A stretch of 64,000 nt of DNA, from contig JAQJVL010000303.1 in NCBI GenBank assembly GCA_035578905.1, forward strand, positions 124,001 through 188,000, in the 5' to 3' direction. A model generated the notes under the pieces. It had not been told where the DNA came from. It was given only the letters and a program-made list of their open reading frames with translations, and did not search any database. The position numbers and the translations under genes are program-made. This DNA is from Stictocephala bisonia. Its lineage: Eukaryota > Arthropoda > Insecta > Hemiptera > Membracidae. Shown piece by piece: positions 1 to 64,000 of this stretch. How positions within the stretch are numbered: the first letter of the stretch is position 1; the number at the start of each line of letters is the position of its first letter.

Positions 1-9
1 CAGTAGTAT

Positions 10-858
10 TGTGACGTTTTAATTTGTCCTAATTTATAAATAATTAATCACTATGTGGGTTTTACAAATAAGCAACACGATATACTAAACAATTACTAAC
101 TTTATTGAATATATAAAATTAACTTATTATATTTAAATGGATTAATTCCTTAACTTTAACTATTGTGAAAAGTACAATTTACTATAAGCCTACTTTTACA
201 GTTAAACTAATTTTTATTTACAATCTTAGATGGCATCAATAATTACAACTACTAATTGCAAAGTGACTTTACTAAATTCCTTTCTTTTAATTACAATTCC
301 TAGCTCTATAAAGTGGCTTTCCTAGATTCTCTACTATTATTTACAATTACTAACTATAAAGTGACTCTACTAGATTCCCTACTACCTACAGTCCAATGCT
401 AACAGTTCACTCACAGTTTCTTCAGTGTCCCTTCAGAAGTCGTCCACAAGTACCGCACTGCTCCTTCGTTGATCCCCACAACGAACCACTCACCGGTAAC
501 TTCTCCGTAGACCACTTCACTATACTCGGACACTTCACGCTCACTGTCGCTGCAAACACCCGGGCTGTAGGCTCTAGACTCACTGACTGACTGACTGACT
601 GACTCCGGTATCCGGGCCGTATATATCACCTGCAGGTCTCCATCTAGAAGCTTCTTGGATTCCCCCGCGTCCGAAGTTCCATGACAGAGCTGGCTCGTCA
701 ACCCAGAAGATTCTAGAAGTTCATTGAAGAGGTAAGGGGCGTTCATGCGTAAGCCATTGTGCCCCAAAGGTTGTAAAGAAGCAGGGCAGGTGGTCAGCGA
801 CCCATCCATTACTTCCGCATCACCGGTTCCCAGGCAGAAGGCCACTCCGGATATCACA
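10..858 (-). repeat. 3' LTR (element orientation)
   Basis: 849 bp, TG...CA ends. The only difference I found from the other LTR is G at 658 versus A at 6531. It contains a short CTGA tandem at about 583-603. It also carries open frames (for example 411-857, -) that look non-coding because they simply repeat in both LTRs. Confidence 0.95.
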
Positions 859-871
859 CTGCCCCCTCCTT
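859..871 (-). other. Polypurine tract
   Basis: On the minus strand AAGGAGGGGGCAG directly abuts the 3' LTR. This is the expected plus-strand priming site. The integrase stop codon (870-872) overlaps it. Confidence 0.8.
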
Positions 872-2216
872 AAGGCTGATCGTCCCGATCAGCTTCCGCT
901 CCATGGTACGGTGCTAGGCGATCAAGGTGGACCACAAGCATCTTGCCTCTTGGGTGTCTTTGAATCCTGTAGACCACATCGTTGATTCGTGTCACTACCC
1001 GATAAGGTCCTTGCCAATCCTGTTGAAATTTCGGGCATCTCCCCTTTTTCCGGAGGGGACTGTAGAGCCACACCAGGTCGTTCACCTGGAATCCAGTCGA
1101 ATTGGCTTGCCGGTCGTAGCGAGCTTTCATTTTGTCACTGGCCATTTTTAGGTGCTGACGAGCGAACTCGTGAGTGTCGTGTAGGTGCTCGACGAGCTCG
1201 CAGGCGTAGTCCGTCACGGGCTGCTTTGCGTCAGGTGGCAGGCCGAACATGAGGTCACTAGGCAGCCGCAGCTCCCTTCCGAAGATCATCCTCGCTGGGG
1301 TGATACCCGTAGTATCGTGGACCGAAGATCTGTACGCCAGGAGGAAAATGGGCACCTTCCGATCCCAATCCCGCTGATTGGTGGACACAACTTTCCTGAG
1401 GTGTCCAACGAGTGTCTTTATGTATCTCTCGACCATCCCATCAGATTGCGGATGAAGCGCAGTTGTCCGTGTCTTGTGCACTCCGAGACGCTGAAGCACC
1501 TCCTTCATCAACAAGGATCCGAAGTTCGTCCCTTGGTCGCTGTGCAGCTCACGTGGCACTCCATACCGACAGATGAATTCGTTCACCAAGCACCCAGCCA
1601 CTGTTGCGGCTTCTTGATTTGGTATGGCGTATACTTCTGGCCATTTCGTAAAGTAGTCCATGGCCACCAGGAGATATTTATTTCCTGCATCTGACATGGG
1701 AAATGGACCGGCGATGTCGATGGCGATCCTCTCGAAGGGTGCCCCAACGTTGTACTGTTGCATTCTGCCTCGACTTCTTGTTTGTGGCCCTCGGCTTCCA
1801 GTACAGATATCACATTGGCGGCACCACTTCTCTACATCAGCCCTCAAGTTCAACCAGTAGAACCGCTGACGTAGCTTGTCCACCGTTCTGTTGACACCTA
1901 AGTGCCCACCAGATGCTCCATTGTGGATCTCCTCCAGCACTTCCTTTCTTTTACTTCTGGGGAGCACAATCTGTTCAATCTGCTTCCTACCATTAGGGGC
2001 CTCCCAGATTCTTATAAGCACTCCGTTCTTAACCTTCATTGAGTCCCACTGTGCCCAGTAGCTCTTATACACATGGTTCCTAGCCTGCAATGTCCTCCCA
2101 GCTAGGACGAGCCCCCGATTCCTTCTCCCGCAGCAGTGGTCCAACCTCGCTATCCTCAAGTTGTTCTTTCCGGAGTTCCTTCGGCTCCCATCCACTAGCT
2201 GGCTCCAAAGAGACAC
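870..2216 (-). pseudogene. pol: integrase part of the Gypsy element (open for 448 codons)
   Basis: Catalyses insertion of retrotransposon cDNA. Visible in order: an HHCC zinc-binding region (HLGVNR ... CRQCDIC); the catalytic core with D in IAIDIAGPF, D in HSDQGTNFGS and E in DGMVERYIK; then a GPY/F-type tail (WQGPYRVV). About the first 40 residues of this open frame are out of frame with the upstream pol, since the connecting peptide and RNase H end lie in another frame (2080-2406). The integrase domain itself looks complete, but it can only be made as part of a pol polyprotein that is frameshifted here. No chromodomain is evident at the C-terminus. Confidence 0.93.
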
Positions 2217-3894
2217 AACGCACTTCTACGGACGGATTCCTTTCTTCTACCTTGGAGCAGTGCTTACAACCCTCTGGGCAAGGTCGTCGAGACAGGGCGT
2301 CGGCATTGGAATGGTTTCTCCCTCGTCGGTGTTCAGAGGTGAAGTTGTATTCTTGAAGACGCTGCACCCATCGAGCTGTCTGTCCCTCCAGGTTCTTGAA
2401 GTTCATTAGCCAAGTCAGGGCAGAATGGTTCGGTCCTTAAATGGAAAGGCTGTCCATAGAGGTACTTGTGAAAATGCTCTAATGACTTCACGACTGCAAG
2501 TAGCTCTCTTCTGGTGACCGCAATAATTCCTCTCTGCTTTGGATAGCGTTCTGCTGAAGTAAGCTATTACAGCTTCATGGTCGTCCTGAACTTGGGAGAG
2601 AACCGCCCCTATACCCACATCGCTGGCGTCCGTGTCCACAATGAACTTCTCTCCAAACCGTGGGAACCCTAAGATTGGAGCGCTGCAAAGAGAAGTTTTA
2701 AGTGTCTCAAAAGCCTCACTAGCCTCCGGAGTCCACTCAAACTTACGCTGTTCTTCGGTGAGCTTGGTCAGTGGCTTAGCAATATCAGCATAGCCCTTCA
2801 CGAAGCGGCGGTAGTAGGTGCAAAGTCCAAGAAAACTCCTCACCTCATGTTTGTTACGTGGGACAGGCCACTCCTTCACGGTGCTAATCTTCTCCGGGTC
2901 CACAGTCACTCCTTCGGATGACACTACGTGTCCAAGATAGTTAACCTTATTCTTGAAAAGATTACATTTTTTTAGGTTTAACTTCAGGTTGGAAGAACGA
3001 AGCCTCTTAAAAACTTTCTCCAGATTCTGAAGATGGTCGTTAAACGTCTTCCCTATGACTATGATGTCGTCCAGATACACTAGACAAGTTTCCCAAGTCA
3101 GTCCCCGTAGCACATTTTCCATGAGTCTCTCGAAGGTAGCTGGAGCATTGCAGAGTCCAAAGGGCATCACCGTGAACTGCCAAAGTCCGTTTCCATTCCC
3201 TATGGAAAACGCTGTTTTCTCTTTGTCCTCCGGAGCTATCTCCACCTGCCAGTACCCGCTCTTCAAGTCCAGGGTTGAGAAGAACTTACAGCCTCCGAGA
3301 GCATCCAGAGTGTCGTCAATCCGGGGCAAGGGATAACTGTCTTTCTTCGTAACATTGTTCAGTAGACGGTAATCCACGCAGAACCTGGAAGTCCCATCCT
3401 TCTTCTTTACTAGTACTACCGGCGAAGTCCATGGGCTGCTGGAGGGCTCAATCACTCCATCTTGCTCCATTTCTTTTATTTTTTCGCTCTGCCTCTTCTC
3501 TCTTCGCCCAGGGTAGTCTCCTAGGTATTTGACGGATTGGTCTAGCGTCTCCAACATCAATTTTATGTTGAACCACAGTTGTCCTACCTTTTGGCCCCGT
3601 AGCAGTTTCAAACACATCTTGATACTCTGTTATTAGCCTAGCGACTTGCTTCGTTTGAGCCAATGTCAATCCCCTGCATGCATCTCTTACAAACTCCGCT
3701 ATGTCTTCTGGAAGGTTTTTATGGTCTGAAGAGATAGTCCTATCAGCTCGTGAAACAGAAGAAACCGAAGAACATTTACCAAGGAGCTTACCTTGTTTCA
3801 ATGCAACAGGATGGTCATTCAAATTCATTATACGGACTGGAACTTCCTTAGAAGATTTGAACAGTGTTTTCGCTACAAGTACCCCACGTTCCAA
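2080..3894 (-). pseudogene. pol: reverse transcriptase and RNase H, frameshifted
   Basis: Copies element RNA into DNA. The segment 3448-3894 is the protease-RT linker. The RT core follows in 2415-3617, with FCVDYRLLN, the LDLKSGYWQ motif, MPFGLCNAPATF and the active-site box LVYLDDIIV. RNase H begins at FIVDTDASDVGIGAVLSQ. The frame is lost near 2500 and a different frame picks up the RNase H C-terminus (NADALSRRP) at 2080-2406. There is another frame change between linker and RT near 3500. The palm motifs are intact, so the breaks look recent or are sequence errors. Confidence 0.93.
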
Positions 3895-4469
3895 GTTCCT
3901 CGTCGTTTATAACTGGTTCCAGCATTAAGTTCTGGCCTTCCGGAATAGTCTTGTCCATTTCTGCTCTGACGATCTTCTGAGTTCGAGGTGGCAGAGTGGC
4001 ATCCTTCAACAAGCGCACCCAAGAAGATAAATTCTTCCTATGCTGAAGAGCAACTTCCTCTCCCCCAATGGTCGTCACTCCTTTCCTGAGGTCTAACTGT
4101 AAGCCAAGTTTCGTCATCATGTCCATGCCGAGTATGACGTCCTCCTCAATGTCAGCTACAAGAGCGCGATGCTCAAGACATGCACCCCCCGATGCAGAAG
4201 GTGGCAACTGTCTCCCCGCGGACGCTGGCAAAGTCCCCAGTTGCAGTCTTCACTGTCCAGGTCGTCGGAGTTATTTTCATTGAGGAAGGACAAATATCTT
4301 CATTCAATATCGTCATCGTTGCACCAGTGTCCAGCAAAAGGCTTCTGGGCTCCCCGTTTACCAATCCGTCTATGTAAAGGCTGTTGGTCTGACCTGACAA
4401 AGATGCTACGATGATGCTCTTAGCTGGGGCCTTCAAGTTGCTGGGTTGACAGTTGCCCCTTCCCATCAA
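3848..4469 (-). pseudogene. pol: retropepsin-type aspartic protease, frameshifted
   Basis: The first half (4173-4469) carries the active-site signature LLLDTGATMTIL. The second half, in another frame (3848-4231), carries ADIEEDVILGMDMM, the usual C-terminal ILG motif of retrotransposon proteases. One frame change separates them near 4200. The protease would process the Gag-Pol polyprotein. Confidence 0.88.
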
Positions 4470-4730
4470 CCCTTTTTAGTTTTCCTGCCTCTGCCCCCGA
4501 GAGGCTTTACTCGGGCATTTACTTCGGGGATGGCCTAACTCTCACACACCCCCAACAGCGAATCTCCTTCTTCTGGTCCCTCAGGGCATCAAGCACTTTT
4601 CTTACGATGTCTTCTATCTTCATAGGTTCTTCTTCCTCTGCGTAGGACTCCTCGCAGACGTGCCTGGCCCCGGACGGATTGCTTTACGGCCTCAAACTCT
4701 AAGGCTTGCGTCAGGGCCTCGTTTAACGTG

Positions 4731-5749
4731 TTATGCCGGCCAACTTACAGCCTGCTGCGTCTCAGCATCCCGCAGTCCATCGAGGAACCTTTCAATGGAT
4801 AGGCTCTCGTAGACAGTTTCGTCCACTGTGGGATAAGCGCCCCTCACTAATCGTGCGATGTCAGCTTCGAATTCTTGAAGACTCTCATTGGACTTCTGGT
4901 GACGACTCCTGAGCTGAGATCTGTAGACCAGTTCCATGTGTTTATGTCCGAACCGCATTTCCAACCGTCTAATCAAATCTTCGTAATTCTGTCGCTCAGC
5001 AGGTGGAACGGTTTGCAGTACGCTCAGAGCTTCTCCACGAAGTGGAAAGGCACAACATGGACGCCTTCGCTGATGATGGCCAATTGTAGACAGCAGCGGC
5101 AGTCTCAAACAAAGTAATAAAATCTTCCAGGACATCTTTCCGTCGAAGGTTGGCAAACTTGCGTTATTTACGGGTGGACACACACTGGGCCGATGTTTAA
5201 GACTGGGCGGGTTGCTGTCCACTTCCTGAGATCCCAGGTGGTTCGTTGCAGGTTATTGACTCCTTCCTCCCCTGAACCATTTCTTCTAAAAACCTAATCC
5301 TATCACCTAATTGCTTCGAACTGTCATCTAATTGTTTTTTAAATTCGTTCGAACAGTCATCTAATTGTTTTTTAAATTCGTTCGAACAGTCATCTAATTG
5401 TTTTTTAAATTCGTCTTCAACTTGGCAAATTTTATAATTAAATTCTGTAGCTAAACTCTTCCTTCAATGTTTTACAATTACTATTTAGTTTTTCGGTTAA
5501 GTCATCTTTCACTTCTTTTAAGTCACTATGTAATTTCTCTGCATTTCTGGTAATCATAGACTTAAGTGAACTAGCTTCAGTTTCAAAAAGGAATGTTTCT
5601 GGATCATCCCCTGCTTCTAGCATTGCCTGCTTAAGTCTACTTACTAAAACTGATTTTGTTCCAGTATGATCTAAGTCCCTTTCTTCTAACTCCCGCTTTA
5701 AATCAGCCACTTTTAAGTCTACTAACTTAACTCCACTAGATGCCATCAT
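4731..5749 (-). pseudogene. gag of the Gypsy element, with N-terminal SAP-like domain; frameshifted
   Basis: Structural protein of the virus-like particle. The N-terminal frame (5438-5749) starts with a SAP-like helix-extension-helix pattern (KVADLKRELEERDLD ... LVSRLKQAM), a DNA-binding fold also found in some insect Gypsy Gag proteins. It then turns into a charged coiled-coil region that includes three 11-residue repeats (see 5325-5416). The core Gag segment (4731-5222) has the retrotransposon-gag pattern ending in FLDGLRDAETQQAV. At least two frame changes separate the parts. A zinc knuckle is not clear. Confidence 0.8.
5325..5416 (-). repeat. 33-bp tandem repeat in gag, about 2.8 copies
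   Basis: Copies start at 5325, 5358 and 5391. The period of 33 bp equals 11 codons (minus-strand reading CSNEFKKQLDD), so the repeat extends a coiled coil without shifting frame. It is interrupted at its downstream end. Confidence 0.9.
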
Positions 5750-5862
5750 TCTTTTGCAAAACTACGTCTGAACAATATAGAATTACAGTAAATGAATTCA
5801 ATAAACAGCTTAACAATAACTATCAATAAATAAAAATATTAAACGTGTTGCTCTAACAAATC

Positions 5863-5881
5863 AATCCCACTTCTGACACCA
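5863..5881 (-). other. Primer binding site, tRNA-Leu type
   Basis: The plus strand reads AATCCCACTTCTGACACCA, which resembles the 3' end of an insect tRNA-Leu including CCA. It is separated from the 5' LTR by one base (5882). The tRNA identity is from memory of tRNA-Leu 3' ends. Confidence 0.8.
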
Positions 5882-5882
5882 G

Positions 5883-6731
5883 TGTGACGTTTTAATTTGT
5901 CCTAATTTATAAATAATTAATCACTATGTGGGTTTTACAAATAAGCAACACGATATACTAAACAATTACTAACTTTATTGAATATATAAAATTAACTTAT
6001 TATATTTAAATGGATTAATTCCTTAACTTTAACTATTGTGAAAAGTACAATTTACTATAAGCCTACTTTTACAGTTAAACTAATTTTTATTTACAATCTT
6101 AGATGGCATCAATAATTACAACTACTAATTGCAAAGTGACTTTACTAAATTCCTTTCTTTTAATTACAATTCCTAGCTCTATAAAGTGGCTTTCCTAGAT
6201 TCTCTACTATTATTTACAATTACTAACTATAAAGTGACTCTACTAGATTCCCTACTACCTACAGTCCAATGCTAACAGTTCACTCACAGTTTCTTCAGTG
6301 TCCCTTCAGAAGTCGTCCACAAGTACCGCACTGCTCCTTCGTTGATCCCCACAACGAACCACTCACCGGTAACTTCTCCGTAGACCACTTCACTATACTC
6401 GGACACTTCACGCTCACTGTCGCTGCAAACACCCGGGCTGTAGGCTCTAGACTCACTGACTGACTGACTGACTGACTCCGGTATCCGGGCCGTATATATC
6501 ACCTGCAGGTCTCCATCTAGAAGCTTCTTGAATTCCCCCGCGTCCGAAGTTCCATGACAGAGCTGGCTCGTCAACCCAGAAGATTCTAGAAGTTCATTGA
6601 AGAGGTAAGGGGCGTTCATGCGTAAGCCATTGTGCCCCAAAGGTTGTAAAGAAGCAGGGCAGGTGGTCAGCGACCCATCCATTACTTCCGCATCACCGGT
6701 TCCCAGGCAGAAGGCCACTCCGGATATCACA
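5883..6731 (-). repeat. 5' LTR (element orientation)
   Basis: 849 bp, matching 10-858 with one substitution seen. It is followed by target duplication GTAT and then by the rest of the interrupted minisatellite. Confidence 0.95.
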
Positions 6732-7027
6732 GTATTGACCCACCCAGCCACCCATACACATGCAGTGGTATTGACCCACCCAGCCACCCATACACATGCA
6801 GTGGTATTGACCCACCCACCCACCCATACACATGCAGTGATACCCCACTCGCCCAACCATACACGCACTGTGCTACTTGACCCACCCGCCCACCCATACA
6901 CCACCCATAGTATCACTGTAAGTGTATGGGTGGGTGGGTAGGTCGGTATCACTGTACATGTATGGGTGGTGGGCGCGTGGGACGGTATCACTGTACATGT
7001 ATGGGTGGGCAGGTGGGTCAATACTAC
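6732..7027. repeat. 36-bp minisatellite array I, with internal inversion
   Basis: About four units in the C-rich orientation (GTATTGACCCACCCAGCCAC...) to about 6900, then about three in the G-rich orientation to 7027. Around 6890-6930 CCCATACAC faces GTGTATGGG, a hairpin. Bases 1-9 of the window belong to the same array, on the other side of the LTR element. Confidence 0.9.
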
Positions 7028-7154
7028 TGTACGTGCAACATATAACTGCGTTGTTTTACTGCTACTGCCAGCGGTAGATTGTAGCCTTACATTCCGACCG
7101 AGCAGATACAGTGTGAGGGTCAGTATTTGAACCTTTTAGTTGACCTAACATACA

Positions 7155-8690
7155 TTAACATTGTGAACAATGGATAGTACAAAAAAAAATGGAAATTCCT
7201 ATCAAAGGAATAAATAAAGTTTGTCGGAAAACTGTGAAAGAAAAATTATCTTTCACAAAAACAGAACTTCTACTGAAATTCATAGCAACAATGACTCCTA
7301 AATTCATGCAACATGTAAGTAACATAAAGCACCAGTTTAGTGTGACAAGAAAAATCAAAGAAAACTTGGCTGCAAATGATGTATTCATCCATAGCGATTT
7401 CTCTGAGAATTATAGTTGCAAGTACTCAAATGAAGTACAATCATTGCAATTTGGAGGTTCTAGGAACCAAGTTTCGCTGCATACAGTAATAGTTTATTAT
7501 CGATGTAATTCAAAAGTATTGAATAAATTATTTTGCACTATTTCAGAAGCTAGAAGACATAATTATGCTGGAATATGTGCCCACTTGAAGCCAGTTATTG
7601 ATTACATCAAAAACAATCTTAACTTATTGCCAATTGAGAATGTGTACTTTCTCAGTGATAGTACTGCCCAACAATACCGCAACAAGAATATGTTTTATCT
7701 GATTGAAATATTTTTTAAAATGAATTCAAATCTGAATCAGTTACCTGGAACTATACAGAAAAGGGACACGGTAAAGGGCCCCAGATGGCAATGGGGGATA
7801 TGTCAAAAGAACAGCTGATAATTTAGTGGGCTGAATACCCACTATAAGTGGTATCTATATTTTCAAAATAGATGAATCTGAATTCTCAAAATATGAGAAG
7901 TATGTTCCAGAGGCTCTGGAGACATTCAAAGAGACTTAAAATACACGAAGTAAATACGACAGCCCAAGCAAAAATGCTGGAGGTTCGAAGGCTAAGTTGT
8001 ACAAATTGCAATGCTGAAATCAGTTGCAAACATTATGGCATTGGAATTATCAAGATCCCTGATAAACCTCATACTGTTGATGCAGATCGTATCCTTTTCA
8101 AAATTAGTTTAAGTTTTGCATACTTTAAATATATTCTACTTGAAGAAAATAAAATTACACGATTTTAACATCTAAACTTTTATAAAAGTACAACTTAACT
8201 TCACACAATTCTGAGGTGTTTTAAGCTTAATAATTTATAAAGTTAAGTTTATTTAAGATAAAATATTAACTAGTTTTGTAGTGATTAAATTTTTAAATCT
8301 CTATAACTTTAGTTTGAATTAAATTTATATTTCACAAAAGTAACTTCAATTGGAACATGTCCTTGACTTCTGTTCAACAGAACCTACCACATACTTTGCT
8401 GGAAAGGAGAGGAGAATAAGATACTCAGAAGTTTACAGTTCTTCAGAATGTGAAGATGAGCAAGATACGGAAAAGTCAATGACTATTTGATTGTGAACGT
8501 GTTTGGTCAACAACTGTACAAAAATATATCGCTCATCTAATTGAGTGTTTATCTAAAGATGAATTTAAAGTTCGTTTCATGAGCAGGTGTTTGGAAACAA
8601 AAAATAAATTTGTGTTTATTAATGAGCCAGAGGCCATTGTTGTAAAAAAAGACAGTGACAATTTTAAGTCAGCCGTCTCTTAATACTCGG
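7155..8690 (+). pseudogene. Decayed transposase, same family as the gene at 10004-13365
   Basis: The open segment 7189-7818 has HSDFSENYSCKYSNEVQS, LQFGGSRNQVSLHT and FLSDSTAQQYRNKN. These align by eye with HIDFSENYSCKLSEEIQS, FHFGASRDQATLHT and FFSDGPCTQY of the other copy. Later segments continue the match in changing frames: 7872-8168, then RYSEVYSSSE near 8415-8450. It has lost its first third and its terminal repeats and is on the opposite strand. The left side abuts minisatellite I. It is divergent enough to be an older, separate family member. Confidence 0.8.
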
Positions 8691-9045
8691 TTACAATATT
8701 TTTTTAATGAAATGCCAAATGCGGTTTCTTTTTAGTTTTGATAATAGTTTTCAATTTACATTCACTTAAGAAAAATGTAGATGATTTAGTTTCAATTTTA
8801 ATGATTAATGTCTGTCAAACAGACTAATTCTGTCCACAGCCTCAAATGAACACTGTCAAATCATTTCCGTGGAATGGTTGTCACGTCCGTGGATCTTGAA
8901 AAAATATAACAATTTCTTGTGTCTAAACTATTGTTTTTTAATCCCAGCCACAATTATATTTTTATTAAAGATTTATAATTAAAGACATATAAAGATTTAT
9001 CATTAAAAAGTATTTTAATGTCATATATCACAAATTTACTTTTAG
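8691..9045. other. AT-rich spacer
   Basis: No coding or repeat signal recognised between the decayed transposase and the exon-like segment. Confidence 0.4.
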
Positions 9046-9149
9046 TCACTTTTCAATCCGGATTTCTACCTTTCCTGAGAATGACCCAGAACAAATTATC
9101 ATCGTTAGCGAAAAGGAGAAACTGGCTGTACAGCTAGTTACTGGCAAAG
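9046..9149 (+). other. Exon-like segment of unknown gene at the transposon edge
   Basis: An AG acceptor (9044-9045) after a T-rich stretch is followed by 34 open codons (ISTFPENDPEQIIIVSEKEK, then LAVQLVTGK) and a GT donor at 9150. The composition is protein-like and the frame is stopped just upstream of the acceptor. The donor GTAA (9150-9153) is the left target duplication of the transposon at 9154-13923. I do not recognise the protein. It could be a host exon or a fragment of another element. Confidence 0.35.
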
Positions 9150-9153
9150 GTAA

Positions 9154-9177
9154 GGGTCATTGTCAAATTAACTGTCC
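9154..9177 (+). repeat. Left TIR of the Sola-like element
   Basis: Starts GGGTCATTGTCAAATTAACT. It pairs with 13900-13923 with two mismatches. Confidence 0.85.
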
Positions 9178-9354
9178 TTTTAGGATTTGTAAAAACAAAT
9201 ATTTATTGAAAAATATTTTTCTAAAAAAAAATACAAAAAGCAATTATTATAATGACTTATGTGATTACCAATACCCCTTAATCTAAAAATTATGAAATAA
9301 GTCAATGTTTGTTATTAAAATAATAATTTTGTTGCTTAGGGTACTGAAATAATT

Positions 9355-9742
9355 TCATGAGTGTTACCACTGAAAAAAAAAAAATTGATACAACTGTATT
9401 AAATATACAAAAAAAATATATTCACAGTAAGATTAATAGATAACTACTTAAATTAAAAAATATATATGCAAATTTATATATTTATATTTAATATTTTTTT
9501 TAACAAAGATATTTTATGAGTGTTACTTTTACTTGATTTTTAATTGTTAGTTTTTTCATTACATGCACACAAAAATTCAAAAACTTTGGAATTGATTTTT
9601 GTGTGGTAGTTCTGCCTTAACTGAACCTAATAATATATAATATATAAGTCAAATTATCGTTAATGTGAGGATTTTTGTCTTAAAACACCAAGTAACACTC
9701 ATGATTTAAGGTAACACTCATGATAAAGCATAACACTCATGA
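9355..9742. promoter_or_regulatory. Left subterminal repeats, motif GGTAACACTCATGA
   Basis: Copies at 9355-9368, 9514-9527 (both inverted), 9691-9704, 9710-9723 and 9729-9742, with a partial one near 9940. Repeats at this position in DNA transposons are commonly transposase-binding sites; that role is inferred here. Confidence 0.8.
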
Positions 9743-10003
9743 GGTCTGCTCTGATATCTTTATAATAATAATATGTAGAGCATAAAAAATGCTCATTTAT
9801 GTTAATTTTTATCACAGGTAAGATGATAACTCAATAACATTTTGCACTAAATAGTAGTCTTAGGATATAAAGATTTATCATTTAAAGAAGATACATAGGA
9901 ACATAATAGGTAAATTATGAACAATTCTGTTGACTGCCAGTAACACTTAACTGATAAATTAACTAATAACTACTATATACAAATTAAAAACAACAATACA
10001 AAA

Positions 10004-13000
10004 TTAATTGATTGCTTTTCCTTGCTCAAAAACATCAAGACTAGCTGGAAATTTATAAAAGACACGGTTTCCTTTAAGCTTAATATCTGGGTTAGGGAGC
10101 ACACCAACTATTTGGTTATAATCAATATAGGAAATGTCACTTTCATTTGTTTTAAATAATGTTCCATTTTCACCGACAATATTTAGAAACATGACCTTAA
10201 CTTCTCCATCTTCCTCAATATCAGTTTGACATACCCCAACATACTGGTATGTTGTTTTTTTTCGTTCACCACCAACGAGTTTTACTAAAACATGAACACC
10301 TTTGCGTACATTTTCAGTGGAGGGCTGTTGAAGAATTGGAAGGTTGGCATCTACTTCGGGATCAGTAGAACATATAACTTCATCTAAATCAATTTCTTCC
10401 TCATCTGTATTAACGTATTCAACAGGATCATCTGCATCTGTATCACTACTTGAATAAACATCAGAGTACATTATCTTTTGCTTCCTTTTAATTGATGAAC
10501 TTGGTTTAGAGATTGATGCCACAGTTTCCTTACAAGTATCATTGTTATTCGAAAGGTTAGTAAAATTATGTGTTTTAAATGGAATTAGGCAATTGCACAG
10601 TTTTCCAACCAACCAGTTATTTTCAGAGCAAAAACATGACAAAGGGCGGTAAACAATTTTTCCATAACTGTTTGTAACAACCTGATGAATTTGTAGGGTG
10701 CCAGGAACTACTGTTAAATCTTTTGGGATTATTTTATCAATTCTGTCTATTTCAGATTGATCTACTAAATATAATGTCACACTAGAATCTTCTTTCAATA
10801 CATTGTAAAGAGTAATAGCATCTGGTATATCTATTCCATGGGCTACTTTTGAATTTGCTGTCCTTTTTAGTGCTCCACCTACACCATCAGGGGCTCCCTT
10901 ACCATGTGAGGCTTCAAAAAAGTTCCATGTTCCACACTGAAAACCCATGTCTAGCAGGAGTGTAGAGAACAAGAAAAAATTTTTCTTTTGCCGGGTACTG
11001 TGTACAAGGACCGTCTGAGAAAAAGTGAACCGTATTTACATTGGGATAATCTTTAGACAGACTACGAAGAACAGGGTCTAAGTGTGCCCAGATAGCTGCT
11101 GGGTTATGATCTCTACTAGCAGAAATAGAACAAAATGGAATTGGTTTTTGATTTTCTCTTACTAGAATAACTCCTGTGTGCAACGTTGCTTGGTCCCGGC
11201 TTGCTCCAAAATGAAACGATTGAATTTCTTCACTTAGCTTACAGGAATAATTTTCCGAAAAATCAATGTGAAGTAGTGCCTCATTATCACTTAGACTGTC
11301 TTTGAGTGTTTTATATGCGTTGTTTTGATTTTTAATATTGAAAACATGTTTCTTAAAAATTTTCAAATCGTTCTGGACTTCTTCTACTAACATTTTAAGA
11401 GGCTTTGTCACACTGATTTTAGTTGCTACTTTTACTTGGTACTGTACTTTCTCCCCTTGCTTAGTTTTTTCTTTTACTACTAAAACATCGTCCCACTTTT
11501 GCCAAGTAACTTGCTCATTTTCATCCTTAACTAATATAGGAACATTTTGATTTTTGCACTTGATACATTTTCCATACATACACAATACAGAAGACTTCTC
11601 ACAAGTTATACTTTTATAAAGATCATGAGGATTTTCACTATTTACAAGCTTCAGCTGTTTTAACTTTTTTGTTTTAAATGTAATGTTTGAGTGTTGTTTG
11701 CACAAACACGTGTCTCTTGATACCTCACTAGGCTTACAAACATAGAATGGTCTATAGCGAGTAAATGTTTTATACGATATATTTGGTTTTTTCAGTTTTC
11801 CTAGATTCCAAAAAGGTCTTATACAGCTTTTTCATGGAAGTTACCAAATAACGCTTCTGCATTTTCATCTTCTTTTTTGTGATTGTTTCTTTCATCCCTG
11901 CAGTTACTTTACTTACGTCATCACATAAGAAAAAACGTTCAATCTCAAATTTAACTGCACTTTCTTTTGCATGGACCTTTTCTACTAACCTTTTCCTACC
12001 TGCAAGCCCAATTGATCTACTCACTAAACCTTGGAGACGATATCGCCTTATATAACTGGACATGAGCAGTGAACTAACAACTCTTTTATGTTGTTTTTTT
12101 TTTAAAGACTGATAGCCAGATTTCAAAGATTTAACTAAGGAATCATGAAATATCAAAGTGCGGACAACTTTACTTTTAATAGCATCTTTCCGTTTAAGTG
12201 ATGTAAAAGATGAACCCAAACATTTCTTTGCCTTTGAAAGAGGAGTCAATTCATTTTCAGGTGTCCTTTTTACTCTATCGTTTTCTTTCTTCTGTATTCT
12301 ATTCAGCCTTTTTCTATATTTTTCTATTCTTGTTTGGGCACTCTTAAGTTTAAAATTTAAATCTCTTACCTGATCTTTCAGTTTTGTATTGTCTCTTACG
12401 CATTTTGAACGATTCCGTAACACCTTTCTTCGCCCTCGAACTTGACATCCTGAAGGTAAATCATTACTGCTGTTTTCTTCCGGGGGAGTTGGTGGAAGTT
12501 GTAATTGAGTAGATTCTTTTTTCCGTCTCTCCTTATCCCATTTCCTCCACATCTTGCGTTGACTGCGTTGTTCTCTATCTGACATCTCTCCAATTTTCTT
12601 TCTTCGAGCATTTCTGAAAAATAATTTGGGCTTTATTAAAATTGTATCTTAATTTATTTGGTAATATCATTGTTGTAAACCAGACACTACACACATTCAT
12701 AACATATCTTTCATATTTACAAAGATGTTGGCTTTACTCATGTTTTAAAATTATAAGTTTGGGAACCTACCTTATTTTGTGTTTTGCCTTGTATGCTGCT
12801 TCCCGCTCAGCATCAGAACGCCGTTTTTCCCTGTATCGTTTCTGCTTTTCTGCTGCCGTCAGCTTGGGTTTCTTTGTAGCCTAGATGGTAAATAGAGAAT
12901 ATATAGAAATTGGTAAATCAGTTCATAAACTATTTTTTTATTTTTATTTATGAAGTCTGGATGAAAAGTAATGCACACACATTATTACCAATAATTTCAG

Positions 13001-13365
13001 TAAAATTTCAAAATGCATTTAAATTCATGGATTATTAAGTGATAGGTAGGTATCCTACAGCTTTAATAAAAATATTCATTTTATACTACCAAAAATGCAA
13101 GAAAACTTGATTTACTCATGAGTGTTACTGGTTGCACATGAGTGTTACTTTTGATCGGTAACACTCATGAGAGGTAACACTCATGAGAAATTGAGAAAAA
13201 TATACCTAGTTCCTCAAGAAGCATGCACCACATAGTTTTGAGGTTAGGGCATTGTAATAAGGTTACAATTTAGTTTCTCAATCACAATATAAAATAACTA
13301 ATTGTTAAAAAGTAATGTTTTAATTCAGGTAACACTCATGATAGTGAATAAAAAATACTTACCAT
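10004..13365 (-). pseudogene. Spliced transposase gene of the Sola-like element, two frameshifts
   Basis: Exon 1 ends with the start codon itself (13363-13365, ATG followed by GTAAGT). Exon 2 is 12771-12880 and exon 3 is 10004-12613. The splice phases join cleanly. The product would be about 900 residues: a lysine/arginine-rich N-terminus (KQKRYREKRR), a coiled coil, a segment with RPFYVCKP and DTCLCKQHSN, then HIDFSENYSCK, FFSDGPCTQY and NFFEASHGKGAPDG, likely carrying the D, D and E of a DDE nuclease. The tail has acidic stretches. Exon 3 is broken by two one-base frame changes, near 11800 (run of A) and 10998 (run of C). It would cut and rejoin the element's own ends. Family assignment is tentative. 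Confidence 0.8.
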
Positions 13366-13535
13366 TGTTGATGAGTTTTTCCAGCAAAATAAAGACTGAT
13401 TGATTGTCAAGAACTGCAATTTTTCCCTCCAACTAAGTAAACTGAATTATTAACTACTAGTTCTTCTTCTTCTTTGTGATTTCTTTTTCTTTTCTCTATT
13501 TAATGTAGTAACCACTCCTGAGGTAACACTCTTGA
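13116..13535. promoter_or_regulatory. Right subterminal repeats, motif GGTAACACTCATGA
   Basis: Copies at 13116-13129 and 13136-13149 (inverted), 13157-13170, 13173-13186, 13328-13341 and 13522-13535 (one mismatch). The array surrounds the first exon of the transposase gene, so the sites could also act on its promoter. Confidence 0.8.
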
Positions 13536-13899
13536 GAATTTTGCGGGACACTTTCCAACAAGAATTTTTTGGTGAATAATAAATTATTTATGTTAAAGAT
13601 ACATATTGAAAGGTAGCTTTCAAATATAATACTGCCATTGTGTTAAATATTTGTTAGTGTAGGATTTTCATCCTTAAAGTTATCATACTTTCAAACTGAA
13701 AAACATAGGGTGGGACATCAAAATTTTAAATACTTTGAAGTGAAACCTGTTAAAACCTTTGGGTAAAAAAAAATTATTTTCCATTTCCTAATGTCACATC
13801 GCTTTATTTTTATTGCTTTATTGATACTAAATATGATATCTAAGTTTATTTGAATATAATAAAAGATATAAACCGAATTTGTACCTTGGGACATCAAAT

Positions 13900-13923
13900 G
13901 GACAATTGATTTGACAATGACCC
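13900..13923 (-). repeat. Right TIR of the Sola-like element
   Basis: Inverted match of 9154-9177, followed by target duplication GTAA. Confidence 0.85.
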
Positions 13924-13927
13924 GTAA

Positions 13928-14790
13928 AGGAAAAAGCTGGCAAAATAAAAAAAAATAAAAAAACTGTTGGCACCCCCCCCCCCAATTCTTTCTAAGTAGC
14001 CTACTTTCAATATTAGCTCATTTTATTAGTGTTTTGAGAAAAAAATCAAAAATCTATAATTTTCCTTTTCAATAGTTATCTTTAAATATGTTTTTACCTA
14101 CGAGTATTCAAATTTTGAGATTGGGTCTAGAATGTGCATGCATGCCATGTTTTGAAGTTTCCTCAAGGCCTAGTAGGCTAACACATAGGAAATAGCATAA
14201 AACTAAGCCTATTATTACGTCATTACTGCACTAGGCCTGTCAATATCCTGAATAAAGCTATATAAAAATAGGATCATGAGAAATGCCCTTATCCTTTCAG
14301 ATTAATTGTCAAAATTGCTAATTTGAGCCTGTCAAATACTTTTAGTTATAGGCTAGGTCAAACTCTACAGACTATTCAACAATGTTAGGTAGTCTAAACA
14401 AATTAATAGTTCGTATGGATTGGAAACAGTCCACATAACTTTAAACATTCGTATAACGCTCGATAACAATTTTAAAGCAAATAATATTACACACTTACTT
14501 CAAATCGTTTAAATGTTGAAAACAAAAACAGAAGTTAAGGTTAGGGTTAGAATTTGATTGCCAAAGAGTAAAAAACTATCAAGTAAAACCAAACAAACCA
14601 TCAAGAAAGAAAAGGCAATATAATATCGGGTATTTATATAATAAATCCCATTCTCCTGTGTGGCTAATTTACATTTCCTATACATTTTATATTATTGTTG
14701 ATTGTTATAAATTGTTAAGTTGAATTTTACTTGTGTGCTATCTGTTATTATTGTGTCTAATATATATATATATTAGTTATATATATAGTT
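13928..14790. other. AT-rich intergenic stretch
   Basis: Contains a run of 11 C at 13973-13983 and an AT-rich tract near 14760-14790. No gene or element recognised. Confidence 0.4.
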
Positions 14791-15189
14791 AGTTGGTTAA
14801 TTTTATTGCACCAAGAATATTTAATCAATTACCTGAATATATAAAAGAAGCACAAAGTAGAAAATTATTTTTAACCCTTTCAGTGCCAACGTCCGGGTAC
14901 CCGGACGTTTTTTAACTGTTCACAAAGTGCCAACGTCCGGTAGGACCCGGACGTTTATAGGTGGTCGCGTAGTGCCAACGTCCGGTTTTCCCGGACGTTT
15001 CGTAAAAAAAATCGTAAAAAAATAAATATAATAATTTTTAGCTTTGAAACTTTAACAATAGTATTAAGAATAATATTCTTTATCCGTTTTCAATATTTAT
15101 AAAGCATTCTAACTGTGTACATTCAGTATATAAAAAGAATAATAAACACATCACAACCGTGATCAAGTCAGCAGCGCTCTCGGTCAGCT

Positions 15190-15382
15190 GGTCTGACGCA
15201 ACGTCATTGTTATTCCTCCAATTCCTCCAATTCAAAAATTCCTGATAGACCGTGAAAAAAATTGCTGTGTTTGCAGTAAGGAAAGTACGCAAAAAGGTGG
15301 CAAAAGGAAGAAGTCCATTTTCATGTGTAGTAAATGTAAGAAAGGCATACATAACAAGTGCCTTAGCAAACACCATTGCTAA
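15190..15382 (+). pseudogene. piggyBac transposase C-terminal Cys-rich domain
   Basis: About 64 codons ending CLSKHHC then stop. Visible zinc-ligand pattern: NCCVCSK, then MCSKCKK, then HNKC and KHHC. This matches the cysteine-rich end of piggyBac transposases, which helps bind the transposon ends. The catalytic part is absent. Confidence 0.75.
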
Positions 15383-15687
15383 AAATATTTTAATTTTTTT
15401 ATTTATCATAAAAATTGTAAATATGTTAGCCTAGTTCATTTTTTTACTATTAATTATATAATATTTATGCAACATGTATGAACTTCATTGAACTTATTTG
15501 GATGGAAATCAATAATAGAATATCCTCATGTATTACCGGTTATTGTAGTGAAAAACTGAAATGCGCCAGAATTTACAAAAATGTGAACCAATTAGTTATT
15601 TTTGAAGCTATGGACCTGAAAATTTGTAATTTATATTCTTAAATGATTGTTTTAATTAGTGAAGTGCACATCTATAACAAACAGATT

Positions 15688-15810
15688 NNNNNNNNNNNNN
15701 NNNNNNNNNNNNNNNNNNNNNNNNNNNNNNNNNNNNNNNNNNNNNNNNNNNNNNNNNNNNNNNNNNNNNNNNNNNNNNNNNNNNNNNNNNNNNNNNNNNN
15801 NNNNNNNNNN
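15688..15810. other. Assembly gap, 123 N
   Basis: Run of N. Both flanks carry AACAAACAGATT immediately beside the gap (15676-15687 and 15811-15822), so the gap may be spurious or hide a tandem. Confidence 0.99.
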
Positions 15811-16202
15811 AACAAACAGATTTTTTTCATCATGGTTAAAAGGCATTCTTTTTGGATAAAAAAAAAAAAAAAAAAATTGGTAAGTACATATATTTTTATA
15901 TAGTGTTAACCATAATATTATATGATTTCTGTTGTTTTATGGTGTTGTGCATACATTTTGGAAAATAACAAAAAAAAATCATTGTTTTACCTTGATAAAT
16001 AAATTAGTTATGATTTTTTTTTAAATAGCTTGCAAAACCGCTTTAAATTGCCCGGCAACATAAGGTAAAACTAGTGAAAAAATGCCCGGCAACATAGGGA
16101 CATTTTTAAAAAAAATGTCCGGCACTGAAAGGGTTAAATATATTGAAAAACTGGTTATTTAGTCTGGATGATGTTGATTTCTTGAGACAAATAATAAGAT
16201 AA

Positions 16203-17216
16203 ATGGCCAGTGGGAACAATATTTCGAGTTAGTGATCATGGTACAAAAAAATGTTAACTGAAGTTAAATGATTAACATACAATGAAATACATATATAATA
16301 ATAAATACTCATAAAATAATTGATATGGAATTATAATGTTTGAATTAATTAACACTCATTTTTTTCTTTTTAATAAAGTAAGTTGTTTAGTTTATTTACA
16401 TTACTATTAATTATTCATAAATTACTAAAATTACAATCAAGGATTTATTTTCAATTATCAATTGGTAAATATAACTAGCATATTTCTTAATTTTAGGCTG
16501 TACATAGAAATTGATAAGTTATTACCTGTTCGCTGATAATAGTTTTTTAAGTTTAATTATGTAAAGGAACCTCTAATCAGGCTAAATATAATGCCTTAGA
16601 GGTCCTATATTTCTCTTTATTACATACATTTTTTTATTGTTAAATTAGACTTAGTATGTAGGCAAATGTTTTTAAGTTTTAATTATATTAAGTATATAAG
16701 ATCTTTTATTTTGTTCTTTGTTTGTATTTGGCAAGTCACCAATATTATGTTTTAAAATGTGTTTTGTATTTGTTTCTTGTCAAAAAAGTCTGATCGTGTA
16801 AAAAAAAAAATTGAGAAATAAATTTATTATTATTATTATTATTATTTATTATTATTATTATATATATTTTTATTTATTGTTTTATAGTATTGTTAACCTT
16901 ATTTATTGATATATTATTTATTGATGTTGTTATTTGTTAAGTTTATTTTTCATCTGAATAACTTGCCTAACTATTGTCTATTAGCTAATTTTTGCGACTG
17001 TCTGTCTTTTATTCAAATTACCTGTATTAGCGGTACGTATCTAGTTGTCATCTATTGTGATATTGTAGTTATCCTTATAAATATACTTTTGGTGCACCCT
17101 TGCCTAGCTAACTATTTTTCTCTATACATATTTAAGGTTTATATTGTATTATACCACAATGCAATTCTTTTGTAAAATGGCGTTTGCCATATATATTAAT
17201 AAAATAAAATAAAGTA
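16203..17216 (+). repeat. Probable LINE 3' UTR with (TTA)n tract
   Basis: AT-rich non-coding sequence directly downstream of the LINE stop, with a TTA microsatellite at about 16826-16860. It ends in TATATATTAATAAAATAAAA-type sequence near 17190-17216. Confidence 0.45.
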
Positions 17217-17945
17217 TAAGAGCAGTGTCAATATTTTGGCTGAGAAAATTGGATTCCGCCACAAATCATCGAAGTATTCCAGAAGTATCCTCTAATGTTA
17301 AAGGTGCGTTTAGATAAAGACCTAATTATTTACACTCAAAGTCATATGATCAATTATGGCGCTAATTAAAAATAAGTTACAGTATTCATATTTTAATAAT
17401 TATTTTGTTTGTAATTTGGCTATTAAGAGTAATACTTTAATTTACTAGTGGATAACTATTGTTCAGTCTAAATTTAAACACTAGCAGTATTTCTTTTGTG
17501 ACAAATATATTATTAATTTCCATTGACAATTATTTTTTAATAATATGATATGCAATTACAGTTCAGTATAGTTATTAACAATAGTTTTCTTTCTTAGAGT
17601 GCTAATACCATAACATATACATTGTAGATCGAGACTGACGGTGTGAATCGGTCATATAGTGGCTTGATCCTGTGACACCTTCAAAAATTATAAAGGCCAT
17701 GGTTAAGGACATTTTCGTGGTGCGGCAGTTACTACTTACTTACTTGAGGACTTGATTTCTTCATCGCTGACCAGCGTGCTGGATTGATGGGGTCACTTAA
17801 AGAATTCCATTTTAAAATGGTGTCAAGACCTAAAAATGTCATACTATGAAAGCGTCACAAGTTTAAATACTCATTAAAAACATTAACACATTGAAAGCAA
17901 CATTACATAAAATACACAAGATGGCAGTGGCTATACGTCATCACT
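17217..17945. other. Intergenic, nothing recognised
   Basis: No coding or mobile-element signal I can support. Confidence 0.35.
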
Positions 17946-18635
17946 AAAGGTGAGCGTGCATTAGGTTGGTGGATCGGCGCGGTACGGAAAAGTAGGAAGT
18001 CCGTGCGATTGGTGCGGCGCGCCGCCGTGTTGGCTCGATCAGTTGTGATTTGAAGTTCATATTGGAAAGACGTTGAGAAGAATGATGGACGATGTTCATG
18101 AAGTAATTTTGCTTTTGGCAGTTTTGGTGGAATCTGAGGAGGAGAAACTTATGAGAGAGAGTGAGAGAAACGGAAACTGTCGGTACATTCCATAAATAAT
18201 AAAAGAGCCACGTTTGGTGAACATCACCACTATACTACTAAAGAAATATATATTATTATTATTAATAAGTAACTTACCGCAATCGTAATGGATGACTTAA
18301 AATTAATAAACTCCAGATTGAATTAGAAACAAATGTTTAACTTGAACACAGCACTAATTTAACTGAACTGGCCACCGTCAAGATGCTGATAAGAGCTTGG
18401 AAAAAGCCGAGTTCTCACAAACTTACCCAAGCGTGGAAAACTCTGACCTGCTCCGACCGCGCTGCCGTGCACTAGATCGATAGAGCGACATAGCGCGGCG
18501 CATAACCAACCCCGAAAAGTCTCCAGCGCGCGATTCCGACCTCCTGCGCGCTCCTGCCTTGCATAATTACGTGTATTTTATTCCAGGTCGAAAATTCTCC
18601 GCGCCGCACCACTGACCGAGTGTACGCTCATCTTT
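17946..18635 (+). mobile_element. 690-bp TIR element, possibly Harbinger-derived
   Basis: Inverted ends of about 37 bp, imperfect: left AAAGGTGAGCGTGCATTAGG, right (reverse complement) AAAGATGAGCGTACACTCGG, both continuing to GCGGCGCGG or TCGGCGCGG. GC-rich ends contrast with the surroundings. Inside, near 18083, a short frame reads MMDDVHEVILLLAVLVES, like the N-terminus of some PIF/Harbinger transposases. I could not define a target duplication, so the superfamily is uncertain. Confidence 0.6.
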
Positions 18636-18649
18636 TGGATACACTATAA

Positions 18650-20290
18650 AAAACTCAGTGATGTTTAATAAGTTTTAATTTTTCATTCTTATTTTAAAGG
18701 AAAATAAGTCAAGCTGTCTTACAGCCTCGGACACGGTTTTGAACATTTTTATTGCTATAACAGGGAAACTATCCTTTTTCTTGCTCAACCTGCAGAAAGG
18801 GACATCGATGTTAAGCCCCATCCTAAGATTATAATTGTTGTAGTCTATTCTCATAGGGAAAGAGGCTTCGTTTTCTTTAACATACAAGAGGTTCTGATGA
18901 AAGTACTGGCTATATATGGTCATTATTCACTGTAGACCACTGTAGGCCTTCTAAAAATAGGTCTACAGTGGTCCAGCTATACAACCGATGAGATGATCCG
19001 CAATGCCTTTTTGTAATTTGAGAACAGTTTCGCAGCCGGGAGAGTGACTCCAAAGCAATAGGCCATAGCTTAGGTGACTATTGAAAAGGCCACAATAAAT
19101 AGTGACTAGATGGTCCTTGTTAGTTGTATTTGAAGCCTACGAAGTAAATAAATCACTCGCGCCAGCCTAACACAAACTTTGTCAGTGCGTTTGCTCTATG
19201 ACAGCTTCGTGTTAATGTTAAATCCAATAATTTTCAGTGTTGTGGTATGTATTTTATAGGTTTTAGGCTACAGACCATCTCTTGATTTTTATCTGCTTTC
19301 AGGAATAACTTTTTTATTCTAAACCACTCAGCAGCTCTCGCAAATGCGGCACTCACATAAACGCTAGCCTCCTCAGGTGCCATCTCCTTTGAAAATATGG
19401 TTGTGTCGTCGGCAAACAAGATGATGTAACCCAGCAAGCTGATATCGTTGATTGCTACTAGGATAGAACAGGGCCCATAATAGAAACACACACACACAAT
19501 GCATTACTGGCAGGGGAGAAGAGTTTGACCCTCCTACTGATATAACTTGCTTCCGGTCCTGAAGGTATAAGCGAGGTAACTTTTCTGCCTGATGTGAAAT
19601 ACCATACCTTCTGCGCTTGTGAAATAAATAAAATAGAGTGAGAATCAAAATCAAAGGCTTTGCTTAAATCAGTGTGAACAAGTGCCATGGACATTTTCTC
19701 CTCAAATGCATCGAGAATACTTGTAACTAACTCCATAGCTACTGAGACGGTAGACTGTCCCTTTCAAATACCATGTTGATATTCAGAAAAGAGATTATTA
19801 TTCTCAAAATATATGACGATCTGGTTGTTCATGATGGTTTCAAACACCTTGCCTAGAACAGGGATGAGTGAGATATGACGGTAGCTACTAAGTAGTTCAG
19901 AATCACTATTTTTGACGGGTACAGTTCGAGAGACCTTAAGAATGCCAGGAAAGAATCCATGATCAAGGCAGGAGTTGATGTCCATAATTAATGGCACAGG
20001 AATAATGTCCGCTACATGCTTAAGTACAATGGCCGTCATTCCATAAATATCAGGGCTGTGGGAGTTCTTGAAATTCATAAGTATATTATATATCTCCTCA
20101 GAACTAACTGGAGTCCAGCCAGTAAATTTAGTAAGAGCTTTCGGGATATTATTGCGAAGAATACTTGGGTCCATAGCAGTAATTTCAGCAGATATGGAAT
20201 TGATTGATAGAACCCGATTTACTTCATCAAGCACGAACACATCAGGACTAGCGAACATATAGTCTACGAAAATGCTAATGTTTGTAATTT
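18650..20290 (-). pseudogene. Jockey-like LINE reverse transcriptase relic
   Basis: Read on the minus strand from 20258: the RT fingers and palm (SSYRHISLIPVLGKVFETIM, HTDLSKAFD), then ILFADDTTIF with the FADD catalytic box (19234-19497). The downstream thumb region is in changing frames, and the C-terminal piece (18675-18923) contains DYNNYNLRMG and VPFCRLSKKKDSF. Stops and frame changes throughout mark it as dead. The N-terminal endonuclease is not visible. Confidence 0.85.
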
Positions 20291-21310
20291 ATTCTGCCAT
20301 CCCTAATCCATATTCCCTTGTGTGTAGTAAAAATAAGAAAGGGAATCAGGAAATGATTTCTCCAAGTTCTTTCAAACAAAAACCAAATAAAAGATGGCGG
20401 TTGGTTATTTATGAAGTTAGCTGTAAAATAAAATGTTCATTTATCAGATTGATTACATTTCGCCAAGTATTAGCAAATCCAACATTTTACAAAGCCATAT
20501 CTTTTCACCAAATCCTTGGTGAAGCCAAGGCCAAATAATGACTAGGTATCGTTATTTCTTTGGTTGTTTTCGGAAGTAGGGTTATAAGCATACACTGTTT
20601 TAGACATACTTCGAACAAAACTGTTATAATTATGAAATCTAATTTTAATAGCAACGAATATTTTATTTAAGGGTTTAGAATACAACATTTAAGGTTTGCT
20701 TTTGTCTATAATTAGTAAAAATTTGTTATTTTCTGAATTAATTTGATTTGTTGACAAAAAATCAGTCCTTATGCCTATGTTCAGTAGAGCTCTTGAGATG
20801 GTTATTTTTGGGACAAGGTAATTCGATTAAAAAAATGCCCCTCATAAATTATATTTTACCCGAATTCTGGGAGTGCTAAAACAAGTAATTTAGGCCTAGC
20901 CTATGCTTTACAGCGGTTGCTTACTAAGCTAAAACATTTAAGCAAGAAACAGCCTTGTATATTAGTCAATGCTTTAACCCTACCTCCTTTAATTAAAGTA
21001 AATGCTTGAGGGTAATTTGTCTTTATTTCCATGTATTGAGTCGAAAAAGCTGATATGGTGTCAATTCTAGTAACTTAAATACTAATTTAGCTCTTGCATT
21101 AAAAAAGGGGCCCTTAAATACTAGGTTCTTTGAGTAGTGGTGATGGTTTTGTATGAATCTCTAAACTGTTTCCAAACAAAATGTAAGAAGGCTTATTGTT
21201 AAGTCTTTATTATTAAGCTACTCAATCACTGAAACATTTTCAACTTTCCTCAGAGTTGATTTGTTTTTTTTTTTTATGTCAGTGGCATTTTTAATGATAT
21301 TATCGGCTTA
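20291..21310. other. Intergenic, nothing recognised
   Basis: AT-rich, with no supportable gene or repeat. Confidence 0.35.
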
Positions 21311-21349
21311 CAAATGAATAATAATATTTTAGTTAATACTACGTACTGT

Positions 21350-21600
21350 ATGTTCTGGGGGGGGGAGGTCAGTGTATTCAATACCATCGAACATACATGG
21401 GTGTTACAGTTGGTCAATACCACCATACAGTTGCAGGTGGGTGGTCAATTCCACCATATCACCACGAAAGACTATTCAATTGGCTGTAATCGTTCGTGTT
21501 TGGGCGGGCATATAAAGTGACATTGGCTGCAAATATAAGTGTGGTGATATTAATATCTGTTGATCAATACCACCTTACTTTGTTTAGCCAATTTCTGTAG
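21350..21600. repeat. Degenerate minisatellite-like stretch
   Basis: Several GGTCAATACCACC-like copies (for example 21411, 21452, 21560) resemble part of the 36-bp unit of the other arrays, without clean periodicity. Confidence 0.45.
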
Positions 21601-21680
21601 ATCTCTTAAGATTTGAATCCGTGACCCTTTGATTTGGAAGCAGAAATGTTGACTGCTAGGCTAACAAGAGGCCTCAATCT
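21600..21680 (-). repeat. tRNA-like SINE head, candidate
   Basis: Minus strand has TTAGCCTAGCAGTCAACA (A-box-like) and, about 35 bases on, GGATTCAAATC (B-box-like), the layout of a tRNA-derived pol III promoter. Flanking SINE body not defined. Confidence 0.4.
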
Positions 21681-21689
21681 AAAACTAGA

Positions 21690-22550
21690 AAGGATAACAA
21701 AGAGCAAAATTACTAATTTAATTATTAGACATCATAATGTAGTCCTGTAAAAACTTTTATTGCTGTTAATAATCCTGTCACGGTATGGAAAGGACAATTC
21801 AGCACTCATTATTTAAATTGAGGTCCATGCATCCATGAAGTTATCCTTCCTGAGTTTTGTATTAGGCCTACTAACGCTTATTTTCAAAACAGCCCTTTTT
21901 ATGATTTGAATATTTCCTTTTTGTAAGTTAATTATTTGAAGCAACTGTAAACATATTAAAAGCTGTGATCAAGTGAGCAATTTATCTTGCTTAGCACCAA
22001 GTCAACTCCCTTTACAATAATTTACTTCATCTTAAAGCACATACCTAAAACCATGCAAAAATCATCCAGCACACTTTATTTTTACTAGTGAAAATCAATT
22101 ATTCAAATAAGAGGCACATGCCAGGTGAATGCTGGTGTATGGAGTCTACAAACATTTCATAAGTAAAAATACTAGTCGCTGGTGAAGAAAAACTAAGTTA
22201 ATATTATTTATAATGAATAGTTGGCAGGATAGTTAATAATGTAGAAATCTGGCTTAGATTTCCAAGTGATGATTTATGGCTCCGAGTGCTATGGTTAATG
22301 GCATGTATGAGTGCCTATAAGAAAGTGTTAGAGAGCCAAATTAAGGCTTTGTTCTGTCTAGTTTCTAATGATCCACTGCAACTGTCCAAAAATTTGTTAC
22401 TGTTCATCTTTTATTATGTTGTCTTATTTCTACATACAATGTAAAGACTTTGTTTTTTTCTTTTACCATCACATTTTATGATTTTTACAATTGGCAATTG
22501 TAACATGACATATCACAAGTTTATTACAGAAAAAAATCATCTTTGGATTC
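21690..22550. other. Upstream region of symplekin, nothing recognised
   Basis: No promoter motif or 5' exon could be placed. The first visible symplekin exon has an acceptor-like TTTCAG before 23030, so an upstream untranslated exon probably exists. Confidence 0.35.
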
Positions 22551-22555
22551 CACAT

Positions 22556-22735
22556 AAAGCTTTAGGTCCCGTAGTTGCTTAGCTATTGGGCTATCTAAGG
22601 GTCTAAGGAACAGTCGACCTTAGTAACGATGGCTACACTCGTTCATCTACACTCATCATGCTCATTCGCCTCTCATATTCGCCCATATCTTGACAATCGG
22701 CGTGTTAATAATGAATAATAATAATGTCACATTAA
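22556..22735 (-). repeat. Dispersed SINE-like repeat, copy 1
   Basis: Reverse complement matches 37880-38095 and 61690-61890: it shares GTGTAGATGAACGAGTGTAG, TAGCCCAATAGCTAAG and AGCTTTATGTGGAATCC. An (ATT)n stretch marks one end. Confidence 0.75.
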
Positions 22736-23029
22736 CCTTGTGCTATAGGGTTTAGCCGATTTGTATTCCTACATTCATGTAATATTGTAATTAATTAAGA
22801 AGTTTTTTATAAAAATAACATCAAAATTCTTATATTTTCTATTGATATTTAACTGTACTGTAATTTAACACTAAGTGACAGTACTGAATGTTCGTCTTTT
22901 ATAAAGAAGACTAATGACAGCAAACTTAAATAAAAAAATGTGTAGCATAATGAATAATTCATTTATAGCTACAATTCTAAGGCCTTGATACCCATGCTGT
23001 TTTAAAATTAATTCCTGTTAATGTTTCAG

Positions 23030-23158
23030 ATAGTTCATTGGAATCGTAAGAAAACTACTTAAAAGATGGCTTTAGAGAAAAGCAGGCGGAGCACTGCTGC
23101 CCAATATTTTATGGATGATGAAGAGGATGATAAAAATCCTAAATCCAACAGTCAAAAG
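23030..23158 (+). CDS. Sym: Symplekin exon 1 (coding from 23066)
   Basis: TTTCAG ends at 23029, suggesting a spliced 5' UTR. ATG at 23066, 31 codons, donor GTAAAA, phase 0. The encoded [12 protein letters not shown] is short and acidic. Confidence 0.85.
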
Positions 23159-26100
23159 GTAAAACAAATCATGGAAATAATTTTAGTCCAGTAAAATTAG
23201 ACCCAAAAGGAGGAGTACCTGGAAAGGAATGCTGGAAGAAAACCTTAATTTATTTCACTTTAAAAATGTATATAAAAACCTGTATCATGATTATTTCACT
23301 AAATATTATTTACAAACAATGTTATTTTACATCATCAAAAACATAATCAAACAAGACACTGTCAGCAAAAACTTAAACATAATGCAATAATAATGGCAAA
23401 ACTGAAAACTGAGCTACAAAATAGTGCTTCTCTTCACCTTTTAACTGTAGGGAAATGCAATGTAAGGTCTGTAGGGAAATCCTTATATATCAGTTCAGCG
23501 ACTATCATATAATACCGATATATCGGTCATGAGACATTCTTGTTATTATAAGGTGACTAGTTCACGGCAATGTTTGACTGTCGCAAAAATAATGGTCACC
23601 AGTTGTTGACTCTCACTTTTACACTCTGTAGACCATCGCAAAAACGACTGTCACTTGTAGCTGCCTTAAAAGTGTATGAGGAGAACAATTTTGTTGTCGA
23701 ACTAAAGAACATTCATCTTCAGATGAAATGAAGTATTTAAAAAATTGTAAAGTGGTTTTCTAAGTCTTTATAATATTAACAAAATAAGAAATAGCCCTTT
23801 ATATGTATAATATAATTACACGGGGAGGGCTAAAGTGTATTTGTATGTACAGCTATAGTTAACAGTTTATATTTTGTGAATTTTCAGGTAGTAGACTGGT
23901 TGAATGAGGCAAGCTTAGCTCCTTCAACTACCAAAATACAACTCCTCAGCAAGGTCCAGGAAACCATTATCCACACAGAATCAACCTTATTAGATAATTT
24001 TCTGGATGAAATGCTTGCATTTCAAACAGATCGCAATAATGATGTAAAAAAATGTATCATAGGTTTTATGGAAGAAGCAAGGTAATTACTTTTTTAGTTA
24101 GATTTTATTATGGGTTTAATAATTGATATAACAGAATTCCCAGAGGATTAAATTGATGAGTTCAGTTATTTATTGTGTTAATTTAGAGTTCATCCTGCAA
24201 ACTATCAGTTGATGAATTGGATTGTTTGATTTTAAATGTTATTAATTGTAAAGAAAGTTACTAAAAAATAATAAAAATAAATTAGATAGTCATTGTATTA
24301 AGAACATAGAGTTGATAAAAAGAAGTAGAATATTATGTGATATACGTTAATACTTCAATATTATTAGTGCAGTTTAATAACCTTACTATATTAAAACGCC
24401 AAGATTAGTCTTCATCAACAATGTTAGAAATGGAAAATCTAGTAATGATGTTAATTTGATATTTATTTGCTTTAGGCGTCACCGTTTCCAGGCAGGACAC
24501 TGAAAACTGCAATTAACGCACTGCTGTTTCAGAAATTTTACAAATATTGATGATCTTTGAGGCAAAATATAGTCTTTCAGATTTAGAAAAGAGTGTGCAC
24601 CGCAATGTTTCACTAAGTAGCAAAAAATTTAGATTGCAATAATTAGAATTGGTAAAGAGTATATCTCTACCAATCTATTTAATATTGTGAAGCTATATTT
24701 AGAAGATTTGATAAATAGGAACAGCTATCACGCCTATCCGTGCTGGAGATCGGTTGGCATAAGTTCAACTCTAATTGTGAACTATTGGATCTTAATTGCC
24801 AAAACTGATACAAGTAAGCATTAGGCAGCTTGACGCTAATACTGAATTTTACACCATTGCCTATAAAAATTACAGTGGTTTTTATGCACGTCTATCAAAC
24901 CCTCTCCTCTAAATAAAATTGGATAAAAAGGAGTGTGGTAATTGGTTGATCATGTATGTTGAACATATTTCTAAACAATATGTACCGTAGCACTGTCATC
25001 TTCACAGTTATAGAAGTTATGGGCAATGGAACACAATTCATGTATTAGCGTAAGTCTGACTAATTGGCGGTCGTATCAGTTTTTGTTATTAAAATCCAAT
25101 AGTTCACAATAATAGTTTTAATTAATGCCAACCGATCTCTAACCCAGACACGCATGATAGCTGTTCCTTTTCATCACCTCTTCTAAATTAGACTAATAAT
25201 TTTTAATAGGTTGGTAGAGAAATAATCTTTGCCAATTCTTATTGTTGCAAACTAAACTGTTTGTGACTTAAGATTTTATAGCCAAAAGCAATACTGTGGG
25301 AAATTTCTCTCCAAGCAGGTAATCCAACCCTTCTTTTAATTGAAAGTTGTGGCTTGGCTTACGATTAGTTAAGCCCTGAGTTCATAAAGTACAAGTGAGC
25401 CACCTTTTAAGATTAGAGGTGCACTACTCTATTTTTCGACTTTATTTAGTTTCTTCAGTCGTAGATAGGAAAAGATGAACAATAAATATTGAATAGCAAA
25501 TTATTGAGATATTGCTCATAGGCACAGAGTATCAAGTTATGATTTAACTATCTGTTTTCACAAATACCGATTTGGTGCGTCTTTTTTTATAAATTCTAGA
25601 GATTATGTTTTACCTCAAAGTTTCATTTATAACATTTATGAAAAAGTCAGTAAAACAGTTTTCAGTGACCTGCCTGCAGATGGTAACAGTTCTTAGTCAC
25701 CTGAGAGATGGACATTAAGGCACAACTAAATTATAATAATGTTAAATGTCTGACCACAGAACATCAAACACCATGGTCAATCTTAGTTTGATTTTAGTGT
25801 TAGAATTTTATCATTAAATTTATGTTTTAAATAAAAAAAAAAATAATATCTTTGATACAGTAAAAAAGATTGGGACTTGCTACCTAGAGTGTTGCCAAGC
25901 CTACAGATGCTGTTGACAGACTCAAGCCCTCAGGTACAGAAGCGTGTTATTCAAGCATTTAACATTGTCTACCGTAATATTCTTGGATGGGTGGCCAAGG
26001 CTACAACTGTCACTGAAGACATGACCGCTGTTTGGAATATTCAATCCAATATCAAGAAGATGATTGTTGACATGGTGGACAGTGAAAATGATGGGTAAGA

Positions 26101-29100
26101 TTTATTATTTTGTGTTTACAATAGGCTTTCTGGCTCATCTATTTTTTGCTCTGATATATGAGAGTTTTGTAAGGCCAAATGTCATTATTGTCCAGTATCA
26201 ATTAATTCTAAAAAATTTTTGAGTCCTGTTTTGCAAGGTATGGCAGTATTATCCAAACAAATAGATAGAGAGATATTTCCACTTTTGGACTTGAGTCTAA
26301 CCTAAGGCTTCTGTTACTTCTTTCTTATTAAATTAGTTTTCCTGTATAAACTTTGCAACTTTATTTTGTAAACACTGTAAACAAATATCTCCATTTATTC
26401 AATCACATTCAAAGTGATAAAGTTAGTGAAATTTATGACAGTTAATCATATTTATACTTTCGCAAACTCTACCTTTATGGCTGAAATTCATACATTTGTT
26501 ATTTACTGTCTATCAAGTTAGTAGTATCCTGATTGACTTGTTTCATTTATGCTGCAATTTATTCTAATAATCTTTGCAACAATACCTCATGATTTTCTTG
26601 TAACTTTGAGTTTTTCCGTATTCATTCTTCTGTTACTTCATCTCTCTTTCCTTATCTGAACTTGATTTTTTTTTAATTTCGACTAGAACTTGAGCTAACA
26701 GGACTTGCATTGATTTGAAAGCATGACTTACAGTCTTTTTGACCAGGTTTAATAAAAATCAATATTTTATAGAAAATAATTTATTTTTATAAATATTGCT
26801 GAAATAATCTTTTTAACATATTCAATACATAAAATATTTATTTAAAATAATCTTTATATGAAATTCTGAAAACATTATATTGGTAGTTATTTTATGTCAT
26901 AAGGTATTGGATAAAACATCCAAATCTTGTTAATAACAACTATAAACTCTAATTCCATTCAGGGCTGGATTTTCCATTCCCGGACCTATGGGGGCAAGCT
27001 CCCAGGGGGCGCACGGCCGAGATAAAAAAATTAAAAATATTTATAAATAAAAATAAATAGCTATAATTTGACATTTTTTAAAAATTGATTTTTAAAAAAT
27101 CAGGCTAATAAAGCATTCTGATTTTGAAGTTCATTGGTAATTGTTGGTAAAGTTAAACTATTTTTCAACATTATGCATCAACTTCGTTACAACATTGATC
27201 TCAAACACAGAAAATTGGCTGTAGGGATGTCGTTGAGCGATATGCATCGTATTGCCACTGCCAGCCCCATGCAACTCCCATGTTCCTTGTATAGAGGAGG
27301 GTGACCGTTTTAGTGATGCCAAATAACTACATATTGCTCTGTGATTCCTCATGGCACTGGCTGTCCTCATTCTTTCGATTCTTCCAACTTATTCTCTCCA
27401 TGCTGCTAACAAACTCGAATTCCTCCGCGGAACGGAACGTTTATCGTTCATCCCTCAATAATAAAAATATCAATATAAATGGTGTTTTTCTGGTTTTCCC
27501 TTCAATTTTCCATAAAAGGGTAGGATTTTTAGAGGTATTAAACGGACTGGCACCCTCAAAAATCACAAAACAAGCGGGAGGATTATTGAGTGTGTATTCT
27601 GAAGATCTTGAGCCTGCCGTAGTAGACGAGTGTTTAAATTTAAAATCACTTTTTATGCAAAACACTGAACAGAGCAAAACAAGTATCCCCCTGATTGAGA
27701 TAATCAAGCTTTTGCATCTTTTTGATGCTTTAGATATCTACCCTAACATTGAGATTGCTCTGAGAATGGTTTTATGTGCTCCTGCTACTAACTGCACGGG
27801 AAAAATATCTTTCTCCACTCCCTGGCGTGTAAAGAATTACCTTCGGTCAAGAGCTGGTCAAGATAAACTTTCATCACGGGCACTGCTGAACATCGAGGGG
27901 AGGCTCAGGAGATTCAATAAAGGGATTTACAGCTTTACATGAAATCAGGACTACATAGTATTTGTCTGATTTTCAGTTAATTGAAGACAAGAATGATACT
28001 CAGTTCTCTGCTCTTAACAACACTAAAGGGATAAGAACATATGGGACATTCCCCAATAACATGAGAATAGATATCCAACATGGGAGGGACTTACTGGATA
28101 TCCATTCGCCTTGTTATAAAGGAAGCAGTTTCCAGGTATCCCCAGCGGCCAAACAATCAGTAATCATGTCTAAGATTTACGCAAGCCTACCTCATCATTA
28201 TTGAGCCACAGATCTCCGATCTCTACTCATTACTTAACGAGCCCCTCCCCCTTCTCCCCTTGTACTTGAATTTATGTGACCCACCCCTACACGTACAGTG
28301 GTAGTGACCTGCCTACCCACCTCTACACGTACAGTAGTATACCACTGTACGTGTATGGGTGGGCGGGTGGGTCAATACCACTGTATGTGTATGGGTGGCG
28401 GGTGGGTAAATACACCTGTATGTGTATGGGTGGTGGGTGAGTAAATACACCTGTACATGTATGGGTGGATGGGTGGGTCAATACCACTGTACGTGTATGG
28501 GTGGGTGGGTGGGTCAAAACCACTGTACGTGTATCGTTGGGTGGGTCAATATCACTGTACATGTATGGGTGGGTGGGTGGGTCAAAACCACTGTTGGTGG
28601 GTGGGTCAAAACCACTGTACGTGTATAGGTGGGTGGGTCAATACCACTGTTTGTGTATGGATGGGTCAATATCATTGTACGTGTATGGGTGGGTGGGTGG
28701 TTTTGTTTGTGCTGTATATATTTTAATTTTGACAAAGGCTTTAACCTCTCAACTGCTGTAAACGAGTTAAGTCGTGCGCCGCCGTCTGTCCCGCTGTGCT
28801 ACGCACGACTGAAGTCGTTCCGCCGAACGCGCTCAGTGTGCTGTACACGTATCAAGTCGGTATTGATTATTTCTCCACTTCAACATGCCCACGACATCTA
28901 TGGATACTTTGTTGAACTACTAGCAAGCTCTTTACTAAACAGAGAATAGTTGTTCATTAGTTCTTTATGTTGTATACAGCTGACTGTTGGCCCTGGCAAC
29001 TGAAAGTGGCTGTTTAGTGTTTTGTAATGGCGTCTACATAACGCGATTCGCATCTTGTTACGGAGTCGTAAATTGATAATTTACTGTGTGTTGACGAAGA

Positions 29101-32100
29101 TTTTAGTGATTTACATTCTGATGATGATTATAATGATCCAGTTTATGATGTAAGCCAAGCATCTAAGCATGGGTTCAGGGGTTACTCTATCTGTAAAAAA
29201 CCCAGCACAGGGGGTTGGCATGCTACTGAAAACCCAGCAGTTGAGAGGTTAATGATGTCAACCATCTGATGAAACATGTAAGGACAAGATTTTAAGGTCT
29301 AAATTGTGTCAATATTGGTCTTAACAATTAATGTTAGTTAAAAAATATAAGACATCATAGATACATTCGCCCGGTAAAAAGGTAGAAGGAAGGCCCTATA
29401 GAAAAAACATTTTCAAGGAGTGCTTATATGATTAAAATAATGGGAACTATTTACCTCTTCTATTTGTGCTAGTATTAGGCTAAACTTATAAAGACACTTC
29501 ATGTAATAATAATAATAATAATAAATGTATTTATTGTTTTCACAGGTACAGATTAGTTTCACAGGCAAAATTATTGATCACAATAAAAAGGCACATTTGA
29601 TGAAAAATAAAAAAATAAACTTAAATAACTAAAGAAACACAATTATAACTTATGCGCCTAAATAAAGTACTCCAAATTATATAATACATTCTCGGTTACA
29701 ATACAATAATATAAATACAGTTTAAATACAACCAGACATAAGCTAAATTATTAAACATAAGATTAATTAGTAATGAAACAGATATATTCAAAAACCAAAA
29801 CAAACAAAAGAAAACAGAAATACTGAAACCTGCGAAAAACAACTGCGACCCCAACAGACCAAGGGCCCAATTATGGGGGCCGCATAATTTAAGTAAGTCA
29901 CTCGATGTTTAATATTAATAGGGGTTACATATTTTCCTTAATTACAATTTATGTCGAAGTACGCTTTTTATTTCTATTATTCATTTTCATAGCTTTTACA
30001 TACTTGTTTGTATTATTTTAGACAGGCAATCTCGCAATCGAACGAAAAAATGTCATTTGTTATACTAGTACAATTTGCTTACTATTTGTACATACAAAAT
30101 ATCTAGCTTTACTTTAAAACACAGTTTTTGTGTCACGTTATCAAAATACTTTACGCAAGCTGTGTTTCTGAGATGTAAACCTATTTTATAATGTATTCAT
30201 GGCCGGTTTAAGGGGTAAGCAAAGTATGCAGCCATGTAGGGTGCCAGAAAAAGGAGGCGCCTAAAAGTTCAGTAATAGACGAAGAGACTTACAAAATATC
30301 GTAATCTGAAGTAGGAGAAAGTGATTACAAAATATCATATGGTGAAAATATACCAAAGGTTATTGGTTCAGATCGTGGCTGATCTATAGTTTAAGTGTAG
30401 AATCACTACCAAATTCATATTGTAGGAGTAAGGTTAAATCACAAGATTGGAACACCGTGAGAATACGTGTATTAATAACAGTAACTTGAGTACTGTTATT
30501 TCCAAATTGACGCGAAACCTTACAGAAAGATTTGCTCCCCCACAGTACTGGCTGATATTAGTTCGCTTATGCATCGTAGAGTAATGCAGCTATGTTCTTT
30601 TTGTAAATAACGCTCGACAATACTTCGTCTGCACCGTTTATTAATTTCCAATTGCTTACACCAATTTGTAGCAAATACAATTCAATCACAAATTCAAAAT
30701 GTCTATTGAAATCTATAAAACCCCATACAAGAAGAGACACAGTCAATCAACATGCTACAGTAATTTATTAATGGGCTACAGAAATTTGCCAACAGGAAAT
30801 TACCAACAACATAATCATGTTTGGCTTACTTAATGCTTACAGAATAACAAATGTTGCTTTTATGTTGAGCATATTTTATATCAGATTAGTGTGTTGTAAT
30901 CAATTCTTATAATCACTTCTGAAGTATTATAAATGGTAGATTGATTAAAAAACATTTTTACTGCATGAATTATTAGGCCTGATATTAATTTTTTTTTAAT
31001 TGTGAATTTGTACTAAACTTGCTTGGAATAATGATTGAGCTAAGAAAGTGGCATTATCATGATATAATAATTTGTAAACAGAAACAACACAGTACATTAT
31101 ATTCGCAGTGCAGTGTTTGTAAATATAAGTAGCCCTTTTACAGGCCTACATTATTAAATTTATTTGTATTCCTCAATGGACATTGGCCATTCAGTTATAC
31201 AAAGGTGTTTTCAGACCAACCGTGCATTATCTATTGCAACTAAACAAACTGAGCTGCATAATTTGTTTCAACTGAAATCCCCAATTTGGTCACCAAAGTA
31301 TAAAGTAAAAATAATTGTATCCCGGAAATTCCGAAAAGAGCATTGGGGGAAGCGTAATATTGGACAATTTCAAATAGGAACATTGTTCTTATTACACCTC
31401 ATTTTTATGCTCTTTAAAGCCTCACATAAAAACAGGTTTTTATTTATTTGGAGGGGAGGGGGATTTAGGGACACCACAATGTTGTTCGCTTACACTAAAA
31501 AAATTTTGCAACCGGCCTTGAATGTATTACAGAGTTTTTATTTATTTCTCCATACGACAATATTGAACAAGACCAAAGTTATTAACCAATCTTTTGTTAA
31601 TACATTAACGGTATTTTGTTAAGCCCAGAACCAAGTAAATTCTTCAAAATACTTGCAATGATATAATTCTATCGTGGATTGGTGTTTAAGCAATTAACAT
31701 ATAGGCCTGATATAATTTTTTAATAAAGGTATTTAGGAAAATACCTTTAACCAGAATAGGGGGAGGACAAAATTATTGGCCTAGGGGCATCAAAATGCTA
31801 AATTTGACCCTGATCCCACTGTATAAGCCATTAAGTATGTCATTGTTATATGCTTATAAAGTTAGTAAAATAACTATACAAATATTTTTTGTAAATTTGA
31901 GAAACAATAACAGAGTAAAAGTGTACATAAAACGGGGGAAAAATTACATACAGTAAAATTTTTAATATTTAGATAGAAATAAATCTTTAAAGAAATCATA
32001 GGATTAAAAGTTACCGATGAATTTTTCAAGTAAGTTTTCAATACATATATAATCTTCGCACACTCAACAACCTCCAAATTCAATAAATTCCATTTTAACA

Positions 32101-35100
32101 CATAATTAGCATCAAAATTAATGTTGATTGATGTAACACAATACTCGCACGAGCTCACGTATGGTCAAACAGACAGGCAACAAAAACGTCTGTTACGCTA
32201 ATGGAACAGGATTGATAAATATAGTAATTGGGTAAGATTGTTCCTGGAAAGACATATATGGGGTACACTGATGATAAAAAAAGATAACAAAATACAGGAA
32301 AACAAATATATAAGTTTTATATGAAAAAATAACAACCTGGTCCATTTGGACGATATATGAGTCCTTGTGGCTTAAGAGTGGTTAGTTCCACATTCAACAC
32401 CTTACGCTTCTAATATCTTAGATTCTTCTTTTGCGTGGCTGATCTATTATGACATGATCAATTTGGTTTCTTGTTATTCTATCTGGTGAAACCCCAATAA
32501 TAAAGATCACAATTATTTATAAACATAAATTTATGTAATTCTTGGATTTTGCTCAATAAATAAAAGTGTTTTTATGTTTGTACCCAGAATTCGAACACAT
32601 TCAGTAAAGTTCTTGGAAACATTGGTACTCCTGCAGACATATCCTGAGGCTGACAGTTTGAGGAGAGACAATGATTTTTCTTTAGAGGACATTCCTTTAG
32701 GACTAAAAATAGCAAGGAGAAGGAAACTAGAAGAAGAAGCATTGTGAGTATTATTTAATATGCGGTTACTTTTCAGGCTAGGTAAAAAAACTACACCAAA
32801 GTAAAGAAATTTTGATTATATTTGCTTTTCCTGTTTGGTTTTAACACTACAGCCTTGTAATTTATCTTTTTTTTATTGTTATTTATTTATTTATTCTTAA
32901 GACACCGATCAACAGGATATTGCTGAATATGGATTTCGAATGAGTGTGGTGAGTGTAGATGAGCGAGTGGAGTCATTGTTACATTGAACAGCCAGTGGTT
33001 ATCAGCTGATCCTGTTTTTCAAAATTTGTTTCAACTCTGGGATCAAACTGAGAACCTTAGTTAGTTGAGTTAGGCTTTAACCAGCTGACCTACCGACCAA
33101 TTAATCAAAAGCCAATGATTTTGTAATATCAGAATTATAATTACTTCGTAATATAATAATAACTATGTTAATACCACTGTACGTATAGGGGATATGCATG
33201 TGGGTCAATATCTCTTGTGTGATGGTAGGCTTGTGGGTTTTCAGTATCTCTTAGAACAATTTGGTGCGAACATAATTAATTTGACGATACCATGTCAAAC
33301 CTCGATCGAAGTATATTTCAAAGAACTTTGAGGAACTGCCTTTGTCTAGAATGGAGTCTGCCACCTGATGGTGCGTCCAATCTCTGACTCTGTAGAGCGT
33401 AATGAACAATTTAGAACATTCAATTTTGATGGGTTTGTTTGAAAATTTAGTCTTAAATTGTTTACGTCAACAAAAGTCCTTTTCTCCAAATGTAGTTTGA
33501 GCTTTCCTTAAAACAGAGAGTTATGACATCGGAATACTGCACCAGTATTCCATGCCAAAGTGATGAACCTATCATTGACATAAACCAGGAAGAGAATGGG
33601 ACTGAGAATTGTACCCTGGGGGCTCCATATCTAACTGGAGTTTGTTTTAAACAATGATTTGGAATCTGGAAAGTTTGTGTTCTATATCTTAAAAACGAAC
33701 TAAACCATAAAAGCGGCACGCCTCAAATGCCATGAAATTCTAATTTGTTAAGCAGTATTTTTTGTTCAATGCAGTCAACTGCTTTAGAAAGGTTAAGAAA
33801 CACTTATAAAGTGTGATTATGACCTTCTATCCCCTCTAAAATTGAATCAACTAGATTCACAACTGCGTTCATCATTGATTTGCCCTTTCAGAACCCAAAT
33901 TGGTATCAGAGAGCTGATTGTATCTGTATAGAAAATAAAGCATTTTAGAAAAAACAGTTTTTCAAGTATTTTGCTCCAATAAGGATTATCTTTTTTAAAT
34001 ATTGGATGAACTTTAGCAATTTTCAGAAGATAGGGAAAAAATCCTGTTTGAAAAGACAAATTGACTGAATGGGTTAATGGTTTCACAATATACTTTGAGC
34101 ATTTTTTTATAAGCCACACAGATACCAAGTTAATATAGTTTGATTTTTTATTAGGAAATTGTTTAATAATTTGTTCGAGCTCTTTCTCAACTACAGGGGC
34201 CAGTGTTATTTAGTGTACTAGACTCTGCTTGCACATGAGATTTCCTTGTAGTAGTAATGTACAAGGGCCTTGTAGACAAGCAATAGACGAGAAAAATCAG
34301 TTAAACGTCCGCAACTTTGGAAGCATCACTGACTACGGTTTCCCAATTTAAATTTTTATTTGTCTGTGTTCTGTAGTTTTATTGTTAATTATGCTCCAGA
34401 CAGTTTTTGAAATATTCTTCAAGAGAAGAATTGATTTTGAGACATCATATACATTTGCTGCTTGGATCACCTTTATGTATGTTCTTTAATAATTTCTAAA
34501 ACAAATTTTAAATTCTTCATATTTTGTGTTTTTGTTGATTTCGGAGAGGACTTAGGTTTCTCTCTCGAGATCCAAATGCCCTTCAGTATTCAATTTTTAT
34601 TTTTCATTTTTTATTTCAATATGGACTGATTTTGTAGGACAGCAAGTATTGATATAAAAGGTTAGAGAATTGTCAAACATTTTAAATTGCTATTCTACGG
34701 GTTGATTTGAATTTAGAAAATTCCACTTTTCATTTGAAAGGTAAGCATTGAGGAGAGCAATGATTCCAGGCATTGTGTCTCTTATAATTTTCCTAATGTT
34801 TATATTTTTTTCAATCTGTTTTCCACTTATAATAGCCTCTTGTTTAGTGAGATTGCTTTGTTGATCACTGATACTGTGATCAAAAGTCTAAACACATTTG
34901 AGATGATGTTATTGATTCCCAATTCAGTATTAGCTGTCACTCTCGTTGAAGTTTTTACTAACAGCACCAGGCCAAACAATCTTAATATATTGATAAACCG
35001 TTTGGAAGATGAGTGAAGACGAGTAGTGGAGCTGTAAGTTCCTACGACAATTAGTGGAACAGTAATAACACATAACGTTGTAATCTACCTGGCACAAAGG

Positions 35101-38100
35101 TCTGCAGACCCCTTTTCTCTCCAAAATTAGCCAATAATAATTTATGGTCGGTACAAAGTATGAATGATCTACCTATTGATTATGATTGATTGATTAAGTA
35201 TGAATGATCTAGAAATATTGATTAAATCTTTTTACGCCATAAACTATTCTTAGCGCTTCTTTGTTGATTTGTGAGTAAGCTTTTTCTGCTGAGTTTTAGA
35301 CTCTACTAGCAAAACTAATAGGCTTTTCACTAACATCTTTTTAAACTTACCAACTGTTTAAAGACTGCCATAAGCTGTAAGCGTCCTTAATGGATAATTT
35401 AGGCTAATAGTGTTCTAATACATCTGTGGATTCAAGGTTATTTTTAATTATTTGAAAGGCTATCATATGATTTTTTAAATCTTGTATCCGCCAAGGTATT
35501 AACATTATCATACGATGTTACAAACGGTGGTGTGATATTTCTCAAAACAGAATTACAATTAACTCAATGTTTTACACAATTCTTCCTATTTTCATCCACT
35601 TACATATTGTTATGAGGGGTTTGAAGATATTTTATTGTTTAAAAAAAATCAAATTCAATACATATAATGAATTCTCAAATCAATATGCTAGAATTATTTA
35701 TCTGTATTACTGTAGATTTACTGACATACTTTGAATTTCGTAATTTCAACTATATTACCATGAATTCAGGGCTTTATTAATGCCTTAGGGGCATCCCAAA
35801 ATTTCTTACCAGTTTCTGAGGGTCAAGTAACTACCTCTTTTAACTAGGTTGTCCTAGTACAAGTTCCTATTGTAATATCATATAACTGCCTTGTAACTCT
35901 AACTGTATTACGAAAGTGTATGTGTATATTTTAGTGTGTTGCACATAATGTTAAGTCTGAAATTTAATTTCTGAAATATTAAAAAACCAATAGTGGCTTG
36001 GTGTCTCATAAGATACCAGTGTTTTGAAACGTGCCTGTGTAGCAGCGTATCAAATCTGGATGAAATTCAGTGATTATAGATTAAATGATCTAATTTAGAT
36101 ACAAATGATTTATGTGACTTCACAGAGTATATAATGTTTGGCTATATACAGTCATGCAAATCATAATTCTATACTACCTTCTTCCAATATTTAACCATCC
36201 TTTGCTCGGCCAGGATGAGCCTTACATAATTAAATGTTAATAATAATTATGGCTTTATTGTAAAAAAGGTTTTTTATATAAAAAGGGAACTTAGGGGAAC
36301 TAATAATTCCTCTTTTACAGTCAACTGAGGATAGTGAATTACAAAGCCTAATTTACAGAAACATGGAAGTATATAATTAAACTAAAGAAAAACACAACTG
36401 ATTATAGTATATTAAAGAAGTGTTTTCTTCAGTTTAGAGCAATAATTAGGGCAATTAAAGGTAGTTAGAATATAAAGGAGAACCATTAAAGAATAGATAA
36501 ACTGGTTCTCCACCCAAGCCTCATGGTCACCTTCTCTCCTTGGCACCATACATGAGATGGCTCTGATCTAGTTAAAATTGTTCATGTTAATTGACTTAAC
36601 ATTAGCAATGAAAAGGAAAAGAAAATACCTATACTAATATACTAAAACGAACAGAAGTATCTGATACAGGCTAGATAGATCACTTCAAAATATTCATTGG
36701 GTGGGTCAAGTTTACAATTATTTAAAATATAAATGTTTAAAAATTAATGCACCCGTATCTTTCATAACAACAATTGCAATGGTACTAAACCGTGATCTCG
36801 ATCCACTTTTTTCTAGGTCCATTGCTAATAATCCCATATCTCTTATTAACCATAGTAATTAGATGGAAACACAACCCAGTTCCTTTAAATTTGCTTAACA
36901 CATTCGATGCTGAAAAAATATGTTAAAAACATGTCAGACACTAAAATAATATTTTATACCAAAACAATACCTTATATAGTCAGAAAGCAGGGTTGATACA
37001 CCAAATCCAGTTTATGGCCTCAATTCTGGTAGATCAAGGCTTCCGAAGTGATCGTCCGCCGGCGGTGGAGCCGCACATCGCAACGAAACCCATGCGCGCC
37101 GCGAGACGCCTGCCGCAATTAGTTGCGGCAGGTCGCATTCCTGAAGTTGAAATACGCCATACAGGAGTATCATTTCCGATATCAGAATCATCAGATTAAT
37201 AAGAATCAGAGTCATCTGAAGCATTTCCCATCATCTGATGTTAGATTGGGTCATCAACTTCACCATCACTGTCGGCAGGACAAAGTCAGGAGCCGAAGAT
37301 GGCCCAGGAGTTGGTTGAAACATTGCAGAAAAGAATAAAACGCACTATACAAATATATTTACAATATAACACAAATCACAATACAATATAACACAACACG
37401 ATACTAATGTTTCACTGTTATACACAAAAATAAAATGGTAAAACTCCGATGCAAGCCAACTGGCTCAAAATGGCACGATCCACGAACAGCGAACACCGAA
37501 ACGTGACGCGAGACACAGGCAACAATGCAGTGCAAATCCGACCGTTATAAGGCAAGTGGATGGACCACACTGAATTCCACAAACAAGCATTGCTTCGTCA
37601 ACCGCCGGCAACAGTTCCGCTGCGCGCGCAGGCACGCTAACCCCCGCCAACTGGCTCAAAATGGCGCGATCCACGAACGAAGAACAAGGAAATGTGACGC
37701 GAGAAACAGGCTATAATGCGGCGCAAATCCGACCCTTCTAAGCCAAAGGGCTAGGCGACACTGAAGCGTACAAGCCGGTATTGATCCGTCCACCGCCGGC
37801 AACTTATTCGCTGCTCGCGCAAGCACTGCTATCACCCGCGGGCGTGTGACCCGCACTCAATGTGTTAAATAAAATATACATTATTCATTCATTATTAAGA
37901 CGCTGATCGTCAAGATATGGGCGAATGAATGTTATGAATGTAGAGAATGAGAGTAGTCATTGTTACTAAGGTCAACTGTTCCTCAGAAAATCCTATTTAT
38001 AAATAGCCCAATAGCCAGGTCAACTAAGCGACTTACAGCTTTATGTGGAATCCAAACCACGTAGTGTTTGTCTGATTTTCTAATAAGCTTGTATTAGAAA

Positions 38101-41100
38101 ATAAAACTTTTGATTTAACTGTGAAACTTGTTACAGAACAGTGTTTGACTTGATGGTAAAGTTCCACGGGTCCCCCCATATCAGCAGTGTGAACCTGATG
38201 GCTTGTATGGGATCCCTTACACTCATTGCCAAGATGAGGCCGCAGTTTATGGGCAAAGTGGTCGCTGCACTGGAGACCCTCCACAGTGAGTTAGTTTTAG
38301 CCATCTTTAAGATTACTATTTAGATTTTGCAGGCCAATATTTTTTCCACCTCACCCCATACAAAAGACCCTCTAGACAAACCTCCTACTGTTACTTTCAG
38401 GCAGTACACAAATCTGAAACAGGTTTTAGTTCATCCAAAATTACCTGATCCGATCATACCTCTTAGACCATGTAACAATTGTTAATTGTCACATTATAAT
38501 TATTTTAGAGAATTGTGTTTAGAAAATGTTAAATATTGTAAGAACTGAGAGGTTTAAGTGTTTGGTTCTTTTACCAAAAGTTTTCGATAGAAATTCTCCA
38601 AGTTTTGAGAAAAATTCAGAATCTTCCCCTTTCAAATAAAAAAGTAGTTTTTTCCTATTTAAATTAGCTAAATAACCAGTATATTCACGTTGTAAATTTC
38701 CTGTCAATTTCATGCGACATGTATTCTGAAGTCAACATGTTTGGTGAGCCTTACCTGTTCAGTTGTCCTGGTTTAGAGGGTTCTAATTGGTTGGTTTAGG
38801 TTTTAGAGTAAAGAGGGGGTAAGTCCGTTGGTGGAAGGGTTGCGAGCGTTCGGGCAGTTTGAAGTTTTCGTTCGTTGCGTGACCACGTTAGTTCTACTCG
38901 GCGATTTTAACCGTTCGGAGTTTTGTCTTCCGTTACGGCAATTTCTTTTTTCGCTTGTGAGTGAGTGAGCGTATGTCGCGCTTTATTGTGGTCACGTTTT
39001 GGGTTGATACCTCCAGGACAGCTACATCTCCCGGAGGCAATTTTTAAAGGCAATTTTTTAAAGGAAATTTTTTAAAGAAATTTTTCAAATTAAGGAAATT
39101 TTTTGAATTTTTCAATTTAAAGAATAGAAGAATTTTAGGCAATTTTTAAAGAAATTTACAATTAAAACAATTTTTCAATTTTAAAGCAATTTTGAAATTA
39201 TTGCTTTAATAATTTAAAAGAAAAAATTTATTGAAACCGTTGAATTAATAAAAAAGGTTCTGGTCTGAAGATATTTGATTTGTTTTTTTGAAAGAGTGAT
39301 TTTTAATTTATTTGTGTTCCGTTAATTAAATAAAGAAAGATCTTTTATTTTCGTTTTTATTATTATTTGTAGAAGAAATCCAATTTTTTTTTGTTGAAGT
39401 TATAAGAAGAAAAATAAAGAAAAATGTTTATCATTGAAGAATTTTTATTTTAATCTCTCATTTAAGTTGTTCAACATATCAAAAATAAATAGTAGCTTAA
39501 TTAAGGCTACAACCATCATCTACGACTCAAGGCTCTTTTCCATGCAATAAGAAAATTGTAAAACATGTGCTATCAATAAACCAGCCACTACTTTTATGAG
39601 CTCAACCATAAATGTATGAATGGACATAGACATGACTGCAAGATAAATAACCCTGAAAAACATGTTCCATCCTTTAGCCACAGTCAGAACTTTGATGAAT
39701 GTTTCACTGTCAAAGTTATCAGATCACTCCCTGCAAACTGTAATAGCTCTCAACTTACAAGAATGGAAATTGCACATCAATGGATCACAAAATCTAGAGG
39801 CCCACCTAATCTAAATATAAGATTAACCCTGTTTTTCTTTTTCCCACCTAATCAGCAGAATAATAAACATTATTACACCATTTTATCATATAATAGAAGC
39901 AGAAGTGACATTTCAGTGTTTAAATGCTCTACAGTTGGCAACACCTCATCCACCTACCTCAAATGTAGCTGTGTATCCAGTTGTTTAGTGACTGAAGAAG
40001 GGGCCAGTGGCCCCGAAATATTTCACTAACCAATTCTTTGTGATGTGATTCTCTATCCATACTGTTCAGTTTACCAAGTATCCTGCTTTACTTTCCTTTC
40101 ATTACTACTGAAATCCTAGTCCTAGTGCCCCAAATTTAACCTGTCATATCGCATACTGAAAACTAAGGTTCCAGTGTCAGTCATTGGAGGAACAAGTGGA
40201 CAGATGATCATAATACTTGGGCTTTATTTAGTTATTATTAAATTGATTAGATAGAAATGGCATTGATATTAAATTAAATAATATATAACTTGAAATTTGA
40301 TTTTCATTTTAGCTAATCTACCACCAACGCTCTCCAAGTCTCAGGTCAGTTCTGTACGCAAACACCTAAAGATGCAGCTGTTGTCACTGCTGAAACACCC
40401 TGCGGCTGTAGACTTTCTACAGAATATTACCACCCTCTTGACAGATTTGGGAGCTACGTATCATGAGGTACGTTTGCAGTCTTTTAAAAATGATTTTCAA
40501 GGCCTCAAGATTAAAACAAATTGTTTTTTTTTCAGATTACTTTTCAGATGTGCAATCATTATTTTTTAAGTAAACATGATAATTTTTTCTATGAAAAAGT
40601 TTAATGTTTGAGGTTAAGGGTGTTTGTCTGGGCGCCCAGTTTAGTGCTCTAAGGAATTTTGTCCTAGATTTTATTGCAACTGTCTTTAAGAGTAGTAAAG
40701 ATCCTAACTCACTCACAAACTAGTAATGTATTCCCCTCCCCTCTCTCCCCATCATAGCCCCCACCTGCCTCACCTCGCAAATTCGACAGATGGGCATAAC
40801 TATCACATTTATAGTAAACTCTAACAATGAATTTTATATATATTATATATCTTCTTTTTTAGCCAAAGTGACTGTACAAATTTCAACTCAAAATTTGAAC
40901 AAATATCATTTATAGAAAAATAATTGGTAACACTTAAATAAATAATTTTTTTTTTCGTTTACTATATACTAAGTTGATAAGTACCTTTTGTCCACTATAT
41001 TCTCAAAATGTTAATAAATTATATTACACGGTTTGTTGATGAGTTATGCACCAAAAAGGCCAAATTAGTCACTTTGACAGCCATATCTCCATAAAGACAT

Positions 41101-43729
41101 TTTTTGGTATTTTTACCCATAACACATTTATTACTTACATGGATACTAACAATTTTATTCAAAACATTTTCAAAAATAAATTTTTGATCTAACACCCTTA
41201 AGGTAGTAAAACAATGAAAACTTACAATTTATGGGTGTGTGAAATATTGTGTAAAATTTTACCAAATATTCAATAGTTTCTGTGCCATAATATATTTTCA
41301 AAATTGTTGAGAATAAGTTAGTAAAATTGCTTCCATATTTTATTATTTAAAATTGAGCTTCCAATAATCAGAAAGCTACATGTAACAGAATACTTACAAA
41401 CTCTTACACTCTTTCATTGGGTACAAACATGATTGCTTTAAATCATATTATTGTCTGTGGTGAGACATGAGGTTATTTATTGGCTCTGCTGTCTTTCACC
41501 ATATAACCAAATAAATGCAACCCCAACGATCCGCACATGAAAACAATTAAATATGCATAACTGTGTAATAAATTTCTTCTGTATTATATCCATAATCTAA
41601 TAACTACTTTGATTTTATTATTTTAAGGTCATGAAGTCTTATCCCAAGACAGATGAGATTCGGAAGCGTATAAAGCGATCAGCGACAGGAGCCCTAGAAA
41701 CTGTGACAGCCAAGAAACCCAAGGTAGTGGATGTAACAGCCTCTCAATCTGTACCACTACCCATTGTTGTCACAGAGACTGCCATAGACATCACGGAGCA
41801 ATACATCATGGAGCGTATGTGTCCAGAGCTAGCTACTGATATGGTCATCATGGCGATGGTAAGATGACTGCTGCATTTGTAAAAATTAAAGCTTTCAAAG
41901 ATTTTGTTACAGTTAGCACTTGGTGATTCAAAATGCTTGACTTGACCATCAATTAAACTGATTACAAGAATTAATGAATGAAAAAACCTTTATTTTAGTG
42001 GCGAAGTTAGGACTATACAGTCCTCTCTTCCACTTAACAGAATGGCCTGTCAAGCAGTGTTTTGTAATATTCAGGATTCAACTAATAAAGATTTGACTAA
42101 TGAAATGTACATTTCTTCTTTCTGTTATATATCTCAAAATTAAGTGTATGATTAGGAATATTTGAAACTTCAAGTACTTTAGTCCTCGAGCTTGGCTCAA
42201 AGCTTCTAAAGTTGGATTGATTCTTTGTTTTTCTCAAATTATTGCACTTACATCTTAATTTCAGTTTAAGACTAAACACTTTTAAAAGTTACAAATGAAA
42301 ACTGTATGTTTCTTTATGATTTATTTCATCATTTAATCATACTTTAGGTTTGGTATGCGTGATTATGAATTAAGAAGAAATAGGCCTAGGGATGGGTAGT
42401 TTACAAACAACAGTCAATTGAACTTAGTGAACGAGTAAACTAGTTTGTTCATTGGGTGATGTGAATAAAACCTAGCACTTGGTGGGTAGGACCTACTACA
42501 TAGATTTAGCTCTTGCTAAAATACGAGTGAATAAACAAATGCTAAATCATGGTAGCAACAGCTAAGATGGAGCTAGATCGTCCCAGATACAGTTAAGCAA
42601 TTGCTAGGGGTAGCATGTGCTAAGCGTAGTTCATGCTACGCGCGTATTGTGACTTGTGTTTCCCCTTCCACTGAGGAATACAGCGGAAGGGTGGGAATGC
42701 GAGCGCATCAGTAATGAGTGTTCAATTGTGACCGTGAGGTCAGTATTCAAATATTACTTTGTGGGAAGTTTGTTTGTAAGCACTAATCATGTCGTCGAGT
42801 GAAGACGATGATAATGGAGAGAAGAATCTAGATAGGGCACCATTTGTCAAATTTATAGCAGTACATCCTGTCGTTTCAGAAAAATCAAAGATTCCATCTG
42901 CTGTTACAGAAAAAGTAAATTTCTGGAAAACAATTGCAGAAGAATATTCTTCAGCATTTGGGTAAAAGGTATCTGTTGCTCGGATGAAAAATTGCTAAGC
43001 AATATGAAAGTAATCATGAAGAAGAAGACAGATACAAACGTAACAGGCAACAAGAAAATTAAGCTGAAAAATTGGGAAGCACAGTTTTATGAAATAATCA
43101 GTGAGAAAGATAATCCAGTATTTTTTTAAATACCTGGAAGTTTAAGTGTTGGTACAAATAATATCGCACTTCAAGTTGAAAACTACCCAGCAGGAAACGA
43201 AGAGCTTCTTGATCCTGATAGTATAAGAATAAGCAACGTCGCAGAAACGACAAATGCTAATCAAATGACAAGCCAAACAAGGAAAAGTGTCAGAAAAGTT
43301 TTGGAATATGAAACTGAAGAAACCAAAATGTTATCGTTGCCCCAATTACAAAGAGTTGTTTTATCGCAAAAATGAAGTTACAAAACATTCAAATATATGC
43401 CGAAAAATTAAACTAGAAAAGTTAAAGAAACATTCAGATGATGTTGCAGTACAAACTGATGAGATCGATTACGTTACGTACTTTAATTTAAATTAAAAAA
43501 TAAACTTCCATAATCCTAAAATCCTAGTTCCTTAATCTTAGTAATAAATAAACAAATGAATAAAAAAAACTAATTACTCATGTTTTTTACTTATGGAATG
43601 CATGCACTTGGTAGACTTGGCATTTTAAACTCAGTGCATGCACGTAAAAAAAACATTAATAACATGTAGTAACTTAATTTCTGCTTACTGTGTGATGTGC
43701 CTTTTTGTACGTTTGTAAAATCTTCTACA

Positions 43730-43774
<45 letters not shown>

Positions 43775-46700
43775 TGTTATGAATCAAATAGTCGGCAGGG
43801 CTGACAACTGGATTTAGTTCCCATCAAATATGCAAGAAATAAACGAAGCTAAACTGATTTGGCAATAACGATGTCGTATGCCTACTGTTATTGGAACGCT
43901 AGACTCTACTCATGTGGGAATAAAAAGCCCCCAATTTCATGGTGATATGAATATGTAATTCCTCATTGATACAATATGAATATGTAATTCCTCATTGATA
44001 CAATATGAATTTGTAATTCCTCTGCATTCGCTTCTTCGCCATATCCTTGACCATGCACACTTCCTGGTCATTCTGCATACACACTAGTAAATTTTTCATG
44101 CACATCACATTTGGCCTGGACGTTGATGCTACAGTAACCCTTTCGGATTACATATTCATCACCATGAAATTGGGGCCTTTTTATTTCCATATGAGTACAG
44201 TCAATAACAGTAGGCATACGACATCGTTATTGCCAAATCAGTTTAGCTTCGTTTATTTCTTGCATATTTGATGGGAACTAAATCCAGTTGTCAGCCCTGC
44301 CGACTATTTGATTCATAACATGATGTATAGTTTTACAAGCTGTTGACCTGTGAACACCAATGTTCTGGGCGATACCGGACTGAAATCCCGGGTCAGCAAC
44401 AAATCGTAGAAAAGTCTCCATTTGTTTTCTCGGCGAAAGACCACCACCACGTGTAGGTCTGTTTCTCTTAAGAATCAACACTATCACTTTCAAACAGTAA
44501 CAGCTCCTTACAATTTATAATTTCCCTTCGAATACCATACTGTTTTTGTTGACGAATGTGCATAAACGCAGCCATGTTATACAGTAGTAAAGGTCTAACT
44601 AAAAGTTAGCATGCCCTGGACCAGGCTTAAGAATTTGTAAGCACTTGCTAACCTCTAAGGTTAGGAGTTTCTTTTTATTCACCTCATTTTCAAGCAATTG
44701 CTAAGGCGTCCCGGAGACTCTAGCAACACCTAGGCCTAGGTAGTGCTAGACAACTTTATTCACTGAATTTATAGCATTTGCTTAAAAAACCCTTAGACCT
44801 AGCAAGTGCTAGGTTTTATTCACACTACCCATTATGATTTAAACTAGTTCAATTCAAAGCGAACAACAAAGCTGGGAAGGTAGCAATCATACTTAATCTG
44901 AGTCTTCCAAGTCAGTTCAGCTGTACCCTAATCTAAATTTGTGTGAATGGAACAGAAGTGATGGTTAGGGTCTTTATGACTCAAGAAAGAGATTGCATGC
45001 GCACAGTTACACTGAACGAATGAACTACATAGAATTAACAAACTAGATGAAAAGAACAAACTCTTTGATCAGCTTTTCATTGGCCAGGATAAATGTAAAC
45101 AAACTGTAACAAAAATCTGATATGGATTGTAAGTGGACCTGGAAATTCATGTGGCGTTTTTTCAAATAGTGAAAGATTTCAAATAATTTATTCAATATAT
45201 TAGAGAGATAGGACATCAGCAAACTTACCTTAAAAGACAAGTTCACTAACATCAGAGTAGTAGTCACAAACACAAAATACACAAAATCTCACAAATTTTC
45301 AACACCACAGGCATTTTCTTCAGGTGAGTAGAGGGAGCACCTGAAGAAAATGCCTGTGGTGTCGAAAATTTGTGAGATTTTGTGTATTTTGTGTTTGTGA
45401 CTACTACTCTGATGTTAGTGAACTTGTCTTTTAAGGTAAGTTTGCTGATGTCCTATCTCTCTAATATACTAATTCCTGGCCTAGTGCCCTTTAACCTAAC
45501 CTAAAATAATTTATTCATAAAACTATGGATATTGAAGATTTTGACAACCCATCGCCGAGACCGGGAGTGATTAGTACTCTTGAAACATTCCAGAGCCTAG
45601 GCCTAAGTCGCACCGAACACATGGCAACAATGATTTGGAACTATTTAGATAAAGTAGCGGCAGACAGAGGTGTAAGACCTGTAAGAGTTTATTTAAATTG
45701 AAACCAAGATTTTCAGTTCAAACCAGTATCAGATGAGGTGGCCCAGTATACTTGTTTACTGGTTTGGGAAAACTGATGCAGTAGACAATGGGTTGTAGAA
45801 TTCTTTAATCTTGCTCTAGGTATTCGTTTCATCAGATGGGCAGGTCATGTTGAACAAAGCTGCACTTCTGTTGGGTAGTTTTTCTTTTTTTGTTTTTTTC
45901 ATAAAGAGGATGATGAGAATCTTAGAGAACGTGATTCCGATTCCGATACTGTTTCCTAGATGGTCTTGTTTGGGTGGATAAGACATGCTGTCACTAACGC
46001 TTATGCTTTCTCACCCACACAATTTTCGAAAAAAGTACTATTTATTTTCTTTAAATTAGTGAGCCACCCTTCACTAGCCACAAAATTGGAAATGTGTAGT
46101 TCCTTTGCATATGCTTTGGCCATTTCTTTTCAAATCAAACCTCCTACAGGTACGTTTTGTCTTCTAAGTTGTCTCACTCACATAACCAAACACTCTCCAA
46201 ATCTAGGAAACTCACCCTTGGTGGTTCGTTTTCTTCCTACAGTGGCATTCACTCGAACAAACTTTTCCTTATTTTTTAAGATGGTAGGCAGTGTACTCTG
46301 CGGGATTTAAAAAGTTTTGGCCAGCTCCGACTTCTTTGAACCATTTTCTACTGCCATGGTAACTTCTTTCTTTTCCGTGATAGAAAGGGACTTGTATTTT
46401 TTTTTATTTGAGGCCCTTACAACACATTGAACACAACAAACACAGTTACCACAACTAATACGGCCAACACAATAAACTCACCTCTTATCAGCAGATAACT
46501 TAATCGAAAACAAATGCTCCTAAAACCAACGAGCACATTAGGCTATATTTTCATGTCAAAACCTGAATAGTTACAGTACGTTAACTGATCGTGGGAATAG
46601 TTTTTTCTGCGTCACTTAGAATAGCAGAGAGTTTTGCTGGTAAAACTTCAAATTGCTGCATGTTCTGGATAGGCCTCACGTCTGATTCAAGTTTGAAATA

Positions 46701-49700
46701 CCAAGTACAGCACAAGTAAACGTCACACAACACAAGTTTATTACAATATAAGCACAAATTGCACAAATATACTACAATACAAGTACAAAATGCACGAATA
46801 CTATGGTGATCGATTTCGGTGAACCACGCTCACCTTCCTCAGACCAGAGGGATTCACAAAAGAATCTACCAAGTGTATCAAAATACATATAAAAACTTCT
46901 AAAGGGATTCTTTAGGGAATGAGCATTCACTTCGAAATATTGAAAGTTTTGAATTGTTAAGAGTTTGAATCATTAAGAGTTGACTGTACCACAGTCCAAA
47001 ATATGCACTCTAAGAAAGGCGAAGTATTCACCTTTCTTAGCTTTTTTGTCAAGTTATACAAAATATCAAATTTCTATAGGTTGTTTATCTGGATTAATAG
47101 TTTTTGGATTTTAATAGGGGTCACTGCAGTAATCGGGGGAGAATTTTGAGATGCTAATCATGTATTGTGTTTTTGTCAGGATAATGTACCAGATGAGATG
47201 CCACCACTGTTTGCGGCTATATATACTCCCATTGCTGCTGCTGGTACCCAAGGCCAAATCAAACATGTTGCAAGGCTGCTGGCCACCCAGCTGAACGCTG
47301 CTGGTCTCGGCCCGGGCTATGCACTTGCCAAGTCTACTCCAGTGGTTAGTATTCAGAGTATCATTTTATATATTTAAATATAAACGTACCATGAAAATTA
47401 GATAAGTATACTTTCCACATACTAAATAAAATTATTATTTCTGTATGTAACCAGGCATCAATTAAATTATTTAAGGACTCAGGCTTAATCCTCATTCCGC
47501 TATGAAATGAGTTTAAAGATAATGATTCCTGTTAAAGAAGATTGGCTTGCCCAATATTTTTTCTGGATTATCGTTTTGGAATGAAACAAAAACCAGTTGA
47601 CTTTTAGTAAACAAATTATTTTGATGATTTTTTTTAACTTAAAATATTTGTCAACATAATTTATATCAATATTGAGGCTCTTGTCATATCAAGCAACCAG
47701 CTTTTGAAAACCTTCCTTGAAGAAATCTGCTGCCTCCATGGTAGTTTTGATTGTCAGCAACATTGTGACATTGAAGTCACTGAGCGCAAGATCGAGACTG
47801 TATGTTGGATGATCAATTTGTTCCCAGTCAAATGATCGGATCAGTTCATGTGTTTGATTTGCTAACTTTAAAAGCTCTCACCCATATAATCTCACATTCA
47901 TTGTGTTTTCTCCATAAACTTAAGTGACATTCACAGATCTCAAGGTGAATGTCAGCTGCTTTTACACCTTTAGTGTTAAGACAACCTATCACAGTCGCCA
48001 ATTTTTTTCAATCAAAGGAGACATTTCAAACACTGATAAACAAACTTAAACACTGTCTAATGGATCTGTAATGGCGGCTATTGCTTGCCAATAGATAGCT
48101 TGGTATACAGCATGCATGCACTGAACACCCGACTGTATCGCTACAGTGGTAGAATCCAAAACGGTTCTTTCTTTAAAAACATGCCTCGCAATTTAGGCAA
48201 AATTAATTAGTATTATCTCATAAGAAAGCTTGGTTTTTAAAAACCTCAAAAATTTTGTATTGGGAGGACTGTGTTTATTTTTTTATTTTTAATTTATGTT
48301 AATTGTATTTTTAATAAAAAATAAGAACAGGAATTCTGAAATGAAACATGAACATTACAGAACAATATTTATCTATATTTTAATTTATAACATTACAACT
48401 TATTCAATGTCCAACAAATCAAAAATAAATTTGGGGTTATTTGTGGTGTTGTATTTTACTTGTACAGTACTCTATAAAAAAGCTCTTTTGGGATCACTCA
48501 CTGACATAAATGTTTTCTCAATTCTAAATGTCATAAAATTAAAAAAATTTGGAATGCTCTAAAATTAAAATATTTTCACATTTTCTCTGAATAAGCATAA
48601 TTAAAGAGGGTTAGAATCTAAACATTTCAGTAAGAATGTCATGGAGAAGAGTTGTATGGTTTTCAGTTAAGAGATGATGAAGATGAGGAAGAAGAAGATA
48701 AGCAGAAGATTGCCACTCTGGTACAAGGAGTGGTGGGAGGACCCGCCCCTCCTGTCCCTCCTCCGCCCACTCTCAACTTGTCTATCATAAAACATCCTAA
48801 GCGTAGAGCTCTTAAACTTTCAGAGATCACTCGGCCAATGGATGAGGTAAGCAGCAATTTTTGAGTTGAAGTTTAAGGGTACATTATTTGTATAAAGTAA
48901 AAAATATGAACAATTTTACTTAAAATATTATAGGTAATTAAACACAAAGAAGCACTGAAAAGTTTATGTCCAAATAGTACAATAGTAGCATCAAATATAT
49001 AATTCAAACATTTAAAAAAGTAAATCTTGTGTTTAACAGGAATACTTAAAGTTACTAAAGTTGGAGACAAGTCTACCAACTTGTCTTCTCAAATAAGTTT
49101 GCTAATATCTTATCTCTCCTAAAATACCGACTCCTGGGCTGGGACTTCGGTATTGTTCCCAGTCATCATCAATGATTTATTGCAACAAAACTTTGACGAT
49201 TTAATATATGACTTTGTTAACTATTTATTTTTTTTTTATTTTGTTAATTCACATACTCATATAAAACATCTTAATTTGTTGGGAGAGATTAAAAAATTAA
49301 CTAAAAGTACCGAGAAATCGATGCTCATTAAGTAAAATGCAGTTGAATGTTAATAAAACCAAATATTTAAACTTTGTTTCCTTAGGATTTGACTTTCCAG
49401 TGTCTTTTTAAGTATCATTATTGTGATTATATTTATTTTGTTTATAATTGATGTGAGAATATGCGACTTTGTTGTTCATCATTGCGCCCAAGTACAAGAT
49501 CCAAGTGGTAAGGGAAGGCGGCGACTTCATGGTCCAGTACTTATGACACCTGTATCAATATAAAATCATTCAGCATATACACAATACAAATTATTACATA
49601 TTAGAGCTATTGACATCAAGAGCTTTATAATAAGACTTGTCTGGTTTTTAACTCTACTCAGTGTTGAGAAAAATTTACTTCGCTATATTGCTAAGAATTT

Positions 49701-52700
49701 TTTTTGTACAGACCAAAATTGTGAAACTTCTTAAATTAGTTTTCAGGTAGTATATCTACATTAGTATATCACATATGTCCAATAAATACAGTACAACTTT
49801 GATAACTCGAATCTGAAGGGATAACAATTTGAGTTATTGAATATTTCGAGTATTCAAGGTACGAGTTATCGAGTATAAAAATCGCTGACTGAGATGTAAA
49901 GGGTCCACTAGTTATTGAACTTTTCTAAATTGTGTTGCTATTTAGTGCGTTTGTGTGATTACCGTTTACCTGCACATCATACACAATATTATACCACTGT
50001 GGGTATAAAAAATATGCTTCATATGCAGGGTCCAAATAAAATGAAAAGTATTTAAATAACTCTATTTCAATTTATGAAACGTGTAAATTACAATTAATTG
50101 AGATAAGTAAACTCAATCTTGTAAATGTAATTTAAATTAATTTGCGACCAAATAGTAATGATTTAGTAAACACAAAACATTCAAGCTATATTATAAAAAC
50201 CAATTATAGTAATGTCAGAGTGCTCAATTTGTACAAAGTTACAGTAAAAAAAATTACATCGCCTTAAATTACAGTCCTCATTGATTTTTTACTGTTTACA
50301 TAAGGAAGCGGTAAAATTTTAACTGGTATCCAGATTATAAATCTGGATATAAATCACTGTCGCTCATTACTGACTTTCTTTACAACACTACAGTAAACAT
50401 GTTAGGTATGCAATGAGAGTTAATAAAATAGAAGGACCACCCCAAAGTGGGTAAAAGCGGAGTTGAGCTTTAAATACCTTATTACCAAATGCAGACAGAC
50501 GTTCGCTGTAATGTGAGGGCCCTCAGAGTCTAGAAGTGAAGATCTTCTAGTAGGAGACGACGTAATACCATGTAATAAGACTTTATAGGGGGAAATACAG
50601 CACTTTTGATGCAGTGACATTAGTTTTATTACATAAGAAAGAGAAATTGAGCCTTTAAGACGGAAGCGCGACATGGCAGATGTGTATTCATGAGCGGCAT
50701 ACTCACGTCTGTCCGTTATAAAAATGGTTGAGCAATAGTTCAAAGGTCAGACCACCTGATACATATTGGAACTAAACATCGTTATTATTAGCTGACCTGC
50801 TGCGAGAGTTTAAATTAAAATAGTGTTCCTTTCAGATGTCTGTAAATATAATATTTTCATTAAACTAATACATGTTTTTCATTGTAAAAAAAAAAAAAAA
50901 CTAATGTGTTGCATTTAATACATAAAAAATGGAAATTATATTTTTAAACGTCTACTTTATACAACAAAACATATTAAATGCGGACAGTGGCGAGGTGTGG
51001 GGGCGATTCTGTCACAACACAAAAATTTAGCTCCCTTATTAGGTAATTTAGTTGTTGAATATTGATTAATTAAGGTTCACATACATTAACTTCAAGTTAT
51101 AAAGGTGAAGTGACTGGAACTTCGACTTGCAGAGGTTTGCATAGCTCCAATTTTGAGTTATATAGGTCAACTGTTTGGAATTTCGGATTGTAGAGGTATG
51201 CATTGTTCCATTTTCGAGAGGTTATAATGAACCATTTCAGAGAAAGGAAATTTCGCCTTATCAAGGCTTTAATAAAAAAACAAGTTGTAGAGGTGACATT
51301 AAAAAAGACTATTATCAGAAGATCAAGGGATTTTTTAATCAACTTATCAAGGATTTCGAGTTACTAAGGGTTGTGTTATCAAGGTTCCACTATAGTTTGT
51401 ATTTAGTGATTTTTTTTAAATATTACAATATAATCTAATGGTGTAAGTGGTACATTTACTCCTATGGCGATTAAAAAACAATAAAACAGTAGAAATTTTA
51501 AACCTACATAGGTTAACATAGAAATAAATAAGGAAATTTTTTATGCAATTTTCTTTATTTATTGTCCTGTTTTTGTTAAACTCAGGAATCTATAATTTTT
51601 AATCCGAAAGTAGTCTAACAAATTTTTGAACAAATAGTGTTGAATAAATTGAAGTAATGCTGAATTTAAAAGGAAAAAATGATTTTAACTAATTTTGCTT
51701 TTTGTATATTACAACCTAGTATTTTCAAAGATATACCCTGTCATAAAGCCTTAGATTTATTGCAAAATAAATGTTCTTTCTCTTAAGAGTAGAATTGGGT
51801 GTAGAATAGTATAGTAGTGATAGTATAGTAGTAATGGGTATATCGTTAAGTAGAATTGGGTATAGTAATTAGCTATAATTTTATTGCTCATTTAAAAAGG
51901 CCAAGTCAAGTAAGTTTGAAAAAGTACAAAAATACCAATTAATTACAGCTGAACTGTAAGAGGGAACAGAGAATAAAAAGGGTTCCATACAATCTTTTTT
52001 TCCTTTTTGTAAGTTGAACCGATGTTAAGTTAATGATGTCAGTATAAACTCACCCCGCATAGTGAAAAGAAAGTCTTTTGGTGGGGTACCCTACTGATGG
52101 TTTTTATATGATAACTTAGTGGTTAAAAACAAGATGTATTAATAAGCCATTTAATATGTTATGTTTTATCAGAGAAAGAGACAGAGAATGGCAGTGGATG
52201 CTGTGTGGAGAATATTGCGGACTGAGAAAAATGCAGTTGTTGGCGGAGTCTTTCCTCTGTATACGAAGATGATCGCTACAATTGGAACAACTTCAAATGA
52301 TGAAATCAAACAGGGTAAGAATAGATTTCTGGATTGCTTTTATATAAAAGCGAGAGAGGTAATAAAGTCACACATTTTTAGTGTCTACAGCTAAATTGGA
52401 AGACTATCATTTTTTCATTTATTAAATTTTTAAGCTCCTCACTTTGATTTTGTGTTTGTACATACTTTTAGATTTTTAATTTTGGATAGATTCACCTACA
52501 TAGGTTTAGTCTTAATTGTAATCATAGTCAAAGTCGAAGTGCTTTATTCATCCAATAAAACATTCAAAATGTTATAGGACAGGTCATGATCTTAACTTAA
52601 AAACAGACAAAAACAACTGAGCCACAATAACATAAAATTACAATATAACAGCAATCAAAATAAAATATTTCAGCTTAAACATAACTGTCATAATCTGTCC

Positions 52701-55700
52701 ACAGTCTATGCCCTGTCAGCTTTTGGGTTAAATTCTCCTACACTGTAAAGTTCAGATTGAATTAAATATTTTTTAAGTTTATTTTTGAATCTTGTAAATT
52801 GTTTAATTTCTTTCCATTCCTCCGGCAATTTATTATAAAAATGTAGGCCCAAATATGAAACTGATGTCTTAAAGTGGGTTGTTCGGTGGGAAGGTATTTC
52901 TAATAGGTGATGATTTCTAGTACTATATTTGTGTTTCTGGTTTTTTTCTTTGAATGAAATATCCTTGTAAACGTAACAAATAACATCAAAAATAAAAATA
53001 CTGTAAACTGTCATAATATTGAATTTTCGGAAATGAGATCTACAAGATTCATTATAATTTAGCTTACCCAAAATTCTTATTGCACATTTTTGTATTTTAA
53101 AAATAAAAATGCACTCGTAACTAAATCTATCAATTACATAGAAGCATTCAGCTAAATAGTAATCAAGTTATTTACCACTTATCAGCTGGAATTGTAATTA
53201 TGAGGATTAGAAAAGTATTTTTGTGTTAATTTTTGCCGTTTTGCCCATTTGACGTCATGGGAAGTGCGCATGATGCCTACCGTCTTCTTTTCTAGGTACT
53301 GTGTTCTGAAGTAAATACTGTACCAAACCTAACCACAACGCACTTTTGCATTATACAGAACCAGTAGATACATACCATACCTAATCTTAGAGTTTATTCA
53401 TTTCATCATGTTTTGAATTACTGAACGCAATAAGCACAATATAAATCAACGTATACCCCACACGAAAAACGGGTCCTCTGCTAGTATCTTTATAACAATA
53501 CCTTATACTAACAGTGTCTATTACTGGTTGGAGTTAAAAAAAGTTGTGTTTTTACTATTGTTGCGTATGAGCATTTATGGTGCATTTTTTAAATACAGTA
53601 GAGAAAAAGGATAGGCATTTTACTTTCTTTAATTGCTTCAAAAAAGGACAAAAATTCAAACAAGAAACAAGAAAATATGGACCTATCCAGGAAATATAAG
53701 ACAGTAATTTCTTTCACTTCGTTCTGAAATGGTCGCATAGTGTTTTGTGCGACATATGTTGTGTCCTTCCATCTCTGCTATGTAATGTGGTCCAACTCAA
53801 TTTTAGAGGGATACTATAACATATTCATGAACAATACTAAAAGTCAAGTATTATTTAGAAGTAGTCGATTGCTTATTGTCATTAACAGCTGTTGTTACTT
53901 CCTTAGCGGTTTTGGAGTATATAACACAAGACTTGCATAAGCGACTACATCTAGCCCTAGCCTGGCTGTATGAAGAGTACAGCTATTCCCAAGGCTTCAA
54001 CAGGCTACCTCCTGCACTGAAGTGCCATGACCAGGAGAACAATTACAACAATCTGTTACGCAACCTCATTTCTGCCATAGTGCACCGACCAGATGTTAAA
54101 GATCGAGAAACGTAAGTGTAACTGAATTAGGGAAATATTGTTAAGTATAAAAGTAATCTTCTGCTTTATGTTTGGTTACAGAAAAAGAATGATGCTCAAA
54201 TATATTAAAGTAACAACAGGTATGTTATACATACATAAAACACTTGTAATACTTTAATTCTGATTATCTTTAATATTAGCTAATCAATAGTGTCTAATTN
54301 NNNNNNNNNNNNNNNNNNNNNNNNNNNNNNNNNNNNNNNNNNNNNNNNNNNNNNNNNNNNNNNNNNNNNNNNNNNNNNNNNNNNNNNNNNNNNNNNNNNT
54401 TACTGGCAAGTTCTATGGACTACTGGTTTCCCTCCCTCTGGAGGGGGAGGGGGGAGGGAGAGAGAGGGGGGCATTGAAAATTTGTGAGATTATGTGTTTA
54501 TTTTGTGTATGTTACTACTACTCTGGTGTTAGTGAACTTGTCTTCTAAGGTAATTTTGCTGATATCCTATCTCTCCAATATACTAATTACATTTTTAAAT
54601 TTAATTGTTTTTTTTGTGTTTGTATTTTGAGGTATATCTGTTAACACGTTCGCTGCGGGTCGCGCCGTGCGGCGCGACCTCGAACTAGCCGGGGCTCTGA
54701 ACACGCCGTGCGGCGCTGTCTGTCCCTAGCAACTAAATTCAGTCTGCCGTGAGGCAGTGTTTGCGTATGGTCACAGTGTGTGTTGTCCGTGTTTTCGGTA
54801 TGGATCGAGCTGTTTCGTGGTGGTTTTCGTTTCTTGATATCTCTTCTGGTTTCTGACATACATGCTAGTTATTTTGTGGTTTATATACATATTATTTATT
54901 GTTGTTTATGAATAGTTTACAGTGTTATTTTGATTAAAATATGGCTTCTACATCCCGTAAACGTCCCCAGCGTCATGTGAGTGATTCTAGTGACTCTGAT
55001 ACTTCCGTCTCATGTAATGAGGAAAATGGTAATACGGACAATGAAACATTTTCGACTGATTCGGAGGACGATTGTGATTATGATATTACACCTCCTGTTT
55101 GGTCAATTCATACATCTGGATTGAAACAAATACAGTTTGTGAGGGAAGAAAAATTTCTAATTCCATTACCAGGTACAGGCAAGCCTATTGATTTTTTCAA
55201 TGTTTTATTGGATGAAAATATTTTGTCTATTATTGTAGAACATACTAACCGTAATGCTGTAGATGTGTTTACAAATAACTCTAAACTGACTCCCAAATCT
55301 AGGATTACTAAATGGAAAGACATTACCGTCAATGAACTAAGAACATTTATAGGCCTATTTATTCACACTGGAAGTATAAAGCTCAATCGTTTGAATGACT
55401 ATTGGAAGTCACATTGGCTTTATTCTCTCACTTGTTTTTCCAGATACATGTCACGTGACAGATTTTTGAACATTTTACGTTGCCTACACTTCAAAGATCC
55501 TAATGCCCAATATGCTAACGAGAGAATTGCAAAAATTCAACAATTTGTTGATTACTTCAATGCAAAAATGGAGAATACATATTACCCTCAGAGAGAACTG
55601 TCACTTGACGAGTCCATGGTCCTATGGCGTGGTAGGCTTCTTTTCAGACAGTATCTAAAGGGAAAAAAGCATAAATACGGAATCAAATTGTACACATTGA

Positions 55701-58700
55701 GTGACCCCCACGGATTGATTTTGAAATTTATTGTTTATTGTGGTGTCTTGGATGATCTTGGAGGGAAAGGCCATGCAGCGAATGTTGTCTTGAAGCTTAT
55801 GGAAAATAAACTGGGGGTTGGACATAGTCTTTACATGGACAACTACTACAACTCATTTGATCTTACTGCAAAGTTGTTAGCCAGAGATACGTATTGTACA
55901 GGCACATTACGTAATGATCGAAAACATAATCCTAAAGATGTTGTGGCTGCAGTATTGAAAAAAGGCGAAACTATTGCCAGATACGCCGAAGGTGTTTGTA
56001 TCGGTAAATGGAGGGACAAACGCGTTGTTACATACATTTCCTCTGAGTATGAAAATGAAATAGTCCAGTCCATAAACAAGAGGAATGTTATGCGTGAAAA
56101 GCCTCTTCCAATTGTAAAGTATAACGGCTTTATGAAGGGAGTTGACAGAGGCGATATGATGATGGCTTATTATCCAGTGGAACGTAAAACCCTTCGCTGG
56201 TATAAGAAGATCGCCATGCATATCATTCATATGCTACTACTAAATTCACACCTGCTATACAACACTTATAATACCAATACTGGGAAACACAAAATATCGT
56301 TTTATAATTTCCGAATGAGTGTCTTGGAGGAACTGTTGCCCAAACCAGCTGAGCCGCTAGTAGCTTTGCCGTTGCGTGGCACGGATCACACCCTCAATAC
56401 TCTTGGACCACGCCCTGGGAAACCCAACTGGTCACAAAGAAAGGATTGCCGACAATGTCGAGCAAATGGAATTAGGAAACAAACAAAATATGTCTGTGAG
56501 GCATGCCCAGGTTCTCCAGCCCTCTGCCCTGGTGCATGTTTTGACACATTTCACAAGAACTAAATGAAGGCCCTTGTGCACTTGTATATATTTGTAAATA
56601 TATATTTTTTTAACCAATTATTTATTTATTCAAAGTATTACGCCATAGACTTATTAGAACGCATATTAGTGACGATAAAGTGGACAAATAGTAGATTGAA
56701 GACCCAATGGACAGTCACGAGAGGGCGCCATGGCCTGACCACGCCGTGCGGCGTGCTACTTTCAAGATGGCTGAAACTCATTATCCTGGGGTTTATAAAC
56801 TGAAAACAACACTAAACACTGGTTTTGACACCTCAAGGTATGTTATTATTTAATAAAAATATTCAGGGTGGTGGGTAGGTTTACCATGTATATTCAGCAG
56901 TGAACGTGTTAACTTAGGAGTGAGTATATGAAAGCAAGACAGCTATTAGATAGTTACTAAGTAAATTATTAATACTAATTTAAACTGCAAACAGTGTTAT
57001 TAGTACACCTGATATAGATTGTAAATAATGTAGATAGCACCTTGACGCGGTTGTCACTGGAAAATATATATTCTAGTTATGACACCGGCCGCTTAAGCCT
57101 AAGTTCTAAAATTATTAGTTCACCTAATAATATATCATGCATTGCTATTCAGGTGATGGCTAATCTCATATTATAAACAATATTACAAAGCAACTTACAA
57201 GCATTTATATTACATAATAAAGTAAGTTATAAATTGCAGTTTTGCTTGTTTAAGTAATAGATTTAAAGAGCAAACACTATAATTACGCTAAAAAAACTTT
57301 TAATGCAAGTTCTATTATGAGTACTCAGTAGTACTGAGAGTAATAGATCTAAAAAGAAGTTGGTGGAGTTGCACATACCTGTTTTAGACAAAGAACAGTA
57401 AACATGTACAATCAAACTTGATTTGTTACCTTGGAAAGTTGACTCATCATTTGATAGGCCAATTTTTGTTTTACTCTTGATTTTTCACCAGCAATTTTTC
57501 GTTTCTTTACTTATGTGCAAAGCAATGTTAGCACACTCTTTGTCTGAAACGCCATTAAGTTCTTGCAAATAAATGTCTGTTTCAAAATATTTTTAAGACT
57601 TATTTTCCCTAACACCTTTATACACAACTTGAATGAAATATTTTTTCAGTAGATTGTTTTTTGTGAGCATGCTGTTTAAGTACAAATTTTTCCTACGCTT
57701 CATTTTTACTTTCATTAACAACTTTGACAGCAGCTCTATGACCGGCAATTTCTTTGTGTACAACATTTTTCCCTTAGCAAAGTGAGACCCATCCCCCACC
57801 AAACTGGAAGTCATGCCATACTGAGGGATGGCTCAAAACGAGAAAAGCGTTAGGATCACGGGCGGCAGTTAGATGGTTAAATCATAACTCGGAGCGGAAA
57901 AGCTATTTAGTTCAAAAGAAAGAAGTAATAATTTTGGCAGAAGGCCACAATATTTTCTCAAATAAAACACTCAAAATAAACATAACACAAAATTAGCAAA
58001 AGCTACAAATACCGAAAATGACAACAGACGTACCTATCTGCAGGATTACTAGAAACACAATATTTTAGAGAAATTTAAATTGAACAATTTAGAATTGAAC
58101 AAAACAAATGACCGGCAATTTAGCCCACAGCCCATGATTCCACCGAGGCCGAAGAGTCAGCCGGAATCACTGGGCAGCTCCGAATTAAAGAAAAGTGAAA
58201 ACGTTAAAAAATATTCCTCTTTTGGTGAAAAGTTAAAAAATTAAGCAATTTAAAAGAAAATATAGCACGGTACCGTTTTATTAAAACCTACTTAACAATA
58301 CAATCAACAAAATAAATATCACAAACCAACTTAACCGCTTGGCCTAACTAGAAAATTTAAAAAATCCTATAATTTAAACAGTATAAATAGAAAATCTTAA
58401 ATACACACAAAATATTTAGAAGTAACGGATATAAATTAAAAAAATTTAACAGTAGAGGCCTAAAAAAATAAAATTTAAAAGAATATAACAATAAAATAAA
58501 CAAATTTAAGATCAATAACAATACATTTTTCAAACGTGTAACAAAACTGTTTCAAGCCTATAAAACTTTGGCTGGCTGTTTTCAATCATTAACACTGTTA
58601 CGTTGATTTTTGTTGTAGGCCGAGGCCTAGTGGAGATTTTCTTTCTCTTTTTTTTCCTTGGATAATTTTCATCCCTCAGCTCAGCCACCGGGAATAAATG

Positions 58701-61700
58701 GAACACACTAACCTGAGGATAGAAGAATCCACCGAAAGATGTAGGGAGGGCAGCGGAGGCGCAACTTAGCTCTATAACATGCTCCCCAGGCCAGGCTAGA
58801 GCAGTTGAGACGGCAGAAATTCGGCCGGGAGGCAGGCTGAGAGTCAAACATTCAACTCAAGGACCCTGAACTAAACACAGTACCACAGCATAAGTACGGA
58901 CAAAAAGAAACAGTAATAGCACAAAATAACAATCTAATAAATATAAAAGTGCAGGTATCAGCCAAATAAAACAGGAAAAGTGAAATGAGAACATGATTGG
59001 AGCAAACAAGACAATAAAAAGATTAATTTTAGGCTATAGCAATTTTCTGTTAGAAAAATTAGATTTAAACCAAATTACATAATTAAAAATTATAAAAAGA
59101 ATTACGTATATGAAAATAAAATGACAAACTGAAAATCTAGGCTATTGGCAGAGAAAAAAATATGCTACAAATGAACATCAAATTAACAATCATCAATAAA
59201 TACCTAGTTAATGCACTTGACAAACTTTATGAAACATACAACACAGTAAATTAAACATAGGACATAATTAATAATGAAATAAATTACCAAATACAAAATT
59301 GAACACATGATCTCGAAACTGATTTACGAACAATCCCAGAGAAAGAACAATAATCAATTTAACAAACTGAAATTATAAGGTAAAAATAGTTACTAAACAA
59401 AAGGTTTTCACCAAAAGGGTGATTAGGTATGTGAATTTAAAACAAAATTAATCAACTTACGTTTAGAGAAAATTAGCCAGACATAGCTGCTGGTACGGGT
59501 GACTGAAGGAAACAAGTATAAGGAATGGACAACCAGGCAGACCGATAGCTGGAATCACAGAGACCATAGTCTGAGCCAACGGCCACGAAAGTAAACTATC
59601 GACAGCGCGAGAGCTATCTCAGGCAGCCTGGCAAACCAAAACGAAAGTAACCAAAAAAAAAAAAGAATATGTCAAACAACCCGGTACAGAAGTTTGCTTT
59701 TTTCTTTATTGTCACTGTACCTACTTATTTCACGTGTCCACTCCTTAGAAATTGTCATGTTAGTTTCTTATGGTATTTTTTTTTATTTAATGTATTCTAA
59801 ATTACAATCAAAGGTCGTTTACTATTACAGACCCCATTGATTCTCTTGGAGTGCTAGAGGCTGCAGTCTAAGATTGAAGTACGGCTATGCTGTTCCTGTG
59901 TACTCCAATCAACCGCTACATACATGACACATTCTTTATATATATCAATATAAAGAAGTTGAATCAAAATTAACCTGTTCATTCAATAACTCTTCCTAAG
60001 CATTCATAATACAACCCTTACAAAATTTTGTTTCTTATTTTTAAAAGCAGAGACATGGTTTTTAAATATTTTGCTAAAATTTACAGTCAGACCTATGTAA
60101 AACATATTACAATCATTACAGTTAATCCTATATATTCCTAAATTATTGAATTTATCTTCACTTTCAATATTCGGGTGTTAAATGTTGGACATAGACTTAC
60201 AAGTCTTAAAAGCTACTGATAAATTGAACTTCTTAAATCTATTACCAACTCTGTGTAAACGGTCCATTGTAATGGAGGGATACATACTTCTTTTGTTCTT
60301 TATCAGATTTTTTTGTAGTGTTGTTCGTTTATCGTTCTAATTTTATTTTCTGTTTACTAAAATCCGATTTTTATAAAAAAAAAAAAAAAAATTTATAACA
60401 AAATTTATTATAAAAAATTATATTATAAAAAAATCCGGATTATAAAAAAATCCGATTTTTATATAAAATCCGATAAATGTATCCATACACCACCCCTGTC
60501 AGTGTATGGATGGGTGAGTGGGTCAATACCACTGTACATGTATGAGTGGGTGGGTGGGTCAATACACCTGTACGTGTATGGGTGGGCGGGTGCCAATTAT
60601 AGTGCAAATTAAGACAATCATATTTTGTTAACGTTGTAATGGACGTTTCTCACATATACTTACTGTATCATTCTACGCTAAGCTTAGTTTTATTTTAGTT
60701 TATTTTATTTTAGTTTATTAATCTTAAGTAACACCATGCTTGTATGGGTGGGAGGGTGGGTCAATACCATTGAGCCTTTTGAGTGGGCGGGTGGCCCAGT
60801 ACCACTGTGCCTGTATGGGTGGGTTAGTAACACCATACTTGTATGGGTGGTGGGTGGGTGAGCAACACCATGCTTGTATGGGTAGGCGGGTGGGTCAGTA
60901 ACACTGAGCCTGTATGGGTGGGCAAGTGGGTCAGTACCACTAAGCCTGTATGGGTGGGCAGGTGGGCCAGTGCCACTGAGTCTGTATGGGTGGGCGGGTG
61001 GAGATGTTTAACATATTATCATATACATCCATTTTTGTGTTTTTAATTATATTATGATTTGCCCATTTGTTCTGTAGGTGCGTGACACTGCCATCAACTG
61101 TGTAGTGACACTGTACAATCGTAATGACCTGCAGTCCATCATAGAGGAGTATGCAGTATTCTACCTCTCCTTCCTGAGGCTACCTAAGCCTCCAGATGTG
61201 CTGTTTGGCTCGGACAAGGGACGGCCAGATCGCTGTGAACAGTGGACAGAGGAAGCTATTCGAGCCTGCCTTTACTTGTACCTTGTTCTGCTACCTATCA
61301 AGCAGGACCTCATCCATGAGTTAGTATGAGTGTAACGATAATGTAATAATATTTGTAAAGTTTAGAATTTGACTGATCTTTTTTATTCCAAGTCTAAATG
61401 TCTGCTGTCATAAACCGTTATATTTCTTTGAGCGTATTAATTATCCTTTTACAAAAAAATATAATAAAACTAACTATAGTCCATTTAAACATGAAAATTT
61501 GGCTTCCTTAATTCGTTTTTTAAAATGTAACATTTTTTTATTTTTAAGGTAAAAGACTTTTATGCAGTCATATTAAACTTGATTATATTTTGCTTCATTA
61601 ATATAGTTTGTTTATCATCCTTTCAATACTTTTCTATTAATTTAGAATAAATTAATGGACAACATTTACAAATGTCTCTTACTGGATCTTGGATAACACT

Positions 61701-64000
61701 TCCAATATGAGAGGCAAATGAGTGTTATGAGTGTAGATGAACGAGTGTAGTCATTGTTACTAACTACCGTCGACTGTTTCTCAGAAAGAGCTTTTTATTA
61801 ATAGCCTAATAGCTAAGGCAACTAGGGATCTACAGCTATATGTAGGATCTGAACCATGTAGTTAATGTCTGACATACAGCTAATTGACAAGCCTGACATG
61901 TAGTTCTCTTCCCTACACAACACCTGAACCTTGACTACCATCCAATATGGACAACCCGGACTTCTCTATTAGTGTCCACGTCAATGGTAACCATTGAGTG
62001 GATGCTGTGTTGGTATTAACAGGACAGAGTATAGAACCTATCGCCTACAATCTCCTCAACACTTTGTCTCCAAGTAGCTGGGTTACATCATTTCACCAGT
62101 GATCACTTTTTTGGTAATTTCAATTTAATATTACTGATTGCATATAAAAACAAAAAGATCCTTCAAACACAGTGGGAATGGATCTTCAGACCATCAGATT
62201 TTTCCTATTATCCAAAACATTTATATTCTATGGTTAAGTATAAGAGAGGACTATGAAGTCCTAATCCGACCATTTGTATGAAAAACAAATTCAATAAAGG
62301 CGTTTCTCAATTATTTTAGTCTTAATTGTTTACACAAATCTTTTTATTTGATTGTATGATTATTACTAAACTCTTGTATCAATTTATGTGTCCCATAAGT
62401 ATAACAGTAAAGGTTCAAGTCAAGTCTTTATTTGCACGTAACATTGGAAATAACATGTTACAAGGTAACAACCAACTGGTGCAGGCTAATAAAACGATTC
62501 TTTTCATTTTTTTCATGTAAATTTGTAATTATTAGTATTAATCAAATCAGTTCAAAATATTCATGCTGTTTTAATTTTACTAGTACTGTTGATGTAAATA
62601 GATACTTGTCTTATATTTTACTGCTGAAGGATTTAACGTAAAACTTCAGCCACAATATATTTACATAACTTAACACGTTCAGTGTGGGTGGACCGTATAC
62701 GGTCCACCGCCGGCCGGGCGCTGGTGGCGCGTGGACCGGGCCCATACCACGCTACACTGTTGTTGCTATGCAGTCAGTGTGAGCTCAGCTCTTGCGCGAG
62801 GTAGACTTTACGTTGGCCGCTATACAAATGTGAACCGTTCTATATTTTTGCGTTTTCCGTTTTTATCTATCGTTTTTTCGAGCGGAGTTTTACAATTAAT
62901 TATTGATGTAATTTAGTGATTTCTTCATGTAAATAAGTTTGTTCTTTATGTAAATAAGTGTGTTTAGTGTATATTATTGTAGTATTTAGTGTAATTTTTA
63001 CTGTTGAAACATGGCTGACAACACTGTTGATGACTTTGACTTGAGTGACGACATTATTACAAGTGAAGATTCTGACACCGAAAGTGACGAAATTGATGAT
63101 TATGATGAAGTTTTGAACCTTATTTGGTGCAACAACACTGCTGGACTCAAAAAATTAACTTTTTGAAGGACAATAAGCTATTGGTGGCCATACCTGGTGA
63201 TTGCTCACCTATTTATTGGTTTTCCAGCATCCCAAGGGGCTGATGGACCGTATCCAGACCACAACTTATGACGTCATAAACAACTTTTTCCCATGCTACA
63301 ACCAACTTCGTTTTGCTGTTTTTGGGCTGTCTATACCTTATGAAAAGTAAAATTAAATTTTATAGTACTTAGTTTCCCGGGTCGGTTAGAGTGTTTTTAC
63401 TATAGCACTGAACGTGTTAAATTGTGAACTGTAATACCAATAGGAGTAGTAAAAAAGTTGCTAGTTTAAATGATATAATTCACATGTGCACTCTACTAAG
63501 TGATAGCAAACATCATATAAGACTGGTTAAGGCAATTAGCAGGTGCAGTGATGAGCAAGGGATAAGCTTAACGTCTTGTAATATATGTACATAGGGTTTA
63601 TACCCAGTCACAGTAAAACAAATGTTTAAGGAATACCTGATACTCTTGGTGTTCATTTATCAATTAACTAAAACAATCTACATATTCATTATTTGTGTCT
63701 TAATTATTTCTTTTAATTTGTTGTAATATTTAGTGTAAACTTCTATTCTAAATGGTTGACACAAATCAAGAATCCTCAATTCATAATTTAATAATCAGTG
63801 TAGTTTAACTCTTGTATACTTGTACTGCTTTAGATAGGAAATGAACTGAATGGTTGTGTTTTAGGTTAGCAAGCACATACGTCCAGACAGGAGCTGATGT
63901 GAAGCGAGCCATCCTGAGGCTGGTGGAGCAACCTGTCCGTGCTATGGGCATGCATTCACCTGAGCTGCTCAAACTGGTAGAGGAGTGTCCCAAGGGTTCA
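23066..64000 (+). CDS. Sym: Symplekin, scaffold of pre-mRNA 3'-end processing (partial, 13 exons)
   Basis: Symplekin bridges cleavage/polyadenylation factors (CPSF73-CPSF100 and CstF64) in the nucleus. It acts on poly(A) mRNAs and, in animals, histone mRNAs, and its N-terminal HEAT domain binds the Ssu72 phosphatase. About 766 codons are present. The start at 23066 gives [15 protein letters not shown]. Exons 2-6 encode the HEAT-repeat domain (about residues 32-330), 7-9 a variable acidic/proline-rich linker, 10-12 the middle, and 13 enters the conserved C-terminal domain ([20 protein letters not shown]). All junctions keep phase except 54111/61078, where an exon is missing. The gene continues past 64000. 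Recognised from conserved stretches such as [18 protein letters not shown] and [17 protein letters not shown]. Confidence 0.96.
23888..24081 (+). CDS. Sym: Symplekin exon 2
   Basis: Acceptor TTTTCAG, donor GTAATT, ends phase 2. Encodes [20 protein letters not shown] and the first HEAT helices to GFMEEA. Confidence 0.95.
24082..25860. other. Intron 2 of symplekin
   Basis: 1.8 kb, holding the long-TIR element described at 24621-25261. The rest is unremarkable. Confidence 0.8.
24621..25261. mobile_element. Fold-back element with about 245-bp inverted arms
   Basis: Left arm about 24621-24865 and right arm about 25017-25261 are imperfect inverted copies. Shared blocks include GAACAGCTATCA, GAGATCGGTTGGCAT, GTGAACTATTGGAT and AAAACTGATAC. 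No ORF. The superfamily is unknown, and no target duplication could be fixed. Confidence 0.75.
25861..26094 (+). CDS. Sym: Symplekin exon 3
   Basis: Acceptor GATACAG, donor GTAAGA, ends phase 2. Encodes [18 protein letters not shown] through [18 protein letters not shown] repeats. Confidence 0.95.
27301..27942 (+). pseudogene. hAT transposase relic (C-terminal dimerisation region)
   Basis: [20 protein letters not shown] and [20 protein letters not shown] match the C-terminal hAT dimerisation motif layout (YPN...LR.LL..P......STL...K.YLRS.....RLS.LALL.IE). The catalytic core is not visible and the upstream codons look like filler. It is followed by a short SINE-like piece (27930-27978). Confidence 0.7.
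28278..28703 (+). repeat. 36-bp minisatellite array II, G-quadruplex-rich
   Basis: About ten units of the form ACCACTGTACGTGTATGGGT then GGGYGGGTGGGTCAAT, 32-36 bp each. The first two units are inverted. The junction is TACACGTACAGT facing ACTGTACGTGTA at 28324-28355. Several units contain four G3 runs with one-base loops. It is transcribed with symplekin in the G-rich sense. Long open frames here are by-products of the repeat. Confidence 0.93.
28745..29248 (+). mobile_element. piggyBac-like MITE, 504 bp
   Basis: TTAA at 28741-28744 and 29249-29252, perfect 14-bp TIR CCTCTCAACTGCTG. Near 29020-29160 a degenerate acidic piggyBac N-terminus can be read (start ATGGCGTCT, later [15 protein letters not shown]). 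An imperfect palindrome (ACGAGTTAAGTCGT) is centred 24 bases inside the left TTAA, and ACGACTGAAGTCGT recurs near 28807. Confidence 0.85.
29503..29650 (-). repeat. LINE 3' tail, candidate
   Basis: (AAT)n followed by TTTATTG-type sequence, similar in style to 52530-52680 and 62420-62545. No coding part. Confidence 0.35.
30198..31520. mobile_element. Non-autonomous hAT element, 1.3 kb
   Basis: Perfect 8-bp target duplication AATGTATT (30190-30197 and 31521-31528). TIRs CATGGCCGGTT and CAAGGCCGGTT. The interior has no transposase; an open frame at 31164-31622 crosses the right end and is not protein-like. Confidence 0.85.
32588..32743 (+). CDS. Sym: Symplekin exon 4
   Basis: Acceptor TACCCAG, donor GTGAGT, ends phase 2. 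Encodes [20 protein letters not shown] and DISL-like block [17 protein letters not shown]. Confidence 0.95.
32893..33112. repeat. Dispersed SINE-like repeat, copy 2, with tRNA-like head
   Basis: The left part shares GTGTAGATGAGCGAGTGGAG with the other copies. On the minus strand 33112-33031 has TAGGTCAGCTGGTTAAAGC (A box) and AGTTTGATCCC (B box), a tRNA-derived arrangement. Confidence 0.6.
33250..34600 (-). pseudogene. LINE reverse transcriptase relic
   Basis: Degenerate RT fragments in several frames. 33847-34128 holds the template-contact region ([20 protein letters not shown]). 33462-33719 holds [19 protein letters not shown], the RT motif just before the catalytic box. Many stops. A different copy from 18650-20290. 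Confidence 0.7.
34950..35470 (-). pseudogene. Gypsy-type RT/RNase H relic
   Basis: Minus-strand pieces resemble the RNase H region: [30 protein letters not shown]. Then a diverged segment in shifting frames down to 34950. Old, with in-frame stops, and unrelated to the intact-looking element at the left edge. Confidence 0.65.
35470..36894. other. Intron 4 sequence, mostly unrecognised
   Basis: Only a short hAT-end-like piece, CAGGGCTTTATTAATGCC then TTAGGGGCATCCC, is seen near 35768. Confidence 0.35.
36899..37864 (-). mobile_element. piggyBac-like relic, 966 bp
   Basis: TTAA at 36895-36898 and 37865-37868. Imperfect 13-bp TIRs CACATTCGATGCT and CACATTGAGTGCG. The minus strand near 37150-37230 keeps a decayed acidic N-terminus with [14 protein letters not shown], equivalent to [14 protein letters not shown] in the intact gene at 54941. 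So the right end is the 5' end; it has an imperfect palindrome (TCAC...GTGA) at the usual offset. A separate hairpin, CCTGCCGCAA and TTGCGGCAGG, lies near 37108-37131. Confidence 0.75.
37456..37837. repeat. Imperfect 191-bp tandem duplication inside the piggyBac relic
   Basis: Both copies begin CCAACTGGCTCAAAATGGC (37456 and 37647) and share GTGACGCGAGA, GCAAATCCGACC and CCGCCGGCAAC. Confidence 0.8.
37880..38095 (+). repeat. Dispersed SINE-like repeat, copy 3
   Basis: Matches 22556-22735 (inverted) and 61690-61890. It ends AACCACGTAGTGTTTGTCTG, a block also present at 27930-27978. Confidence 0.75.
38137..38285 (+). CDS. Sym: Symplekin exon 5
   Basis: Acceptor TTACAG, donor GTGAGT, ends phase 1. 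Encodes [20 protein letters not shown] and [20 protein letters not shown]. Confidence 0.95.
38750..40140 (+). mobile_element. Penelope-like element fragment
   Basis: Within 39616-39830 a frame reads [12 protein letters not shown] then [23 protein letters not shown] and GPPNLNIR, the C-terminal part of a GIY-YIG-type domain of Penelope-like retroelements. A hammerhead-ribozyme candidate follows at 39984-40030. The segment 39045-39250 is low-complexity AATTTTTTAAAG repeats. RT is missing. Left limit approximate. Confidence 0.6.
39984..40030 (+). ncRNA. Hammerhead ribozyme candidate
   Basis: Core CTGAAGA (39992-39998), a GC-rich stem (GGGGCC AGT GGCCCC), then GAAA (40015-40018). Outer bases TTAGTGA (39985-39991) can pair with TCACTAA (40023-40029). 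Penelope-like elements are known to carry minimal hammerheads of this type. Folding has not been computed. Confidence 0.5.
40313..40467 (+). CDS. Sym: Symplekin exon 6
   Basis: Acceptor TTTTAG, donor GTACGT, ends phase 0. Encodes [19 protein letters not shown] and [11 protein letters not shown], among the best-conserved parts of the HEAT domain. Confidence 0.96.
40468..41627. other. Intron 6 of symplekin
   Basis: AT-rich, 1.16 kb, no recognisable element. Confidence 0.6.
41628..41858 (+). CDS. Sym: Symplekin exon 7
   Basis: Acceptor TTTAAG, donor GTAAGA, phase 0 both sides. Encodes [18 protein letters not shown], a basic linker with a KRIKRS-like nuclear signal, then [19 protein letters not shown]. 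Confidence 0.95.
41975..42115 (-). repeat. LINE/SINE 3' tail fragment
   Basis: CTTTATTTTAGTGGCG...GGACTATACAGTCCTCTC resembles, inverted, the segment at 62240-62300 (GAGAGGACTATGAAGTCC ... AATAAAGG). Confidence 0.45.
42789..43496 (+). pseudogene. Harbinger accessory protein relic (Myb/SANT-like)
   Basis: Starts [13 protein letters not shown] and continues through [20 protein letters not shown] and, after frame changes, [14 protein letters not shown]. Harbinger elements usually encode a Myb/SANT-like partner that binds the ends and imports the transposase. The fold here is inferred from position and general pattern only. Several frameshifts. Confidence 0.45.
43771..43957 (+). pseudogene. Second, inverted fragment of Harbinger transposase
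   Basis: Encodes [20 protein letters not shown] on the plus strand and is an inverted near-copy of 44140-44324. It ends in three copies of a roughly 30-bp tandem (ATATGAATATGTAATTCCTC ..., 43945-44025). Confidence 0.75.
44020..44560 (-). pseudogene. Harbinger transposase relic (HARBI1-like)
   Basis: The minus strand reads [20 protein letters not shown], then a helix-turn-helix-like [18 protein letters not shown] and, after one stop, [20 protein letters not shown] and [18 protein letters not shown] carries the first catalytic Asp and RKG..S.NVQ is a hallmark of the family. The protein stops near ...SVYAE and lacks the rest of the DDE domain. Confidence 0.85.
45197..45467. repeat. 271-bp near-perfect hairpin (130-bp arms, 11-bp loop)
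   Basis: Arms 45197-45326 and 45338-45467 differ at one position that I can see. The loop is AGTAGAGGGAG. Each arm contains CTGAAGAAAATGCCTGTGGT followed by GTCGAAAATT, hammerhead-like core spacing. Related single-arm pieces occur at 49060-49140 and 54470-54595. Probably the end of a Penelope-like element in inverted duplicate (inference). Confidence 0.9.
45960..46400 (-). pseudogene. pogo/Tigger transposase relic (CENP-B-like N-terminus)
   Basis: Minus-strand reading: [32 protein letters not shown] (first helix-turn-helix), then [12 protein letters not shown] and [20 protein letters not shown] (CENP-B-type DNA-binding half). In-frame stops are present, and the DDE domain is not found downstream. 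Confidence 0.8.
47180..47344 (+). CDS. Sym: Symplekin exon 8
   Basis: Acceptor TTGTCAG, donor GTTAGT, phase 0. Encodes [20 protein letters not shown] and [20 protein letters not shown]. Confidence 0.96.
47590..47890 (-). pseudogene. mariner transposase relic (C-terminal)
   Basis: Minus-strand pieces [15 protein letters not shown] and [13 protein letters not shown] correspond to the mariner block HPPYSPDLAPSDYHL, which holds the last catalytic Asp of the DD34D triad, and to the C-terminal helix. Frame changes and stops. Ends not located. Confidence 0.65.
48667..48846 (+). CDS. Sym: Symplekin exon 9
   Basis: Acceptor TTTTCAG, donor GTAAGC, phase 0. Encodes an acidic run [12 protein letters not shown], a proline run APPVPPPPT and [15 protein letters not shown]. 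Confidence 0.95.
48847..49788. other. Intron 9, left part
   Basis: 49060-49140 resembles the hairpin arm of 45197-45467. 49150-49380 has a weak LINE-like RT flavour (near 49350, [13 protein letters not shown]) that I do not annotate further. Confidence 0.4.
49789..51392. mobile_element. Tigger/pogo-like non-autonomous element, 1.6 kb
   Basis: TA duplication at 49787-49788 and 51393-51394. Ends CAGTACAACTTTGATAAC and (reverse complement) TAGTGGAACCTTGATAAC. Both sides hold repeated GAGTTAT/GTTATCAAGG-type motifs typical of Tigger ends. No transposase is readable. Confidence 0.75.
52173..52314 (+). CDS. Sym: Symplekin exon 10
   Basis: Acceptor TTATCAG, donor GTAAGA, ends phase 1. Encodes [20 protein letters not shown] and [19 protein letters not shown]. 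Confidence 0.95.
52530..53080 (-). pseudogene. LINE C-terminus and 3' UTR
   Basis: Minus ORF 52706-53071 reads [32 protein letters not shown] and [20 protein letters not shown], the conserved C-terminal end of Jockey-type RT proteins, open to its stop. The 3' UTR follows to about 52530. A 5'-truncated insertion. Confidence 0.8.
53889..54111 (+). CDS. Sym: Symplekin exon 11
   Basis: Acceptor TTAACAG, donor GTAAGT, ends phase 2. Encodes [31 protein letters not shown] and [14 protein letters not shown]. Its phase does not fit the next visible exon at 61078. Confidence 0.95.
54300..54399. other. Assembly gap, 100 N
   Basis: Round size suggests unknown length. Most likely place for the missing symplekin exon. 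Confidence 0.99.
54470..54595 (+). repeat. Copy of the hairpin-arm repeat
   Basis: GAAAATTTGTGAGATTATGT through GCTGATATCCTATCTCTCCA matches one arm of 45338-45467. It lies just right of the gap. Confidence 0.8.
54645..56908 (+). mobile_element. piggyBac-like element, apparently complete, 2.26 kb
   Basis: TTAA at 54641-54644 and 56909-56912. TIRs CACGTTCGCTGCGG and CACGTTCACTGCTG. A 22-bp palindrome adjoins the left TIR (54658-54679; GGTCGCGCCG and CGGCGCGACC around TG). Further CGCCGTGCGGCG palindromes lie at 54702-54717 and, on the right, 56740-56755. One intact transposase ORF. All parts needed for an autonomous element appear to be present. Confidence 0.93.
54941..56563 (+). CDS. piggyBac-type transposase, intact, 540 aa
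   Basis: Excises and inserts TTAA-flanked DNA by a DDD nuclease. N-terminal 50 residues Ser/Asp/Glu-rich, then [13 protein letters not shown]. The catalytic Asp residues appear at D223 ([10 protein letters not shown]), D300 ([10 protein letters not shown]) and D402 ([10 protein letters not shown]), the piggyBac order. The C-terminal cysteine-rich domain (from C503) has [16 protein letters not shown] and ALCPGACF. Length is close to known piggyBac transposases (about 590 aa). No stop or frameshift, in contrast to the other four TTAA elements here. It sits in a symplekin intron in the same orientation. Domestication is possible but the intact ends argue for a mobile copy. Confidence 0.95.
   Translation: MASTSRKRPQRHVSDSSDSDTSVSCNEENGNTDNETFSTDSEDDCDYDITPPVWSIHTSGLKQIQFVREEKFLIPLPGTGKPIDFFNVLLDENILSIIVEHTNRNAVDVFTNNSKLTPKSRITKWKDITVNELRTFIGLFIHTGSIKLNRLNDYWKSHWLYSLTCFSRYMSRDRFLNILRCLHFKDPNAQYANERIAKIQQFVDYFNAKMENTYYPQRELSLDESMVLWRGRLLFRQYLKGKKHKYGIKLYTLSDPHGLILKFIVYCGVLDDLGGKGHAANVVLKLMENKLGVGHSLYMDNYYNSFDLTAKLLARDTYCTGTLRNDRKHNPKDVVAAVLKKGETIARYAEGVCIGKWRDKRVVTYISSEYENEIVQSINKRNVMREKPLPIVKYNGFMKGVDRGDMMMAYYPVERKTLRWYKKIAMHIIHMLLLNSHLLYNTYNTNTGKHKISFYNFRMSVLEELLPKPAEPLVALPLRGTDHTLNTLGPRPGKPNWSQRKDCRQCRANGIRKQTKYVCEACPGSPALCPGACFDTFHKN
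56913..57330. other. Intronic, nothing recognised
   Basis: No coding or repeat signal seen. Confidence 0.4.
57330..57830 (-). pseudogene. hAT-like transposase relic
   Basis: Minus-strand frames give [38 protein letters not shown] and TNFFLDLLL. The DEST...N.SSL.V pattern is typical of the hAT catalytic core start (ZBED5/ZMYM-like). The preceding open segment 57593-57814 would be its upstream part. Stops present, ends not located. Confidence 0.45.
57840..59690. other. A-rich intronic region, unassigned
   Basis: The plus strand is strongly A-rich, with GC-richer islands at 58130-58200, 58660-58860 and 59500-59640. The motif GACCGGCAATTT occurs twice (near 57740 and 58109). The open frame 58530-58847 (-) is not recognisable. 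It might be the untranslated region of a retroelement. Confidence 0.3.
59930..60340 (-). pseudogene. Penelope-like element relic with GIY-YIG motif
   Basis: The minus strand reads [20 protein letters not shown] followed by [19 protein letters not shown], i.e. the GIY and YIG signatures of the endonuclease. Preceded by [20 protein letters not shown]. Frame interrupted. RT not visible. Confidence 0.75.
60365..60475. repeat. AT-rich inverted repeats
   Basis: Several TAAAAAAATCCG/CGGATTATA blocks in both orientations form a low-complexity palindromic stretch between the Penelope relic and minisatellite III. Confidence 0.6.
60482..61005 (+). repeat. 36-bp minisatellite array III, ending 72 bases before a symplekin exon
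   Basis: Units of the CTGTATGGGTGGGCGGGTGG type, interrupted at 60597-60735 by unrelated AT-rich sequence. The left edge has CCATACAC facing GTGTATGG (60483-60510). Later units read AACACCATGCTTGTATGGG and CACTGAGCCTGTATGGGTGG. Confidence 0.92.
61078..61319 (+). CDS. Sym: Symplekin exon 12
   Basis: Acceptor TTCTGTAG, donor GTTAGT, starts phase 0 and ends phase 2. Encodes [40 protein letters not shown] and [18 protein letters not shown]. Confidence 0.95.
61690..61890 (+). repeat. Dispersed SINE-like repeat, copy 4
   Basis: GTGTAGATGAACGAGTGTAG, CCTAATAGCTAAGGCAAC, TAGGATCTGAACCATGTAG. Same family as 22556, 32893 and 37880. Confidence 0.75.
61891..62669. repeat. Intron 12 left part with LINE 3' tails
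   Basis: 62240-62300 and 62420-62545 (CAAGTCAAGTCTTTATTTGC ...) look like LINE 3' ends in different orientations. The rest is unrecognised. Confidence 0.4.
62674..63416 (+). mobile_element. piggyBac-like MITE, 743 bp
   Basis: TTAA at 62670-62673 and 63417-63420. Perfect 11-bp TIR CACGTTCAGTG. 22-bp palindrome at 62687-62708 (GGTGGACCGT, then ATACGGTCCACC). A related GATGGACCGTATCCAGAC block lies near the right side (63241-63258). Confidence 0.9.
63011..63166 (+). pseudogene. piggyBac transposase N-terminal remnant
   Basis: 51 codons and a stop: an acidic start [20 protein letters not shown], then [15 protein letters not shown], which aligns with [14 protein letters not shown] of the intact transposase. 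The rest of the gene is deleted. Confidence 0.8.
63865..64000 (+). CDS. Sym: Symplekin exon 13 (continues beyond window)
   Basis: Acceptor TGTTTTAG. It completes the Glu codon of exon 12 and encodes [37 protein letters not shown] and VEECPKGS, the start of the conserved C-terminal region. Open to the last base. Confidence 0.95.

What the first reader, a model, noticed from the sequence alone, without database searches (positions are those of the whole stretch)
14875..63416. Five TTAA elements share an inverted repeat at one fixed offset from the 5' TTAA, with unrelated sequence
In three piggyBac-like elements a 22-bp palindrome starts exactly 14 bases after the 5' TTAA: 14888-14909 (AACGTCCGGG/CCCGGACGTT), 54658-54679 (GGTCGCGCCG/CGGCGCGACC) and 62687-62708 (GGTGGACCGT/ACGGTCCACC). 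The elements at 28745 and 36899 (5' end on its right, minus strand) have imperfect inverted repeats centred at the same position. The 3' end of the 54645 element lacks one. Position and length are kept but sequence is not, so arms have changed together. This suggests a dimeric transposase-binding or DNA/RNA hairpin element that co-evolves with each transposase. I do not know it as a described piggyBac feature.
Basis: seen in the sequence. Interest (0 to 1): 0.78.

Follow-up and report, generated by a model that had tools for sequence, protein, structure and literature searches.

The report
Paired docking sites in piggyBac ends
The palindromes are real and are most likely the docking sites for the paired zinc-finger tails of piggyBac-type transposases; nearly every family sampled from this genome has its own version at the same distance from the end, usually repeated about 42 bases further in, and it seems to change together with one small loop of the protein.

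Summary
Confirmed at the stated coordinates and far above chance. In 32 five-prime ends (one per cluster) the mean at centre 24.5 is 6.0 of 9 pairs; other centres average 2.43, maximum 3.12. Counting either end, 32 of 33 clusters have the palindrome at 24.5 or 25.5. It is not undescribed: Trichoplusia ni piggyBac and piggyBat have a palindrome there, bound by a dimer of the transposase cysteine-rich domain, CRD (passages). Not seen in print in my searches: (1) in 22 of 26 five-prime palindromic ends the module recurs 41-45 bp inward, mostly with the family's own sequence (piggyBat does this too); (2) five families have it on the 3' side of the gene; (3) half-site sequence covaries with one CRD loop, the best of 34 windows, which holds the residues that contact the piggyBat palindrome. 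Pairing 1.5 bases from the dyad leaves no room for a hairpin loop. The dimer-binding, co-evolving idea is supported; the hairpin and 'not described' are not. Binding was not measured. Genome-wide counts were not possible: the genome machine stopped answering.

The parts
14871..14874 (+). E1 5' TTAA
   Evidence: element 14871-16137 by matching 13-base ends CCCTTTCAGTGCC
14888..14909 (.). E1 palindrome P1, bases 14-35, centre 24.5, 11 of 11 pairs
14932..14955 (.). E1 second module P2 (AACGTCCGG...CCCGGACGTT); its AGTGCC box starts 44 bp after the first
   Evidence: sequence; best recurrence offset 44, 15 of 25 identical,
14977..14999 (.). E1 third module P3; its AGTGCC box starts 45 bp after the second
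   Evidence: sequence; centre 114.0, 7 of 9 pairs
16098..16120 (-). E1 3'-end palindrome GGACATTTTTTTTAAAAATGTCC, centre 25.0, 8 of 9 pairs: the only window element with one at both ends
28758..28779 (.). E2 imperfect palindrome, bases 14-35, centre 24.5 (core ACGAGTTAAGTCGT), 6 of 9 pairs
28801..28822 (.). E2 second module, centre 67.5 (offset 43), 7 of 9 pairs
37830..37851 (-). E3 imperfect palindrome (5' end on the right, minus strand), centre 24.5, 7 of 9 pairs
54641..56912 (+). E4, complete element with matching TTAA-flanked ends
54658..54679 (.). E4 palindrome P1, bases 14-35, centre 24.5, 10 of 11 pairs
54699..54720 (.). E4 probable second module (offset 41, 16 of 25 identical, 5 of 9 pairs)
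54941..56563 (+). E4 transposase, 540 aa: DDE_Tnp_1_7 plus C-terminal zf-Tnp_2 (CRD)
62687..62708 (.). E5 palindrome P1, bases 14-35, 11 of 11 pairs
62730..62751 (.). E5 probable second module (offset 43, 14 of 25 identical, 6 of 9 pairs)

Best explanation
The palindrome is the docking site for the dimer of C-terminal cysteine-rich domains (CRDs) of the element's own transposase. The transposase core reads the terminal bases (TIR plus the G-rich box around bases 10-15); [quoted passage not shown] The fixed distance follows from the protein: both parts are bound by one transposase dimer. Most families sampled here carry a second copy about 42 bp inward, where an inner, non-catalytic dimer would bind to help join the two ends, as in piggyBat. 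Because a base change in one half-site weakens one CRD contact and a change in the CRD loop weakens both, arms and loop drift together, giving each family its own sequence at a constant position. Shown here: position, dyad symmetry, one-end placement, tandem copies with the family's own sequence, covariation with the loop. Shown by others for piggyBac and piggyBat: CRD dimer on the palindrome, DNA bend; for piggyBat, the role of the inner dimer. Inferred: that these particular transposases bind these palindromes, and that the covariation reflects base contacts.
For: Position: Chen 2020 reports the CRD dimer on bp 17-33 with the minor groove narrowed around bp 25 (passages); Hickman 2025 reports GCGGGA at bp 11-16, 55-60, 99-104, each followed by an imperfect palindrome, and two CRDs on the first (section 7 and passages). 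Here 21 of 32 five-prime ends have their best centre between 18 and 60 at 24.5, and 3 of 32 at 25.5. Tandem copies at 41-45 bp in 22 of 26, shuffled mean 0.18, maximum 2; P2 half-site matches its own P1 at 6.95 of 8 bases against 3.06 for other families, own best or tied in 21 of 22. Protein: E4 has zf-Tnp_2, and its CRD aligns to that of piggyBat by sequence (second stretch, 18.2 bits, i-Evalue 0.0065). Covariation: the paper names R543 and E545 as contacting C19, G-19, C-20. The matching columns against base 20 rank 1st and 7th of 270 column-by-base tests (22 rows), 1st and 4th (21 rows). Rows with R and D/E there have C19-G20 in 7 of 7, others in 3 of 15 (Fisher 0.0007; 27 rows: 7 of 7 and 3 of 20, 0.00014). 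Sliding five-column scan: best of 34 windows is that loop in all four settings; loop given rest of CRD, partial Mantel 0.366, p 0.0003 (22 rows) or 0.246, p 0.015 (27 rows), for bases 18-21.
Against: No binding was measured. Base 19 shows no clear association with either contact column (ranks 50 and 62 of 270 with 22 rows, 55 and 98 with 21 rows). The same RKQT loop goes with GCG in E4 and GCT in L081; NKRT goes with GCA in L023 and, at centre 25.5, TAC in L027, so the loop does not decide alone. Other column-base pairs far from the loop also rank high (column 42 with d 1.5 is 2nd, column 19 with d 2.5 is 3rd). I saw the loop pattern by eye before the formal tests, so one search is not blind; one search scans all windows but uses the same rows. 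The rows are related by descent; the rest of the CRD serves as the only control for that, and for the longer span (bases 16-23) the rest keeps a small signal of its own (0.176, p 0.036 with 22 rows; 0.142, p 0.044 with 27). In the scan of all 28 rows the top pairs were elsewhere; I ascribe this to one clade with ATATAT centres. L022 has its palindrome at 22.5 and L050's 5' end seems to belong to another element.
Confidence: 0.9

Rival explanations
1. The palindrome acts as a hairpin or cruciform (DNA), or as an RNA hairpin in a leader transcript, and structure rather than sequence is recognised.
For: Arms covary between families: paired fraction 0.756 observed, 0.365 when right arms are re-dealt. 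One group discusses non-B DNA at such repeats for PGBD5 (passages).
Against: Pairs are kept to 1.5 bases from the dyad (0.97), and above chance even at 0.5 (0.63 against 0.35), leaving no loop; 4 of 15 mismatched cells are G-T, a share of 0.27 against 0.17 when re-dealt, too few to favour RNA. The second module repeats the family's own sequence, 6.95 of 8 bases, which pure structure would not need.
Confidence: 0.04
2. It is the operator of an unrelated regulator (host factor or transposase autoregulation at the promoter) rather than a part of the transposition end.
For: In 25 of 31 families with both ends read it lies upstream of the transposase gene only.
Against: Five of 31 families have it on the 3' side of the gene at the same distance from the TTAA; the distance is fixed to the end, not to the gene (TTAA to the start of the open reading stretch varies from 245 to 936 bp in the pairs picked).
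Confidence: 0.04
3. Shared ancestry or chance: few independent families, palindromes inherited from one ancestor or produced by G+C-rich ends.
For: The transposases are homologous and a loose half-site skeleton is shared.
Against: 29 distinct half-sites in 30 rows; shuffling the same bases gives at most 3 of 32.
Confidence: 0.02

Closest known systems
piggyBat (Myotis lucifugus) left end, G1-P1, G2-P2, G3-P3
   Same: G-rich box then palindrome at the same place; repeated inward (44 bp there, 41-45 and mostly 42 here); palindrome on one end only; probably the same CRD type (zf-Tnp_2 match; sequence alignment through the CRD).
   Different: Palindrome sequence differs in nearly every family sampled here; a second module is common, a third seen in few (E1, E2, L027); five families have the palindromic end on the other side of the gene.
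Trichoplusia ni piggyBac 19-bp internal repeat
   Same: Palindrome centred about 25 bp from the TTAA on the left end, bound by the CRD dimer.
   Different: There the same repeat occurs on both ends, further in on the right end, and the CRD fold differs from piggyBat's (passages); here 30 of 31 families with both ends read have it on one end at 24.5 or 25.5, E1 among them, though E1 has a different palindrome at centre 25.0 of its 3' end.
Inner inverted repeats (IIR) and subterminal inverted repeats (STIR) of piggyBac-like elements
   Same: Terms for inverted repeats near piggyBac-like ends; IIRs have differing sequences (passages of PMC12324416).
   Different: Described there for both ends; no fixed centre or link to CRD sequence in the passages I saw.

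Membership tests
piggyBac superfamily element | TTAA at both flanks with short terminal inverted repeats | tested here: met
   all five window elements
piggyBac superfamily element | transposase of the DDE_Tnp_1_7 family | tested here: met
   E4: 299.6 bits against cut-off 22.4. E1, E2, E3 and E5 hold no listed ORF of 150 aa or more, so for them the test rests on their ends
piggyBat-type end | palindrome centred about 25 bp from the TTAA after a G-rich box | tested here: met
   palindrome: E1, E3, E4, E5 clearly, E2 imperfect; the box was judged by eye only
piggyBat-type end | tandem modules about 44 bp apart | tested here: met
   E1 at 44 and 45 bp; E2 at 43; E3, E4 and E5 weaker (14, 16 and 14 of 25); 22 of 26 ends overall
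piggyBat-type end (E2-E5) | no palindrome on the other end | tested here: met
   3' ends of E2-E5: 3 or 4 of 9 pairs
piggyBat-type end (E1) | no palindrome on the other end | tested here: not met
   8 of 9 pairs at centre 25.0 on its 3' end
piggyBat-type transposase (E4) | CRD of the piggyBat (C1-like) type | tested here: inconclusive
   zf-Tnp_2 28.8 bits, cut-off 24; weak sequence alignment to the 9c0f CRD (18.2 bits); model range aligned to 9c0f ends at 540 but at rmsd 7.5, and the CRD was not folded or searched alone
T. ni piggyBac-type ends | same 19-bp palindromic repeat on both ends | tested here: not met
   looked at centres 24.5-25.5 for both ends, and one search scanned 18-60: no shared centre in 3' ends
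piggyBac CRD-dimer binding site | bound by the CRD dimer of the cognate transposase | not testable with these tools
   needs a protein-DNA binding assay

The most novel reading that the evidence does not exclude
One genome holds a radiation of some 30 piggyBac-like families in which a single CRD loop and the palindrome it reads have changed in step, giving a readable recognition code (acidic residue at the piggyBat-545 position with G at base 20, arginine mostly with A, lysine mostly with T) and so a natural set of transposases that ignore each other's ends; in some lineages the palindromic end has switched to the other side of the gene.
Probability: 0.5. Interest if true: 0.75.

Novelty: new member of a known kind. 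Interest (0 to 1): 0.58.

Why it matters
The feature itself is known from two model elements. A survey cited in PMC8086355 (passage) files piggyBat among elements with simple ends, so palindromes of this kind can go unnoticed; in the families sampled here they are the rule. If the loop-base covariation holds, it makes the DNA specificity of piggyBac transposases predictable, would help in choosing sets of transposases that do not act on one another's ends, and gives a test of how transposase and ends stay matched while both change.

Tried and rejected
Hairpin or cruciform reading: rejected on dyad-proximal pairing. Palindromes confined to the 5' side of the gene: rejected when six clusters lacking one at the 5' end or with a false 5' end (L033, L044, L047, L071, L076, L081) proved to have it at the 3' end. 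Plain Mantel of whole CRD against half-site: no signal (0.11, p 0.13). MI scan of all 28 rows gave its top pairs outside the loop; it also held the piggyBat row with one padded base that should be G as I recall the sequence, and that row was left out. Search of further ends in the DNA held, L001-L008 excepted (323,780 bases): 64 end-like sites, only 2 not in the family table, neither palindromic. Relatives in viral contigs and in bacterial/archaeal genomes: none confirmed.

How ends were chosen, and rows dropped. The rules use only bases 1-13 and the distance to the gene, but I had seen the whole ends when I set them. L011, L014, L015 had no pair by rule; L012 and L013 were dropped because the rule picked a wrong TTAA (their family is L019); 13 of 60 upstream stretches gave no accepted end; L020's 3' end was taken from a pair outside the distance rule; L081 was dropped from the 5' count as a false end (6 of 13). 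L022 and L050 were left out. The CRD table (27 rows) leaves out L042, L048 and L052 (no CRD found by the pattern), L050 (same CRD as L028, so its 5' end probably belongs to another element) and near-duplicates (L009, L017, L022, L024, L082); L014 and L015 have a CRD but no ends. L020 and L063 come from one end cluster but have different CRDs. In some searches the 22-row set further leaves out L044, L047, L081, L018, L019. 80 of the 116 scored transposase matches were read (a further one, L005, was held but not analysed), and those 116 are the best of 11,868 first-look candidates, so the sample leans to one branch. A held-out test of the code on further families was planned and could not be run.

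Full report
What was checked. The window lies in a 1.68-Gb assembly. Among the 120 listed relatives of the E4 transposase, those that carry a visible organism name come from leafhoppers and other Hemiptera, so the host is probably a hemipteran insect (inference). All five elements exist with TTAA on both sides and matching ends. The three 22-mers sit at bases 14-35 as stated; E2 and E3 have imperfect ones at the same centre.

Independent sample. A search with DDE_Tnp_1_7 gave 116 scored matches out of 11,868 first-look candidates. I read DNA at 80 of the 116: 20 as stretches of up to 10 kb and 60 as 701-bp upstream stretches, plus 1151-bp downstream stretches for 20 of these 60. The rules for choosing ends use bases 1-13 and the distance to the gene, not the palindrome region, though I had seen the ends when I set the rules. 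With the five window elements this gave 67 five-prime ends in 33 clusters; one cluster's 5' end (L081) was later seen to be a false pick.

Position. In 32 five-prime ends the mean is 6.0 of 9 pairs at centre 24.5; all other centres from 18 to 60 (25.0 and 25.5 left aside) average 2.43, s.d. 0.23, maximum 3.12. At least 7 of 9 pairs at 24.5 or 25.5 occur in 23 of 32, against a shuffled mean of 0.14 and maximum of 3 in 1000. In 31 three-prime ends the figure is 5 of 31 (shuffled mean 0.20, maximum 2).

One end only. With both ends read in 31 families and a threshold of 6 of 9 at 24.5 or 25.5, 25 have it at the 5' end only, 5 at the 3' end only (L033, L044, L047, L071, L076), none at both, and L022 at neither (its palindrome is at 22.5, by eye; its relative L051 has it at 24.5). 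Two further clusters have one end read: L055 (5', 9 of 9) and L081 (3', centre 25.5, read by eye from the listing). So 32 of 33 have it at one end. Limits: E1 has an additional 3' palindrome at the whole-number centre 25.0 (8 of 9), and the 5' ends of L033 and L071 score 6 of 9 at 25.0. L050 counts as a cluster here although its 5' end seems to belong to another element.

Symmetry without fixed sequence. Arms re-dealt between families pair at 0.365, s.d. 0.026, maximum 0.449; observed 0.756 (32 rows). By distance from the dyad (30 rows): 0.63 at 0.5, then 0.97, 0.87, 1.00, 0.97, 0.90, 0.83, 0.97 from 1.5 to 7.5, 0.63 at 8.5, and 0.37-0.40 beyond. So the constrained site is about bases 16-33, which is where the piggyBac CRD dimer sits (bp 17-33). 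Tight pairing next to the dyad excludes a hairpin loop and fits two protein subunits on duplex DNA.

Tandem modules. In 26 five-prime palindromic ends the 25-base module (box plus palindrome) has its best recurrence at +41 to +45 with at least 14 of 25 identical in 22 (12 of them at 42); shuffling gives 0.18 on average, maximum 2. The four others are E2 (equal scores at 43 and 85), L017 and L019 (75 and 74), and L020 (none). P2 half-sites match their own P1 at 6.95 of 8 bases and other families' P2 match it at 3.06. The five 3'-side palindromes show no such recurrence near 42. E1 has three modules 44 and 45 bp apart, which is the piggyBat arrangement (bp 11, 55, 99). Forty-two bp is four turns of B-DNA, so successive dimers would face the same side (inference).

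Link to the protein. In the piggyBat structure R543 and E545 contact C19, G-19 and C-20 (passage). Entry numbering of 9c0f is six below the sequence index used (worked out), which puts these residues at R and E of RSET. In 27 CRD/half-site rows, R with D or E there goes with C19-G20 in 7 of 7, the rest in 3 of 20 (Fisher 0.00014); with one member of the ATATAT clade and without the two CCCTTT-type rows, 7 of 7 and 3 of 15 (0.0007). The residue matching E545: D/E with G20 in 7 of 7, R with A20 in 4 of 6, K with T20 in 3 of 5 (22 rows; in 27 rows R with A in 5 of 7, K with T in 3 of 6). Sliding a five-column window along the CRD, the best of 34 correlations with the half-site is at piggyBat RSETR in all four settings tried (22 or 27 rows; bases 18-21 or 16-23), r 0.27-0.45. 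The rest of the CRD adds nothing for bases 18-21 (partial r -0.014 and -0.08) and a little for 16-23 (0.176 and 0.142). This supports co-evolution at the contact loop, but it is a small, related sample, base 19 gave no clear signal, some pairs outside the loop also rank high, and identical loops sometimes go with different bases.

Possible identity with piggyBat. The recalled sequence agrees with the paper's numbering of the three GCGGGA boxes, but I could not look the sequence up, so this is a lead only.

Literature seen. PMC7351741 passages; PMC11707139 section 7 and passages; PMC13405395 passages; PMC12324416 passages; PMC8086355 passages; PMC3212995 passages, not relevant. Not held: PMC13461360, PMC5381638, PMC5861402; the first two are superfamily-wide surveys according to passages and may contain some of this. 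Searches for a comparative account; none of the listings showed one by title or abstract start, which is weak evidence given what is not held.

Verdict. An accurate observation of a known kind of site, with a largely right guess at its role. The new part is the family-wide regularity: same distance, own sequence, tandem 42-bp pitch, one end whose side can switch, and covariation with the contact loop.

Noticed in passing
28741-29252: E2 is a 512-bp non-autonomous copy that keeps a short piece resembling the start of a coding region with early stops (by eye); bases 16-30 of its 5' end equal those of the piggyBat left end as recalled. A search for an autonomous relative did not complete.
   Followed up: partly
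L102, L103, L104, L108, L097, L099: Families in which the palindromic end lies downstream of the transposase gene; four of them (L102, L103, L104, L108) share an ATATAT centre (centre 25.5), and the 5' ends of three (L033, L044, L047) carry an ATTTT..AAAAT repeat further in (by eye).
   Followed up: partly
L009 and L016, 3' ends: The 3' end carries CGCGGACC, one half-site of the family's own 5' palindrome, at the same distance from the TTAA (by eye); possibly a single-CRD site.
   Followed up: no
L017, L018, L019: CCCTTT-type families: palindrome at 24.5 though the C-terminal Cys motif differs (L019 has no zf-Tnp_2 match), and the module recurs at 74-75 rather than 42 bp in L017 and L019.
   Followed up: no
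15688-15810: Run of N (assembly gap or withheld stretch) inside E1.
   Followed up: no
870-3617 (minus): Two ORFs with reverse transcriptase/RNase H and integrase domains, probably a Ty3-like retrotransposon.
   Followed up: no
27301-27942: ORF with a hAT C-terminal dimerisation domain, probably a hAT transposon remnant.
   Followed up: no
10004-12585 (minus): Three ORFs of 263-322 aa in a row without any Pfam match.
   Followed up: no
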